From Allacma fusca (Eukaryota > Arthropoda > Collembola > Symphypleona > Sminthuridae): DNA of 64,000 nt. Numbering within the stretch: the first letter of the stretch is position 1; each line of letters begins with the position of its first letter. Shown here one piece after another: positions 1 to 64,000 of the stretch. The stretch is taken from the NCBI GenBank assembly GCA_947179485.1, contig OX359245.1, positions 29,127,067-29,191,066 on the forward strand, in the 5' to 3' direction. The translations under genes were made by a program, and so were the position numbers. Below the pieces are notes generated by a model, which saw nothing but the letters and a program-made list of their open reading frames with translations, was not told the origin of the DNA and ran no database searches.

Positions 1-401
1 TAGCATTACTGGTTGACCTGTCGTATTCCTATTTAAATATGAACTGTCAATCTGTATTTAGAATAATTATGTATTTTCGAGGTAATCATCCTCTTTTCAC
101 CTGGACGAAGAACCACGTATTGAAAATACATTATTATACTTTCCGTTCTTGCAGTTACTCTGTTGTTTTGCTAATATTAAAAGCACTACGTCAAATTTTC
201 CATTTTAAATATATTTCATAAAACGAAAAGCATCCGAACTTCGACATTTCTGGACGATACATATACATATATTCATATATACATGCTCACATATAATATT
301 TAGCTCTCTAAAATCATCTGACACGGGTCCACAAGATTTTACATACCAAAACAGAAACCATTTACGTAAATTATAGATTTAACCTGGCGCGGTAAGCTGT
401 T
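1..401. other. Left edge, no gene recognised
   Basis: AT-rich sequence with a short ATATAC-rich run near 255-290. I see no convincing coding, RNA or transposon signal before the TGAACT-word repeat that starts near 402. Confidence 0.5.
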
Positions 402-554
402 TGTAATAAGTTCAGTTCATTTGATAGAGGGAACTGAACTGAACTGAACCGAAGAATAGCTAACTGAACTAAAATTTTGATTTTCGATTCAGTTCACTTT
501 GTCAGCCGAACTAAACTGAATTTTGCGAACCAAACTGAACTAGTCCGACCACTA
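402..554. mobile_element. hAT-like element remnant, TGAACT-word repeats
   Basis: A run of degenerate GAACTGAACT words is present in both orientations: AGTTCAGTTCA on the left, AACTGAACTGAACC and CCAAACTGAACT further right. It ends in AGTCCGACCACTA. Reverse-complemented, that end is TAGTGGTCGGACT, which matches the inverted ends of the complete element at 61605-62105 (TAGTGGTCGGACC). I could not fix the left end. CATCTGAC at 312-319 resembles the right flank CCTCTGAC (555-562) in 7 of 8 bases, but the sequence next to it is a poor terminus. I treat this as a one-ended relic of that element group. Confidence 0.55.
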
Positions 555-1398
555 CCTCTGACGTCGAATGTCCTCTTTCACAGTTAAATCTATAGTCGGG
601 ATTGTTAGCCTATGATAGAACCCATCCTGACTAGTTAGGGACATATGAATATCAGACGTTATTTATTTTACTTAGATTGTCATATCTCGCTTAGCAGGCA
701 CGACCCTAATGCTCCTGCATCCGTATCTGACACACGTGTGTCAACTGGAATTACATTTCTTGAAATACGACAAAAGTAAAAATAAATTTTCTGAAGATTT
801 GTAGGTCAAAACAAAAGATCCATATGAAGTAATCTCAAACGGAAGAAATTATTTCCGGATTTTTATCCGACTTGGAAATCGTACCCACTTTCACATTTTT
901 CCACTTTCCAGGCAGTCCTTCATTTAGTGATACATTTGAAAGAATAATTCTTTCATTTGCTAAACTCTAGAATCATCGAATCCATAAATTTTTCCAAATC
1001 CATCATTTTGACGATCTATAACAGCAGAATCCTGGATATTATCAGCGTGTCCAAATAAACAATGAATAATTGCAATGCATAGAATAGAACATTTTAACAC
1101 AAAGTATAGATCTGCTCCAAGAATAAAAAACTAATATGAAGATTCAAACGATGATTGTTTGTTCCAGAGCATGACTGATTATGTAGATGTAACACATGTA
1201 ATTATGTATATCTATAAACAAATTTAAACTATGTAACTGCTCCTGCAACTCCAGATGTACTAAAACCAATCAAGATTTTTATTCATTTCCAATCAAACGG
1301 TACAAAAACTTAAGCTAGGCAGACTAGTTGTCGCCACGGTAGGAATATATCATAGCCATGATAATCAGACAGGGGTTTCTACTTGTCGACTTTGGTAT
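555..1398. other. Intergenic, 3' side of CP1
   Basis: No gene seen. On the minus strand, AATAAA (plus-strand TTTATT at 1278-1283) lies about 120 bp past the CP1 stop and is a plausible polyadenylation signal. Confidence 0.5.
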
Positions 1399-2318
1399 TT
1401 ACAAAAGAATTGGACCATGGGCCAAAGTCTTGACAACTGGAGATGCAACGACTGGGACTCCACGGACGATTCCGGAGCTGTAAGACACAGCTGGGGCAAC
1501 AGCAACTGGAGCACGGACAAGAGCGGGTTGAGCAACAGCATAGGAAGCTGGGGCAATGGCAAGAGGAGCAGCCAATGGGGCTCCCAAGATTCCACGGGCA
1601 AGACGGATGTGTCCGTAAGCTGGAGCAGCGATCAAGGGAGAGGCAGCAAGGACTGGAGCGTGAGCAACGGTCTTAACAACTGGAGCAGCAGCCACGAGTG
1701 GGACACCACGGACGATTCCGGTGCTGTGAGAGACAGCGACTGGAGCAGCGGCAAGAGCAACTGGAGCTCCCAAAATTCCACGGGCAAGACGAACATGTCC
1801 ATAAGCTGGAGCAGCGATCAAGGGAGAGGCAGCCAGGACTGGAGCATGAGCAACGGTCTTGACAACTGGGGCAGCAGCAATAAGTGGGACACCACGAACG
1901 ATTCCGGTGCTGTGAGAAACAGCGACTGGAGCAGCGGCAAGAGCAACTGGAGCTCCCAAAATTCCACGGGCAAGACGGACATGTCCGTAAGCTGGAGCAG
2001 CGATCAAAGGAGAAGCAGCAAGAACTGGAGCGTGAGCAACGGTCTTAACAACTGGGGCAGCAGCCAGAAGTGGGACTCCGCGGACAATTCCGGTGCTGTG
2101 AGAGACAGCGACTGGAGCAGCAGCAAGAGCCACTGGAGCGTGAGCAACAGCAAGAGGAGCTCCCAGAAGACCAGCATTGGCAACGGCCAAGATGGTGGTA
2201 AGAGCGAAAGCTACGAACTGTTCAAAACATTTTTTTAATTTTCAAACTTTTTGCATAATTAATTTTTCGCATCATTTTAAAACCATGTAAATAATTTTAA
2301 GGTTCTTACGGATTTCAT
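1399..2318 (-). CDS. CP1: Ala/Val/Pro-rich repetitive secreted protein, probable cuticular protein
   Basis: Two coding exons: exon 1 at 2310-2318 (Met-Lys-Ser, then donor GTAAGA) and exon 2 at 1399-2217 after acceptor CAG, phase 0; 275 residues. The start is chosen because no in-frame ATG opens exon 2 and the same micro-exon layout recurs in all seven paralogues. The N-terminus MKSFVAFALTTILAVANA is a good signal peptide. The mature chain is three near-copies of a 62-residue unit. Each unit contains GHVRLARGIL, an APVAVSHSTGIVRGVP block, APVVKTVAHAPVL and AASPLIAAPAYGH. There are no cysteines and no chitin-binding R&R domain. Low-complexity AAP/AV repeats of this type are common in arthropod cuticle proteins, so an exoskeletal structural role is inferred from composition; the exact CPLC-type subfamily is not certain. 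It pairs most closely with CP2 (same MKS exon, GPIL ending). Confidence 0.8.
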
Positions 2319-2408
2319 TTTTGATGTGGACCTGGTTGTACCGTTTGTACTGGAATGTTGTAAAGATTGAGTAGAGAAGTTGAATGTGCTCTCGCTGAGA
2401 AATGTTGT

Positions 2409-2418
2409 TGCTTTTATA
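2409..2418 (-). promoter_or_regulatory. TATA box of CP1
   Basis: TATAAAAGCA on the minus strand, about 90 bp upstream of the CP1 ATG. A TATAAAAG box sits at an equivalent distance in all seven CP genes. Confidence 0.7.
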
Positions 2419-5400
2419 TCTATCCATAGATTCACTTGCAGGAATTTTTTCATTAAGTCATTTGTCCAATTAATACGATTTAAAATACGCGAGGGTCCAA
2501 AGAAGGTTGCATTTTGTGCCGCTTCCTTATTCCTACACCTCTTTGCTTGTTTCACAGACTCTCCTTCCTGTGCTTTTTGTAGGGGATTTTATTTCTTTAT
2601 GCAAACTAACGTTCAGGGTGCACTTGAAACTAGCCATATGTTCGTATAAGAAGTACATGTCTGTTCATCTGTAGGGGCTCGTGCTTTATCCTTGTAGTGA
2701 GTTGACATATGATTTATGTCGAGAAGTGAATGTTCCAAGTTCGAGACATCCACATGCTGCATAATAAGGGGAGTGCTTTATTTGTGTACAAACATTCAAC
2801 ACTACAGATTTTTTAGTTTCCTCCTATTCCAGATTTTATCTGAGCACCTGTTAAATGTTTCATGTCCTGACCTAACCGTTTCCTGCAGTTCCCACAGGGT
2901 ATACAAAGGCACGAAACTATATTTGTATCTGAATATACTGAATATTTCCTGAAGGCAGTCAATACTGTAAAGTCGGCCAATTTAATACTTTGACAATTCA
3001 TACCAAAACTTATGACATTACTGATTATTTTCTGAATTTAAACCAGGGGATACATGTTTTTTTAAATCTTTGGGTAGAACAAAATGTGTAGTTGGAAATT
3101 ATTTACCATAACTGGAATGAACGTGGGTTTTGAAAACTGACATTTCCATGGCACGTAGAAAATAAGAGATCCTGAGAAGTCTGGAACACAATAGAGATTA
3201 TACCTGATGGAATAACTGATGAATTATTAGAACCCCTCTTTGCTGCCACAAATTCGTTTCCAGATGTTCAAAATTTTGTTTAGGATTTGAATTTAACGGA
3301 TTTTGAATTCAACTGTTTTTCATTTCCACAGAAATACTTTGCAAGATTATCTCTTTTTGACAGTCGTTTGTGAACGATTTTATGAGCTTTCCGCCGACAT
3401 ATTGGAGGATCTTTGCGTTGAGAATTATTGGCATGGATTTTAATCAAAGGAAGCAAGGTTATGTGGAATTCCGTCTCAAGAGCAAAAATGAGGAAAACCC
3501 ATAAAATGAAGCATTTCTGATCGAGGCATTTTTGAAAGCCAGTCATGGCCGTTTAAAAATATTTTAAAAGACTGAACTCGGGAAAAATTTCCTTGGGGTT
3601 CACTTGAGTTCAACAGCTACCAAGTTAATCATTGAGACAGCAGGACCTAAAAATGTGAGGCAAGATTGAAGTACAATAAATGCTTAGATTTTTCTGAAGA
3701 AATTGTTTTGCAATAATCCTGCCTCTTATTTTTGGGTTCTGGAGCCTTAATCCTGGCAACAATTCTCACTGCAGGTGTTTACCACACGACCCACCGGAAA
3801 GCCCATCAAATTTCCAATAAATGATTGTAAATAAGTATTTTCGAAAACTTGGGTGTAGAAAACAATGTGTGCAAATAATTATTGTTGAATACAAAATCTG
3901 TCCAATATTCTGACTTTACCTCACATTCGCCATCTCTAAGACCAACAAAATAATTGCATATGTCAATGTGACAAATTTTCTAAAATCTGAGCAATAATGC
4001 GCAGCAAAGTGGGTTAATCAAATATTCCATGAGTCTCTCTCTTCTACTAGTGTCGGCAGTCTTATCAAATCTACCATGTTTAAACGTTCACTCCTAGACA
4101 ATATTTCTGGAATCAAATTTATAAATGTATGAAAACTAAATGATTAATAGAAGTATAGCTGCTCTTTCATTGTGTAATAATTATATTACGGGTGTATGTC
4201 AAGGAGCATAATGTCAACCGTGCCAGGACTAATTTTTAGAGCTATATTGGACGGTTTATAGTTAAAATACACGTTTTTAGAAATTTTTTTTTTTGCCCGA
4301 CGATTAAACTTATTGTTTCGTTAGAAACGGGAATAACTCGTTCCTGTGAGAGGTGCAGGATGAAGGTTACGAGATGGAAAGATGTGTGAATGTGAACCTC
4401 AATTAGTCTAGATTTTAATGACTGCAACAATTTTATTAAAGTTACTACAAATTACCAGGTTTAAAGGGTTGCAAATTAATCCGGAGCTTTGGAAAAGATA
4501 CACTTCAAAGTGAACTAAGATATTGTGAGATTGGTTTAAAAGACGTGGTAATATCAAGGGGTAAAGTAAAAACGTGCAGGTGATGGATTTGGAGAAAATC
4601 CTCCAGGAAACTGAGGTCGTAATAAATTAAAGGCTGCAGAAGAAGTGCTCTCCGAGTTATAAACTCGGAGCCTTTTTATGGGCTAAGATTTCTTTATCTT
4701 CAGAGAGAAACGTATTACAATCAAATAATTATGAATAAAGAATTTCTTAAACATTGAATTAGAGCTTAAACTAGGCTAAGATACATGTGAAATAAGGTAT
4801 ACAAAAATAGTACGTACATACATAATTGAAAAAAATAGTTATATATTGAAAGTTGCCGCTGATCGGTAGTTGAACTCACCAGTTAGGTTATTGGGTTAAA
4901 GGAAAAATTGATTAGAATAATGTCCAGGTATTTCAGAAACGTTAGTTTAAAGTACTTGGCGTAAAAGCGTTTTGCAGCCCCCGTGAGCTACCAAAACGCT
5001 GGTCGCATAAACAAATGCAAGCGTAATCCTAACAATTAAAATATTCAAATGTGTTAAACGGGTAGACTATTCCATGTAAACAACTGGACCCTCAGGTGAA
5101 ACATACGAATGTAGTTTCAGCTAATCCAGCCTGAACCCTTAATATTCACATAGTCCAACAATTTCCCCAATGCTTATTTACGCTCATTTTAAGGACATAT
5201 GCCACCAGGGTTGGCAACAGAACACAACTAGTCGTATTTATACATAGATATATAAACTCGCTTAATAACTATTATTATTTCCTGTTTGTAAACATTACTA
5301 TGAAAACATTTCGCTTAGAGTTGTTTTCAATTTTGGACGAATCAAAACTTGTGACTCCTTAAAGAATCATACCATCAGACTTCCAAAGCTTAGAATGCAC

Positions 5401-5637
5401 GACAGAGCCTTATTAAAGCTGAATAATTTGTTTTGTGACGATAAATTTAATTATTGTTACAACAACTTGGAGGGGTAATTACGTTTCATTATAAAACCAA
5501 TCGGTACATATTTTTATTTTCATTATTTTCCAATCAAAAAATACAAAGTGTTTTTAAGTTACAAAGTCTATATTTCATGGATCGCAATGAATGCGACCTT
5601 CCATTAAAGCCACCGTCGAATGTTCCACATCAGGAAT
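2419..5637. other. Intergenic between CP1 and CP2
   Basis: About 3.2 kb with no recognisable gene. Open frames are short and show no family features. A small perfect hairpin (CTCCGAG...CTCGGAG) lies near 4650-4672. AATAAA on the minus strand (plus TTTATT at 5513-5518) is a likely CP2 polyadenylation signal. Confidence 0.45.
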
Positions 5638-6772
5638 TTAGTAAAGGATTGGGCCAGCAGCCAAGGTCTTGACAGCTGGGGCAGCGATCAAAGGAGAGGC
5701 AGCAAGGACTGGAGCGTGAGCAACGGTCTTAACAACTGGGACTCCACGGACGATGCCAGAGCTGTAGGAGACAGATGGGGCAGCCACGGCAACTGGAGCG
5801 GCGTGAGCAACAGCCAATGGAGCAGCGTGGGCAACAGCCAAAGGAGCTCCCAAAAGTCCACGAGCCACACGGATGTGTCCGTAAGCTGGGGCAGCAGCGA
5901 TCAATGGAGAGGCAGCAAGGACTGGAGCGGCAGCAACAGCCTTAATAACTGGGACACCACGGACGATTCCGGTGCTGTGAGAGACAGCGACTGGAGCAGC
6001 ATGAGCAACAGCCAATGGAGCGGCGTGGGCAACAGCCAATGGAGCTGGGTGAGCAACAGCCAATGGAGCAGCGTGAGCAACGGCCAAAGGAGCTCCCAAG
6101 AGTCCACGAGCCACACGGATATGTCCGTAAGCTGGAGCAGCAGCGATCAATGGAGAGGCAGCAAGGACTGGAGAGGCAGCAAGGACTGGAGCGTGAGCAA
6201 CGGCCTTAACGACTGGGACACCACGGACAATCCCGGTGCTGTGAGAGACAGCGACTGGAGCGGCATGAGCGACAGCCAAAGGAGCGGCATGAGCAACAGC
6301 CAATGGAGCAGCGTGAGCAACAGCCAAAGGAGCTCCCAAGAGTCCACGAGCCACACGGATATGTCCGTAAGCTGGAGCAGCAGCGATCAATGGAGAGGCA
6401 GCAAGGACTGGAGAGTGAGCAACAGCCTTAACAACTGGGACACCACGGACAATCCCGGTGCTGTGAGAGACAGCGACTGGAGCAGCGGCGACAGCAACTG
6501 GAGCAGCGGCGACAGCAACTGGAGCAGCACGAACGAGAGCCGGGGCAGCAACTGCCAAAGGAGCAGCATGAGCCACGGCAAGAGGAGCAGCCAAAGGAGC
6601 TCCCAAAAGGCCGGCGTTGGCAGCGGCCAAGATGGTGGTAAGAGCGAAGGCAACGAACTGTAAAAATAAAATTTGCATTTCAATTCCAAATCGTTCTCAA
6701 AACTTTTTTTTTTACATATATCTATCCTTCTCTCAAATTTTTGTAAATTCAACAAATGCTTACGGATTTCAT
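5638..6772 (-). CDS. CP2: Ala/Val/Pro-rich repetitive secreted protein, probable cuticular protein
   Basis: Exon 1 at 6764-6772 encodes Met-Lys-Ser before a GTAAGC donor. Exon 2 at 5638-6657 follows a TTTTTACAG acceptor; total 342 residues. The in-frame ATG found further upstream on the genomic strand (6678) lies in the intron and is not the start. The signal peptide is MKSFVAFALTTILAAANA. The mature part carries four tandem modules with YGHIRVARGLLGAPLAVAH, variable runs of HAAPLAVA, SHSTGIVRGVPVVKAVAH and APVLAASPLIAAAP. It is the longest of the seven because the HAAPLAVA motif is expanded within each module. Likely an extracellular cuticle component (inference from composition and signal peptide). 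Confidence 0.8.
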
Positions 6773-6865
6773 TGTAGCTGGAGATGGATTTCAGTTGTGA
6801 TAAACACAGAAATGTTTGCAAGAGCAAGAGAAGAATGTGAGTATGATTTGGGTGACTCAAGATCC

Positions 6866-6875
6866 TGCTTTTATA
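6866..6875 (-). promoter_or_regulatory. TATA box of CP2
   Basis: TATAAAAGCA on the minus strand, about 95 bp upstream of the CP2 ATG. Confidence 0.7.
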
Positions 6876-9800
6876 TTCCTCTGGAGGGGCCATTGCATAA
6901 TTTTTTATCAACGTACTTGGCTACCTAAACCACATTGAGCTAACCACGTGGGTCCGACGGGAAGGTCGCATGATCTTGCTTCTTCCGCTTTATGTCTCCT
7001 CAAGCCTTTTCCCTTCTCACCGTTACTTCTCCTTCCTTCCTTTTTGATAGTATCCTTTTATCATGCTCTCCACATATACTAAACTCCTGCTTTCAATCCA
7101 TCCAGAGAAAAATACACACATCCAATTGTCCTTTAATACTTCTATTCCCTCAATGACTCAGTGTTTATGGCACTGTTACAATAAAGTTTCGCTTTTCATT
7201 CTTGCCCTCGGGCAACCCAGATCTCAAGCTGATTTTGTTTACCATCTGTCACTCAGCAAAATATGCATCTTCCCGATTTTTTATACACCTCACATACCTT
7301 ACCCCTTAATTGGCTTCAAATCTATGTTTCTATTTCATCCAGGACAAATTCCCTTGACATTATAACACTCTTGTGGAAATAATCCCATCAAATTAATTGG
7401 GGACCTTAACGTCGAAGGTGCTTGTATAATTTTTTTTTTCTCTGACCAACTCAAAATCATGTGCAGAATATGTCTGCAAGTAGGATTTTGAAACTGTTAC
7501 TAAATGTCCTGTTTTTACATGCCATACACATAGGACTGTGCAAGCTAATCGTCAGATCCAAGTGAATGTGATGAGTGTGTAAAAGGTTCGCAAAGTACAA
7601 GTCCGAGGCATAACTAATGAGTTGCTTATTATTGAAGCTGAGAGGCGAAGGCCAATTATTGAATTATGGCTGATTGAATTATTTTCCATTGTGATTCGTT
7701 CTTTACTTATATATTTTGAAGCAACTTGATCTCAAGCGTATATAATTTTATGCATATTTTTGAGATACTGCAGATTTTTTTAGTATGCTCCTTTGAGATT
7801 AGTAAAGGAATTAATTGAGGTGTACATTGTGTACATTTGATTTTTCCTGGAATAATTCCCACAGCTTTACATAGTTATAGCATTCAAATTGCTTGATGTT
7901 TAATGGCTTCATAAATTACGAGGTCTGTTATTATTGGGGGTCAATATTAAAAAGTATTTAAATTCTAAATAGTCACATATGTATAGGGAAGATTAAGATT
8001 AAAAATCCCATTTATAGCCAGCATTTCCTTGTGGAACTTTTTTTCCCTGGGACGAGGAGAAACAGTAATTGATTCCATTCCAGATTGCTCACTTAATTAC
8101 AGGTGGGAATTATGACGGACGAGAAAAGGGGAACCCTTTCCTGCATATTGGAAGTTAATTAAAGAGCCAGTGCCAAGCTTGGGCTTGATGTTTGTAGAAG
8201 GACTCCAGCTTATAGCATTTATCCAAACCAGTCATGATTCCACTAATGACGTTGAGCCATTCAAGTGGAGTCTGCTTTGAATCTCGCATTATTTTACAGC
8301 TATATTATCTGTGATATTTTTGTTGAACATTTTTTGGATTTTTGTTGCGGGGCTGACTCAAGATTGTAAGGCCGAATTGTGAGTAAGCTTTTGTAACCTG
8401 AGAGTGAGTGTATAAGGTAAGTTTAAGACGTAACTCACAGGCACTTTCCCAATTACGGGGAGCCATAGACTTATCAAATTGCATGCTGTCAGTTGAATAT
8501 TGAATATATGATTTTATAGGTTAATGTCACTGCACAGACAGAGTAAACATTTCTATACAATTTCATAGGTTCAGGTGTAAAATCTCAAGTTTTGTAATTT
8601 CAGCTGATCTCTTACGAAAATATGATCTTGAGCTTATTGAGTGATAGATACATAAATTTGGTTTTTAATTTAGTATTTGAAAGGCAGAGTTTATGAGGAT
8701 ATTGGGGTTAAACAGTATTTTGAGTCCTGAGCCAAGCTTTTTAACTTATTGCTAATAGTTTTTTGGGACTATGATTTGAAACTTAATCGAAAAACGTGAT
8801 ATTAGTTGAATGAAGGTTTATTGACTAATTGACTTCTTGAAATTTTTACTACAGGTATATCACAGGTACAGCAATTTCCCCATAAATTTTAAATTGATGT
8901 TTCCAGAAACCCGCCCATAAAATTTAACAATCACGTGTAAAATACTTTCTATTCTAAATTTTTCTGTGCTTTGAAATAATTTTGAGATTCTACGAGCAGC
9001 AGTCAAAAATATTTAAAAATTGATTATTATTTGAACTTATTGCACTTCATTACAGTGGAATGATTATTATTATTATGATTTATTTCGTAAGAAGCAACAA
9101 AACTGAAAATGTAGATACCCTGTGTCTCTGTAGCCTTTGAGTGTGTATTCTGGTCTAAGCCCCTTCACATCAAAAAGAGGATTTTTAAGTGAAAAAATAA
9201 TTATTGTAACAAAGATTAATTTGCTCCAACGCTAATTTTCCCCAAATCAAAACTAACAAGTACAGGATACTGTAATTATCCAAGAAGATGCGAGTAAACT
9301 GCTGGGGTATAATTTATCAATAAAGGACTGAAATGGAACTACCATATTAATCAGGTAATTACTACAAAAAGCAAATAGACGTATCTTTATGATAAGGAAA
9401 TTAAAAAAGTTCGGATTCTCTGTTAAACAATAACATATGCTGTGTATTTATAATACACGTATGCATAAGAGTCAAAAATCATCCTTTTACATGTACATTG
9501 TCAAGTTTAAACTTGATACTGTAGAGACCTCAGAGCATAAAATTTTTCTACAGAACAAAAATATTTGGGGTTGAAAAAAAAATCGTGTTAATTACGTTTA
9601 GCGCCATATTAATTTTTATAAAACTCTATATTACTCTAACTTAAAATGTCCCAGTGCTATACTTTCCTGACTGTAAGGTTGCCCTAGCATTCCCAGCACA
9701 CACACAATGACACTGCACACACAAACTATTGTGACAGAGCAAGAATTATATGACACTGACCACAAAAGCCTGTTTCTCTGCACAAGTGTGCTCATGATTA

Positions 9801-10727
9801 GTGCTCAGAAACCACTCGCTTGTTCATAACCTTTCTATGTAACGCTCCTGTTAGGATTTGTTTTACAAGCTTACCTGCAATTAGCACTCCCAACTCTTGC
9901 TCTAGCAATCTAACAATTATTATGGTAATTCCTCTCCAACTCCTAACCTGTTTATAAAGGTCAGCATCTCATTCCATGTACATAAATGTCCAGATATCTA
10001 CACTTTACCGTTCAAATCCTGCTTGAAGGTCTTACTATTACCCTCATACACACACAGATATATCAAAGCCCTGGATTGCCACCATATACAGACACAACCC
10101 CATAAAAAAAACTACATAATTGCTGTAAAGCTAGCGCCTAAACTGTTACTTCACTTGTACTACAACTATTTCTACAACCACAAAAATGACATTTGCCATT
10201 GCCATTAAAAATTATCCTTCCATTGAACTTTCCCTAGAACATTTATTGATCACTCATTGGGATTCTAAAAACTTGTTTTTATTTTTTAATATATACCTTT
10301 TAGATATATACATGAACACCTTCAACCTCCATAACTATATAAGTTAAAAATGGGTCTCCCTTTTTTGAAAATCAGGTCATAATGTAATAATACCATAATT
10401 ATTATATAAATGAACATATTCATAAGTACATTAGCCATATGTACGTATAATGTTGTCATGTATGTTATGCAATCAAGAAACCCCCTGGGTTTTCGAAATT
10501 TATGCTAATCCCTAATTTTGTGCTTGGATTTGAAAATAAATGATGGACTCGACCGGATTTCAGTACTATCAAAATTTTAATTCATTTTGCTTTCAAAATA
10601 AATAGAAAATAGTTTGTACTACCTATAGATTCGAATATTGACATTGCTCATTGTTTGTGAGATGGTACGGAATACTGTGACATTAACAGGAACACAAATG
10701 AGGAACAATTATGAGTAAAAAAATTAT
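6876..10727. other. Intergenic upstream of CP2
   Basis: About 3.8 kb with no gene or complete mobile element recognised. The only structure I can support is the 54-bp segment at 7616-7669 that resembles a segment upstream of CP3 (separate entry). Confidence 0.45.
7616..7669. other. Segment shared with the CP3 upstream region
   Basis: Starts CTAATGAGTTGCTTATTATT and contains GAGGCGAAGGCCAATTATTGA. It aligns without gaps, at roughly three-quarters identity, to 13273-13325. This copy is about 0.75 kb upstream of the CP2 TATA box. It could be a shared enhancer or an old interspersed repeat. Confidence 0.4.
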
Positions 10728-11424
10728 TTACAAGTAAAGACCACTGTGGACGGTCTTGACGGCTGGGGCGTAAGCAAGAGCTGGAGCGTGAGCATAGGCA
10801 ACTGGAGCAGCATGAACAATTGGGCTAGCATGGACAACTGGGCCAGCATGGACAAGGGCTGGGGCATGAGCATAGGCCACAGGGGAGGCATAGGCAACTG
10901 GAGCAGCACGGACGATGGTTGGGGCAGCAAGGACGGAGTGTCCAGAGTAGACGGAGTGACCAGCGAGGATTCCACGGGCAAGACGGATGTGAGCTGGGCC
11001 AGCAAGAGCCAATCCGGAGTGACCATAAGCGACTGGGGCGGCGTGAAGAACGGAGGCAGAGTGAACCACTGGAGAAGCATAAGCCACTTGGTTAACATAA
11101 GAGACAGGTGCGGCATGGACAAGGGCTGGACCAGCAGCGTAGGCGATTGGTCCTTGAGCGTAGACTCCGGAACGGACCACACTGACAGCAGCAGGGGCTC
11201 CGAGGAGTCCAGCATTGGCCACAGCCAAGAGGGTAGCAAGAGCAAAAGCGACAGCCTTTAACATTTAATTTTTATCAATTAAAATCTTGTTTTGTTTTGT
11301 GCAAATTTTTTTTCTCTTTCGGGTATATATGCCAGTATCCCATATTTGGGATACAAATATCCCATGTATGAACAATGAACATTCATTCAAATATATGCCT
11401 CCATATACAATTTCTTACGTTCAT
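10728..11424 (-). CDS. CP3: Ala/Val/His-rich secreted protein, probable cuticular protein
   Basis: Exon 1 at 11419-11424 (ATG AAC, donor GTAAGA); exon 2 at 10728-11255 after acceptor TTAAAG; 177 residues. An ATG at 11264 lies in the intron just before the acceptor and is rejected as start because the ATG-AAC micro-exon and its context (CCGTCAACATGAACGTAAG) are conserved in CP4-CP7. The signal peptide is MNAVAFALATLLAVANA. The mature chain has AAPVAYGHSGLALAGPAHIR, LARGILAGHSVYSGHSV and repeated VAYAHAPALVHAGP motifs. This is the single-module ancestor type of CP4-CP7; those carry two AGPAHIR-LARGILAGHS modules, CP3 one. Cuticle role inferred from composition. Confidence 0.8.
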
Positions 11425-11526
11425 GTTGACGGTTGGGTGTTGTGGAGTGAACTGAGCACAAGAGAACTTGAGGTAATGTTACTTGAGAGTAGTGAGAGAG
11501 TGAATGATTGTTGAGGTTTGAGGGGA

Positions 11527-11536
11527 CCCTTTTATA
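11527..11536 (-). promoter_or_regulatory. TATA box of CP3
   Basis: TATAAAAGGG on the minus strand, about 100 bp upstream of the CP3 ATG. Confidence 0.7.
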
Positions 11537-14500
11537 GTTACTTCTTCACTTCGCCTCTCTCATGTTTTTACAGGAGTAATTGCAACAACAACAAAAAATA
11601 TTAAAAATAAGTCACGTTGAGAAGAAACCAGGAAGGAGACCTTGCCTTTTGAATCCTTTCTATTCTCTTTTTATTCTTTGAGCTTCTACGCACTTGGAGT
11701 TTTTGCCCTAATTTTACACTGTATAATTATTTACGTAAGTAAGAGAGTCGGGGTGTCTCCAATTATTTTATTTTTTACATGGGCCTTGGTCAATATCACA
11801 AAGGAGCTTTTTATTGGGAGCTGATCTTTCTTAGGATAGATGACGCTCAACGTTGGGATTTTTGTGAGCGGAGGAATTTACTCCCTTTTGCTGTTTATTT
11901 TTCTGTCTAACTGCCTTTTAATTACACTGTTACTGCTCTATGAAAATTATTTCTGCTTTTAATTCAGGTTATGTATTAACTAGTGATGATTTTTACTGAT
12001 AAAAATACAAGGGATTTCGTGCCTTGTGGACAATCCCAATTAAGGCGGGTAATGTGAGACTAATAACTCTACATTGACAATATCTTTGCATAACGAGTTA
12101 TACGCAAGGCTCTTTTATTTGCACAGTAATTTCATGGTTGGATTTGAAATTTTGAAGGGACTTGAGTAAGCTTTAAAAAATTATTTAACACTTGTTAAAA
12201 AAATACAAAATAGAGTATTTATTTCATTTATGCGTTTGCATTTTATTTAATTGACAAACTCATCCGCAGGGGCTTGATTTTATTTACACTACTAACCCAT
12301 GTATGTATGTAACTATATATGTAATTATATATACATATGTATAGTTTCACAGCATGAAAAGCGTCTGGTTCAAAAACACGGCCAAGTGTCTAAGATTTAT
12401 GTGAGACTTTATTTTGTACACAAATATGAGATTCCATTTCCTCACAAAATCTCCGTATATTCTGAAGGCAGTAAATCATGACGGTAAATAAAACCATCAA
12501 GGTTCATACTCGAGTGAGTTGCGGAGTATGAAACCTCCTGTAGTTTACAACCGAACCTGTTTTTATATGGACATATGTACTTCCATAAATTCTTAAGCTT
12601 ATTAATAATTTTTGACAGTGAACTTGACTATAGTTGTTGCTCACGTGTACGGCAAGGTTGAATGAAGACGCCTCTGCCTCTGTCTGATCTCTGTAGTATT
12701 CTCATCAGCTTTGTTATTGTTCCTTCCTTCGTTTTTTTTATTTCATTGAATTGATTTCCTCTCCCTTTCCTCCACGCATCGACGAAACTTCAAAGTTCTA
12801 ATATGAACGTCATTCATGGAATGTGTACTAGTTCAAATCTCATCCACGTGTCTGGGACTGTAAGAAATTCTTAATTCACTTGGGCTGAATCTGTCGAACA
12901 GAGTTTTAACTTCCTGGCTTGTATTAAGCCCCAGATCTTAAAGGCAGGATTTTTTACAAAAGCGCTTACAATGTAATGTGAGACTACATAACTTCCTGTG
13001 TTTTTGCTCAAAAAAACTTTTTTTGTAGTAATTAAGCCCCATTTTTGGAGTAGTCTTTGCATTCTTGCCCTTGTTGCTTCTTGTTTTTATTTTGCTGACT
13101 TAACTTAAATGTTTTACAGGGAGAAAAAATTTTTGAATTTGAACAGTCAAATGACATGTTTACAAATTTACGAATAAAATTGAGAAAAAATAAACAAATA
13201 TTCAAGGGAATGTGTTTCTTATAATACATGCATATACATACATAATTTAATTAGGATGCAAGCCCAAATATCTAATGAGATGATTATTATTTTGGCGGAA
13301 AGGCGAAGGTCGATTATTGATTTATATCATGTACATTTACCTTCTTATTGTGGATCCATTTTTTTTCCAAGAGGTATTCTCAGACTGTGGGTTGCTGTCA
13401 TGCATATTGAACGGTCATTACAAAATTGCGGTTGATGTAGTTTTAGCTGCGGGAAAGGTGTCTGGCTGCTGAGATAAAAGAAAAAGAATACCACGTGCTA
13501 AATCGTCGTCACTGCAATTGACGTCAGTAAATTTACAGGGATGCGGTTTCCCTGGAATTGTTTACTGTTAACAGTTGAGGTCATAAGCAGACAAAATAAG
13601 CAGAGATTGACCGGATTAGGACAATATTCAAGCCTCGAGTAAGAGCCCATCTCCCTTATATTAGCAGTTTCTCTTTAGGGCTAAAAAATTTTCATACATT
13701 TGTCATAATGCTATTTTTTTGTACACAGTTTCAAGTTACAACGGCACAAGATGAGTCACAATTTGAGGCATTCTAAGAAATCTCATGTATAAGAAGAGTA
13801 TGTTGTTTATAATGGAGCACATGTTCGCATAACATAACGAGCTGTAAATTATAGAATGTGTCAGTTGATTTGGGACTATTAATTATAATTATGTCAGAAA
13901 TTGTTGGATGCTATTGGAGCTTTAAGAAATTGGAGATTTGCATGGAATGTAAATCTACATAAAATATTGCTAATTTTCCCCTCCCAGAAAAACAACTGAT
14001 CCTAATTGACTGTGAAGTGTGATAGTGTGCTAATTATTGTTAATGGTGTAATCAGCACTTGAGTAAATATCTCAAGGGAAACAGAATAACTTACTTTCGT
14101 TTACTTTGCTCTTGGCATTAGCACAGAAAGAGTGAGTTTTCTTTTTCATCTTCTCATTCACTCTCAGATGTTCCTTTCAGACATTGGACGGAGGAAAGGA
14201 AAGTATATACAAGTTTATGTAGTTCAAGTTTATGCTCCTCAAGTTGCCCGCCTTCACCTATCTTATATGCCTAAATAAAAAATACTAGGTCAGACAGATT
14301 TTTCCTACTAATGCCCTTGACATGAGTCTGGACTCACTGGTCTCGACAGTTATGCAATTTGCAAAACTGTCGGTGCTCGTGATATATTCTTGTTTATTTT
14401 TATATTACAACAAACCAGTAACCATTTAAATATTTATTTCATGCATGCATGTGCCGAAATCTGACAGCGATCTGTGTTGCAAACAGCTAAAGATATGGGG

Positions 14501-16295
14501 TGCACTAATAATTACTTAAATGTTGATGTTATTTAAAAAAATATTATTTAGGACAACCTTCTCCTCTTTAGGAAGGGAATGCTATGCATCCTGATGAGAA
14601 TAAAATTCCGTGATAAATAAGTTCGCTTATTGGAAACATAGGAGATAAATGTCCTTTCGGAAGGAGTCATGGCTAAATGGATATTCGTAGTCTGCAGACA
14701 AAGCTCGTGGGGTTTCAGTGTTTGCTTGTATAGGTGTTGTATAAGTATTTCCATTGCTACTGAAAGAAACTTCAATTTAGGTATTAATGTCCATGTCCAT
14801 TTTTGTAACAGAAGATATTGTGATGCAGCTCCTGTGGGGTTTGATTGACCGTGACTTTATTCCCTGGGACTTTTTATGCAACTGTAAAAACATAGCCTTC
14901 AGAATTTGTTTTAACTTTGTCAGGTCTTAGTTTTAGTGTTGCCTTGCATATATAAATGTGTACAATATTTACATTGGGCTTTTTGATTAGTGACATATGT
15001 TAGAAAGAAAGACAAATAAAAGTGACCATTGACAATGAGAGTGCGCAATTTAAATATATTGGGTAACGTTATTTCTTATATATTACAACTAGTAAGAAAT
15101 GATGTTGGTGTGGAAATTTAACTGAGTTAATATTTCAAGAAACGTGAGCTAAGAATTGATGTGTTGGCATGCAAGGTTATTGCCTGTGACAGCTGCTTGG
15201 ATGTTGGAGTAACTGGATTTTTCTGGAGACCACATATGTATATTAGTGATTTCAAGCTTAGTACTTGCTTCTGTGGGCACAACGGCAATACTATGACACT
15301 TAAATTGCAATTAAAAAACAAGAAGCAATTGCACTTAATTAGGCTTAAAAAACAGAAAATGCATGAGATATAATGACAAGTACTGGTTCGGCATGTATGT
15401 AGTTGCGGATCTTAAGAGTAATTAATTATCAATTTATTTGCAAATTATGAAAAATGCAGCACGGAAATGCACAATGAAGTCCACAGCTTACTCTGTGCAT
15501 GGTCCTTCGTAATCCTATATATTTGAGTTTCATGGATATCTTAACCGACCCGATTGACTATAATGACTGATGCGTCAAATAACAGAACCACTTGTTATTT
15601 TCAAATGTAAAATTACAGCTTGCATTCCATAAAGACATTTCCTTGCCTAAGTACATAATTTTCAATAGTTGTGTTGGTATAGTCAGAGTAAAATGCCGTC
15701 ATCAAATTGGAAATGATAATGGAGAATAACTGCTGAAGTTCAAACAAATTTCTGATTCCTCAATTCCTTTAAACATTAGATTACCTAAGCAAATATTTTA
15801 CCCTTAAATTGAAGGGATTTACAAGATGATTTGAAATAAATGGAAAGTAGAGCGTTTCAAACATAATAAACCGTATAAACTCAAAATCAGTCAACTATGT
15901 TCTTAGCTTATAATTCCATTATTTGCATCATGTCATTAAACCGGTAGTAATCAAGCACCACGTGTACAACGTTTGCCAGCAATATAATCAAAGGAAATAT
16001 CAATTTGAAGCATTAAATTGACATTACCAGGAAAACATTTCAGTCAAGCAGTAACGATGTACCCATCTCTAGAAATCCACCAGCACAGCCCTACCATTAC
16101 AAGCACTATATAGTTTTACTAAATTTGGGCAACGTTTTAACGGACTTGTGTGCGGGGAGCTAGGTCCTACATTATATTTATTCTTAGTCGAATTCAGATC
16201 AGTTATACTTGAAGATTGTGAGACTTTTTCTTCTTTGGAAAAGAAGTAGGACACTTCCAGCTATAACAACTTTGGGATAAAATAAAAGCGGCAAA
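11537..16295. other. Intergenic between CP3 and Gr-a
   Basis: About 4.7 kb without a recognisable gene. ATGTATAT-type simple sequence lies near 12299-12345. The only other structure I note is 13273-13325, shared with the CP2 upstream region. Confidence 0.45.
13273..13325. other. Segment shared with the CP2 upstream region
   Basis: Starts CTAATGAGATGATTATTATT and contains AAGGCGAAGGTCGATTATTGA, matching 7616-7669. It lies about 1.7 kb upstream of the CP3 TATA box, in the same orientation relative to the gene as the CP2 copy. Confidence 0.4.
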
Positions 16296-18162
16296 ATGCT
16301 AGGACCACTTTGCAAAAAGCTGATATTCTTGGGGTACAAAATGGGAACCTACTTGGGCCACCTGCCGTATTGGTGGGATGGAAAGACCAAGAGCATTCAA
16401 ACATCCGTGAGTACACTCCGTTATATTACTTGCACTTATAGCTTTATTAACGCTATCGCTGTTTCAATCTGGATTAGCATTCGTACCTTCCAAATGTCTG
16501 CAAAGAAGCAAAAAACTATTTTGGACACTAGCTACTTGATGCTCGGAGTGATCATGACACTTTGCTGTCTCTTGAATGTCCTTTTAACTGTCAATCTCAT
16601 CCGTGTTCGTCACGAAATGCCACAGTTCCACTGCCAATACTTGAAGTTTGCAAAGAATTTTAGTAAGTCCACACACTCCACACTAAAGCTTACTTAAACT
16701 GGTTGATGAATAACGCTGTTGTTGAAATTGTATTGAAATTTTATTGATCGACCTCTCATTGTAATTTCCAGAGAAATACTTACTCAAATCGGGAAATAAC
16801 TCTCACACTAAGGAAGTGTTAAATGATAAAGCAGGATTATTTCTCCTTATCAATGTTTCCATAAATGGAATTATCGTTTTTATGATGATTGTGATTACTG
16901 TGTTTTTCTTTGATTTACCACTATTTCTCACGTCTCTCATGGACTTGCCGTTACATGGGCGCATACCCCTCCTGATTTTGCAGGACGTATTGCTTACTCA
17001 CTTTCTCTTGACGTGGTTTGCAACCGTGTACTTTTACTCATTTTTTTTTGTGGATTTTGTGTTCTCGGTTCTGGAAATCATGGACGAGCTCGCGTAAGTA
17101 CAATACATATATGTAGATATGCATACGAAGGTAGAGCTAGGATAAGTAGGCATTCATTTAATAGGTAACGTAATGGGGAGTTATCATGGTGTCAGTTCTC
17201 ACTCCGGACGATATCCACTCAACCAGCAATTTCTGCGACAGTAGATTAGTAAAACGCAGGAGCTCCATTGCTTTTGTAAGAGATTGTTTTATCCGTTTGT
17301 TCTCCAAAAATTAAATGGGGTCACATAAAACCACATATAAATACATATACCAAATGTGCCAGTGTGTACAATATGTACCAAATGAACTCTTACAGGAAGG
17401 GTGGGTAGTGGTTCATTTTATGTTACTGTTATTATTGAGTTACGCCCCCTGGTGGGTAGCGTAAACATTTTACTTTTTCGAGTTACGCAATAATAGAATG
17501 CCCCCTAATTTCTGTAATATTTGGATGTAGATTGCAGTAACCTTGTTTGTTTGAAAAAATGTATTATTCAGTATTGTCAGGTATATGGTGTTGTTTTATG
17601 AATCGTTTGATTCTTCTGAAACCAGGGTAAACTGTGTGATGATTTTTCGATTAAAGTATTTCTTATTTATGAATTTTCTAGACTTGGATGCAAAAAATAC
17701 AAAACCTGTCGCTATCTCCGAACTCCATCAAATTTTATGAAAGTATACAGAGAAATTCAAGTTCTGAATGCAAGTTGTATGAACATTTATGCTCCGATTG
17801 TTCTACCCGCCTTCCATTGGACGCTTTTGATGTTAAGTATCTTTTGCATTTATGGATGTATAAGACTCAGTGGTCCTTTAGCATTCGTCGTGTTTGTTGC
17901 GGCTATTGATAACGTCAAAGCTTTGGTGGGATTGTGCAATGTCCTGGCGGAAGAAGAGGTGAGATCCAGAGAAGTAATGAGAAGCTGGCGTGGACAGTTC
18001 CATCCGAGAATTCTCGGGAAATATCTCCGGAGCTGTAAATCAATCAGAATAAACATTGGAACATTCTATTTTGTTGACCACGGAATGGTTCTCACGATGG
18101 TCAAGCTCATTACTGAGGTCACAGTAGATCTTCTTGTCCTTGTAAACAAAATGTACGTGTAA
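16296..18162 (+). CDS. Gr-a: seven-helix gustatory-receptor-like protein, intact
   Basis: Three exons: 16296-16662 (donor GTAAGT), 16772-17093 (acceptor TTTCCAG, donor GTAAGT) and 17682-18162 (acceptor TTTTCTAG); 389 residues, intron phases 1 and 2. The reading frame is open throughout. The protein has a short N-terminus with PYWWDGK at residues 24-30. Seven hydrophobic segments lie near 45-64, 80-101, 144-168, 185-207, 262-288, 292-312 and 358-380, with the longest loop between the fourth and fifth. The C-terminus, GTFYFVDHGMVLTMVKLIT followed by VDLLVL, resembles the Gr signature around TM7 (F-x-VD ... TYhhhhhQF), but the Tyr and the final QF are absent. This fits an arthropod chemoreceptor (ligand-gated cation channel in sensory neurons). 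Assignment rests on topology, length and this partial motif. It is the only plus-strand member of the array. Confidence 0.7.
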
Positions 18163-19036
18163 GCATTTGTACAAGTATGGATGGTCTACAGAAAAATTAC
18201 TTGAAAGCAGCTGTCACAGGTAATGCTAAGGAAAATTGTAACGTGGTGGCAATATGCAGTTTTTAAATATTCGCCCAGAAAAATTACGCACAGTGATGGC
18301 GGTTTTACAGTTGTCACTTATGCACATAACATGCTGAATCACTCCACAGTTCATTTGCTTTGCTCTCGTAATGAAGGTTTTGGTAGCGTACAAAACAAAA
18401 TAAAAGAACGAAAAACCGAAATGCTGAACAAGATGTGATCACGGAGCTATAGGTATTATTTATATGTAATGTAACTACCATCAACGAATGTCAGATACAC
18501 AATTAGGTATAAAGAAGTAGCCATCCTGCTTGGAGAGCGGTTATTGGATAGCATAAATGATTTGACCGTTTCATGCTCAGAAACTACTGGCGTAATAATA
18601 TTGAATGAATAGATTGAATAATAATGTCTATTATTGTCTATATTGATTATATCCCTGCATTGGGTATTGCGGGCATGACATGACCCGTACAAATATACAG
18701 AAAAAGTGCGGAATTTATTAAAAATATGATTTACAATAACATTAAGGTAAAGAAAAAGTTTCTTATTTATTCATACAAGTTGTTAACCTTATCTCACCAT
18801 TTCAGCTCCCAATACTTCAGTTTATCATCTGAAAAGAAGCTTGCATATAATTTAGTTTGTTTAATAAAGTTAACCACGTAACATATGGAATGTATTATTC
18901 AGTTTTCAGTTGGTAAGACATTATTAAGCTAATGTAAAATATTGTAAATTTTAGCGTAATGAAGTATATTTACGATCCAAATTTGTAGACCGACTATGTA
19001 AAAGTGGTCATAGAAGAAACTTTGTCATGTCGGCAA
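18163..19036. other. Intergenic downstream of Gr-a
   Basis: No gene seen. AATAAA at about 18863 could serve as a polyadenylation signal, though it is distant from the stop. Confidence 0.4.
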
Positions 19037-19150
19037 CAGAGCTCCGCACGGGTCAAATAATTTTTGTTATATCGAACTTGAACCGGAACCGTACTTGAAT
19101 TTTCGTGTAAAAGCAGAGTCAGATCCGGACTTGCTCGTTCAAGCACGGAT
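19037..19150. mobile_element. Possible one-ended hAT-like terminus
   Basis: CAGAGCTCCGCACGGGTC resembles the ends of the complete elements at 26245 (CAGTGCTCGGCACGGGTA) and 32814 (CAGAGCTGCGCTCAAG). It is followed by degenerate GAACTTG/GGACTTG words, as in those elements. No matching right end or target-site duplication was found. Confidence 0.4.
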
Positions 19151-19168
19151 AAAATATCCGCTACTCTG

Positions 19169-19410
19169 ACAAGCAAAGTCTTCCGATGTAAACTGCAGAA
19201 CTAAATGAAAATTGGGGGAATTGTAGACACTACTAATAGTGTTCACACAAACCACAAACTTCGTGCCATCTCGTCTGGGTTCTGGCAGTAGGACATCTGA
19301 AAGTTTGATTTTTTTTTGAAAGTTTGACAGGGGGGGGACCCTTCCTCGCTTGAATTTTTGCATGTTAAATCCCATAAGAAAAATCCATTTTCGCAACTGG
19401 AATAAAATCC
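19169..19410 (+). repeat. Long inverted repeat, left arm
   Basis: Begins ACAAGCAAAGTCTTCCGATG and is nearly the reverse complement of 20083-20319 over about 240 bp, roughly nine in ten bases matching by eye. The arms are separated by about 670 bp. Confidence 0.8.
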
Positions 19411-20082
19411 TAACCATTGTTAAGACATGTCACTATACATAAGTATATGTACAATCAGCGCTGCACGTGCTTTAGCGCGTATGTACGTGTTAATATAATT
19501 ACATTATTAAAGCGAAGCGCTTTTATAAAAAATTATCGTTTTTAAGTTTGTTGCCCGAAGGGCTCCCGCGCGGGACGAGTTGCAACGACCGAACCAGCGG
19601 CAAACAACCTGTTGGGTCCTGGACTGCAAAACCCTGTTTTAACCACAGGAACATAATCGTTGATCGCTTAGGTTCCTTAAAAATATCTTCCCCATCTCTA
19701 AATTTCATCAAATTTTGCAAAAACAGAATTTTTTAATGAAATTCTACTTTAGTTAAGGACGCAGTACCCAAGGTTAACTTCGAAAATCCTTTCCAAAGTA
19801 TAACCATGCGTAAGAATACAGGTTTATTGTATTTGTGACATTACGGAATAATACGTGTGTAACTTTTTCATACTCGCTTCGCTCTCCATGTAACAGCCCC
19901 GCGGTTTCAAGATTCGAATTGTTTAACTGTTGTGAATGTGAAAACAATAGTATTCATGCGAAACAAATTATAGAGGAATCGTACAAAATAATTCATATAA
20001 TGTTGAGATTAGGCTGATTTCTGCTCAAATTTTGTACCCTTGAAGACGGGACTGGAGTATTTTTATGTCTGAACATTGTTTT
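19411..20082. other. Spacer of the long inverted repeat
   Basis: About 670 bp between the arms, with a small GC-richer patch (19550-19625) and no coding signal I can support. It contains the palindromic-looking AAGCGAAGCGCTTT near 19509. Confidence 0.5.
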
Positions 20083-20319
20083 GGATTTTATTCGAGTTGC
20101 GAAAATGGATTTTTCTTATGGGATTTAACATGCAAAAATTCAAGCGAGGAAGAGTCAATGTCAAACTTTCAAAAAAATCAAACTTTCGGCTGTCCTACTG
20201 CCCGAACCCAGAAGAGCTGGCATCAAGTTTGCGGTTTATGTGAACACTACTATAGTAGTGCCTACAATTCCACCAATTTTCATTTAGTTCTGCAGTTTAC
20301 ATCGGAAGTCTTTGCTTGT
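20083..20319 (-). repeat. Long inverted repeat, right arm
   Basis: Reverse-complement partner of 19169-19410, ending ...GTCTTTGCTTGT. Transcription through both arms would give a long hairpin RNA. Small differences between the arms show the inversion is not brand new. Confidence 0.8.
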
Positions 20320-20569
20320 GAGTACTGGTAAAAGTACAATATAGGTGTACTCGTACTCGGACCAACCTTGAAGCCACCAAAGGATTTTGTCATAATAATA
20401 CTCCTCTCTGCGGTACCTTCAAAACTCTTACATAAAATTGTTGGAAATCGATGGGACCCGCACCAACAAAAATGATACAGTTTCGACGGCTACAATTGAG
20501 AACTCCAGGATTATTGAGACAGTAACTTAAAATATTTACTAAACATTTCCTGTATTCCGTGAAAAACGT

Positions 20570-23225
20570 TTAGTTGGTCTATCTTTTGTAAATATAAACA
20601 GGTAATTCGGAACTCGCAAAAACCCGAGGTTTTCCTATGAATGTTACGCATTTCAATGATAAATTTTATGTTCTATGTACATACCATTGAAATATTATCC
20701 ATCGCTAAACATGCGGTAGTGGCTACCAAAATCTATCATTACAATGAACCCAAAGATTTACTTCACCGAATGATCACAATTGTATGTTTCGTAACCTACT
20801 TAAAGAAGTGACTGAAAATGTATTTCATTTCCCCAGTTTGTAGCAAATTTAATTCCAGATTTTCTAAACTTTACTTTATTCAGCTTTTGAGATCACAGGC
20901 TTAGTTGGAACTTTTAGAATATTAGTTTGACTATATAGACTAGTTATACTTGTTGCATTCATAAGTAAGCTTGCATAACAAGCTCCGTGTAAATTATTGA
21001 CTTTTCAGGTAAATTAAAACCCAAAGACGGAATTAGTTTTGTTAGTCCATTTTATTGATTACATTGTCCCACAAAAATCAATATAAAATACCATGTTAGC
21101 AAATTTCTCTGTTTAAATATTAATGCCAACGCTACAATTTGATTGTGTTTGATGTGCATTAGCGACGTACTATGGTCTAAATGTTTAACCCCGTCAATCC
21201 CAGTGATTTACTGATAGTGAACATGTCTTATTCAAGACCCTTGAAAGGATTTTTTGACATTTTATTCAATTCCCATATATTCTATTTAATTAAATAACGC
21301 AGTAGACAGATGTTTTAAACCATGTAGCACTGTAGACACATTGATTGTCTGAAGTTCTTTAAAAAAGAACAGTTGAATTCAAAGAACTCATTCATCATTA
21401 GAAAATCCAAGATAGACAGGGTGACCAGGAAAATTAAACTCACCTCCAACGCATTGCGAAAAGATACTCATAAAATATTTAATTCTCTGTTCCTAGTTTG
21501 TAGCACATATAGTTTCAGATTTAAAAAAAAATATTTCATTGATCTAGGTTCATATTTGACGTCACAGGGTCATGGAACGCCGACCCAAGTCGTTTTTGTT
21601 TCAGAATACCAACTTGCTCATTTTTTATCTTTTGCAAAACGTTTTTGTCGGATATGGTTTGGCGTTGAATTTTAGGAAATTTTTTGAGATTTTCATGAAG
21701 CTATAGCACTGTTCTCTCTATTGATAAATTTGGTGATGCACGAAAATAAAACCGGAACAACGTGGATGAATATCAGTTTCAAGAGCAAAAGTGACAAGGA
21801 TGTGGAAAAAACATAATTATTTCTGGTCTTGCTATTTTTCCCCGATGGTCCGGCGTTTCTAATACTTTTTGAAAAAGTTGCTCTTGTACTACAATTCATG
21901 GGGGATCCATTTTAATTGAATTTTAATTTCCCAGGAAAAAGTGTGACGTCAAACGACTACGATCAATCTTTATATAATATTGTCCAGAAATTCATTTAGG
22001 GAGTAAATTTCTGTCATTGATGCGTAAAGTTATACTTGAGCCTGAAGGGTTAGCGAATAAGTACAATCTATTTTATGTTAAATTTAATAGTATTAGCGCG
22101 CAGACGCAAAGTGTGCAAGCGGATAATTACAGTGCACTCTCGCTATAAGAGGCCTCCGTATAAGAGCATGTTTAATATAAGAGCACTCCCAGGTCCTCCC
22201 TATAGGATTGTTGGACTGTAAATGTTCCATATAAGAGCACCGCTTATAAGAGCATTTTCGATGTAAGAGCTGGCAGTTTACATCCTCATGGTAAACAATA
22301 TCCATTATAAGAGCATATGAGCAAACGTTTGTGAAACGTTTGCAGGAAAATCTCGCGACCGTGAATGCGCACAATGTACTGAAGTTGGTCACGAGGGAGC
22401 AGAGTGCATATACCCATCACAAATAGATGCAGTTTATCCTGGCTAATTTGTCAGGATGCATATGAACCTGAATTACTGGATTCTCTGGATACAATTGAAA
22501 ATATTGTAGACAAATCCCTTGCAATGAATTTTCGGCAGGCTCGCATTACTATTTCATTCTAAACAAACATTAATTGAATAATTGATAATATTTGTAAATA
22601 ACATTTTAGTTTATCTTATAATCTAATGTACTGTGTAATGGCGTTGTCTTATTTAGCCCACTTCTTAATAATGTAGATCTATGTAATGTATAATCAGTAT
22701 TTTAATGTATTTATATTTTCTCTATAAGAGCATAATGTTATAAGAGCGCTTTTGGCGTGCTTCTATCGGTGATCTTATAGCGAGAGTGCACTGTATTAGT
22801 TCAATAAAGGAGATGGGACTCTTCTCTTGACACTAAACCTAAACGGACGTCTTTTAACTTCATTCCTTATCATCTATTTTATATATTATAGTTTTTAGTT
22901 TAAATCATAATTTGAGACTTAGGATTCTCACAAGCCCACATGAAGGTTTTTATAGTGGATAGATGCATACAAATGTTGCGGGCTAATTTCTACAGTCGCT
23001 GCCACAAAATGATATTCCACTGTGTATACACTACCCATTTACACCCCATTTTACTTATACATTACATTCGATGTACACAATACAAAGCAACAGTACACAA
23101 ATTATACGTGAGAACTTTTACCCTGCATTCTATCGGACATTCCGCCATCAATAGATAAGCTTAAAATAATAAAATTGTTTCCATAGTAGATTCCAGCAAC
23201 TGTTTTGACTGCAATAAAGCTTAGT
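20570..23225. repeat. Duplicated Gr downstream flank, 'ghost' unit lacking its gene
   Basis: 20570-22060 matches 30800-32790 and, in part, 37230-37800 (for example the segments with CATTGCGAAAAGATACTCA and TCTTTATATAA). 22935-23220 matches 24565-24890, 34060-34400 and 37835-38150, which lie immediately 3' of Gr-b, Gr-c and Gr-d. So this is the 3' flank of a former Gr copy. The gene itself is missing; a LINE begins where the flank stops. A pogo-like MITE (22130-22793) and about 200 bp of other inserted sequence interrupt the unit. Confidence 0.7.
22130..22793. mobile_element. Pogo/Tc1-mariner-like MITE with ATAAGAGCA word repeats
   Basis: 664 bp flanked by TA (22128-22129 and 22794-22795). 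The inverted ends are perfect over 21 bp and begin CAGTGCACTCTCGCTATAAG. A TA target site and CAGTG...CTATA termini fit the pogo/Tigger branch of Tc1-mariner. The interior holds about nine copies of the word TATAAGAGCA, which is the continuation of the terminal repeat itself, mostly within 200 bp of the left end. No transposase frame, so non-autonomous. Confidence 0.85.
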
Positions 23226-24500
23226 CAATGTAATGTAATGTAAAGGCTTTATTGTCAAGTTTACACAGTGCAAGAACTGATTTCCAGAAACAGACTTAAA
23301 ATAGTTACATATATATTGTATAGATTTTTTGCTTACATTTAATCAAACCATCGCGTATCAGTTTGTATTAATTTACATATTCTCCATTTTTACAATATCG
23401 TTTAGAATCCATCTTCACAATTCAAAATCATTGATGTGCTATTTCGAATTAACCATAAGTGGAATCATATTCCAGATTTTAGTACATCTGTACTGATAGG
23501 ACGAGTGATAAAACGAAGAGAAAAGGGTTATTTGGAAGAAATGCTTATGTCTGGAATTTCTCTCTAAATCGTGATTTAATATTTCCGCTAGACAACCCAG
23601 TTTTTGGGGTTGGTTAAGAAGTGTTTTTGTCATTGACGCTGTGATGTAGGTATAGCGTTCAAGGACAGTTAATAAGCCAAATGTTTCATACATGAGGCAT
23701 CTATTAATATCAGTATTGGTTTTTCTAGAGTTCCATTTTAATAATGGCCGAGTTGGAAAACCATAGTGAAAATTGTAACCTTTACACGGTAAACACTATA
23801 AGAAGTGGTCAATCGTATTTTGTTATTTCTTTAACAATAAGTTAGATACAGCTCCCCACACAGGTAGCCTATAGTCAATGTGAGAAAACACAAGCGATTT
23901 GAATACAATATTCATAAGTTTTTCATTTATGAAGCATTTGTACTTACCAAGTTGAGAGAACTTAAATGTAATTTTCTTGTTGACATTTGTGCAGTGTTTG
24001 TCAAAAGAGAGATTACTATCAATATCAATTATAAGGTATTTGAATACTGCTCCTTTCTCAACCTTTTGGTTGTTACAGTTAATATAAGCAATATTTGCTC
24101 TACGTCTAGATCTTTTTTTTAAAGAATTGCATGAAAAAAGTTATCGAAAAATTGACTTCCATAGAACTAGTTTCACACTTGTCAGTATTAATAGATAAAC
24201 TACTTTTGAGAGCAGCCCGAATATCCACAGTAGTAACCTAGAAGCATAATGACCCCATATCATCAGCATGGATTGCAGAATCATGAACTATTTTTCATGT
24301 GCCATTAAAAAATATTATGAATAAAATCGGGCCTAAAACACTACCTTGTGGTACTCCTCCCATTAGCTTATAATGTTTGGAGATACATATGTGATCCCAA
24401 TTTAATACAAAATTCACGTTCACTAAAGTAGTTCCATACCATTTGTAATTTGTATTCGGTACCTTGGTAAGTTGTGTGTATGTATGAGCTTATGAATTAG
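23226..24500 (-). mobile_element. Decayed LINE (Jockey/CR1-type) 3' part
   Basis: Minus-strand translation shows reverse-transcriptase box GVPQGSVLGPILF near 24360-24318, the downstream HADD (FADD-box equivalent) near 24272-24258, and a C-terminal region ending CTKIWNMIPL (23465-23440), like the KIWNSLP ending of non-LTR polymerases. The 3' end has AATAAAG followed by a TTACATTACATTAC tail (23228-23250). The copy is 5'-truncated and interrupted by several stops and indels, so it is inactive. It is inserted in the Gr downstream flank. Confidence 0.75.
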
Positions 24501-24544
24501 TTTGCTGTAATTATATAACACTCGTTGCTTTCTGTCGTTCCTGT

Positions 24545-25048
24545 TATTAAAGTTATACTTGAGTCCACATGAAGGTTTTTATAGTAGATAGATGCATACA
24601 AATTTTGCGGTCTAATTTCTACAGTCGCTGCCACAAAATTACATTCCAAACTTTGTACACACCAATTTACATAGATATTAACCCTATAATACATTACATC
24701 CAATGAACACATAATACAAGACAATAACACAAATTATACATGATACCTTTTAATCTGTCTTCTATCGGACATTCCACCGTCAATACATAACCTTAAAAAT
24801 AAATTATAATTGATTTGATCGTAGGGTTCCAGGAAATGTTTTAACTGCAATTAATCTTATCAAACTATAGTAGAGTACAAACAATGTTGTTGTATTAATA
24901 TTGACTAAAATTTGAAGTCAATACTTTGTACATAATTATAGTTACCGTTGGCTTTGCATGGGACAACTGCGCGGATGTAATTTTTCGCTATAGTACAAGA
25001 AAGTGTAAAGAAAATTTATTACACAAACAATACTCGATCCCAATTTAT
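24545..25048. repeat. 3' flank of Gr-b, duplicated with Gr-c and Gr-d
   Basis: Contains the shared stretch with CACATGAAGG, GATAGATGCATACAAA and CTACAGTCGCTGCCACAAAA, repeated at about 22940, 34070 and 37840. It marks the downstream end of each duplicated Gr unit. Confidence 0.7.
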
Positions 25049-28000
25049 TTAGTGAAGCACAAGAAGAGTTACTATAGATTCAGAAATGAATTTAATCATT
25101 GTGAGGACCATTCCGGGATAAACATAGTAGAATTTTCCGATGGTCACTCTGATTGATTTAGTACTCCGGAGAAATTTCGGAAGGATTTTCAACTGGCATT
25201 GACAACTCCAGCTTCTAAGTACTTCTCTAGACCTCACCTCCACCATTGCGTAAATGGTAAACGTACAGAACAAAATCATTAGAACAAGAATAGCGGCAAC
25301 AAACAAGGCGAAGGCAATAGGACCTGTAAGTCTTATGTATCCATAAACAATGAAGATGCTCAAACACAAAAATAACCATTGGAACGCTGGTAGTACGATC
25401 GGCGCATAAATATTCAAGGCAAAGCCGTTTAAAACTTGTAGCTCCCTATATAACTTCATAAATATTAGTGGCGTTCGGAGATGGTCACGGGTTGTGTATT
25501 TCTCTCTCCCAAGCCTAGAAGATTCATAGATAATATAAGCGCGAAAGGTCTTCGAGAATTTAGGCAAACAAATAAAAATTTGCCCAGTGTAATTCAACCA
25601 GATTCAAAAACATTGAAAGGTTCATTACACAAAACCATATAAATTCACATCGAGAAGTACTTCATAACAATCAACAATATGTTACAGAAGGGATAGGATG
25701 CATCTCCACTTGAGGTACCAAAAACCCGCATCCATACCCCAGTAGCTATTGTTTGTACCCGGGTATTACCCGGGTACTGTTGGACTATCCGGTTGGAAAT
25801 TCCCTATAGATATTTGCCTGCTCAGTTGAGCATGCCCTGAAAATTACAAAAATGAACAATTTCTCCGTTGTTTGACCACCAATGAAATTTTCCAAGATTT
25901 CGGACATTTTCCGATATTTTTCATGTTCCGATTTTTGGTTTGAGATGTGGTCGACTATTTTTAGTAATTACCGGGACGGGACAGGAATTTTGTTGACATC
26001 CCCAGATTTTCGGGACCGGGAATAACGTTTTGTCGTTTAAATTTTGGAGACGGCACGGGTACGAGGTTTCTGTCCCCATGTCTCGACTTTCGGAACTCTA
26101 ACCGGTGAACACGTTTTTTTACATTTTTGGGGATGGGGCGGGGACATGGTTTTTGTCACCGTGTCCCGATGGTCGAGACTGGGGACAAAGATTTTGAAAA
26201 AGTATTGCGATGGGACGGGGACGTTACAGGAATTTTGTCCCCAACAGTGCTCGGCACGGGTATGGGTAATACTCGGGTAAACGGGTATGGGTACGGGTAT
26301 GGGTACTACCCGGGTACGGATTTTGTGTATCCGAACAATTCCGGGTACTACCGGGTACACTTTGGTCGGCTCAAAATTTCGGGTACGGATACGGGTATGG
26401 GTACGGGTACAAGGATTTCAAAATGGGTATATACCCACTGGGTACGGGTATAATGGTGTCATTTACCCGTACCCGCGACCATTGTACCCGAGTATTTGGA
26501 TATGTTGTGATCTGAGACATTTTGATGAATTTTATGAAAATAATGGAACTTTCGTTGGAAAATTGTCGGTATTTTTAGTAATTATGAATACATATAGCTT
26601 ATTGTTAATAGCCTTTTAATCTTACAACATGCAGTAACTGTATTTCAGACTGTGTTGCTATATAAATATATATTTATATCTATAATATATATTTTTATGG
26701 AAACAGGTTTTAGGAAGAATAATTAATATACAGACGAGGAATAATATCAAAATAGAAGTGGAGAATAGGTTTCAACGAAATTTTATACAAAACGTCTTCA
26801 TAATGTAGTAATTTGTTACTAATTGCATAAATAGTCTGATTGACACGTATGCACATGATACTTCATTAGCCACAATAAATTTAAAAATTAGAGTTCCGAT
26901 GAGTTGGATGGCAAGATATTTTTTGTAATTAGTAGTTGATTAGGAAAAGGCGGATGTTTGTAACAAGATAATAATGATTTACATGTACACAGAGCTACTG
27001 AGATGAGAAAATTAATGTAAAAGGCCTAATAAATCAAGAAGTGAAAAATCGAGTCGCCAAGTCCCAAGCCAAAAATGCATGTACATATGGACTGGGTGCT
27101 ATAAAATACTTCGCCCATCAGCCCATAAACAATCAAAAGGTTGATAATTTTACTTCTAATCAAAAATGCTCTACTCTTCAATAAAATGCATAATGTCAAA
27201 TACCTCTCTAGCTAGTCAAAATTACCAAATCAGGTGTCATACATTTTTACATATAACGTACTATGTATCACATTAAAACAAATCTGGATAAAAAACCCGG
27301 GTACGAGTACGGGTACGACACTGAGATACCCGAGTATGGGTACAATTTTCGAGTCATTTCGGGTACGGGTACAATGTGGGTACAGGTACATGGATTGAGA
27401 TAACATTGCGGGTACGGATACGAAAATTTTGTACCCGGATATTCGGGTATGGGTACGGGTATAGATACCAGTTATTGAAATACCCGCACTTCGGGTACGG
27501 ATATGGGTACGGGTACCGATTTTTCGTACCCGTGCCGAGCACTGGTCCCCAATAGATTCTCTATATTGAACAATTCTTGTATGATCTAAGAACAACCAAT
27601 TGGAACAAATTGCCAAACGCTTCATAGCCGAAAACTTTCTTTTCAACATGTTAAAAAATGTTTGTTCCTGTATAAATACTTTTCTCAAAAACCTTCCCTC
27701 ATCTAACAATTCTCAAAACTCTTCAAACAATTTCCCTCAATTATTGTACCCATTTTCTTTGACTATTGACTTCGACCAGTTTACCAATTAATGACGCTTC
27801 TCTTAGTGCTACTCACTATGAAATACAACGAATTTCGAAAAAATTTGAAACATGACAGCTCACATGATCTCTTCATATTCACAAAACCATATAATTTTAC
27901 AGATATAAATACACCTGCTAGCGGCTCGAATTCACCCAAGCCTTGTATGTATAAACTTACGGCAGCTCTTTCATGATCTCCAGAATTGCAAAAACATAGT

Positions 28001-28736
28001 CAACTCCAGGAAAATAATACAAATACATGGTTGCAAACCACGCGAAAATGCAGTGAATAAGAAATATTTCCTGGAAAATGACGGAAGGTATGAACAAATG
28101 TGAAGGCAAATCCATGAGAGATGTAAACAGTAGAGGCATTTTGAAATAAAGTACACTAATTAAAAAGATCATAAATATAAGCAATCCATTAAAAAAAAGG
28201 ACGAGAAGTTGAAACAGTCCTCCTTTGTCATTTAAAATTGCCTTAATACCAAGATTTTCTTCCGATTTGAGGAGATATTTCTCTGTAAATCAGAATGAAA
28301 CAGCAATTTAAAAAATGACAACAAAATGACAACAAAATTTGTCCACTGTAAATAAGCGTCTAATCTTACTAAATTCCTTCCCAAACTTCAAATATTGACA
28401 ATGGAACTGTGGAATCTCGTAATGAACAAGGACGACATTGACATTTAAAATAACATTAAGGAGACCACAAAATGTCGTGACCGCTCCGAGTATCAAGTTG
28501 CTGGTGTCCGAAAGGGAGTTTTGCTTCTTAGTAGACATTTGCAAGGTCCGAATGCTCAACCAGATGAAAATTGCGATAGCAGCAATGAAACTGTAAACGT
28601 AAGAAATTTTCCTCAATCTACTCATGGATGTGCGGATGCTGTTGCTTTTTCCATCCCACCAATACGGTAGGCTACCCAGGTATGTTCCTATTTTATATGA
28701 CAACAACATCAGTCTTCTGCCAAGTGGTCCTAGCAT
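25049..28736 (-). CDS. Gr-b: seven-helix gustatory-receptor-like protein, intact
   Basis: Exon 1 at 28370-28736, exon 2 at 27961-28282, exon 3 at 25049-25514: lengths 367, 322 and 466, the same as Gr-a except exon 3 is 15 bp shorter; 384 residues, frame open. It starts MLGPLGRRLMLLSYKIGTYLG, then PYWWDGKSNSI; TM7 region GTFYYVYPGMVLTMIKF, ending TLLVLH. The Pro/Tyr after YYV replaces the VD seen in the paralogues. Intron 2 is 2.4 kb, swollen by an older remnant (25680-25930) and a 1300-bp hAT-like element (26245-27544); exons and splice sites are untouched. Probable membrane chemoreceptor. It is the best-preserved minus-strand copy and may be functional. Confidence 0.68.
25680..25930. repeat. 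Old element remnant in Gr-b intron 2, shared with Gr-c
   Basis: Has TTGTACCCGGGTATTACCCG and then TGAACAATTTCTCC...GTTTGACCACCAATGAAA. The same sequence lies in intron 2 of Gr-c (about 35160-35400), so it was present before those genes duplicated. Confidence 0.65.
26245..27544. mobile_element. hAT-like non-autonomous element, GGGTAC words
   Basis: 1300 bp with inverted ends CAGTGCTCGGCACGGGTA and an exact 8-bp target duplication GTCCCCAA (26237-26244, 27545-27552). Both ends run into long degenerate GGGTAC/GGGTAT arrays (26260-26490 and 27296-27530) that repeat the last bases of the terminus. The middle 0.8 kb is AT-rich with no transposase. It sits in Gr-b intron 2, inside an older GGGAC-rich remnant. 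The 8-bp duplication and CAGTG end fit the hAT superfamily. Confidence 0.88.
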
Positions 28737-29186
28737 TTTGATACTTTTATTTTCTCCGAAAGTTGTTATGGCTGGGAATATCCTACTTCTTTTCCAAAGA
28801 AGGAGAGGTCTCACAAATTGTTCTGAATTCGACTACGAATTAATGCAACTTGATCTAGCTGCCCACACAAAAGTCAGTTAAAGCGTTCTCCTATTTGATA
28901 TTACTAGAGCTTAAATTGAATAGTTGGGCTGAGTTGTTGGATTCCTAGAGATGAGTGTATCCAAATTGCTTGATTAAATAGCTTTCTTGGTAATTCCAAT
29001 TGAGTGTTCTAAATCAATATTTGTTGTTTCATTAAATGTAAGTTTTGCTGCCAAACGTGCTTGATTTGTATCCGTTCAACTACATAATACCAGTAATGGA
29101 AACATAAGCAGAGAATACAATTGACTAAGTTTATACGGTTAATACAAATATTCGCTACGCGAGTATTTGAGCTTCGCTAAAGTTGG
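28737..29186. repeat. 5' flank of Gr-b, duplicated
   Basis: The sequence upstream of the Gr-b start, with TAGCTGCCCACACAAAAGTC at about 28856, recurs upstream of Gr-c (36560-36870), Gr-d (40850-41110) and the exon-1 fragment (44990-45080). It defines the upstream end of the duplicated unit and should include the promoter; I see no clear TATA box. Confidence 0.65.
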
Positions 29187-29575
29187 CGTCAGCTACCGCC
29201 GTCAAAGTAGGATGAATTTTCAGTTTTTGTTTTCGAAATTTCCAACTATCGGGCCGGTTTCAGCTACTTAAGCAAACGACCATTACTATTTATGTAAGCA
29301 ATATTTACAAAACATGTAATTAGACAATTTTAGTAGCTTCGAACAAATCTGTTATTTGAATTGAAGTTCGAAATTTCAAGTTTTATTTTCTGAAAACCTA
29401 TCCGGTCAATGTCAACCAAAAACGAAATCAGGCTTATGGTTGACGCAAGTAATGTTCATACAAAATTTCATTGAAATCGGTTCCGTAGGCTTTGAAGCAT
29501 TGTGCGGAAGGACACGCGGACGTGCGGACATATAGACAGGTTCATTTTACTAGGGGGTTGACACCACCCTAAAAA
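29187..29575. repeat. Dispersed repeat, copy 1
   Basis: GGCGTCAGCTACCGCCGTCA to the GACACGCGGACGTGCGGACA segment near its end. A diverged copy lies at about 42468-42770 (GGCGTCAGCTACCACCGTCA). No coding capacity is visible. Confidence 0.6.
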
Positions 29576-29784
29576 ACAATTATAGGCCGAATGTATCACC
29601 ACAAAACAGCAAATGATTTTAATGAAAAGCATAACCTGCCCAATTTTTGCGGGTTGATGGGAAGCTTGTGCAAATACAAAATTGTGCTAATGGAGGAGAG
29701 GTGCTAAAGGATCTTAATACTTCAACTGCAAGTAATTCTTCGCCCCTAATTTATTTGCATATATTAATTACAAGTGCACCGTTC

Positions 29785-30296
29785 CAGGATCCACCAGTCC
29801 CTACCTTTTTCAGTCCAAGTCAAAATAAGTCTTAAGTGTCTGATCAGTCAGTCAGTCCTTAAGTCTGTTTGCCGTTTCCTATGAGTCTCAGTCAGTCACA
29901 GTCATTATAAGAGTCACTCGAATAAGTCACAGTCTCAGAGGACAATGCGAAAATTTCAAAAATACCTATTTTTTGTAATTTTCTTGTGCTGCATTTCAAT
30001 ACAATTGATGACCTGGAATCTGCTTTTGTAAAATACTACGAAAATCTCCAATATTTTCAATGTAGATTTTTGTTCCGCTAGATACGTTGTGTACGCTTTA
30101 TGATTTTCTTGATTCCTACATTGGTTTAAGCGTTCGTCTCAGTCTCAGTCAGTCCCGATGATTCAGAAATAAGTCTAAGTCAGTCAAAGTCTTGAGCTGT
30201 AGTTAGATTTATCAGTCACAGTCTCAGTCAGTCATCAGTCAGTCACTCAATGTTGCAGTCAGTCCTTCAGCATCAGTCTAAGACTGGTCTATCCTG
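29785..30296. mobile_element. hAT-like non-autonomous element, CAGTCAGT words
   Basis: 512 bp with an exact 8-bp target duplication CACCGTTC (29777-29784, 30297-30304). The left end CAGGATCCACCAGTC matches the reverse complement of the right end, CAGGATAGACCAGTC, at 13 of 15 bases. Subterminal arrays of TCAGTCAGTC/AAGTCTCAGTC words occur on both sides (29806-29940, 30128-30285). No coding region. Confidence 0.85.
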
Positions 30297-30304
30297 CACC
30301 GTTC

Positions 30305-30790
30305 CATTACATTTACAGTTAGATTATAGTTAGGTTCCAAGACATTTTGGAACCATTTTATTTTTCTCAAAAATGTAGCAGATCTGCTGTTCATCGACTA
30401 TTAAAAATTTCTTTATCTCCAAGAATTACTATTTTTCCCGTTACTTGTATTTGCATTACCGACTGGTACAGTGCATTTCTTATACAGTAGTTTCAATTCC
30501 AAGGGACGTCAAAATACTTGGCAATAAACTGTAATGAAATTATATCATACTACTAACTATTTAATGTAAATGTAATGTTAGGAACAATTTAACCATGCTA
30601 ATATCAAGGGAATGTTGTCAAGAAGAAAACCACAACATTGGAAATTTACAGTGTTAGTATCTGTATAGGAGTTAAAATAATATTAGCTCATAACTTATCC
30701 TGTACAAATTATTCCGTACAATAATTAATTAAGAATGCTTAATCAACCAGCCGCCGCCAGAACCGTGTTTCATAGTAATATTATAGGAAA
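30305..30790. other. Intergenic
   Basis: AT-rich, no gene or recognisable element seen. Confidence 0.4.
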
Positions 30791-32813
30791 GTTGAGTTAG
30801 GTCATCTTTGATAAATACAAACAGGTAATTCGAACAAAAATTATAACGGAAATCACAACACCCGAGGTTTTTCACGAATTTCCTATGAATTTTACATATT
30901 TCAACGCCAAATTTTGTATTCTATGTATCCACGTTTGTGATAAATGTTTTTGCTAGGCATGTGGTAGGGGTTACCAAAATTTATCATTACAATGAACCTA
31001 AAGATTTGCTTCACGGATAAACCACAATTGTATGTTCCATAGCCTACTTAAAGAAGTGACTCTAAATGAATTTCACTCCCCCAGTTTGTAGCAAATTTAG
31101 TTCCAGATTTTCCAAACTTTAATTTATTTACCTGGCTCCTAGGTCAACAATTGAGATCACTGGATTAGTTGGAGATTTTAGAACGTCAGTTTGGTCAGTC
31201 TGCAGTTATATTTTTTGAATTCATAAGTAAGCTTGCATAACAAGATCCGTGTAAATTACAGACTATTAAGGTTAGCTAAAAACCCACAGGCGGGATTTTT
31301 AAACTTATAATTCTTATTTGATTAAGCTCTGTTTGCTACTGGTTTACTAGCCCATTTTATTGATTACATTGTCCTACCAAAATCAATATTCAGTACCAAG
31401 GTCGAAAATCTCTCCACTTAAAAAGTAATGTCAAAACTACAATTTGATTGTGTTTGATGTTCATAAATGCCGTACTACGTTTTAAATTTTTAAACATGTC
31501 AATCCCAATGTTCTACTGCACAAGTCTTATTCAAGACCACCCTTAAAATGAATTAAATTTGACATTTTATTCAAATTGATATATATTTTATTGAAATAAA
31601 TTTGACATTTTATTCAAATTGATATATATTTTATTGAAATAAATTTGACATTTTATTCAAATTGATATAAATTTTATTGAATGAAATTTGGCATTTTATT
31701 CAAATTGATATAAATTTTATTGAATTACATTTGGCATTTTATTCAAATTGATATATATTTTATTGAATTAAATTTGACATTGTATTCAATTGATATATAT
31801 TTTATTGAATTAAATTTGACATTGTATTCAATTGATGTATATTTTATTGAATTAAATTTGACATTGTATTCAATTGATATATATTTTATTGAATTAAATT
31901 TGACATTGTATTCAATTGATGTATATTTTATTGAATTAAATTTGACATTGTATTCAATTGATATATATTTTATTGAATTAAATTTGACATTGTATTCAAT
32001 TGATATATATTTTATTGAATTAAATTTGACATTGTATTCAATTGCTATAATTATATTTTATTTAATTAAATAACTCAGTAGACAGATGTTTTAAACTATG
32101 TAGCACTATGGGCACACACTTTGATTAAAGTTCTTTAAAAAAGAGCAATTGAATACAAAGCACTCATTGATCATTAGAAGATCCAGATAGACAGGGTAAC
32201 CATTAAAATTTAACTCACCTCGAGCCCATTGCGAAAAGATACTCACAAAATTTTTAATTGCTTCCCCCTAGTTTGTAGCACATTTAGTTTCAGATTTTTT
32301 AAAATTTATTCCATTGAACTGGGTCAATATTTGACGTCACATGGTCATGGAACACCAATCCAAGTCGTTTTTGTTTCAGAATGCCAACTTGCTCATTTTT
32401 TGTTTCTCGCATAACATTTTTGCCGGACATTGTTTTGACGCTGAATTGTAGGAAATTTTATGAGATTTCTATGGATCTATAACACTGTTCTCTGTTGATA
32501 AATTGGGCGTTGTGCGAAAAAGGATGTGGTAAAAACAGGATTATTTCTTGTCTTGCCATTTCTTCCCAGATGGTCCGGCGTTTCGTATACTTCTTGAAAA
32601 CGTTGCTTTTGTACTAAAGTTCATGTGAATTCATTTGATTTGAATATTAATTTCCTAGGAAAAAGAGCGATGCCAAATGACTGCGATCAATCTTTATATA
32701 AGATCGTCCATAAATTAATTTAGGGAGTACATTTGTTATTGTTGTTATTAAAGTTAAACTTGAGCCCACACAGAGACTGTTAAAGTGGATTGATGCACAC
32801 AAATGTTGTGGAC
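30791..32813. repeat. Downstream flank of Gr-c, duplicated with 20570-22060
   Basis: Long alignable match to the ghost unit at 20570-22060. The main difference is the tandem array at 31550-32060, which is present once in the other copy. A hAT-like element (32814-34048) splits the unit from its remaining part (34049-34548). Confidence 0.7.
31550..32060. repeat. 43/42-bp tandem array
   Basis: Twelve copies of a unit like TTTGACATTTTATTCAAATT plus GATATATATTTTATTGAA. Starts are at 31561, 31604, 31647, 31690, 31733 and 31776 (period 43), then every 42 bp to about 32028. The homologous position in the ghost unit (about 21258-21300) has one copy, so the array expanded after duplication. Confidence 0.9.
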
Positions 32814-34048
32814 CAGAGCTGCGCTCAAGTTCAAATAGACCATGAGTATTTCAAGTCATGGTCAAGTTCGGGTCATGGTCAAGTAAAATATAATGGATAC
32901 TTGAACATTCAAGGCATGGTCAAGTTATTTATTCTACTTGACCCTGAGATTTGAAATCAAGTAGTTATCATGGTCAAGACAAAAAATTCTACTTGAGAGT
33001 CAAGTCATGTTCATGGTCAAGTAAAAATGTATAAATCCTTGACCATGAACCATGAGTATTTCAAGTACTTATTCAAGTAACGAAACGTTACGCATATCGA
33101 AGTTGTGGCACTATATATTTCAATAGGTTTTCTTTCATAATGTTATCGTTACTCCGAGACTCCGTATCCATACATGTTCTTCTAAACTACATATTTTTGG
33201 GTTACGATTCAATATCTCTAGATATTGGAAAGCCACAGCTGTAATAGTGAACGAAAGAAAACGAATATAAAAACTTTGGAGCAGCACCTATGAAAGCAAC
33301 AGTGTTCAATGTTCGATTGTTGTATAAAATAAACGCGTTATTAATCAATCAAGTTACTTAAATCCAAGTACTCTTCATTCTAAACAATTTAACATCTGTA
33401 AAACGTTAAACACTACCACATAAGCCAGTTTGTTTCATTATTAACAGGGTGGACGCTGAACTGTAGATATTTTCAGTGAAGCACAACCCAAACTTGAATG
33501 TTAGCGTAAGTAATTATTATTAACAGGAAAATTCAATGGGAAATGATTTACTTACTTCTAAAAGACTGTTTACCTTACAATTAGCAGAGACTATTCGTAG
33601 TTTCTCGTGATTGAAGGTTGGCTAAAACTAAAACACAAGACATTAAAATATCCAACTGAAGCAGCAACTCAAAATTTACTTGGAGAAGCTTGACAATTGT
33701 GAATAATATTGTTATTTGCTAAGTTTTAACCATAAATGGTGTACTTGGTGTATTTTAAGTGTGAATACTATTTTTCTATTTCTATTTTTTTAAAAACTTG
33801 ACAGTTCAAGTCAAGTTCAAGTTCGGGTCATGGTCAAGTCATGGTCAATAAGTCAAGAGTTGTCCCTGCTATACTTGACCAGGTTCAAGTTACGCGGAAA
33901 GTACTTGAATACTTGACCCTGAATTTTCAAGTAATTGTCTGACCATGAACCGTCAAGTTCAAGACCGTCTGAAAAACCTACTTGACTGTCAGGGTCAAGT
34001 CAAGTTCAGGGTCAAGTTTGGGATTTACTTGACTTGAGCGCAGCTCTG
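32814..34048. mobile_element. hAT-like non-autonomous element, TCAAGT words
   Basis: 1235 bp with perfect inverted ends CAGAGCTGCGCTCAAGT and an exact 8-bp target duplication TTGTGGAC (32806-32813, 34049-34056). The left 250 bp and right 240 bp consist of degenerate TCAAGT/GGTCAAG/ACTTGA words that continue the terminus. The middle is AT-rich with no transposase. It cleanly interrupts the duplicated Gr-c downstream flank, and sister copies give the empty site. Confidence 0.92.
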
Positions 34049-34548
34049 TTGTGGACTAATTTCTACAGTCGCTGCCACAAAATGACACTAAACTTTGTAC
34101 TCAGTACTCACAAATTTACATAGTTATTAACAATATAACACTTATGCATTACATTCAATGTACACATAGTACAAAAAAATAGTACACAGATTATACATAT
34201 TATGATATGATATACGCACATATGATACCTTTTACCTGTATTCTATCATAGACATACCACCGTCAATAACTATAAGCTTCAAAAATTATAGCTGATTTGA
34301 TCGTAGGTTCCAGCAAATGTTTTTACTGCAATTAAGCTTAGTCAATACTTATCAACCTCTAGTCTAGTACAGTACAAGCACTGCCGTTGTATTAATATTG
34401 ACTGTAAAAGTTGAAGTCAATACTCTGTAATATACATAGTTACTGTTGGCATTGCTTAAGAAAACTGAGCGGATGTAATTCTTCGCTATAGTAAAAAATA
34501 AATGCAAAGGAATTTTATTACAGAAGCAACACTTCATCATAATTCATT

Positions 34549-36432
34549 TTAGTAAAGCACAAGAAGAGTTACTACAGATTCAGAAATGAATTTAATCATT
34601 GTGAGGACTAATCCGGGATCAACATAGTAGAATGTTCCGATGGTCATTCTGATTGATTTAGTACTCCGGAGAAATTTCTGAAGAATTTTCAATTGGCCTT
34701 GACAACTCCAGCTTCTAAGTACTTCTCTAGACCTCACCTCCACCATTGCCAGAATGGTAAACGAAGTCAACAAAATCATTAGAACAAGAATAGCGGAAAC
34801 AAACAAGACGAAGGCAATAGGGCCACTAAGTCTTACGTATCCATAAACAATGAAGATGCTCAAACACAAAAATAACCACTGGAAGGCTGGTAATCCGATC
34901 GGTGCATAAATATTCAAGCCAAGTGCGCATAAAACTTGTAGCTCCCTGTATAACTTCATAAATTTTAGTGGCGTTCGGAGAAGGTCATTCGTTGTGTATT
35001 TTTATCTCCCAATCCTGGAATATTCAAAGGTAACTTAAAGCAGAAATGTCATTGAGAATTTAGACAATCAATTAAAAATTTGATCCGTGCAATTCAACCA
35101 GATCCAAAAACATGACAGATTCATTAAACAAAACCGTATGAATTCAAATACTTCATAACAGTCAATAATATGTTCCTGAAGGGATAGGGTATTTGTCCCT
35201 TTAAGGTAACGAAAACGAGTGCCCTTACCCGAATAGCTTTTATTTGTACCCGAGTATTACTAGGGTACTGTAGGGTTAACCGATTGAAAATTAATAGAAA
35301 TATTTACTGATAAGTGCCCTAAATTTGACAAAAATGAACAATTTCTCCAGTGTTTGACCACAAATGAAAATCTCCAGGATTTTGGACATTTTCCCATTAA
35401 GAGCATTTATATCAAATTGCCTAAAGCATCATTTACATAGTATTTCTTTTTAAAAAACTTTAACTAAATTCAAATGCTGCTACGCCAAAATGAACGAAAT
35501 GAAATATGTTCTCGCATATTTTCTATTGAACAATTCTTGTATGGTCAAAGAACAACCAATTAGAACGAATTAGTAGGACGGTTTCTTCATATTCACAAAG
35601 CCATATAATTATTACACCAGCAAGCGGCTCAAATTTGCTCGAGACTCGTATATTTAAACTTACAGCAGCTCTGCCATGATTTCCAGAATTGAGAAGACAG
35701 AGTCGAATCCAGGAAAAAAATACAAATACATGGTTGCAAACCACGCAAAAATTAGGTGCATAATAACGACTTCCTGGAAAATTACGAACGGTATGAGCAA
35801 ATGTAAAGGCAAATCAATGAGAGACGTAAACAGTAGAGGAAGTTTGACGTAAATTACAGTAATCAAAAGAATCATAAATATAAGCAATCCATTAAAAAAA
35901 GGACGAGAAGTTGAAACAGTCCTCCTTTGTCATTTAAAATTGCCTTAATACCAAGATTTTCTTCCGATTTGAGGAGATATTTCTCTGGAAATCCGAATGA
36001 TAGCAATTTAAAAAATGAAAATTAAATTACAATATATTTCCAGTGAAATAAGCTTCATTTTAATCTTACTAAATTCCTTCCCAAACTTCAAATATTGACA
36101 ATGGAACTGTGGAATCTCGTACTGAACAAGGACGAGATTGACATTTAAAATGACATTAAAGAGACCACAAAATGTCATGACCGCTCCATCACGTTGCTGG
36201 TGTCCGAAAGGGAAATTTGCTTGTTAGCAAACATTTGCAAGGTCCTAATGCTCAACCAGATGAAAATTGCGATAGCCGCAATGAAACTGTAAGAGTAGGA
36301 AATTTTCCTCAATCTACTCATGGATGTGCGGATGCTGTTGCTTTTTCCATCCCACCAATACGGTAGGCTTCCCAGGTATGTTCCCATTTTATATGGCAAG
36401 AACATCAGTCTTCTGCCAAGTGGTCCTAGCAT
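34549..36432 (-). pseudogene. Gr-c: gustatory-receptor-like pseudogene
   Basis: All three exons are recognisable: 36070-36432, 35664-35984 and 34549-35014, with splice sites as in Gr-b. Exon 1 is 4 bp short (deletion near 36186, after TSNVM). Exon 2 is 1 bp short (seven instead of eight bases in the homopolymer at about 35891-35897). Exon 3 has an in-frame TAA (35004-35002) in place of the Glu codon near its start. Three independent lesions make it non-coding. Close sequence identity to Gr-b and Gr-d shows a fairly recent duplicate. Its intron 2 retains the remnant also found in Gr-b. Confidence 0.85.
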
Positions 36433-38287
36433 TTCGACACTTTTATTTTCCCCAAAAGTTGCTCTAGGTGTGAATGTTCTACTTCTTTTCCAATGAAGGA
36501 GAAGCCTCACAAATATCGAGAATAACTATTCTGAATTCGACTACGAATTAATGCAACTTAATCTAGCTGCCCACACAAAAGTCAGTTAAAGCGCTCTCCT
36601 ATTTGAGTAATGCTAGAGCTTAAATTGAATAGTTGGACTGAGTTGTTGGATTCTTAGAGATGAGTGTATCCAAATTGCTTGATTAAATAGCTTTCTTGGT
36701 ACTCCCAATTGAGAGTTTTAAATTAATATTTGTTGTCTCATCGAATATATAGATATTGCTGCCACACGTGCTTGAATTATACATGTTCAACTACATGATA
36801 CAAATAATGGAAACATATGCTGAGAATGCAGTTGATTAAGTTTATACGGTTCATAATATATTGGATAAGTTCTATTTAATAAGCAGATGGAAATATCTTG
36901 TATCTCACTGAAGACAAACATCCCACACAAACTGCAGGAATAACTGAAGGCGTCCTCCAGAGACAGGGTAAAGTTAGATTTGGTATAACATCGCTGTCAA
37001 CGAATGTATTTTCCAGGTTTAGTAACAAAATTGACAGTTTGTCGGTTTGACTGAATTTGTTGGCATAGGCGTTTCCAAATAGATATTAAAACATCTGCCA
37101 ACATGTGATGTTTACTTTAAGGACAGATCTACATACTTTTTTATTCTTGGATTATCCAGGGTCCAGTCCTTTGTAGTATGAGCTTAGTCTATGCATACCA
37201 AATGATTCTCTAATAAAAATGAACATGGTGACCATGAAAACTGAACTTACTCCAGTCTATTGAGATACTCCTAAAATATTGCTCCCCCCATTTATAACAC
37301 ATCTAGTTCCAGATTTTCCAATTTTTTTTTCAATGACCAGTGTCAATATATGACGTCACAAGGTCTTGGAACGCCAAGCCAAGTCATTTATATTTCAGAT
37401 TGCTAACTTGCCGATTTTTTGTTTCTCGCATAACATTTTTGACGGACGCTGATTTTGTAGGAAATTTTATGAGCTTTCCATGGAGTTAGAACAATATTCT
37501 GTCTGTTGATAAATCTGACGATGCTTGAAAAAACCCGGAACAACGTAGTCAAAATTATGCCTCAAGAGCAAAACAGAAAAGGTAATTATGTGGAAAAAAC
37601 GTGGTAATTATTTCTGATCTGATGATTTTTTCACGGATGGTTCGGCGTTCCGAATACATTTTTTAAAAGCTGCTTTTGTACTGAAATTCATGCGGATTCA
37701 TTTGAATTGAATCTTAATTTGCTACCACAAAATGTGGACTGTGATCAATCTTTACATAGGATCGTCCAGTAAAACATTTAGAGAGTACATTTCTGTCATT
37801 GCTTTTAATAACGCTGTACTTGAGCCCACATGAAGTTCTTTGTAGTTTACAGATGCATACAAATGTTGGAAATATTTTCTACAGTCGCCGTCACAAAAAG
37901 ATATTCCACTTTGTACTCACCCATGTACGTAGATATTAAACCTGTAATACGTATATGTAGATATATGCATTACATCCAATGTACACATAACACAAAACAA
38001 TAATACTCAGATTATACATGATACCTTTTACTCTGCATTCTATCGGACATTCCACCATCAATACATAAGCTTATAAAACATAAGTGACATGATCGTAGGG
38101 TTCCAGCAAATGTTTTGTCTACAGTAAAGTTTAGCCAATATTTGTCAAACTTTTTTCGAGTCTAGTACAGCATAAGCAGTGCCGTTTGGCATTGTATGGG
38201 ACAACTGGGCGGTTGTAATTTTTCTCTATAGTAGAAGAAAGTGTAAAGGAAATTTATTACAGAAACAACACTCCATACCAATGTAAT
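36433..38287. repeat. Gr-c 5' flank and Gr-d 3' flank
   Basis: 36560-36870 repeats the Gr-b upstream flank. 37230-38150 repeats the downstream-unit sequence (compare 21370-22060 and 32130-32790). 36870-37230 holds nothing I recognise. Confidence 0.6.
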
Positions 38288-40723
38288 TTAGTGAAGCACA
38301 AGAAGAGTGACTATAGATTCAGATATGAATTTAATCATTGTGAGAACCATCCCGGGATCAACATAGTAGAATGTTCCGATGGTCACTCTCATTGATTTAG
38401 TACTCCGGAGAAATTTCTGGAGAATTTTTAATTGGCCTTGACAACTCCAGCTTCTAAGTACTTCTCTAGACCTCACCTCCACCATTGCCAAAACGGTAAA
38501 CAAAGTCAACAAAATCATTAGAACAGTAATAGCGGAAACAAACAACATGAAGGCAATAGGGCCAGTAAGTCTTACGTATCCATAAACAATGAAGATGCTC
38601 AAACACAAAAATAACCATTGGAAGGCTGGTAGTGCGATCGGTGCGTAAATATTCAAGGCAATGGAGTTTAAAACTTGAAGCTCTCTGTATAACTTCATAA
38701 ATTTTAGTGGCGTTCGTAGATGGTCACGGGTTGTATATTTCTCTCTCCCAAGCCTAGAATATTCATAGATAACGTAAATGCGAAATGTCATCGAAAATTT
38801 TCCCCGTGCAATTCAGCCAGATTCAAAAACATTGAAAGGGTTTTTAAATTTACATGGGGAAATACTTTATAACAATCAATGGACAATACTTGTATGGTCT
38901 TAGATTAACTCATTTTGAAGAAATACCAAACTCTTCCAAATCGATTTTTTTTTCTCACAAATCTTTTAACACAAGTTCATAAAAATGTTTAATATACTTT
39001 TCAGAGAGCCTCTTTCTAGACCTCGACGATGAGAATAGTAGTCATTACCGTAAAAAAACAGGAAGCAAGGTTAGTAAATTAAGTGGAAGGTAGAATTTTC
39101 TGAACTTGTCAATTTTCCTCAACGATCTGGCGTATTTACAAAACAATACAAATATATTTAAACACCATTAAGAAAATATTGTACGGAATAATTGAGTTGA
39201 GTATCGTTTTTCCAAGTCAAATATTGCGGAATCAGGGGGTATAGTCACAGGAGGCAAGATTCAGTATTCATCAGTAAACTGAGACGGCAATATTTGCCTG
39301 TGCTGCCATTGACATCAAGATTGTCAACAATAACCGGCTTAAGTTCGTTTTCTAGAGTTTTGCATGAGAAGCAAGAACATATCGATTCAACACTACGGCG
39401 GGGATAAAATTTCGAAGAAAAAATTTACTATAATTTGGAGCAAATGTAATAAAAACTTCCTAATAGATTAATGCTTTCGTGAAAAAGGGAAGACTCATAG
39501 GGAAAACAGTTGTTAACGATTTGAATCTTAAATTTTGTAATAATTAAAATGCAAAAAACAGTATTTCCGAATCTTTAGTTGCTTGCTCTCCGAAACTTGT
39601 GTCGATTTAAACAGAAGAAGCGTTTTGACTTAAGTCTTTGTTTTCACTCAATTATTGTACCCATATTCTAGACCTTTGAAATTTTCCGATTTTACCTATG
39701 AATGACGCTTCTCTTAGTGCAACTTACTATGAAATAAAACGAATTTGGAAAAAATTAGAAGTATAACGGTTTGCATCTCACCTCTTAAAATTCACACAGC
39801 CATATAATTTTACAGATATCTATACTTACACCAGTTAGCGGCTCAAATTCGCCCAAGCCCTGCATATATAAACTTACGCCAACTCGTCCATGATTTCCAT
39901 AATTGCAACCAAATAGTCGAATCCAGCAAAACAGTACAAACTCATGGTTATAAACCACGCGAAAATGAAGTGAATAAGAAATACTTCCTGGAAAATGACG
40001 GAAGGTATGAGCAAATGTAAAGGCAAATCCATGAGAGACGTAAGCATTAGAGGCATTTTGAAGTAAATTACACAAATCAAAAACATCATAAATATAATCA
40101 TTCCATCTAGAAGAATAACGACAAGTTGAAACAATCCTCCTTTGTCATTTAAAAGTTCCTTAATGCCAAGATTTGCTTCCGATTTGAGGAGATATTTCTC
40201 TGGAAATCAGAATGAAACTGCAATTTAAAAAATGACAACAAAATTACAACAAAATTACAACAAAATTACAACAAAATTACAACAAAATTACAACAAAATT
40301 ACAACAAAATTACAACAAAATTTGTCGGGTGTAAGTAGGCATCATTTTAATCTTACTGAATTTTTTTCCAAACTTTAAATATTGACAATGAAACCGTGGA
40401 ATCTCGTATTGAACAAGGACGAGATTGACATTTAAAATGACATTAAAGAGACCACAAAATGTCGCGACCGCTCCGAGCATCAAGTTGCTGGTGTCCGAAA
40501 GGGAATTTTGCTAGTTCGCAAACATTTGCAAGGTCCTAATGCTCAACCAGATGAAAATTGCGATAGCTGCAATGAAACTGTAAACGTAGGAAATTTTCCG
40601 CAATCTACTCATGGATGTGCGGATGCTGTTGCTTTTTCCATCCCACCAATACGGTAGGCTTCCCAGGTATGTTCCCATTTTATATGGCAAGAACATCAGT
40701 CTTCTGCCAAGTGGTCCTAGCAT
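38288..40723 (-). pseudogene. Gr-d: gustatory-receptor-like gene with one premature stop
   Basis: Exons 40357-40723, 39878-40199 and 38288-38753 (367, 322 and 466 bp, identical to intact Gr-b), with consensus splice sites and an otherwise open frame of 384 residues. The single defect is TAG at 40513-40511, in place of the Lys codon (AAG) in the MFANKQ stretch of Gr-c. TM7 region GTFYYVDPGMVLTMIKF, ending TLLVLH. Either a very young pseudogene, a polymorphic null allele, or a stop that is read through. Intron 1 carries an 11-bp tandem repeat. Confidence 0.78.
40235..40322. repeat. 11-bp tandem repeat in Gr-d intron 1
   Basis: Eight copies of ACAACAAAATT. Gr-b has a shorter imperfect version at the same place (28317-28340), so this is a lineage-specific expansion. 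Confidence 0.9.
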
Positions 40724-40849
40724 TTCGACACTTTTATTTTCCCCAAAAGTTGCTCTAGGTGTGAATGTTCTACTTCTTTTCCAATGAAAGAGAAGCCTCA
40801 CAAATATCGAGAATAACTATTCTGAATTCGACTACGAATTAATGCAACC

Positions 40850-41290
40850 TAATCTTGCTGCCCACACAAAAGTCAGTTAAAGCGTTCCCCTATCTGAGTA
40901 ATACTAGAGCTTACATTGTATAGTTGGACTGTTGTTGGATTCTTAGAGATGAGTGTGTACGAATTTCTTGATTCAATAGCTTTCTTGGTAATTCCAAGTG
41001 AATGTTTTAAATCAATATTTGTTGTTTCATTAAATGTAGGTATTGCTTCCAAACATGCCTTATCTGTATTTGTTCAACTACATAATACCAATAATGGAAA
41101 CATAACCTGAGAATACAATTGATTAAGTTTATGAATTATTAAGTGAATGAGTATTAATGAATCCATTATGACAATGAATATGGAGAGGAAACAAGGCTAT
41201 AGCTGAAGAGCATTTTCAGTTATAGTTAAAATGGTATGCATTCAGTTTCCTGAAAAACAGTGGATACACTGCATGGATTATTTGCGTGGG
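40850..41290. other. Gr-d 5' flank and intergenic
   Basis: 40850-41110 matches the upstream flanks of Gr-b and Gr-c; the remainder is AT-rich with no recognised feature. Confidence 0.5.
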
Positions 41291-41865
41291 TTTTACCTAC
41301 ACACATTACCTGTACGTAGACTATTTTCCTTATATTAAAATCGCATCTAGACTGAATATGCAATAGCTAATTTAGTCTCTTTAACGACGATGCTCTTACA
41401 AGGGAATGTATTAAAGATACCATGAAATATTGTTTTGATTCATCAACTAAAACGCTAGCCTAATTTAAACGAATGTCAATATTTAAATGTATAATTACAA
41501 AATACATAATGGACTGATTGAAATTTTTGATTAAGGACTTTTAATAGGACTCAGGCTGAGGGACTAAAAACCCATGGATACTACACGGCTGAGTGGTCTG
41601 AATATTAGAATGCTACTTGGGACTTTTAGAGTTAGACGACGTGCCTGAACACATTTGCTGTACGTAGACTATTATTATATTATAACATATTATTATATAC
41701 TCCTTTTATTGAAGTTGTTTGGCAGCGGGTTTAATATGCAATAGACAATTTAATCTCTTCAACGACGATGCTGTCGCAAGGGAATATGTGGCACGGGAAA
41801 TATTGTTTGGATCCCTGAATTAAAATACCGGACTTATTCAAATGCATGTCAATATTTACATGTAC
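41291..41865. repeat. Direct repeat pair, about 200 bp each
   Basis: 41310-41495 and 41655-41865 are diverged direct copies: GTACGTAGACTATT, AATATGCAATAG, AACGACGATGCT and the GAATGTCAATATTTA-type end occur in the same order in both. No coding signal. Confidence 0.6.
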
Positions 41866-41910
41866 ATTATTATACATTTTGCTCCTTATGCGTTTAAACA
41901 ACCTATACGT

Positions 41911-42009
41911 ATAGATGATTATATGTTTAGATACCTTATACGTATAGATGATTATGCGTTTAGATACCTTATACGTATAGACGATTATGCGTATTGAGCT
42001 CATACGTTT
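41911..42009. repeat. 33-bp tandem repeat
   Basis: Three copies, starting at 41911, 41944 and 41977, built on ATAGATGATTATGCGTTTAG and CTTATACGT; the third copy diverges. Further TACGTTTAGCT half-units continue to about 42045. Confidence 0.8.
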
Positions 42010-42045
42010 AGCTGTTATACGTTTAGCTTTTATGCGTTTAGAGGT

Positions 42046-43399
42046 GTAATACACTTTTTCATTATGAAATCAAAACGATACCACTATGAGCCTGAAATTT
42101 CCGCTAATTCGGCTCACTAAGCTGTCGTAATGACATCAAAGATATTTCGTGCGTGCGGAGAAATTATTACCAGATTATGAGGCAACAGTGCTTCCCTCTA
42201 ACAGTAATCAAAGAATTTATTCCCTTGCTACCACTACCTAGTATACGGCATATACAAATTCGAAAGTAATTAGACAGTAAAAACTACATACAACTATATG
42301 CATATACAATGAAGAACCCCAGAATCTGTAACATTTTATGTACTATGGATCGTCACATTCTAGCGAGGCGTTTAATTGCAGATTTTTTTCAACCTCAGTG
42401 GGAATCATTGCACGAGAGGTATTTGAATCTATTTGGTAGAGATAAAACTGATCGCTACCCGATAATTTGAGGCGTCAGCTACCACCGTCAAAGTAGGATG
42501 AAAAAGTTTTTCAAAAATATTTCGAGAAAACTATCGTGTCGGTTTCAACCACATAAACAACAACCATTTCTTTTTGCATGCAATATTTACAAGAAATTTA
42601 ATTATTGCAATTTAGTAGTTTTGAACATAACTGTTATTTCAGAGAAAATGTTATTTCTGTTCAAAACTTCAAGTTTTACTTTCTCAAAAACTATCCGAGT
42701 GATTCCAATCAAATAAGAACTCAGACTTAAGGCTGACACAAGTCATGTCCATACAATATTTCATTGGTAATGTGATTGCCATTTTGACGGAAAAAAACTA
42801 TTAAACGTATTGATTTATAAACCACACTGTCATCTACCTGCAATTCACTTCTAGTAAATCAGTCTACTCTTTGTTATAAACGGTTATTCAAATTCATGAA
42901 TGGATTCTAATAAATTGGTCAAGAATACATAAGATATTGAGTTGTGCGTTTTAAATTTCTCAATTCAAAAATGTTTTTAAATTTAGAGCAGGCAGCAAGC
43001 TCAGGTTTTGCATGTGTAAGAACAAGATCGCTGAGACACTGGGACAGCTTTATGTTGGCCCAAGTCTTGCGTAATGTTTTTAGTCACGGCGCGCGCGGAA
43101 TTTAAACTCCAATGCATCCCGTACAAACCGACATGCCGGCACAACGCTAGTCTCCGCTTGTCAAGAATGACAGATATGACAACACAAGGCGAACAAGGAG
43201 TGCTATTTTTAAAACTTTTCCAACTGCAAAATTTTATTTATTTTGAGCAGAAAATGATCACAAATGGTTTGCCAACTATTACCAATTCAACAAATGTTGC
43301 TCACATTTTATCTCACTTTGCGTAACATGTAAAACTCATTGTAAAAAAATTTCCCATCAAGAGAAAACATGAGTAGACCAGAAAACTTAATTAGGAAAT
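42046..43399. other. Intergenic downstream of CP4
   Basis: 42468-42770 is the second copy of the dispersed repeat at 29187-29575. 42880-43075 and 43140-43399 match the CP5 downstream side (52370-52570 and 53750-53995). AATAAATAAA on the minus strand (about 43233-43242) is the likely CP4 polyadenylation signal and recurs near CP5 and CP6. Confidence 0.55.
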
Positions 43400-44176
43400 T
43401 TACAAGAGGAGACCACCATAGGCGCTCTTGACGGCAAGGGGAGAGTGAGCGTAGGCGATTGGGGCAGCGTGAGAGACAGCAACTGGAGCAGCATGAGCGT
43501 AGGCGACTGGGGCAGCATGAGCATAGGCCACTGGGGAAGCATAGGCAACTGGGGCAGCGCGGACAAGGGCTGGGGCAGCAAGGACGGAGTGTCCAGCAAG
43601 GATGCCACGGGCAATGCGGATGTGAGCTGGGCCAGCAAGAGCCAATGGAGCGTGAGCGTAAGAGACTGGAGCGGCGTGGACAATTGGGCCAGCACGGACG
43701 ATGGCTGGAGCGTGAGCGTAGGCGACTGGGGAAGCATAAGAAACTGGGGCAGCAACGACGGAGTGTCCAGAGTAGACGGAGTGACCAGCGAGGATTCCAC
43801 GGGCAAGACGGATGTGAGCTGGGCCAGCAAGAGCCAAGCCAGAGTGACCATAGGCGACTGGAGCAGCGTGGACAAGTGGGGCAGAGTGAACAATTGGGGA
43901 AGCATAGGCGACTGGAGCAGCACGGACGAGGGCTGGGGCAGCAGCGTAGGCAATTGGGGCTGGGGCCAAGACTCCAGTGCGGACCACACCGACGGCAGCG
44001 GGGGCTCCGAGGAATCCAGCGTTGGCAACAGCCAAAAGGGTGGCAACGGCGAAAGCAACGGCCTAAGCGGGAAATTCAAAAATTTTCAATTAAATCCTAC
44101 AAATTCCTCAGAATTTTCTGAAATTTTTGTTTTCGTGAAAATGTGGGCTCATCAAAAAATAATTTCTTACGTTCAT
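43400..44176 (-). CDS. CP4: Ala/Val/His-rich secreted protein, probable cuticular protein
   Basis: Exon 1 at 44171-44176 (ATG AAC, donor GTAAGA); exon 2 at 43400-44062 after CCGCTTAG; 222 residues. The signal peptide is MNAVAFAVATLLAVANA. Two modules of LALAGPAHIR plus ARGILAGHS are separated by VAYAHAPAIVRAGPIVHAAP runs; the C-terminus is AHSPLAVKSAYGGLLL. In CP5-CP7 the same end reads KSVHHGGLLL, so CP4 differs at the tail. No cysteines. One of four near-identical duplicates (CP4-CP7) with conserved promoter and 3' flank. Structural exoskeleton role inferred from composition. Confidence 0.8.
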
Positions 44177-44271
44177 GTTGACGGTTGGTGTGGGTAGTGA
44201 ATTAACACAAGAGGAGTTGAGATGTTGCTTGAGAGTAGCAAAGTGTGAATGATTTTAGTGGGCTCAAAACT

Positions 44272-44281
44272 GCCTTTTATA
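44272..44281 (-). promoter_or_regulatory. TATA box of CP4
   Basis: TATAAAAGGC on the minus strand, about 95 bp upstream of the ATG, embedded in a block conserved in CP4-CP7 (upstream ACCTGAACGGATATAAAAGG). Confidence 0.75.
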
Positions 44282-44479
44282 TCCGTTCAGGTCTTCTACC
44301 TGAAGTCTGCATATGAGGAAGGAGCGATGAAGGTTGTTGTGTACAGTCTCTATGTTTACATCTTTCAGCAATGGATTTTTGCTCACATTTTCTTGTACAC
44401 AGTTTTTTCTAGCATTAATGTGTACAGTTAATTTATACATTATTTATTATCAATTAAATTTTCCCAACATAGTCGCTAG

Positions 44480-44761
44480 TACATTTGTTGATACACAAAA
44501 TATTGGCATCTGTGTATAGCATTGCCTGCTCTACTTTGGATAAGCCTGTTTTTGCATACAAAAATAGTGCAAGTCGTTGCAAGCCAAGTTGTTTTCGTTT
44601 CAGAATGTCAGCTTGCTCATTTTTTATTTCTCGCATAACATTTTTGTTGGACAATGTTTTGACGCTAAATTTTAGGATATTATGAGATTTCCATGGAGCT
44701 ATAACATTGGTCTCTGTCGATAAATTTGGCCATGAAAATACCGGAACAACGTGGACTTAAA
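44480..44761. repeat. Piece of Gr downstream flank fused to an exon-1 fragment
   Basis: CAAGTTGTTTTCGTTTCAGA through GGAACAACGTGG matches 32360-32520 and 37380-37550. It then joins directly to Gr exon-1 sequence, so the intervening gene body is missing: a deletion junction at about 44755-44765. Confidence 0.65.
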
Positions 44762-44908
44762 CTCTAAACGTAGAAAAATTTCCCTCAATCTACTCATGGA
44801 TGTGCGGATGCTGTTGCTTTTTCCATCCCACCAATACGGTAGGCTTCCCAGGTATGTTCGCGTTTTATATGGCAAGAACATCAGTCTTTTGCCAAGTGGT
44901 CCTAGCAT
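44762..44908 (-). pseudogene. Gr exon-1 fragment
   Basis: Only the first roughly 48 codons of a Gr-b-like gene remain, beginning MLGPLGKRLMFLPYKTRTYL and including PYWWDGKSNSIRTSMSRLRE. The gene then breaks off at the deletion junction. The duplicated 5' flank is still present upstream (44990-45080). It lies only about 490 bp upstream of the CP4 TATA box. Confidence 0.85.
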
Positions 44909-45080
44909 TTTCACACTTTTATTTTCTCCAAAAGTTGTTTTAGCTGGGAATGTCCTACTTCCTTTCCCAAGAAGGAGAATTCGTCGAACTTAATCTAGCT
45001 GCCCACACAATAAACGTCAGTTCAAGCGTTCCCCTATTTGAGTAATACTAGAGCTTAAATTGAATATTTTGGCTCAGTTG

Positions 45081-45599
45081 TTTGTGTTAAAGTGTTTGAA
45101 ATAACGTAAAAATATATAAAATAATATCATAAAAATGTTAACGAACACTATGATTACTGCATGTGGTTCTATTGAGAATGTTTAAGTTTTACCCGCCGTT
45201 CAAGAGCATTGTTATTGCCGGCTAAAATGCAAAGCGTAAAATACATAATAGCTTTACAAAGTATTGAAAAAACAAACTACACAATGCACATGTGCTCTGA
45301 AAGATAAACTATGAAATATTTTTTACATCATACAGTTTGATTACAGTTTAGAAAATGCATCTCAAATACATTTACACTCCTCAGGCATTGTTATCATATC
45401 CATATTAAGATTGAGTGTGATTTTTTTCTTGGTCGTAATACACTTTTATGAAGCTTCGTACGTTTGCATTTCTGTGAAGGAATTTGATCTTACGCTATTG
45501 GGCGGATAACTGAAACCGGTGACTAAATTAACTCAACATAGGCGGGTATGGAAAATCTTCTGAATTGTCAACGCACTAAATAATGGCCAGATTGGCAAC
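45081..45599. other. Intergenic
   Basis: AT-rich, nothing recognised until the target site of the next element. Confidence 0.4.
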
Positions 45600-46268
45600 T
45601 AGTGCATCGCATGGGTTCAAAATAGTCAAACCTGAACCTGGACCCAAACTTTGGGTACCTCAAAAGTGTGAACCTGTACCTGAAAATTTACCCATTTAGC
45701 AGGTTCAAATTTTTCGATCCTGAACCTGACCCAATTGTGTTTTTGCAGTACCCGCACCTGATTAGTACCTGAACCCGAAAAAGTACCCAAAAGACGATCT
45801 GAACCCGGGTATTTTTGAACCGGACCTGAACATGTTTGGGTACTTGAGAATCAGAACGTTTTTTATTTTATCGTGTATTAAAAGTACAATTTGGTACAAA
45901 ATATATTTAAAATGAATAAGAATGCATAGTCATTGGTTCGTGGGACGCTTGTGCGATGGAAATCATCTTGGAAGCTTGAAATTCTCCGGCCTTTAACTTC
46001 CAATCAATGAACCCAAACATTTCAGGTCTTTTGTGATCAGGTTCAGGTCTTTCATGCGTTACACCTGGTCCCGACAGGTAAAATCAAAACGGGTTTTTCT
46101 ATGTACCTGGCCCTGAACCTGAACCTGTACCCAAATTCACGGGTATAAAATATTGTACCCAGAAAGGACACAAAATTATTGGGTCCAAAATACATGCACC
46201 CATACTGAACCTGAACCTGGACCTGAACCCAAATACCCGGGTGCGACCTGGACCCATGCGATGCACTG
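45600..46268. mobile_element. hAT-like non-autonomous element, GGTTCA/ACCTGA words
   Basis: 669 bp with inverted ends (Y)AGTGCATCGCATGGGTYCA and an exact 8-bp target duplication TTGGCAAC (45592-45599, 46269-46276). Degenerate AACCTG/GGTTCAGG/ACCCAAA words fill both flanks (45628-45860, 46010-46250). The target lies next to the GGCAAC-rich satellite. No coding region. Confidence 0.88.
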
Positions 46269-46771
46269 TTGGCAACTGTCTGACTTATGGCACCTGATTT
46301 CAACATGGCAACTATCCCTGTCAAAAAAAGGCAAATATGTATCTCACCCAAAAAATGGCAACTTTACTCAGTTTGGCACGTATATACGTACACATTTTTT
46401 TAACAAAATGGCAAGTCATACCAGTTTGGCACGTGTATGGACAGAAATTTTTTAAAAGGTGGTACCAAATTTTTTAATTAGTGGCAACTAATCCCACTTT
46501 GGCAAGTATGTAGGTAATACAATTTTTTTTAAAAAAGGCAACTCAGCCTACTTTTGCACGTATATACGTACAAATTCTTTTAACAAAATGGCAAGTCATC
46601 TCAGTTTGGCACGTGTATGGGCACAAAAGTTTTAAAAAGTGGTACCAAATTTTTTTAATAGTGGTACCTAATCTCGCTTTGACATGTATGCAGGTAAACA
46701 TTTTTTTAAAAAAATGGCAACTCATCCAATATTGGCACTTGTATGAGCAAAAAATTAAAAAATTGCAACTA
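46269..46771. repeat. Satellite, about 60-bp units with a 180-bp higher-order period
   Basis: Repeated AATGGCAACTCATCC...GTTTGGCACGTGTATGGGCA with T-rich ends. The pattern at 46381 (TATATACGTA) recurs exactly 180 bp later at 46561. Roughly eight units lie left of the MITE, and three more (47649-47840) lie right of it. Confidence 0.8.
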
Positions 46772-47646
46772 CAGTGAATTTCCCATATAGTGGTTTCCTC
46801 TTAGATGGCATTCCCTCTTTAGTGGCATCAAAAAACCCTCCCTAGAGGTTTGCAATGTTAAAGGTATACAGTATAGTGGCACTCGCTATAATGGTATTCC
46901 CTCTATAATGGCACTATTAGGTGTTACGGTGGCTCAGACAATGCAAAATTATAATGGTAGTTGGCATAAAATTAGCTAGATAATGGCTACAAAAGTATAA
47001 CATGATGTTATAAAACGTGCGGGTGGTTAATAATGCTTATGTCGGTTGGTTCAATTTGAATTTCAAATGTTAATACAGTTTGATTATTATTGTGATTTAC
47101 TGACGCCCTGGTATGATTAGCTGGATTTACGGCATATGATCCGTGACTTAAGTTAAAACGAACAGTTATAACACAAATCATTGCCATTTTTGCCTTGGCT
47201 CACTTCTAATAAGTTTCAATTCGTGCTGGTTTTTTTAAATAAATTGAATTATTATATTGAAGATTTAAAATGACATTAAACAGACAGTCAAGAAAACCCT
47301 TATTGTGAAAAAGAGTACTCAGTGGAAGTAATTCCCATTGTCATAATTCCAGGATTTTGGTTTCTGGAATGGTGACATTGCAGTCGAAAAGTTTGTTCCG
47401 ACTAATATTATTAATAGTATGAGGAAACCTAAAGTTACTGAACATCTTAAACTCAATGAAGCTTAGCATACCTCATAATTTTGAGTATTCTGTAAAAATA
47501 AATAAATTTATAAATGCATTTAGTTACAGTTGTTGTCTAAAAACATTAATAGTATATAGTTAACCATTAGTCACATACAGTGGCATCCCTATATAGTGGC
47601 AAGAATTCGTCACTCCCTTGGAAACCACTATATAGGAAATTCACTG
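46772..47646. mobile_element. Pogo/Tc1-mariner-like MITE with TAGTGGCAT words
   Basis: 875 bp flanked by TA (46770-46771, 47647-47648). The 27-bp inverted ends have one mismatch and begin CAGTGAATTTCC, then CATATAGTGG or TATATAGTGG. TAGTGGCAT/TAATGGCACT words follow both ends, repeating the terminal sequence. No transposase seen. It is inserted in the middle of the 60-bp satellite. Confidence 0.88.
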
Positions 47647-47648
47647 TA

Positions 47649-47840
47649 ATATGCTAATTGCAGTTTGGCACGTATGTAGGTACAACTTTTTTTAAAATGG
47701 CAAGTCATCCCAGTTTGGCCCGTGTATGGGCATAAAATCTTTAAAAAGTGGCAACTTAACCCAGTTTGGCACGTATGTAAGTAATACAATTTTTTTAAAA
47801 GTTGCAACTCATCCCAGTTTTTATACTCTACTGCATTGGC
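47649..47840. repeat. Satellite continuation right of the MITE
   Basis: Same GCAGTTTGGCACGTATGTAGG units as at 46269-46771, showing the array was whole before the MITE entered. Confidence 0.75.
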
Positions 47841-47873
47841 ATATGAAGGGGTACTTTTTTGGCCACGCACCAA

Positions 47874-49184
47874 GGGAGCGTTCACAAATGACGTCATCAA
47901 AATAGTGGGTGGGTGCTAACGAGAGATGGTGTTGTTGATGACACAGTGGTAGGGTGGATTTGACCAAATGATGATGTCATCAACCGACGAATGTTACCAA
48001 CGATTTTATTGCTTAACCGTTAGAAGTTTCGGTCGTTTGAATCAACCTGCTTCGGCTTGCTTACTTGACATAAACTTTTGTGAATAGACAATTTAAAATA
48101 AAAGCTTTAAAAAGAATTAGAAATTCAAACTACAAGCCTAAAGCGTTCCGATACACCGTTTGACATAACTGTCAAGGAAACCGTTTTTAGGACATTTTAA
48201 TACGAAAAATTCGGGAGATTCTATAAAACCTTCGATCCTTGATTCCTTTAAAACTACCACCTTAATTCCAGTATAATAAAAGGAAGCTGGAAGCAAATCC
48301 AACTAATGCAGCCTCGCTGAAATTAAATGAATTCAGAAAACTTCAACGTCACCCATCATGTTGGGTGATGAATTGATGATCAAGGGTACACATTTTAAAA
48401 TGCCATGGCAGTTTGGGCATTTTTGACTTTTTGATAATTTTGGGCATATTCAGCCTAGGGCAGACATTTTGGGCATTTTCGCCCCGGTTTTTTCGATTTC
48501 CTACTAATTTTGCATACTGAATCACAAAACAGTATGTTTAAATGTACAATTTTATGAAAAACAAATGATTATTTATTACTTTATATTATTGTAAGATCTG
48601 GTTTCGCTTGCTAATGTATAATTCTAAGACTTCGCGAGCAAGCATTATTATAAAGATAACTCAAGTATTTAAAAGAATTCCAGTTTTAAAACTGGTCATC
48701 AGCAAAGCGTTATTTTTGCATTGCAAAATTTTGATCTCTTAGAATTACAATGTTTTACTTGGACCAATATAATTTACTATACGATCCAAGTTTTGAAATA
48801 TTTTCTTTATTTTTTAAACCACTGACCAGAAATAGTGATTTAGGACAATTCGATTTTTTAGAAAATCAACATTATAACTGGATGGGCTTGAATATGTCGT
48901 TAACAAAATCCTATGTTTACGCAAGATGATCAACATTGTATGTTTTCGTCAAACTGCCGAAAATGCCAGCCATTTTTAAATTAAGACATTTTCAGGGCTT
49001 TTTTAGAGCATTTTCAGGTCGGCAGACATAAACCCCAGGGCATTTGCAATTGTGCAACCCTGGTGATGATGACGTCATTACATGGGGTGGGTGCGTCGTT
49101 TCATCACATGATGATGCGTGATAACAAGTGTGTGACTGGGTGCCTAAAAGAGTATTTTGGATGACGTCATTTGTGAACGCTCCC
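47874..49184. mobile_element. TIR element with GGGAGCGTTCACAAATGACG ends, containing a nested hAT-like element
   Basis: Perfect inverted ends of at least 25 bp starting GGGAGCGTTCACAAATGACG and including TGACGTCATC. Flanks share only CAA on each side (47871-47873, 49185-49187), so a 3-bp target duplication is possible and the superfamily is left open. Without the nested insertion (48381-49062) it would be about 620 bp. Near both ends, GGTGGGTGC and TGATGATG words recur. No protein recognised. Confidence 0.8.
48381..49062. mobile_element. Nested hAT-like element, GGGCATTTT words
   Basis: 682 bp. The left end CAAGGGTACACA...AAATGCC pairs with the right end, reverse complement CAGGGTTGCACA...AAATGCC. 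The flanks TTGATGAT (48373-48380) and GTGATGAT (49063-49070) agree at 7 of 8. Interior words are GGGCATTTT/GGCATATT near the left end and AGCATTTTCAGG near the right. It entered the GGGAGCG-ended element, so it is the younger of the two. Confidence 0.75.
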
Positions 49185-49333
49185 CAAGTGTGCGGGTGCG
49201 CGAAGATTTTCCATACCCGAACATAGGTAATATGTAAGTTAACGAGCAAATGGGAAATCGTTTGTGAGTAATTGCTACTTCGATAATTATTGTAATGTCC
49301 AAATGGATTGTATTTGCGTTCGTCAGGAATATT

Positions 49334-51477
49334 CTAATCAATCACAAGGAGGTCCACTGTAGATTCAGCAATGAATTGAAGCATTGTGAGGACCATTGCA
49401 TGGTCAACAAAATAGAAAGTTCCGATGTAACTTCTGATCGATTTAGAGCTCCGAACAAATCTGTTAAGAATTTGCGACTGACCTTGACAACCCCAACTGA
49501 GCAGTACTTCTCTTGACCGGACCTCCAACTTTGCCAGGGCAGTGAACAAAACCACCAAAACTGTAACTAAATTTGTGGCTGCAGCAAACGAGAAGAAGGA
49601 AATAGAGCCGCTGAGTTTAATAAACCCGTAAATGTAATAGACGCTCAAAATCACATATAGCCATTGGCTGGCTGGTAAGATAATCGCAAAAGTGTTCATG
49701 TAATTTCCATTCAAAATTTGAAGTTCTCGGTAAAACTTCATAAAATTCGATGGCGTTCGCAGATCATCATTGGTTGTGTATGTCTCTCTGCCAAGCCTAG
49801 CAAAATCATTGTAAAATAAAATCACGATAAATATTCACGAAACCACGGACACAATGTTCATAGGAATATTCAGAGCTGTCCAAAATACATGGTATTTTAA
49901 ATACGTATTTCAAATACATTTTTGTATTTTGTATTTTTGTGGCCAGGTATGTATTTTGTAATTTGTAGTTTGTATTTTGTCTTACGAAGCAATGTATTTT
50001 GTAATTTGTAGTTTGTATTTTGTCTTACGAAGCAATGTATTTTGTATTTTGTAGTTTGTATTTTATCTAACGAAGCAATGGATTTTGTATTTTATAGTTT
50101 GTATTTTGTAGTTCGTATTTTGTCTTACTTAAGTACATTAAGCAATGTATTTTGTAGTTTGTATTTTGTTCGCTATACAAGCTACTTGTGTTTTTTGTTG
50201 GCGCACATTCTTGGGGTTTGAAAATTCCGTTTATGCCAAAAACCAATCAAATCAATGAAGTAAAACGAAATGCAATCGTTTTAACATCCCATAAAACTAA
50301 ATTCCAGATTTTGGATTGTCTACGTTTCAAGTATGTATGTATTTTGTATTTTGTAATTTGTATTTTCGTCGCCTTAAGAATGTATTTTGTAGTTTGTATT
50401 TTCGACGCCTGAAGAATGTATTTTGAATTTTGTAGTTTGTATTTTCGACGCCTGAAGAATGTATTTAGTATTTTGTAATTTGTATTTGGGGAGCATGTAT
50501 TTTGAACAGCTCTGGGAATATTTCAAAGAAACTTTGTATTTCATGCATATTATACTGGCCTTGACAATAGGCCAAGTGTTGGACCAAACCGGACCAGACA
50601 ATTAAATTCTACACCGTAACAGATAAGAATAGTCCATTGGTACAATTATATTCTTGTTCTACTTATTATATGCATACAGATAAATTACTTACTCCAATTC
50701 ATCCATGATTTCCAAAAGTGAAAACAAATAGTCCACGGCAGGTATTCCATACAAATAAATGAGTGTATACCATGTGACAAAGAAGTTCACAAAAACTGCA
50801 TCCTGGAAAATTACGAGAGGTATATACCAATGTAATGGCCAGTCCACGAGAGACGTGAACATAACTAAAAGCTCAGTGTAGAACAACGGAATCAGAACAA
50901 ACATAAATATAGTTATTCCATTTAGAAAAAGAATTTTGAGGATAAACATTCCTATTTTATCATCTAACATGGCTTTTATTCCCGACGTTTTCTCTGACTT
51001 CAGCAAATATTTCTCTAGAAAAACGAAAAGGAAGGAGAATCATGACAAAATATTACAATAGGTACAAATTCTTTATCAATGTCGGTAAGCGTCGCTAATT
51101 TCTTACTAAATTCCTTTGCAAACTTCGTATATTGAGAGTGGAATTGTGGTAACTCATTTCGAACGCGAAGTAGATCGAGGTTGAATATGACACTGTGGAG
51201 GCCACAAACTGTCAAGACCGTTCCGATCATGACGTTGCTGTTGCTGTCAGGAAGGGATTCTTGTCCCTTTGTTGACATTTGTAAGGTCCGAACGCTGAAC
51301 CACATGAAAGCAGCGAAGGTTAGAACAGTGTTATAAGTATATGTTACATAGCGCAATCTGCTCATAGATGTACAAATGGTTTTGCTTTTCCCATCCCACC
51401 AATATGGCAAGTTTCCCAAGTATGTTCCCAACTGGTATTCCAAAAAATAAAAGTTTTTCGGAAAGTGGTCCCAACAT
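49334..51477 (-). pseudogene. Gr-f: gustatory-receptor-like gene with an early frameshift
   Basis: Exons 51107-51477, 50693-51014 and 49334-49796 with consensus splice sites and phases as in Gr-a. The ATG (51477-51475) opens MLGPLSEKLLFFG. One extra base (around the TTTTTTGGAA run, about 51439-51446) then shifts the frame; the rest, from YQLGTYLGNLPYWWDGK to LLVID, is open. It would give 384 residues if the extra base were a sequencing error. C-terminal region GTFYFVDHAMVLTMLQFIAE is the closest in the window to the Gr TM7 signature. More diverged from Gr-b/c/d than they are from each other. Intron 2 contains a complete hAT-like element. Confidence 0.72.
49871..50514. mobile_element. hAT-like non-autonomous element, TGTATTTTG words
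   Basis: 644 bp in Gr-f intron 2 with inverted ends CAGAGCTGTYCAAAATACAT and an exact 8-bp target duplication GGAATATT (49863-49870, 50515-50522). Nearly half is a degenerate array of TGTATTTTG/TTTGTAGTT words, in one orientation, echoing the right terminus. No coding region. Confidence 0.88.
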
Positions 51478-52799
51478 TTTGACTTTTACTGCTGTGATTT
51501 CTCAAATCGTTATTATAACCAAGAATTCCTTAAATTTTGTCAAATTTCAAGAGCAACTATTCGATGCACGCACTAACAGTAAAGCTAGTTTAAATACCGC
51601 ATTTCTATTTACACATTTAGGGTGAAACAAAAGCACTCTCCAGGTTAAGTAATAATTTTGGTTGCCATAGATTGAAATAAGCTCGAGTTTCTGGATATGG
51701 GTGTTTGCACAATGCTTAATTAAAACCGTTATGTCAACGACTGAATTGTGTTTATGCAAAATATGGACATGATTAAATATTCAAACTGCGGCCCCAAACG
51801 AATAATCTGGCAAGAAGTGTACACGACATATTAGAAAATAAGCAAGCATATAATCATTCATTTAAAGCGAAGTAAGTGTCATATATAAGCCCATGTAAAA
51901 GTTGTTACAACACTTGACATTTGCGTGGTGTTCAAGGAGCATCCGGTATTAAAATGACCTTGAATGTTAATTAAACTTGCTATTTTTCATTACGCTTGGA
52001 TCTCGGAACAACTTGGACAGTCATTTGGAGACCGGAGTCGAAACCATTCAACGTGCCACGGGTAGGCGTTATGTCATATTAATCTACTGCTAGCCACTAT
52101 ACAGACTGTGAGTGTCCTGCAAGACATTTATTCAATCAATACTACGTTAGCGTGCTTAATTCATTTAAAATAATGTGATTGCCTTTTTGTAGGAATAAAT
52201 GCATTGATACATAAACCACACTGTCTGGACGAAACTTATCATGAAGACAATTGTAACGCCAAACCTCAACTCGTAATACCTATATTGTGATCAATACCTG
52301 AACGTCGTTACAAATTCAATTGTAATACTTAACCCATTTATAGTAAATGAGTCTACTTTTTGTAATAAATTATTATTCAAATTCATGAATGGTTTCTATT
52401 AAATTGATCAAGTATACATAAGATATTGAGTTGTGTATTTTAAATTTCTCAAATCAGAAATATGTTTAAATTTATAGCTGGCAGCAAGCTCAATTTTGGC
52501 ATGTGTAAAAACAAGATCGGTGAGTCACTGGGACAGCTTAATGTTGGCCTAAGTCTTGCGTGCAGGTTGTAGCAACGGAGCGAGTGGAATTTAAACTAGT
52601 ATGCACCCCGCACAAACTCCCACTCACACACACGAGCACTGCAACTGCACAGCCAGCATTTGCTGGTTCAGAAAGGCAAATGTGAATGGGAAGATAGTAA
52701 ATAGTTGTATGCAATAGCTAGCTGCCGATAGCTATGGTCGTCGATATAGTTAGAGCGCGCGAATATTTGATTTTTACCATCACGGTCAGGGACACGGAC
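51478..52799. other. Gr-f upstream and CP5 downstream flank
   Basis: 51478-52100 shows no recognised feature. 52150-52630 repeats the CP4 downstream sequence (42770-43110), including ATTCATGAATGG and GGCAGCAAGCTC. This duplicated flank is then interrupted by the next element. Confidence 0.55.
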
Positions 52800-53688
52800 C
52801 ATACCTGGGCGTTTCGTTTGCACTCGCACTCACCTCGCACTCAATTACAATGGTGAATCTTTAAACTCCCCTCGCGCTCGCACTCATGAGTTGTGCCCCG
52901 CTGCACTCAAACTCCTGCCTCAAAGTACTCTCCCAAAATTTTTGCACTCGCACTCATAGCTTGAGTGCCCTCATAGCCCTCTCGCACCATCGAGTGGGTG
53001 TTATAATTAATGGCTGGATTGAATACGCGGATCTCCTTTACCAACAACGTTTTTTTCGAAAACAACGTCTCACAATTAGTTTTGTGGTTACTTGTGATGG
53101 ATCTCACCCCTCTCAATGAACTTGGTGTTTCATCATGTTCCCCCGTTTTAGGTAATACAAGATAATACTAAATATGTAATTATACTTCATTTTGTGGAAA
53201 TTTTTTAATATTTCTCAAATGATTCCTTGACAAATTAGTCAAAGCAGCTGTGTTTGATGGGGCTCAATTTTTTCCTCAAATTACAATTTAGAAGTCGGGA
53301 CGCTGATACCTCTGAAAAAATTAACTAAAGTCCAGGGATGTGGAATATTTTGAGATGTTGTATTTGAAATAGTACTTGAAATACATTCCGTATTTTGTGT
53401 TTAGTATTTTTCAAGTCGTAAATTTTTTTAAGGTATTTTGCATTTGACATTTTGTAAGTACTATACTTTCTAGTGTATTTTCTATTTCGTATACCCTAGT
53501 TGTGAGTGCAAAACACTGCACTCAGCCTCTGCCTCTTGAGTGCACATAATTTGAATGATCACTCTACCTCATTACTGTGAGCGCAGAAATTTCAAATCGG
53601 AACTCGCACTCGCACTCAATTTGAGTGCGTTGAGTGCGAGGCTGAGTGCGAGGCATGCACTCAATGAGTGCGAGTGCGCCCAGGTATG
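52800..53688. mobile_element. hAT-like non-autonomous element, GCACTC words
   Basis: 889 bp with inverted ends CATACCTGGGCG (12 bp perfect) and an exact 8-bp target duplication ACACGGAC (52792-52799, 53689-53696). Arrays of CACTCGCACTC words lie inside the left end (52822-53000) and GAGTGCGAG words inside the right end (53500-53680). A stretch at about 53338-53512 has different ends (CCAGGGATGTGG...TATACCCTAG) and GTATTTTG-type words, so a second element probably inserted into this one. It splits the CP4/CP5-type duplicated flank. Confidence 0.88.
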
Positions 53689-53995
53689 ACACGGACACGG
53701 ACACTATCCACTCGCTCGAACTAGAACAGAGGATACCGAAACCACACTAGTCCCCGCTTGTCAAGAATGAGAGATGGCAACACAAAACGTACAAGGAGTG
53801 TATATTTTCAAACTTTTCCAAATGCAAAATTTTATTTATTTTGAGCCGAAAATGATCACAAATGGTTTGCAAATATTGCCAATTCAACTAATGTTGCTCA
53901 GATTTTATCTCACTTTGCGTAACATGTAAAAAACATTATAAAAAATTTCCCATCAAGAGAAAACAAGAGTAGACCAGAAAACTTAATTAGGAAAT

Positions 53996-54777
53996 TTACA
54001 AGAGGAGACCGCCATGATGGACGCTCTTGACGGCAAGGGGAGAGTGAGCGTAGGCGATTGGGGCAGCGTGAGCAACAGCAACTGGAGCAGCATGAGCATA
54101 GGCGACTGGGGCAGCATGAGCGTAGGCCACTGGGGAAGCATAGGCAACTGGGGCAGCGCGGACGAGGGCTGGGGCAGCAAGGACGGAGTGTCCAGCAAGG
54201 ATGCCACGGGCAAGACGGATGTGAGCTGGGCCAGCAAGAGCCAAGCCAGAGTGTCCATAAGCGACTGGAGCAGCGTGGACAATTGGGCCGGCACGGACGA
54301 TGGCTGGAGCGTGAGCGTAGGCAATTGGGGAAGCATAAGAAACTGGGGCAGCGACGACGGAGTGTCCGGAGTAGACGGAGTGACCAGCGAGGATTCCACG
54401 GGCAAGACGGATGTGAGCTGGGCCAGCAAGAGCCAAGCCAGAGTGACCATAAGCGACTGGAGCAGCGTGGACAAGTGGGGCAGAGTGAACAATTGGGGAA
54501 GCATAGGCGACTGGAGCAGCACGGACGAGGGCTGGGGCAGCAGCGTAGGCAATTGGGGCTGGGGCCAAGACTCCAGTGCGGACCACACCGACGGCAGCGG
54601 GGGCTCCGAGGAATCCAGCGTTGGCAACAGCCAAGAGGGTGGCAACGGCGAAAGCAACGGCCTAAGCGGGAAATTCAAAAAAAATCAATTAATTTGCTCA
54701 AATACCTCAGAATTTTCTGAAAATTTAGTTTACGTGGAAATGTGTGAGCATCAAAAAAAATTATTTCTTACGTTCAT
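53996..54777 (-). CDS. CP5: Ala/Val/His-rich secreted protein, probable cuticular protein
   Basis: Exon 1 at 54772-54777 (ATG AAC); exon 2 at 53996-54661; 223 residues. The signal peptide is MNAVAFAVATLLAVANA. Distinguished from CP4 and CP6 by a second full APVAYGHSGLALAGPAHIRL module where those have APVSYAHAPLALAGPAHIRI, which suggests exchange between modules or paralogues. It ends KSVHHGGLLL. Promoter, 5' leader and 3' flank match CP4, CP6 and CP7. Confidence 0.8.
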
Positions 54778-54872
54778 GTTGATGGTTGGTGTGGGTAGTG
54801 AATTAACACAAGAGGAGTTGAGATGCTGCTTGAGAGTAACAAAGTTTGAATGATTTTTGTGGGCTCAAATCT

Positions 54873-54882
54873 GCCTTTTATA
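54873..54882 (-). promoter_or_regulatory. TATA box of CP5
   Basis: TATAAAAGGC on the minus strand in the block conserved in CP4-CP7, about 95 bp upstream of the ATG. Confidence 0.75.
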
Positions 54883-57800
54883 TCCGTTCAGGTCCTCTAC
54901 CTGAAGTCTGCATATGAGGAAGGAGCGATGAAGGTTGTTGCGTACAGTCCCTGTTTGTATCTTTTAGCAATGGTTTTTTGCTAGTATTATCTTATATACG
55001 TTTTTTTTCTCTCCTCAGTAGATTTCATATGCACAATATTTATCGACGATTAATTTTTTCCAATATGATCGCCAGTACATTTGTTGATACGGAAAGCTTT
55101 CAAATCATTGGCACCTGCTGATTATATTGCCTACTCTACTTTAAACACGCTCGATTTTCGACAACCAACGTACTTAGTGCATTTCTACTACAATGCCGAA
55201 TTTTGTGGTAGAAATGTTATCAAGTAGTAGTCCAACTGTATACTGGAAAATCGTGGCTTCGAACAATTTTTGGCATCCCTACCGGGGTTCACCTGCGAAA
55301 TGCAAGGGGCAAGGCTGCGTAACTTCAAAAAGGCTTAACCGATTCTCAGTTATTCGTCGTGTATTTTTTAAAGATTTATGCCTAGGACTATGTTAAGCTT
55401 ATTTTGTAATTATTATAGGCATGGCGTATAAAGACTGAGAAAGCAAGTTACAAAAAGTTGCATAACATGTTACTGCCCTGGGTAGCTCTGAAACTGCTTC
55501 ATAGGTTGAGCTCATCTACAAATGCTTCCCAGCTTTATTCCTGGAGATGATGTGCACCAAGTTTCAATAAAATATATAAACAGAGCATTTTTCTTTTTAA
55601 GGACATGTGAAAACCAAATCACGAAACATATAATTAGGAATGCGAATGGAAACAACTTGAAATCAAAATGGGTAACGCGAACGGAAGCAAAATCATTTAA
55701 ATCTCCCTCACCAATATTGGTTTCATGTTTACAAAGTTTTTGCTTTAACGAAGATGATAATGAATACTAATAGTTTAATGTGAATGAGTCTGAAGATGAA
55801 GTTGATACCGAGGGAATCGTTGAACTGAATAATGACTATTTCTAGGTTGAAAATTTTTACGTGGATACATTTGAACGTTTGGCAAATAAAAATGAATAAG
55901 ATTTATTTGTCAAATATTGTTAAATAATATTGCTGGACAAATTGAAAGTATTGCTTTTTAATTGCTTGTATACTGACAATACCTAAAAAGTGTAAGTAAA
56001 CTGCGCGTATTTTATGCAACAAAAATTCCAGGATTTTTTCCGTTTTCATCACTCGGAGAGATTTATACTTCAATTTGCATAAGTATGGCTCTGTTGCTGA
56101 TATCCTAGAACTTAAAATGGAAAATCAAAGCAATCTACTTCTGCATGTTTGAGGCTACTCAATGACTTTATTCGTCTTAAAATGTTGCCTGCAAACAATT
56201 AAACAAGACTAATATTGAGGAAATTGATGTGACAAAAATTTGGATTACAACTGCAGCTTTCTCTGCGGATCCATATTTGTATATGGCTTTCTATCCGCGT
56301 TTACATAAAACTCAAATTGTTAATGAACATCCTTAAATTAATAGGTACAATAAACTGTAAAAATTACCCATGTGTTTAAACAAAAGCTTGAGGTGGTAAT
56401 TTTTGCAGCGTTTTTCTTAGTATTAACCTTATGTAAATTTTTGGGCGTATAATGCACATATTTTTTTTAGATTTTCTTTGATTATTTATTTCAAGTTCCA
56501 GGAAATCAGTTACAGTTCCATACTACACGTCCATTCACGTAATGTATTTCATATATTATCACCCTCAATGACATTCTTGACATTTTCAACGGAATGTTTT
56601 TAAATTACATGTTTATTTTGCATACCTTAAGAATTACAGTGTTCTCTCTATTTAATGGTCTGTATAATGAAAGCAATATTTTCTTAACCTTGCTCTCCGT
56701 TCTTACTGTACAGATCCCCAATTCTAAACGTAAGGATCTTTTTGATAGCTTACTCATAAAGTGTATAAACTTTCCTACAGTCTTTACTGTTTTCAAAATA
56801 CTGCCCCTCATTGGTACAGGGTTTACCTGGGAATTTGGTTGCAGGTACACACTTTTTGTACCCATCCGGTTTGGGTACAGGCTTAAATACATACATACAT
56901 GAACATTTTTGGATCAGATATGAGTACAAAAACAAATATTTTGAGTATAACCCATCAGCCATGGGTACATACTGGGTAAATAAGTGTAACTGAACTTAAA
57001 GTACAGCTATGAAACATTTAACTACGCATTTTTTCTTTCCAAAAAATTAGGTTCCTAGTTGGCAAAATTTTAATAAATATAAAAACCTTAAAAAATTGAC
57101 AATATTTTTTTTTCGATTTAGGGTTGATTTGCCCTGCAAATAACGCAGAAGTCTAAAATTCCAGTTAATTGGTAAGAAGTTCCTTAAATTTGGATTTACA
57201 GCAAAACGGCAAAATTTCATTAGTCAAACTACAACATTTTGTGATACAAACCAATTCTGTCTATTTTTGACGACACTTCTTCATTATAATATGTTCAGTG
57301 GTTCCGAAAATAATTTAATTATTAAATCTTATTTCTGAGCCTTAGATTAGCAAATATTGGTCCCAAGTAGTGCCTTCAACTCAGACCAGAAATATTCAAT
57401 ATTAGTGCCTGAAAACAGGATTATTCAAATACAAAACTCAAGAAGTCTTTATTTACAAATTACTAAACCTTACCGATATCCTAAAATGAAAATTTGTTCT
57501 TGAGTATAACACGGGAAATTTTAAGGTAAATAGAGGACCTTTTACCCTTTTGAAATTAAAACGTTTTACGCCTGACCAGAAACCATATACCTAATCTTGC
57601 ATAAAATGTCATCCTATCCAATGAAGAATGAGACGACGGTTAATTGTATGATTACTGTGCATAAGGTTGGCATTACGCAGTTGGGCTTGCTACATAACAA
57701 TGTATTCACGATTTTCGCGTAAAGGTTCCGGCAAGACAAAGTCATCAGAGCTTACATGTGTACTCTGCACCCCTTTCTTTCGTTCACATCCTGTCCATAG

Positions 57801-58180
57801 ATCATCTTCCGGATGTTCATGCAGGAGCCTAAAATCAACGTGAACTCACTACAACCATCTCAGTTTGCGAGATCTAGGCATCCCTCAATCCCTCGTGAGG
57901 GATAGCATTACTCACATACTGACAATGCTATACTCTTCGTTTCTTAAGTACCAGCGAAATAACAACACAAGACGTACAAGTAGTGTATATTTTCAAACTT
58001 TTCCAACTGCAAAATTTTATTTATTTTGAGCCGAAAATGATAACAAATGGTTTGCAAATATTGCCAATTCAACTAATGTTGCTCAGATTTTATCTCACTT
58101 TGCGTAACACGTAAAAAACATTGTAAAAAATTTCCCATCAAGAGAAAACAAGAGTAGACCAGAAAACTTAATTAGGAAAT
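54883..58180. repeat. CP5-CP6 intergenic, paralogous to CP6-CP7 intergenic
   Basis: 55160-55980 aligns with 59330-59960, with many differences; 56560-56680 aligns with 60850-60960. At 56636 a pogo-like terminus (TACAGTGTTCTCTC) sits in the aligned position of the one at 60919. 56815-56985 holds degenerate GGTACA/GGGTAC words of hAT-like type without clear ends. No gene recognised. The AATAAATAAA signal of CP6 is at about 58016-58025. Confidence 0.55.
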
Positions 58181-58979
58181 TTACAAGAGGAGACCGCCAT
58201 GATGGACGCTCTTGACGGCAAGGGGAGAGTGAGCGTAGGCGATTGGGGCAGCGTGAGCAACAGCAACTGGAGCAGCATGAGCATAGGCGACTGGGGCAGC
58301 ATGAGCATAAGCCACTGGGGAAGCATAGGCAACTGGAGCAGCGCGGACGAGGGCTGGGGCAGCAAGGACGGAGTGTCCAGCAAGGATGCCACGGGCAATG
58401 CGGATGTGAGCTGGGCCAGCAAGAGCCAATGGAGCGTGAGCGTAAGAGACTGGAGCGGCGTGGACAATTGGGCCAGCACGGACGATGGCTGGAGCGTGAG
58501 CGTAGGCGACTGGGGAAGCATAGGCAACTGGGGCAGCAGCGATGGCTGGGGCAGCGAGGACGGAGTGTCCGGAGTAGACGGAGTGACCAGCGAGGATTCC
58601 ACGGGCAAGACGGATGTGAGCTGGGCCAGCAAGAGCCAAGCCAGAGTGACCATAAGCGACTGGAGCAGCGTGGACAAGTGGGGCAGAGTGAACAATTGGG
58701 GAAGCATAGGCGACTGGAGCAGCACGGACGAGGGCTGGGGCAGCAGCGTAGGCAATTGGGGCTGGGGCCAAGACTCCAGTGCGGACCACACCGACGGCAG
58801 CGGGGGCTCCGAGGAATCCAGCGTTGGCAACAGTCAAGAGGGTGGCAACGGCGAAAGCAACGGCCTAAGCGGGAAATTCAAAAAAAATTTAATTAAATCC
58901 CTCAAAATCCTCAGATTTTTATGAAATTTTAGTTTTCGTTTATACGTGTGCTCATCACAAAATAATTTCTTACGTTCAT
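58181..58979 (-). CDS. CP6: Ala/Val/His-rich secreted protein, probable cuticular protein
   Basis: Exon 1 at 58974-58979 (ATG AAC); exon 2 at 58181-58864; 229 residues. The signal region MNAVAFAVATLLTVANA has Thr where the others have Ala. Two LALAGPAHIR / ARGILAGHS modules; an additional LAAPAIAAAPVAYASP segment before the second module accounts for its greater length compared with CP4. It ends KSVHHGGLLL. Same promoter and 3' flank as its duplicates. Confidence 0.8.
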
Positions 58980-59075
58980 GTTGACGGTTGGTGTGGGTAG
59001 TGAATTAACACAAGAGGAGTTAAAATGTTACTTGAGAGTAGCAAAAGTGTGAATGATTTTAGTGGGCTCAAAACT

Positions 59076-59085
59076 GCCTTTTATA
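59076..59085 (-). promoter_or_regulatory. TATA box of CP6
   Basis: TATAAAAGGC on the minus strand in the CP4-CP7 conserved block. Confidence 0.75.
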
Positions 59086-60157
59086 TCCGTTCAGGTCCTC
59101 TACCTGAAGTCTGCATATGAGGAAGGAGCGATGAAGGTTACTGTGTACAGTCTCTGTGTTTACATGTTTCAGCAATGATTTTTTGCTCATGTTTTCTTGT
59201 ACGCTGTTTTTTATAGCATTTGCATATATATTTCACCTGTAAATTATATATTATCATTTAATTTTTCCCAACATAATCGCCGTTACATGTGCTGACACGC
59301 AAAATATTAGCAGCTGTGAATGGCATTGCCTGCTCTGCTTTGGATTTCGGAAACCAACGTAGTGCATTTCGACAACAGTTCGGAATTTTTATGGTTAAAA
59401 TTTTATGAAGTAGTAACGGTTTTTGTGCAAATCTGTCAACATTTATGTATTTTGATAAGCTGTTTTGTTTTGCGCTTTGTTTTTTTGAAATTCTTCTATC
59501 TAGAGCAGGAGTTGAACGAAGCTTTTCAGTTTAAAGTGGAATGAATAACAAATCGCGCGAAACAGAATGTTAGGAATTCGAATGGAAATAATTATGAAAT
59601 TCAAACGGAAAATCCAAATGGAATCAAATTCTTCTAAATCTGTATCACCAGTATCGGCTTTACAAGGTTTTGCTTTTGGTGAAAATGAGGATTAAGACTT
59701 CATGTTTATTGTGGATGAAATTAATATCGAGAATATCATTGAACTGGATGAAGAATATTTAGGAGGTTGAATTTATCTGCGTTGATACATTTAAATATTT
59801 AGCAAATAGAAATGAATAAGATTTTCTTGTCAAATACTTGTAAACAATATCTCTTGAAATGTTTGATGTAGTGATTTTTAATTATATACATATAAGCTGA
59901 CAATGTTTAAACAGTGTAAATAGTCTGTGCGTACTTGAAGTAACCAAAATTCCCGGTATTTTCAAGTAAGACGTTTGAGGCATTTTAAGGTGGGCAGGTA
60001 TAGAACCCGGGCATTTGTAATATGTTCTTCTAGAAGTTTATAGCGCTCCTGTTCTAACTACGATGGAATAAATTACACAAATAAAAATTGCAATCATTGA
60101 TTAGAGCGCCTGCGGAATTTTGTCGCAGCCTTGGAAACAAGATAAGTCACTCAGAAG
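59086..60157. repeat. CP6-CP7 intergenic, left part
   Basis: 59330-59960 is paralogous to 55160-55980. 59972-60030 (GAGGCATTTTAAGG...GAACCCGGGCATTTGTAATA) resembles the right end of the GGGCATTTT-word element at 48381-49062, so it is a solo remnant of that type. No gene seen. Confidence 0.5.
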
Positions 60158-60410
60158 CAGTGCCGTACAAAAGGTTTGTTCCCGTTCCTCTTTCTGTTTC
60201 CCCATTTAATGGGTATTCCCCTTAAATGTTCCCGTACCCGTTCCCGAGATAGTGGGAACAGTATTTTAGGTGCCCGTTTACATAAATTCAATAAAAATTC
60301 GTGCCCGGACCCATTCCTGTTCCCGTACCCATAAATTAAAAAATGTTTTGGACCCGTACCCGTTTCCACAGCTGGTGTTCCCGGACCCGTCCCCGGGTCC
60401 AGATCGTGTT
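60158..60410. mobile_element. hAT-like remnant, CCCGTTCCCGTA words
   Basis: Starts CAGTGCCGTACAAAAGG and runs into CCCGTTCC/TTCCCGTACCCG words up to about 60405. No matching right end or target duplication was found. The layout (CAGTG end followed by word array) matches the complete elements. Confidence 0.45.
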
Positions 60411-60918
60411 GAACTAAGGCGTGGTAAAAATTATTATCAGAATTTCTGTAACCACCAAATTCTTCGTTTTGCAGATAAAAACAATGTGCATGGCGGCTAC
60501 ACGCACCCAAATAGCAAATGTAACAGCGTAATGACTAGTTGTTTAATTCTTCAGAGATTATGTACCGAGTAGACCGAATATCAACGATAAAATGCCACAC
60601 TGGGAAAGGATGCAACAATGAATGGAGCAGTGATGTTACTTTTCCAACAATAAAATTGAATGTTGTTGAGGGTTTCAAAATAATACTTAATATTTAAGAT
60701 CAATTGCTGGCCCATAGATAATTTTCTGCATACACAAAATACCTGAAAAATATATGTCAGCACGGATTAGTTTCCCTTTGTTAGCCTTATTTAAAAAACA
60801 TTAAATTCGAGCAATGAATTGAAGGAATTTTATATATTATCAAATACATGGACATTATTGGCGTTTTCCACGGAATGCTTTTAAATTACAAATGATTATT
60901 TTGCGTACATTATCAATT

Positions 60919-60995
60919 ACGGTGCAATCTCTATATAATGGTTTCCAAAGGAAGTGTAAAACGCTGCCACTATTTGAGGAGACCACTAAATACAT
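60919..60995. mobile_element. Pogo-like MITE end remnant
   Basis: TACGGTGCAATCTCTATATAATGGTTTCCAAAGGAAGTG aligns with the ends of the MITE at 46772-47646 (CAGTGAATTTCC...TATAGTGGTTTCC), followed by CTGCCACTATTTG. Only this end is clear. The equivalent site upstream of CP5 (56636) carries a similar relic. Confidence 0.6.
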
Positions 60996-61225
60996 CTTCC
61001 TGTACAATCTACATTTAAGTTGTTAGTTTATTTGTGAATCACGTTATAATTGGGAGTTATTGCAACTAAAAGTAAAATGTTATTTTCGTCAGACGAAATG
61101 TCGTTTGTGTGATTTTCTTTAATTTTATGGTCAAACTGCTTTTATAACTTTTCTTGTAGGAATTAATTCTCAGTTGTGTTGCATTTATTTATTGTTTTAA
61201 TTTCAAGCACAACGCTACTTAAAGT

Positions 61226-61320
61226 CGAGGCAGACAGCCTCACGGTCCGGTGGTGTAAAGCGAATCTGTAAGGTTGCAGAAGGGCCTGCTTTCGCCTCTA
61301 GCTCACCCCGGAATAATTTT
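61226..61320. other. Possible tRNA-derived SINE-like head
   Basis: GCCTCACGGTCCGGTGGTGTAAAGCG looks like an RNA polymerase III A-box region, but a convincing B box (GGTTCGANNCC) is missing. A CT-repeat (61563-61579) ends the segment about 240 bp on. Weak case. Confidence 0.2.
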
Positions 61321-61604
61321 GGGCTCTTTCTATCTTTCCCTACACACTTTTTGCATGCAAATGAGGTTTAGATGCATGTGACGCATTCTTGGAAGAGTAG
61401 TAGTAGGAGTGTGTGCCGTACACTGATAATGATTCATAAGATGAGTCGGTGTTTGTGTACATACCGTGATTGTTGTTATTCGGGAAAGATTGTATCCTTG
61501 GTATACCCCATGTCTAATCCTGTCTCATTATCCTCCCTCTCTACCTATAGCTTTACATTTTACTCTCTCTCTCTCTCTAGTTAAATCTGCGTAGGTGTGC
61601 TGTG

Positions 61605-62105
61605 TAGTGGTCGGACCAATTCAATTCAGAATTGGAAATTTTCGATTCGATTCGATTCGATTCAATTCGATTCAGTAGTATTTCGATTCGATTTGCAGTA
61701 AAGCCAAATCGAATGATTCGATTTGGGTATTGAACTGAATCGAATCATATCTTGTGAATTGCAATTCAAACAATTCATCAAAACCGCTTCGGCTGCGCAC
61801 GGGTACTTTTTTTCCCGCATATTCAAAGTCCAAATACTACGTATACCACAACGTTTGTTATTTTAGCGTAGCTTTTACTATACCCTTTATAATATGTATA
61901 CGACACTCCAGTAACATAAGGAAAATTTTGTACTTTCCCACTTGAATCGTTCGATTTACGATTCAATTCGATTCACTGGGTGAATTGAATCGAATTGAAT
62001 TGCTTTGAGGCAAATTGAATCGAAAATCGGTTTTTCGATTCAATTCAAGCTTCAAATTGAATCAAATTGAAAAATTCGAATCAAATTGAATCGATCCGAC
62101 CACTA
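61605..62105. mobile_element. hAT-like non-autonomous element, ATTCGA words
   Basis: 501 bp with inverted ends TAGTGGTCGGAYCRATTCAA (two differences in 22 bp). The flanks GTGCTGTG (61597-61604) and GTGCTGTA (62106-62113) agree at 7 of 8. ATTCGATTCGATTC/AATTGAATCG words fill both ends and carry on the terminal sequence. No coding region. The relic at 402-554 has the same terminus but a different word. Confidence 0.83.
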
Positions 62106-62113
62106 GTGCTGTA

Positions 62114-62898
62114 ATATACGTACTTGCAAAGCTGTGGGGTGCTGTATGTGACATCAAGTATATGCCATGAAACTGCGTGTTCTCACCTAGCGCCTAGCGG
62201 ACAACATGCGTGCGGGGACACCTTGTCTCGACTTTGGTTAGTAGCCATATGATGGTGAATTTGCATAGAGGCCGGCAGTTGAGAAATGTGTAGAATGGAC
62301 GGACGGTCCCACTTCACAATGTGCAGCTATTGGGCCAGAATGGTTCCATAAACCTGAGTTTATAAACAATCAAGGAGGTATAAAAAACTTTGTAGAGCGC
62401 CTGGGAATACCAGTAAAGTTGAATGAATAAACGTTCCCCCAATTGTGTAATTGTAACGAATAGTACGTAGATTAAAATCTAGGACCGAACAGAACCATAC
62501 CAAAAAAAGTTCATTGGTACGCCCTGGCCATTCGATGTTCCCAGGGTTGACTTTCAGCTAGGTTTTCTTAATTGTATGAATGTTCCACTCATTATATACA
62601 AACCGATACACGAACAACACCTGCGAAACTCACATACTGACACAACGCTACACTGCGTTTGTTAATAATATGATATGACAACACAAAAAACACAAGTAGC
62701 ATATTTTTTAAAACTTTTCCATCTGCAAAATTTTATTTACTTTGAGCAGAAAACGATCACAAATGGTTTGCCAACTATTGCCAATTCAATTAATGTTGCT
62801 CAGATTTTATCTCACTTTGCGTAACATGTAAAAAACATTGTAAAAAATTTTCCCATCAAGAGAAAACAGGAGTAGACCAGAAAACTTAATTACGAAAT
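62114..62898. other. CP7 3' flank
   Basis: 62114-62640 has no recognised feature. 62680-62898 is the CP4-CP7 shared 3' flank with an AATAAA signal on the minus strand (plus TTTATT near 62732). Confidence 0.5.
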
Positions 62899-63716
62899 TT
62901 ACAAGAGGAGACCGCCATGATGGACGCTCTTGACGGCAAGGGGAGAGTGAGCGTAGGCGATTGGGGCAGCGTGAGCAACAGCAACTGGAGCAGCATGAGC
63001 ATAGGCGACTGGGGCAGCATGAGCATAAGCCACTGGGGAAGCATAGGCAACTGGAGCAGCGCGGACAAGGGCTGGAGCAGCAACGACGGAGTGTCCAGAG
63101 TACACGGAGTGTCCAGCAAGGATGCCACGGGCAAGACGGATGTGAGCTGGGCCAGCAAGAGCCAATGGAGCGTGAGCGTAAGAGACTGGAGCGGCGTGGA
63201 CAATTGGGCCAGCACGGACGATGGCTGGGGCGTGAGCGTAGGCGACTGGGGAAGCATAGGCAACTGGGGCAGCGCGGACGAGGGCTGGGGCAGCGACGAC
63301 AGAGTGTCCAGAGTACACGGAGTGACCAGCGAGGATTCCACGGGCAAGACGGATGTGAGCTGGGCCAGCAAGAGCCAAGCCAGAGTGTCCATAGGCGACT
63401 GGAGCAGCGTGGACAAGTGGGGCAGAGTGAACAATTGGGGAAGCATAGGCGACTGGAGCAGCACGGACAAGGGCTGGGGCAGCAGCGTAGGCAATTGGGG
63501 CTGGGGCCAAGACTCCAGTGCGGACCACACCGACGGCAGCGGGGGCTCCGAGGAATCCAGCGTTGGCAACAGCCAAGAGGGTGGCAACGGCGAAAGCAAC
63601 GGCCTAAGCGGGAAATTAAAAAAAAAAAATTAAATCCCTCAGAATCCTCAGAATTTTCTGAAATTTTAGTTTCCGAGTAAATGTATGCTCATCAAAAAAT
63701 AATTTCTTACGTTCAT
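62899..63716 (-). CDS. CP7: Ala/Val/His-rich secreted protein, probable cuticular protein
   Basis: Exon 1 at 63711-63716 (ATG AAC); exon 2 at 62899-63603; 236 residues, the longest of CP4-CP7. The signal peptide is MNAVAFAVATLLAVANA. Both modules carry the complete ARGILAGHSVYSGHSV followed by VAAPALVRAAPVAYASPVAY; in CP4-CP6 the second module lacks the VYSGHSV part. It ends KSVHHGGLLL. Inferred cuticle component. Confidence 0.8.
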
Positions 63717-63811
63717 GTTGACGGTTGGTGTGGTTAGTGAATTAACACAAGAGTAGTTGAGATGTTGCTTGAGAGTAGCAAAGTGTGAATGATTTTTCTG
63801 GGCTCAAATCT

Positions 63812-63821
63812 GCCTTTTATA
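63812..63821 (-). promoter_or_regulatory. TATA box of CP7
   Basis: TATAAAAGGC on the minus strand in the CP4-CP7 conserved block. The remaining bases to 64000 are upstream flank like that of CP5. Confidence 0.75.
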
Positions 63822-64000
63822 TCCGTTCAGGTCCTCTACCTGAAGTCTGCATATGACGAAGGAGCGATGAAGGCTGTGGCGGACAGTCCCTAAGTTTGTA
63901 TCTCTCAACAATGATTTTTTTGTTCATATTTTTTTCTCACTGTTTTTTTCCCTCGTCTATACATTTCACATGCAAATGATTTATCATCGATTAATTTTTT

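Follow-up and report, generated by a model that had tools for sequence, protein, structure and literature searches.

Eight elements lying between positions 26245 and 62105 of the window (the 64,000-nt stretch of Allacma fusca contig OX359245.1 analyzed here) are best explained, and we think quite probably, as separate non-autonomous hAT-type elements whose subterminal words are putative transposase-binding repeats. The observed base of this explanation consists of borders, target duplications, inverted tips, arrays of a short word, and one empty site. Taken as a single locus, this is known biology in tidy form; its use lies in a similar layout being seen with eight different words.

Element borders and target duplications

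End pairs were found at the previously described borders of all eight elements, designated e1 to e8 in order, and the 8-bp target duplications were likewise as described, exact in six elements and matching at 7/8 positions in e5 and e8. Element e1 (26245 to 27544, 1300 bp) has the tip CAGTGCTCGGCA, the word CGGGTA/GGGTAC, and the duplication GTCCCCAA; e2 (29785 to 30296, 512 bp) has the tip CAGGATMSACCA, the word CAGTC, and the duplication CACCGTTC; and e3 (32814 to 34048, 1235 bp) has the tip CAGAGCTGCGCT, the word TCAAGT, which contains the Hermes site AAGT, and the duplication TTGTGGAC. The tip YAGTGCATCGCA, the word GGTTCA/GGGTTC, and the duplication TTGGCAAC belong to e4 (45600 to 46268, 669 bp). 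Element e5 (48381 to 49062, 682 bp) carries 4 exact copies of its word, GGCATTTT, and is the weakest case of the eight: its ends are 10/14 alike (ungapped, over the first 14 nt), and its 7/8 duplication, TTGATGAT/GTGATGAT, lies within a GATGAT-rich stretch. In e6 (49871 to 50514, 644 bp), the tip is CAGAGCTGTYCA, the word AAAATACA, and the duplication GGAATATT, and in e7 (52800 to 53688, 889 bp) they are CATACCTGGGCG, GCACTC, and ACACGGAC, respectively. Last, e8 (61605 to 62105, 501 bp) has the tip TAGTGGTCGGAY, the word ATTCR, and the 7/8 duplication GTGCTGTG/GTGCTGTA.

We scanned the window blindly for such structures. The initial scan asked for YANNG ends inverted over 14 nt with at most 4 mismatches and tolerated 1 mismatch in the duplication; it returned 7 matches, namely, e1, e3, e4, e5, e6, e8, and one within cuticle-gene repeats, while 10 Markov windows gave 4 matches in total. 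A relaxed scan ([CT]A ends, exact duplication, at most 3 mismatches), set after the first had missed e2 and e7, ignored the words and returned 6 matches, precisely e1, e2, e3, e4, e6, and e7, against 3 matches in total from 20 Markov windows.

Direct evidence of insertion comes from e3, whose site is empty and single copy in three related (paralogous) stretches; since e3 is absent from all three, it is an insertion. The alignment also took in another stretch, near 22.0 kb, which diverges before the junction. Candidate empty sites for e1 and e7 were rejected: one paralogous stretch misses e1 plus the surrounding array together and so does not display the e1 junction, and the paralogue at ~43128 misses e7 plus ~180 bp on its left and ~40 on its right. 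No spanning paralogue for e2, e4, e5, e6, or e8 was found in the window comparison.

The 8-bp duplications, the e3 empty site, and the target pattern support the hAT identity originally proposed. The pattern nTnnnnAn, with T at position 2 and A at position 7, is present in the duplications of 4/8 elements (P = 0.005, given base composition); e7 and e8 have one of the two letters, and e2 and e6 have neither. The preliminary description labeled the tips YARNG, a hAT-type end, and ends of this type, previously claimed throughout, were found in six of the eight elements but not in e2 (CAGGA) or e7 (CATAC). P and Merlin types are superfamilies that also make 8-bp duplications, and some or all of the elements might belong to one of these instead, as the ends of e2 and e7 and the lack of any hAT or BED match in Pfam for 10 of the 25 internal ORFs (at least 60 aa; none of the 10 from e4) would allow. 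We consider this unlikely, given that CAG/TAG stands on both ends of e1, e2, e3, e4, e6, and e8, that four duplications follow nTnnnnAn, and that two elements carry words of the Hermes or Herves type.

Word arrays

Each element was said to be filled with a word of its own, and this description held well: the word is strongly enriched in seven elements and weakly in e5. Counted over the two 220-nt ends, own words number 4 to 24 copies per element, with control maxima of 3 to 10 in 500 Markov pairs and 2 to 5 in 500 background pairs, and a word counted in the other elements occurs 0 to 2 times, the exception being GGGTAC with 5 copies in e4. Indeed, the claim that the words differ completely does not stand, as GGGTAC of e1 is close to GGGTTC/GGTTCA of e4. 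We also took the commonest 6-mer of each element, chosen independently of the words in the preliminary description. It occurs 12 to 25 times in e1 to e4 and e6 to e8; among 2000 random segments, the 99th percentile was 11 and the highest count 17. In e5 it occurs 9 times, a count attained by 57 of the 2000. The Ac word AAACGG showed no enrichment in any of the eight elements (0 or 1 copy each).

The word had further been described as an extension of the terminal inverted repeat, which is borne out in part. The commonest 6-mer starts within the first 20 nt at both ends in 3/8 elements (104/2000 random segments), and its presence there at one or more ends in 8/8 elements is little informative, being matched by 1048/2000 random segments. 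In e7, the inverted repeat at the left end is 12 nt long and the first exact copy of the word begins at position 21.

Beyond the tips, the two ends of an element have common words but not a common order. Left and right ends are alike in register over only 12 to 24 nt, words lie in mixed orientation and at unequal spacing within the arrays, and the 43-bp tandem units of e6 are unlike between its two ends. These features bear on a suggested copying mechanism, such as fold-back or terminal gene conversion, that would rewrite the terminal word inward repeatedly. That the word belongs to the inverted repeat in several elements, and that e6 and e8 contain tandem units, would fit such copying, but it should give long in-register inverted repeats with like units at both ends, and the mixed orientation and unequal spacing also speak against it; we regard end copying as very improbable. 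The early stop of the in-register match and the unlike e6 units instead favor local growth, and the arrays probably grow and drift through local tandem duplication, each end independently.

Another alternative is that the arrays are ordinary microsatellites, or functionless by-products of slippage, grown from one functional copy near the tip. Short-period tandem stretches do occur (TTCGA in e8 and the 43-bp units of e6), and deep copies are dispensable in Hermes (PMC10368747). Against this, each word recurs at the two ends of its element, variously oriented and spaced, and seldom turns up in the other elements, all six relaxed-scan matches bear word arrays even though words played no part in that scan, and the word of e8 corresponds to the transposase-binding core measured for Herves (PMC3143072). 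The microsatellite explanation seems improbable. Altogether, these observations support the proposal that the words are putative transposase-binding sites: by analogy, repeats shared by both ends and rare elsewhere (save between e1 and e4), the Herves core in e8, and the Hermes site in e3 all point in this direction. Sequence beyond the elements has the core C[GA]ATTCA at 0.21 per 500 bp; e8 has it 18 times, once as the full 8-letter motif CG/AATTCAT. Sites of the Hermes type, AAG[TC], number 53 over the 1235 bp of e3, versus 8.5 per 500 bp.

Palindromes and word polarity at the ends

Five ends have an inverted pair close to the tip: the right end of e2 (CAGTCTTAGACTG, 30274 to 30286, inward position 11), the left end of e5 (CATTTTAAAATG, 48391 to 48402, inward position 11), the left end of e6 (AAAATACATGGTATTTT, 49882 to 49898, inward position 12, with more palindromes at 22, 29, 35, and 42), the right end of e7 (GCACTCATTGAGTGC, 53657 to 53671, inward position 18), and the left end of e8 (CCAATTCAATTCAGAATTGG with a spacer of 6, 61616 to 61635, inward position 12). 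Such pairs are on one end per element and never on both, and no palindrome near the tip was seen in e1, e3, or e4. In a test run after some palindromes had already been noticed, inverted pairs with arms of at least 6 began at inward position 11 or 12 in 4/16 ends, against 19 per 2640 positions in the deeper arrays (P = 7e-5), and at positions 11 to 18 in 5/16 ends (P = 0.0014). Internal windows of the same end contained equally strong pairs in 5, 12, and 16 percent of cases for e6, e7, and e8, respectively, and in 0 percent for e2 and e5.

Relative to the tip copy, word polarity is clearly opposed at the two ends of e1, e2, e4, and e6. Opposition is moderate in e3 (17/24 sites, P = 0.06), rests on few sites in e5, is slight in e7 (34/5 at the left end, 24/21 at the right), and is absent in e8 (31/14 and 42/23), whose inverted pair sits on the end with sense-running words. 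Across all eight elements, polarity is opposed in 6/8 (P = 0.14), and sites inside one array are not independent in these counts. Orientation was measured with exact words, a two-strand EM motif fit having fused each word with its reverse complement, and the word-choice rule left e5 with no usable word and e2 with only one.

Lone ends and a change of word

Two further sequences resemble single ends. The first, c10 (390 to 554, reverse strand, read inward from 554), has the tip TAGTGGTCGGAC, identical to the left end of e8 over 12 nt, followed by the word GTTCR rather than ATTCR. The whole window contains no copy of this tip within 2 mismatches besides the two e8 ends, and no tip match at 3 mismatches is adjoined by its CCTCTGAC. 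The second, a lone tip CAGAGCTCCGCACGGGTCAA (19037 to 19160, forward strand), matches e1 and e3 at 10/12 positions; no partner within 3 mismatches adjoined by its GTCGGCAA was found in the window. The pair of e8 and c10 is the only direct case of a word change with a constant tip (12/12 letters; ATTCR versus GTTCR). Rapid co-turnover of word and terminus had been suggested, and this pair agrees with the first half of that suggestion, as the word changes, but not with the second, as the tip is unchanged. It seems that the tip, of about 10 to 12 nt, forms one module and the word another.

Comparison with known hAT systems

The preliminary description knew of no named family with such behavior. 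The architecture is nevertheless already present in Hermes (PMC10368747), Herves (PMC3143072), and Kat1 (PMC4763223). Hermes, a hAT element of Musca domestica, makes 8-bp duplications with an nTnnnnAn preference and carries short BED-bound repeats, AAGT/C, in 17 and 14 copies at its two ends, the repeats being of opposed sense between ends, with a BED-bound quasi-palindrome at positions 11 to 27 of the left end (PMC10368747). Our elements share the 8-bp duplication and the repeated short words and, in part, nTnnnnAn, the one-sided palindrome, and the opposed polarity. Unlike Hermes, they gave no transposase gene among the 10 of 25 internal ORFs compared with Pfam, and they have other words, except for e3 with AAGT inside; e7 and e8 depart from the polarity, and e8 has its inverted pair on the sense-word end.

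In cells, Hermes requires at least about 220 bp per end, yet about 70 percent of activity remains when putative BED sites beyond the first 50 bp of the left end are mutated; its authors exclude auxiliary transposases bound at those deep left-end sites, and the right-end repeats make no BED contact in the cryo-EM structure (PMC10368747). Since repeats beyond 50 bp are dispensable there, arrays of 100 to 250 bp such as those described here are not explained by Hermes, and this dispensability together with the missing right-end contact weakens the case for a role of the deep copies. The Hermes ends do need some further deep feature in cells (PMC10368747).

In Herves, from Anopheles gambiae, CG/AATTCAT is repeated at both ends and suffices for transposase binding (PMC3143072). 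The likeness of e8 lies in its words, with 18 copies of the core; e8 differs in being a geneless element of 501 bp with one full motif. The Kat1/MATa element of Kluyveromyces lactis has the hexamer AATTCA between inverted ends, in 6 exact copies with differing left and right polarity (PMC4763223), recalling the opposed polarity of e1, e2, e4, and e6. It differs in being a hAT domesticated in mating-type switching and in the 6 exact copies of its hexamer. On the protein side, most motif-yielding CGGBP-type BED proteins and hAT transposases have a DNA word of their own, and for four hAT proteins the motif agrees with subterminal sequence of the protein's own element (PMC8097297); these data are from other species and are not tied to e1 to e8.

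Many different word arrays within one genome were not described in the titles or abstract beginnings among the matches listed. The available text of PMC6004678 does not contain the word "subterminal," PMC2872659 proved unrelated, judging from its abstract, and the main text of the Folsomia genome paper has no mention of "hAT," "transposable," "gustatory," or "cuticle." Five ORFs compared with Pfam with the host in mind gave no match, while cuticle-like and receptor-like sequences suggested an arthropod and perhaps a springtail. Tip-plus-word patterns of e8/c10, e3, and e7 gave 0 matches in viral contigs. Three viral matches to the e1 pattern, with near-identical surroundings and no word array, and one match to the e6 pattern among genome contigs, in an archaeon-named MAG and also without an array, were set aside as chance or unrelated. 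As these collections consist of viruses and prokaryotes, absence from them says little.

Possible mechanism and significance

If the elements are of the hAT type, e1 to e8 would have moved by cut and paste with transposases encoded elsewhere. By analogy with Hermes and Herves, the outer 10 to 12 nt may be gripped by the catalytic core during cleavage, and the word nearest the tip, with its close neighbors, may be read by the N-terminal BED zinc finger of the transposase, a reading that might also distinguish the two ends. That every element has a separate word would follow if the transposases serving them differ in BED specificity. As for word copies farther in than about 50 bp, they may offer additional binding sites, have arisen as by-products when the arrays grew, or belong to the deep feature required by Hermes ends.

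We offer a broader reading only tentatively, as a possibility that we somewhat doubt. A fixed hAT end grammar (the tip, a first word at a set distance, a one-sided palindrome, and opposed polarity) might accept nearly any word, and lineages might swap the word wholesale in step with the BED finger and keep the tip, so that coexisting families cease to cross-mobilize one another. Under such a scheme, a single lineage would be seen in two states, with ATTCR in e8 and GTTCR in c10, and deep copies would do what the Hermes ends do otherwise. Were this true, one genome would hold many natural pairs of word and finger, recognition by BED fingers could be solved through family comparison, and how coexisting transposons escape cross-mobilization would become testable. 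The long arrays bear, too, on the deep end feature that Hermes needs in cells (PMC10368747). Repeat annotation could likewise benefit, since such arrays may get masked as simple repeats.

Borders and insertion of the hAT-like elements

Eight hAT-like elements had been proposed in a preliminary description: e1 (26245-27544), e2 (29785-30296), e3 (32814-34048), e4 (45600-46268), e5 (48381-49062), e6 (49871-50514), e7 (52800-53688), and e8 (61605-62105). Reading the sequence placed every border where it had been put. The 8-bp target duplications claimed for the set are exact in six elements and agree at 7/8 letters in e5 and e8, while the YARNG-type ends are present in six but not in e2 (CAGGA) or e7 (CATAC). 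A word-blind scan of the window (YANNG ends, at most 4/14 mismatches between ends, one duplication mismatch tolerated) returned e1, e3, e4, e5, e6, and e8, together with one spurious pair in cuticle-gene repeats, and gave 4 hits in 10 Markov windows. A second scan, whose rule was set after the first had missed e2 and e7, loosened the ends to [CT]A, required an exact duplication, and allowed at most 3 mismatches between ends. Since it found six pairs in the window (e1, e2, e3, e4, e6, and e7) versus 3 hits in 20 Markov windows, the element set is not a chance harvest. At this stringency, no array-less element of the same type was found in the window.

Insertion is demonstrated for one element, e3. 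Its flanks plus a single TTGTGGAC copy align to three other window stretches (~37.9, 24.6, and 23.0 kb), which continue across the junction without the element, each carrying a single 8-mer counterpart (TTG-GAAA, TTGCGGTC, and TTGCGGGC). A fourth stretch aligned to the e3 flanks diverges ahead of the junction.

Word arrays and layout of the ends

Each element was described as filled with its own short word (for example, CAGTC in e2 and TCAAGT in e3), and the counts bear this out strongly for seven elements and weakly for e5. With both 220-nt ends pooled, each element has 4 to 24 copies of its own word, whereas the highest control counts are 3 to 10 among 500 Markov pairs and 2 to 5 among 500 background pairs. 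Dense arrays extend to 100 to 250 bp from the tips. The commonest 6-mers, picked without the proposed words, number 23, 17, 24, 12, 9, 25, 19, and 16 copies from e1 to e8. In 2000 random segments the median count is 4, the 99th percentile is 11, and the highest count is 17; the 9 copies of e5 are a level met by 57 of these segments. Contrary to the preliminary description, the words are not completely different: the word of one element mostly occurs 0 to 2 times inside the others, but GGGTAC of e1 has 5 copies in e4, whose own word resembles it.

The left (L) and right (R) ends of each element agree in register over 12 to 24 nt from the tip and not beyond, the agreement stopping roughly at the end of the first word or, in e7, ahead of it. 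First exact word copies lie at inward positions (L/R, counted from the tip) 13/13 in e1, 12/12 in e3, and 13/13 in e6; the other elements have a near-tip exact 6-mer at a single end, or variable words. Past the in-register zone, the two ends have words in common but not word order. Polarity relative to the tip copy is opposed between the two ends (one sense, the other antisense) in e1, e2, e4, and e6, and moderately so in e3. Sense/antisense counts of overlapping 5-mers are 4/44 (L) and 42/0 (R) in e6, 63/6 and 13/49 in e1, 7/25 and 21/9 in e4, and 33/13 and 18/38 in e3, and 22/23 CAGTC copies in e2 share the same absolute direction. For exact words, leaving out the first 22 nt of each end, the copies in one direction are 20/23 (GGGTAC) and 19/26 (CGGGTA) in e1, 16/16 in e2, 17/24 in e3 (P = 0.06), 11/13 and, for a second word, 9/12 in e4, 6/7 in e5, 23/25 in e6, 10/16 in e7, and 11/15 in e8. 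Sites of one array are non-independent in such counts; scored per element, polarity gives 6/8 (P = 0.14).

Tip and word look like separate modules. In a lone end running leftwards from 554 (390-554, minus strand), the tip TAGTGGTCGGAC agrees with e8 L at 12/12 nt and with e8 R at 11/12. ATTCR versus GTTCR stands at 31 to 2 in e8 (n = 40 NTTCR) and at 2 to 10 in the lone end (n = 14 NTTCR; Fisher P = 1e-6, for segments picked after inspection). We count it as a single end, its duplication not proven, because no partner was found in the window: its tip recurs within 2 mismatches only at e8, and no 3-mismatch match has CCTCTGAC at its flank. A loose match (at most 3 edits) lies at position 7, close to the window edge. 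CAGAGCTG is common to e3 and e6, which have different words, and 8 to 10 of 12 tip letters are common to e1, e4, and a lone tip at 19037. These cases fit a tip that is conserved while the word changes, though the tip likeness is partly that of hAT ends in general.

Inverted pairs (arms of at least 6) begin at inward 11 or 12 at 4/16 ends (e2 R, e5 L, e6 L, and e8 L), and a fifth begins at inward 18 (e7 R); deeper inward, the density is 19 per 2640 positions. The excess has P = 7e-5 for the four and P = 0.0014 for the five at 11 to 18, in a partly post hoc test, some pairs having been seen beforehand. Such terminal pairs occur at no more than one end of an element. Weighing against the pattern, none was found in e1, e3, or e4, and equally strong pairs occupy 5, 12, and 16% of same-end internal windows in e6, e7, and e8, respectively.

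Comparison with known hAT elements

Likeness to known elements was assessed after the layout had been described. According to the Hermes study (PMC10368747), Hermes requires at least ~220 bp per end and has 17 and 14 AAGT/C repeats; those on the right are sense and those on the left, apart from the first, antisense. A quasi-palindrome at 11 to 27 of its left end is bound by BED. The same study gives a duplication preference for T at position 2 and A at 7, as in four of our eight duplications (nTnnnnAn; P = 0.005). CG/AATTCAT repeats are bound in Herves (PMC3143072), and AATTCA is repeated in Kat1 with polarity unlike at the two ends (PMC4763223). The Herves core C[GA]ATTCA occurs 18 times in e8 (0.21 per 500 bp outside elements), where the full motif is present once, and the Hermes AAG[TC] occurs 53 times in the 1235 bp of e3 (8.5 per 500 bp outside). 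Known-element motifs tried in the remaining six elements showed no marked excess.

We conclude that these are probably miniature hAT elements, which would have been mobilized by transposases encoded elsewhere. Ten of 25 internal open reading frames (ORFs) were tested and none yielded a transposase, and no relatives of five kinds of end were found in virus and prokaryote collections. The near-tip words would be putative docking sites of a BED finger, which may change together with its word, and the arrays may enlarge through local duplication. Different words among coexisting families are expected, since, in a protein-binding study (PMC8097297), most BED proteins of this kind yielding a motif have each their own word, and the motifs of four hAT proteins are located in subterminal regions of their own elements. 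The depth of the arrays differs from what the Hermes study describes (PMC10368747): mutating putative BED sites past 50 bp in the left end leaves ~70% activity, although scrambling the DNA there leaves little or no mobility, for which its authors exclude auxiliary transposases and invoke an unidentified feature, and the structure has no BED contact at right-end repeats. Dense arrays here reach 100 to 250 bp; the deep arrays may therefore either serve a role done otherwise in Hermes or be by-products of array growth.

Neighboring repeats and ORFs

An element at 22130-22793, with TA on both sides, has an inverted repeat of 23 nt without mismatches, the TA duplication counted in (TACAGTGCACTCTCGCTATAAGA), and repeated TATAAGAG words, CTTATA having 11 exact copies in the two ends. 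It resembles the hAT-like set in word-array style but is apparently a TA-duplicating, Tc1/mariner or pogo-like element. In a second TA-flanked element (46772-47646; 29-nt inverted repeat, 97%, TA included), words resembling TATAGTGGCA were noted by eye, and the most frequent exact 6-mers have only 5 to 6 copies.

By eye, a GGGAC/GTCCCC word array (25970-26245) adjoins e1 on the left, and the e1 duplication, GTCCCCAA, is one word of it. Because a related stretch at ~35.4 kb lacks both e1 and the array, e1 may be nested in another array-bearing element. A larger element (47863-49195) encloses e5, with 40-nt inverted ends (85%, GGGAGCGTTCACAAATGACGTCATC). Within e7, GTATTTTG/AAATAC words at 53360-53490 resemble those of e6 by eye and start near CCAGGGATGTGG (AAATAC was also flagged); a further array-bearing element may end here. 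A long inverted repeat (19166-20322; three arm pairs of 70 to 92 nt, 88 to 94% complementary) adjoins the lone hAT-like tip at 19037.

Pfam searches gave no match for two of seven cuticle-protein-like ORFs and three receptor-like ORFs. These seven minus-strand ORFs (1399-2190, 5638-6678, 10728-11264, 43400-44035, 53996-54634, 58181-58837, and 62899-63576), alanine/valine/proline-rich repeats that are cuticle-protein-like by eye, are interspersed with receptor-like ORF fragments. A 42-bp satellite occupies 31549-32071 (12.2 copies, 95% matches).
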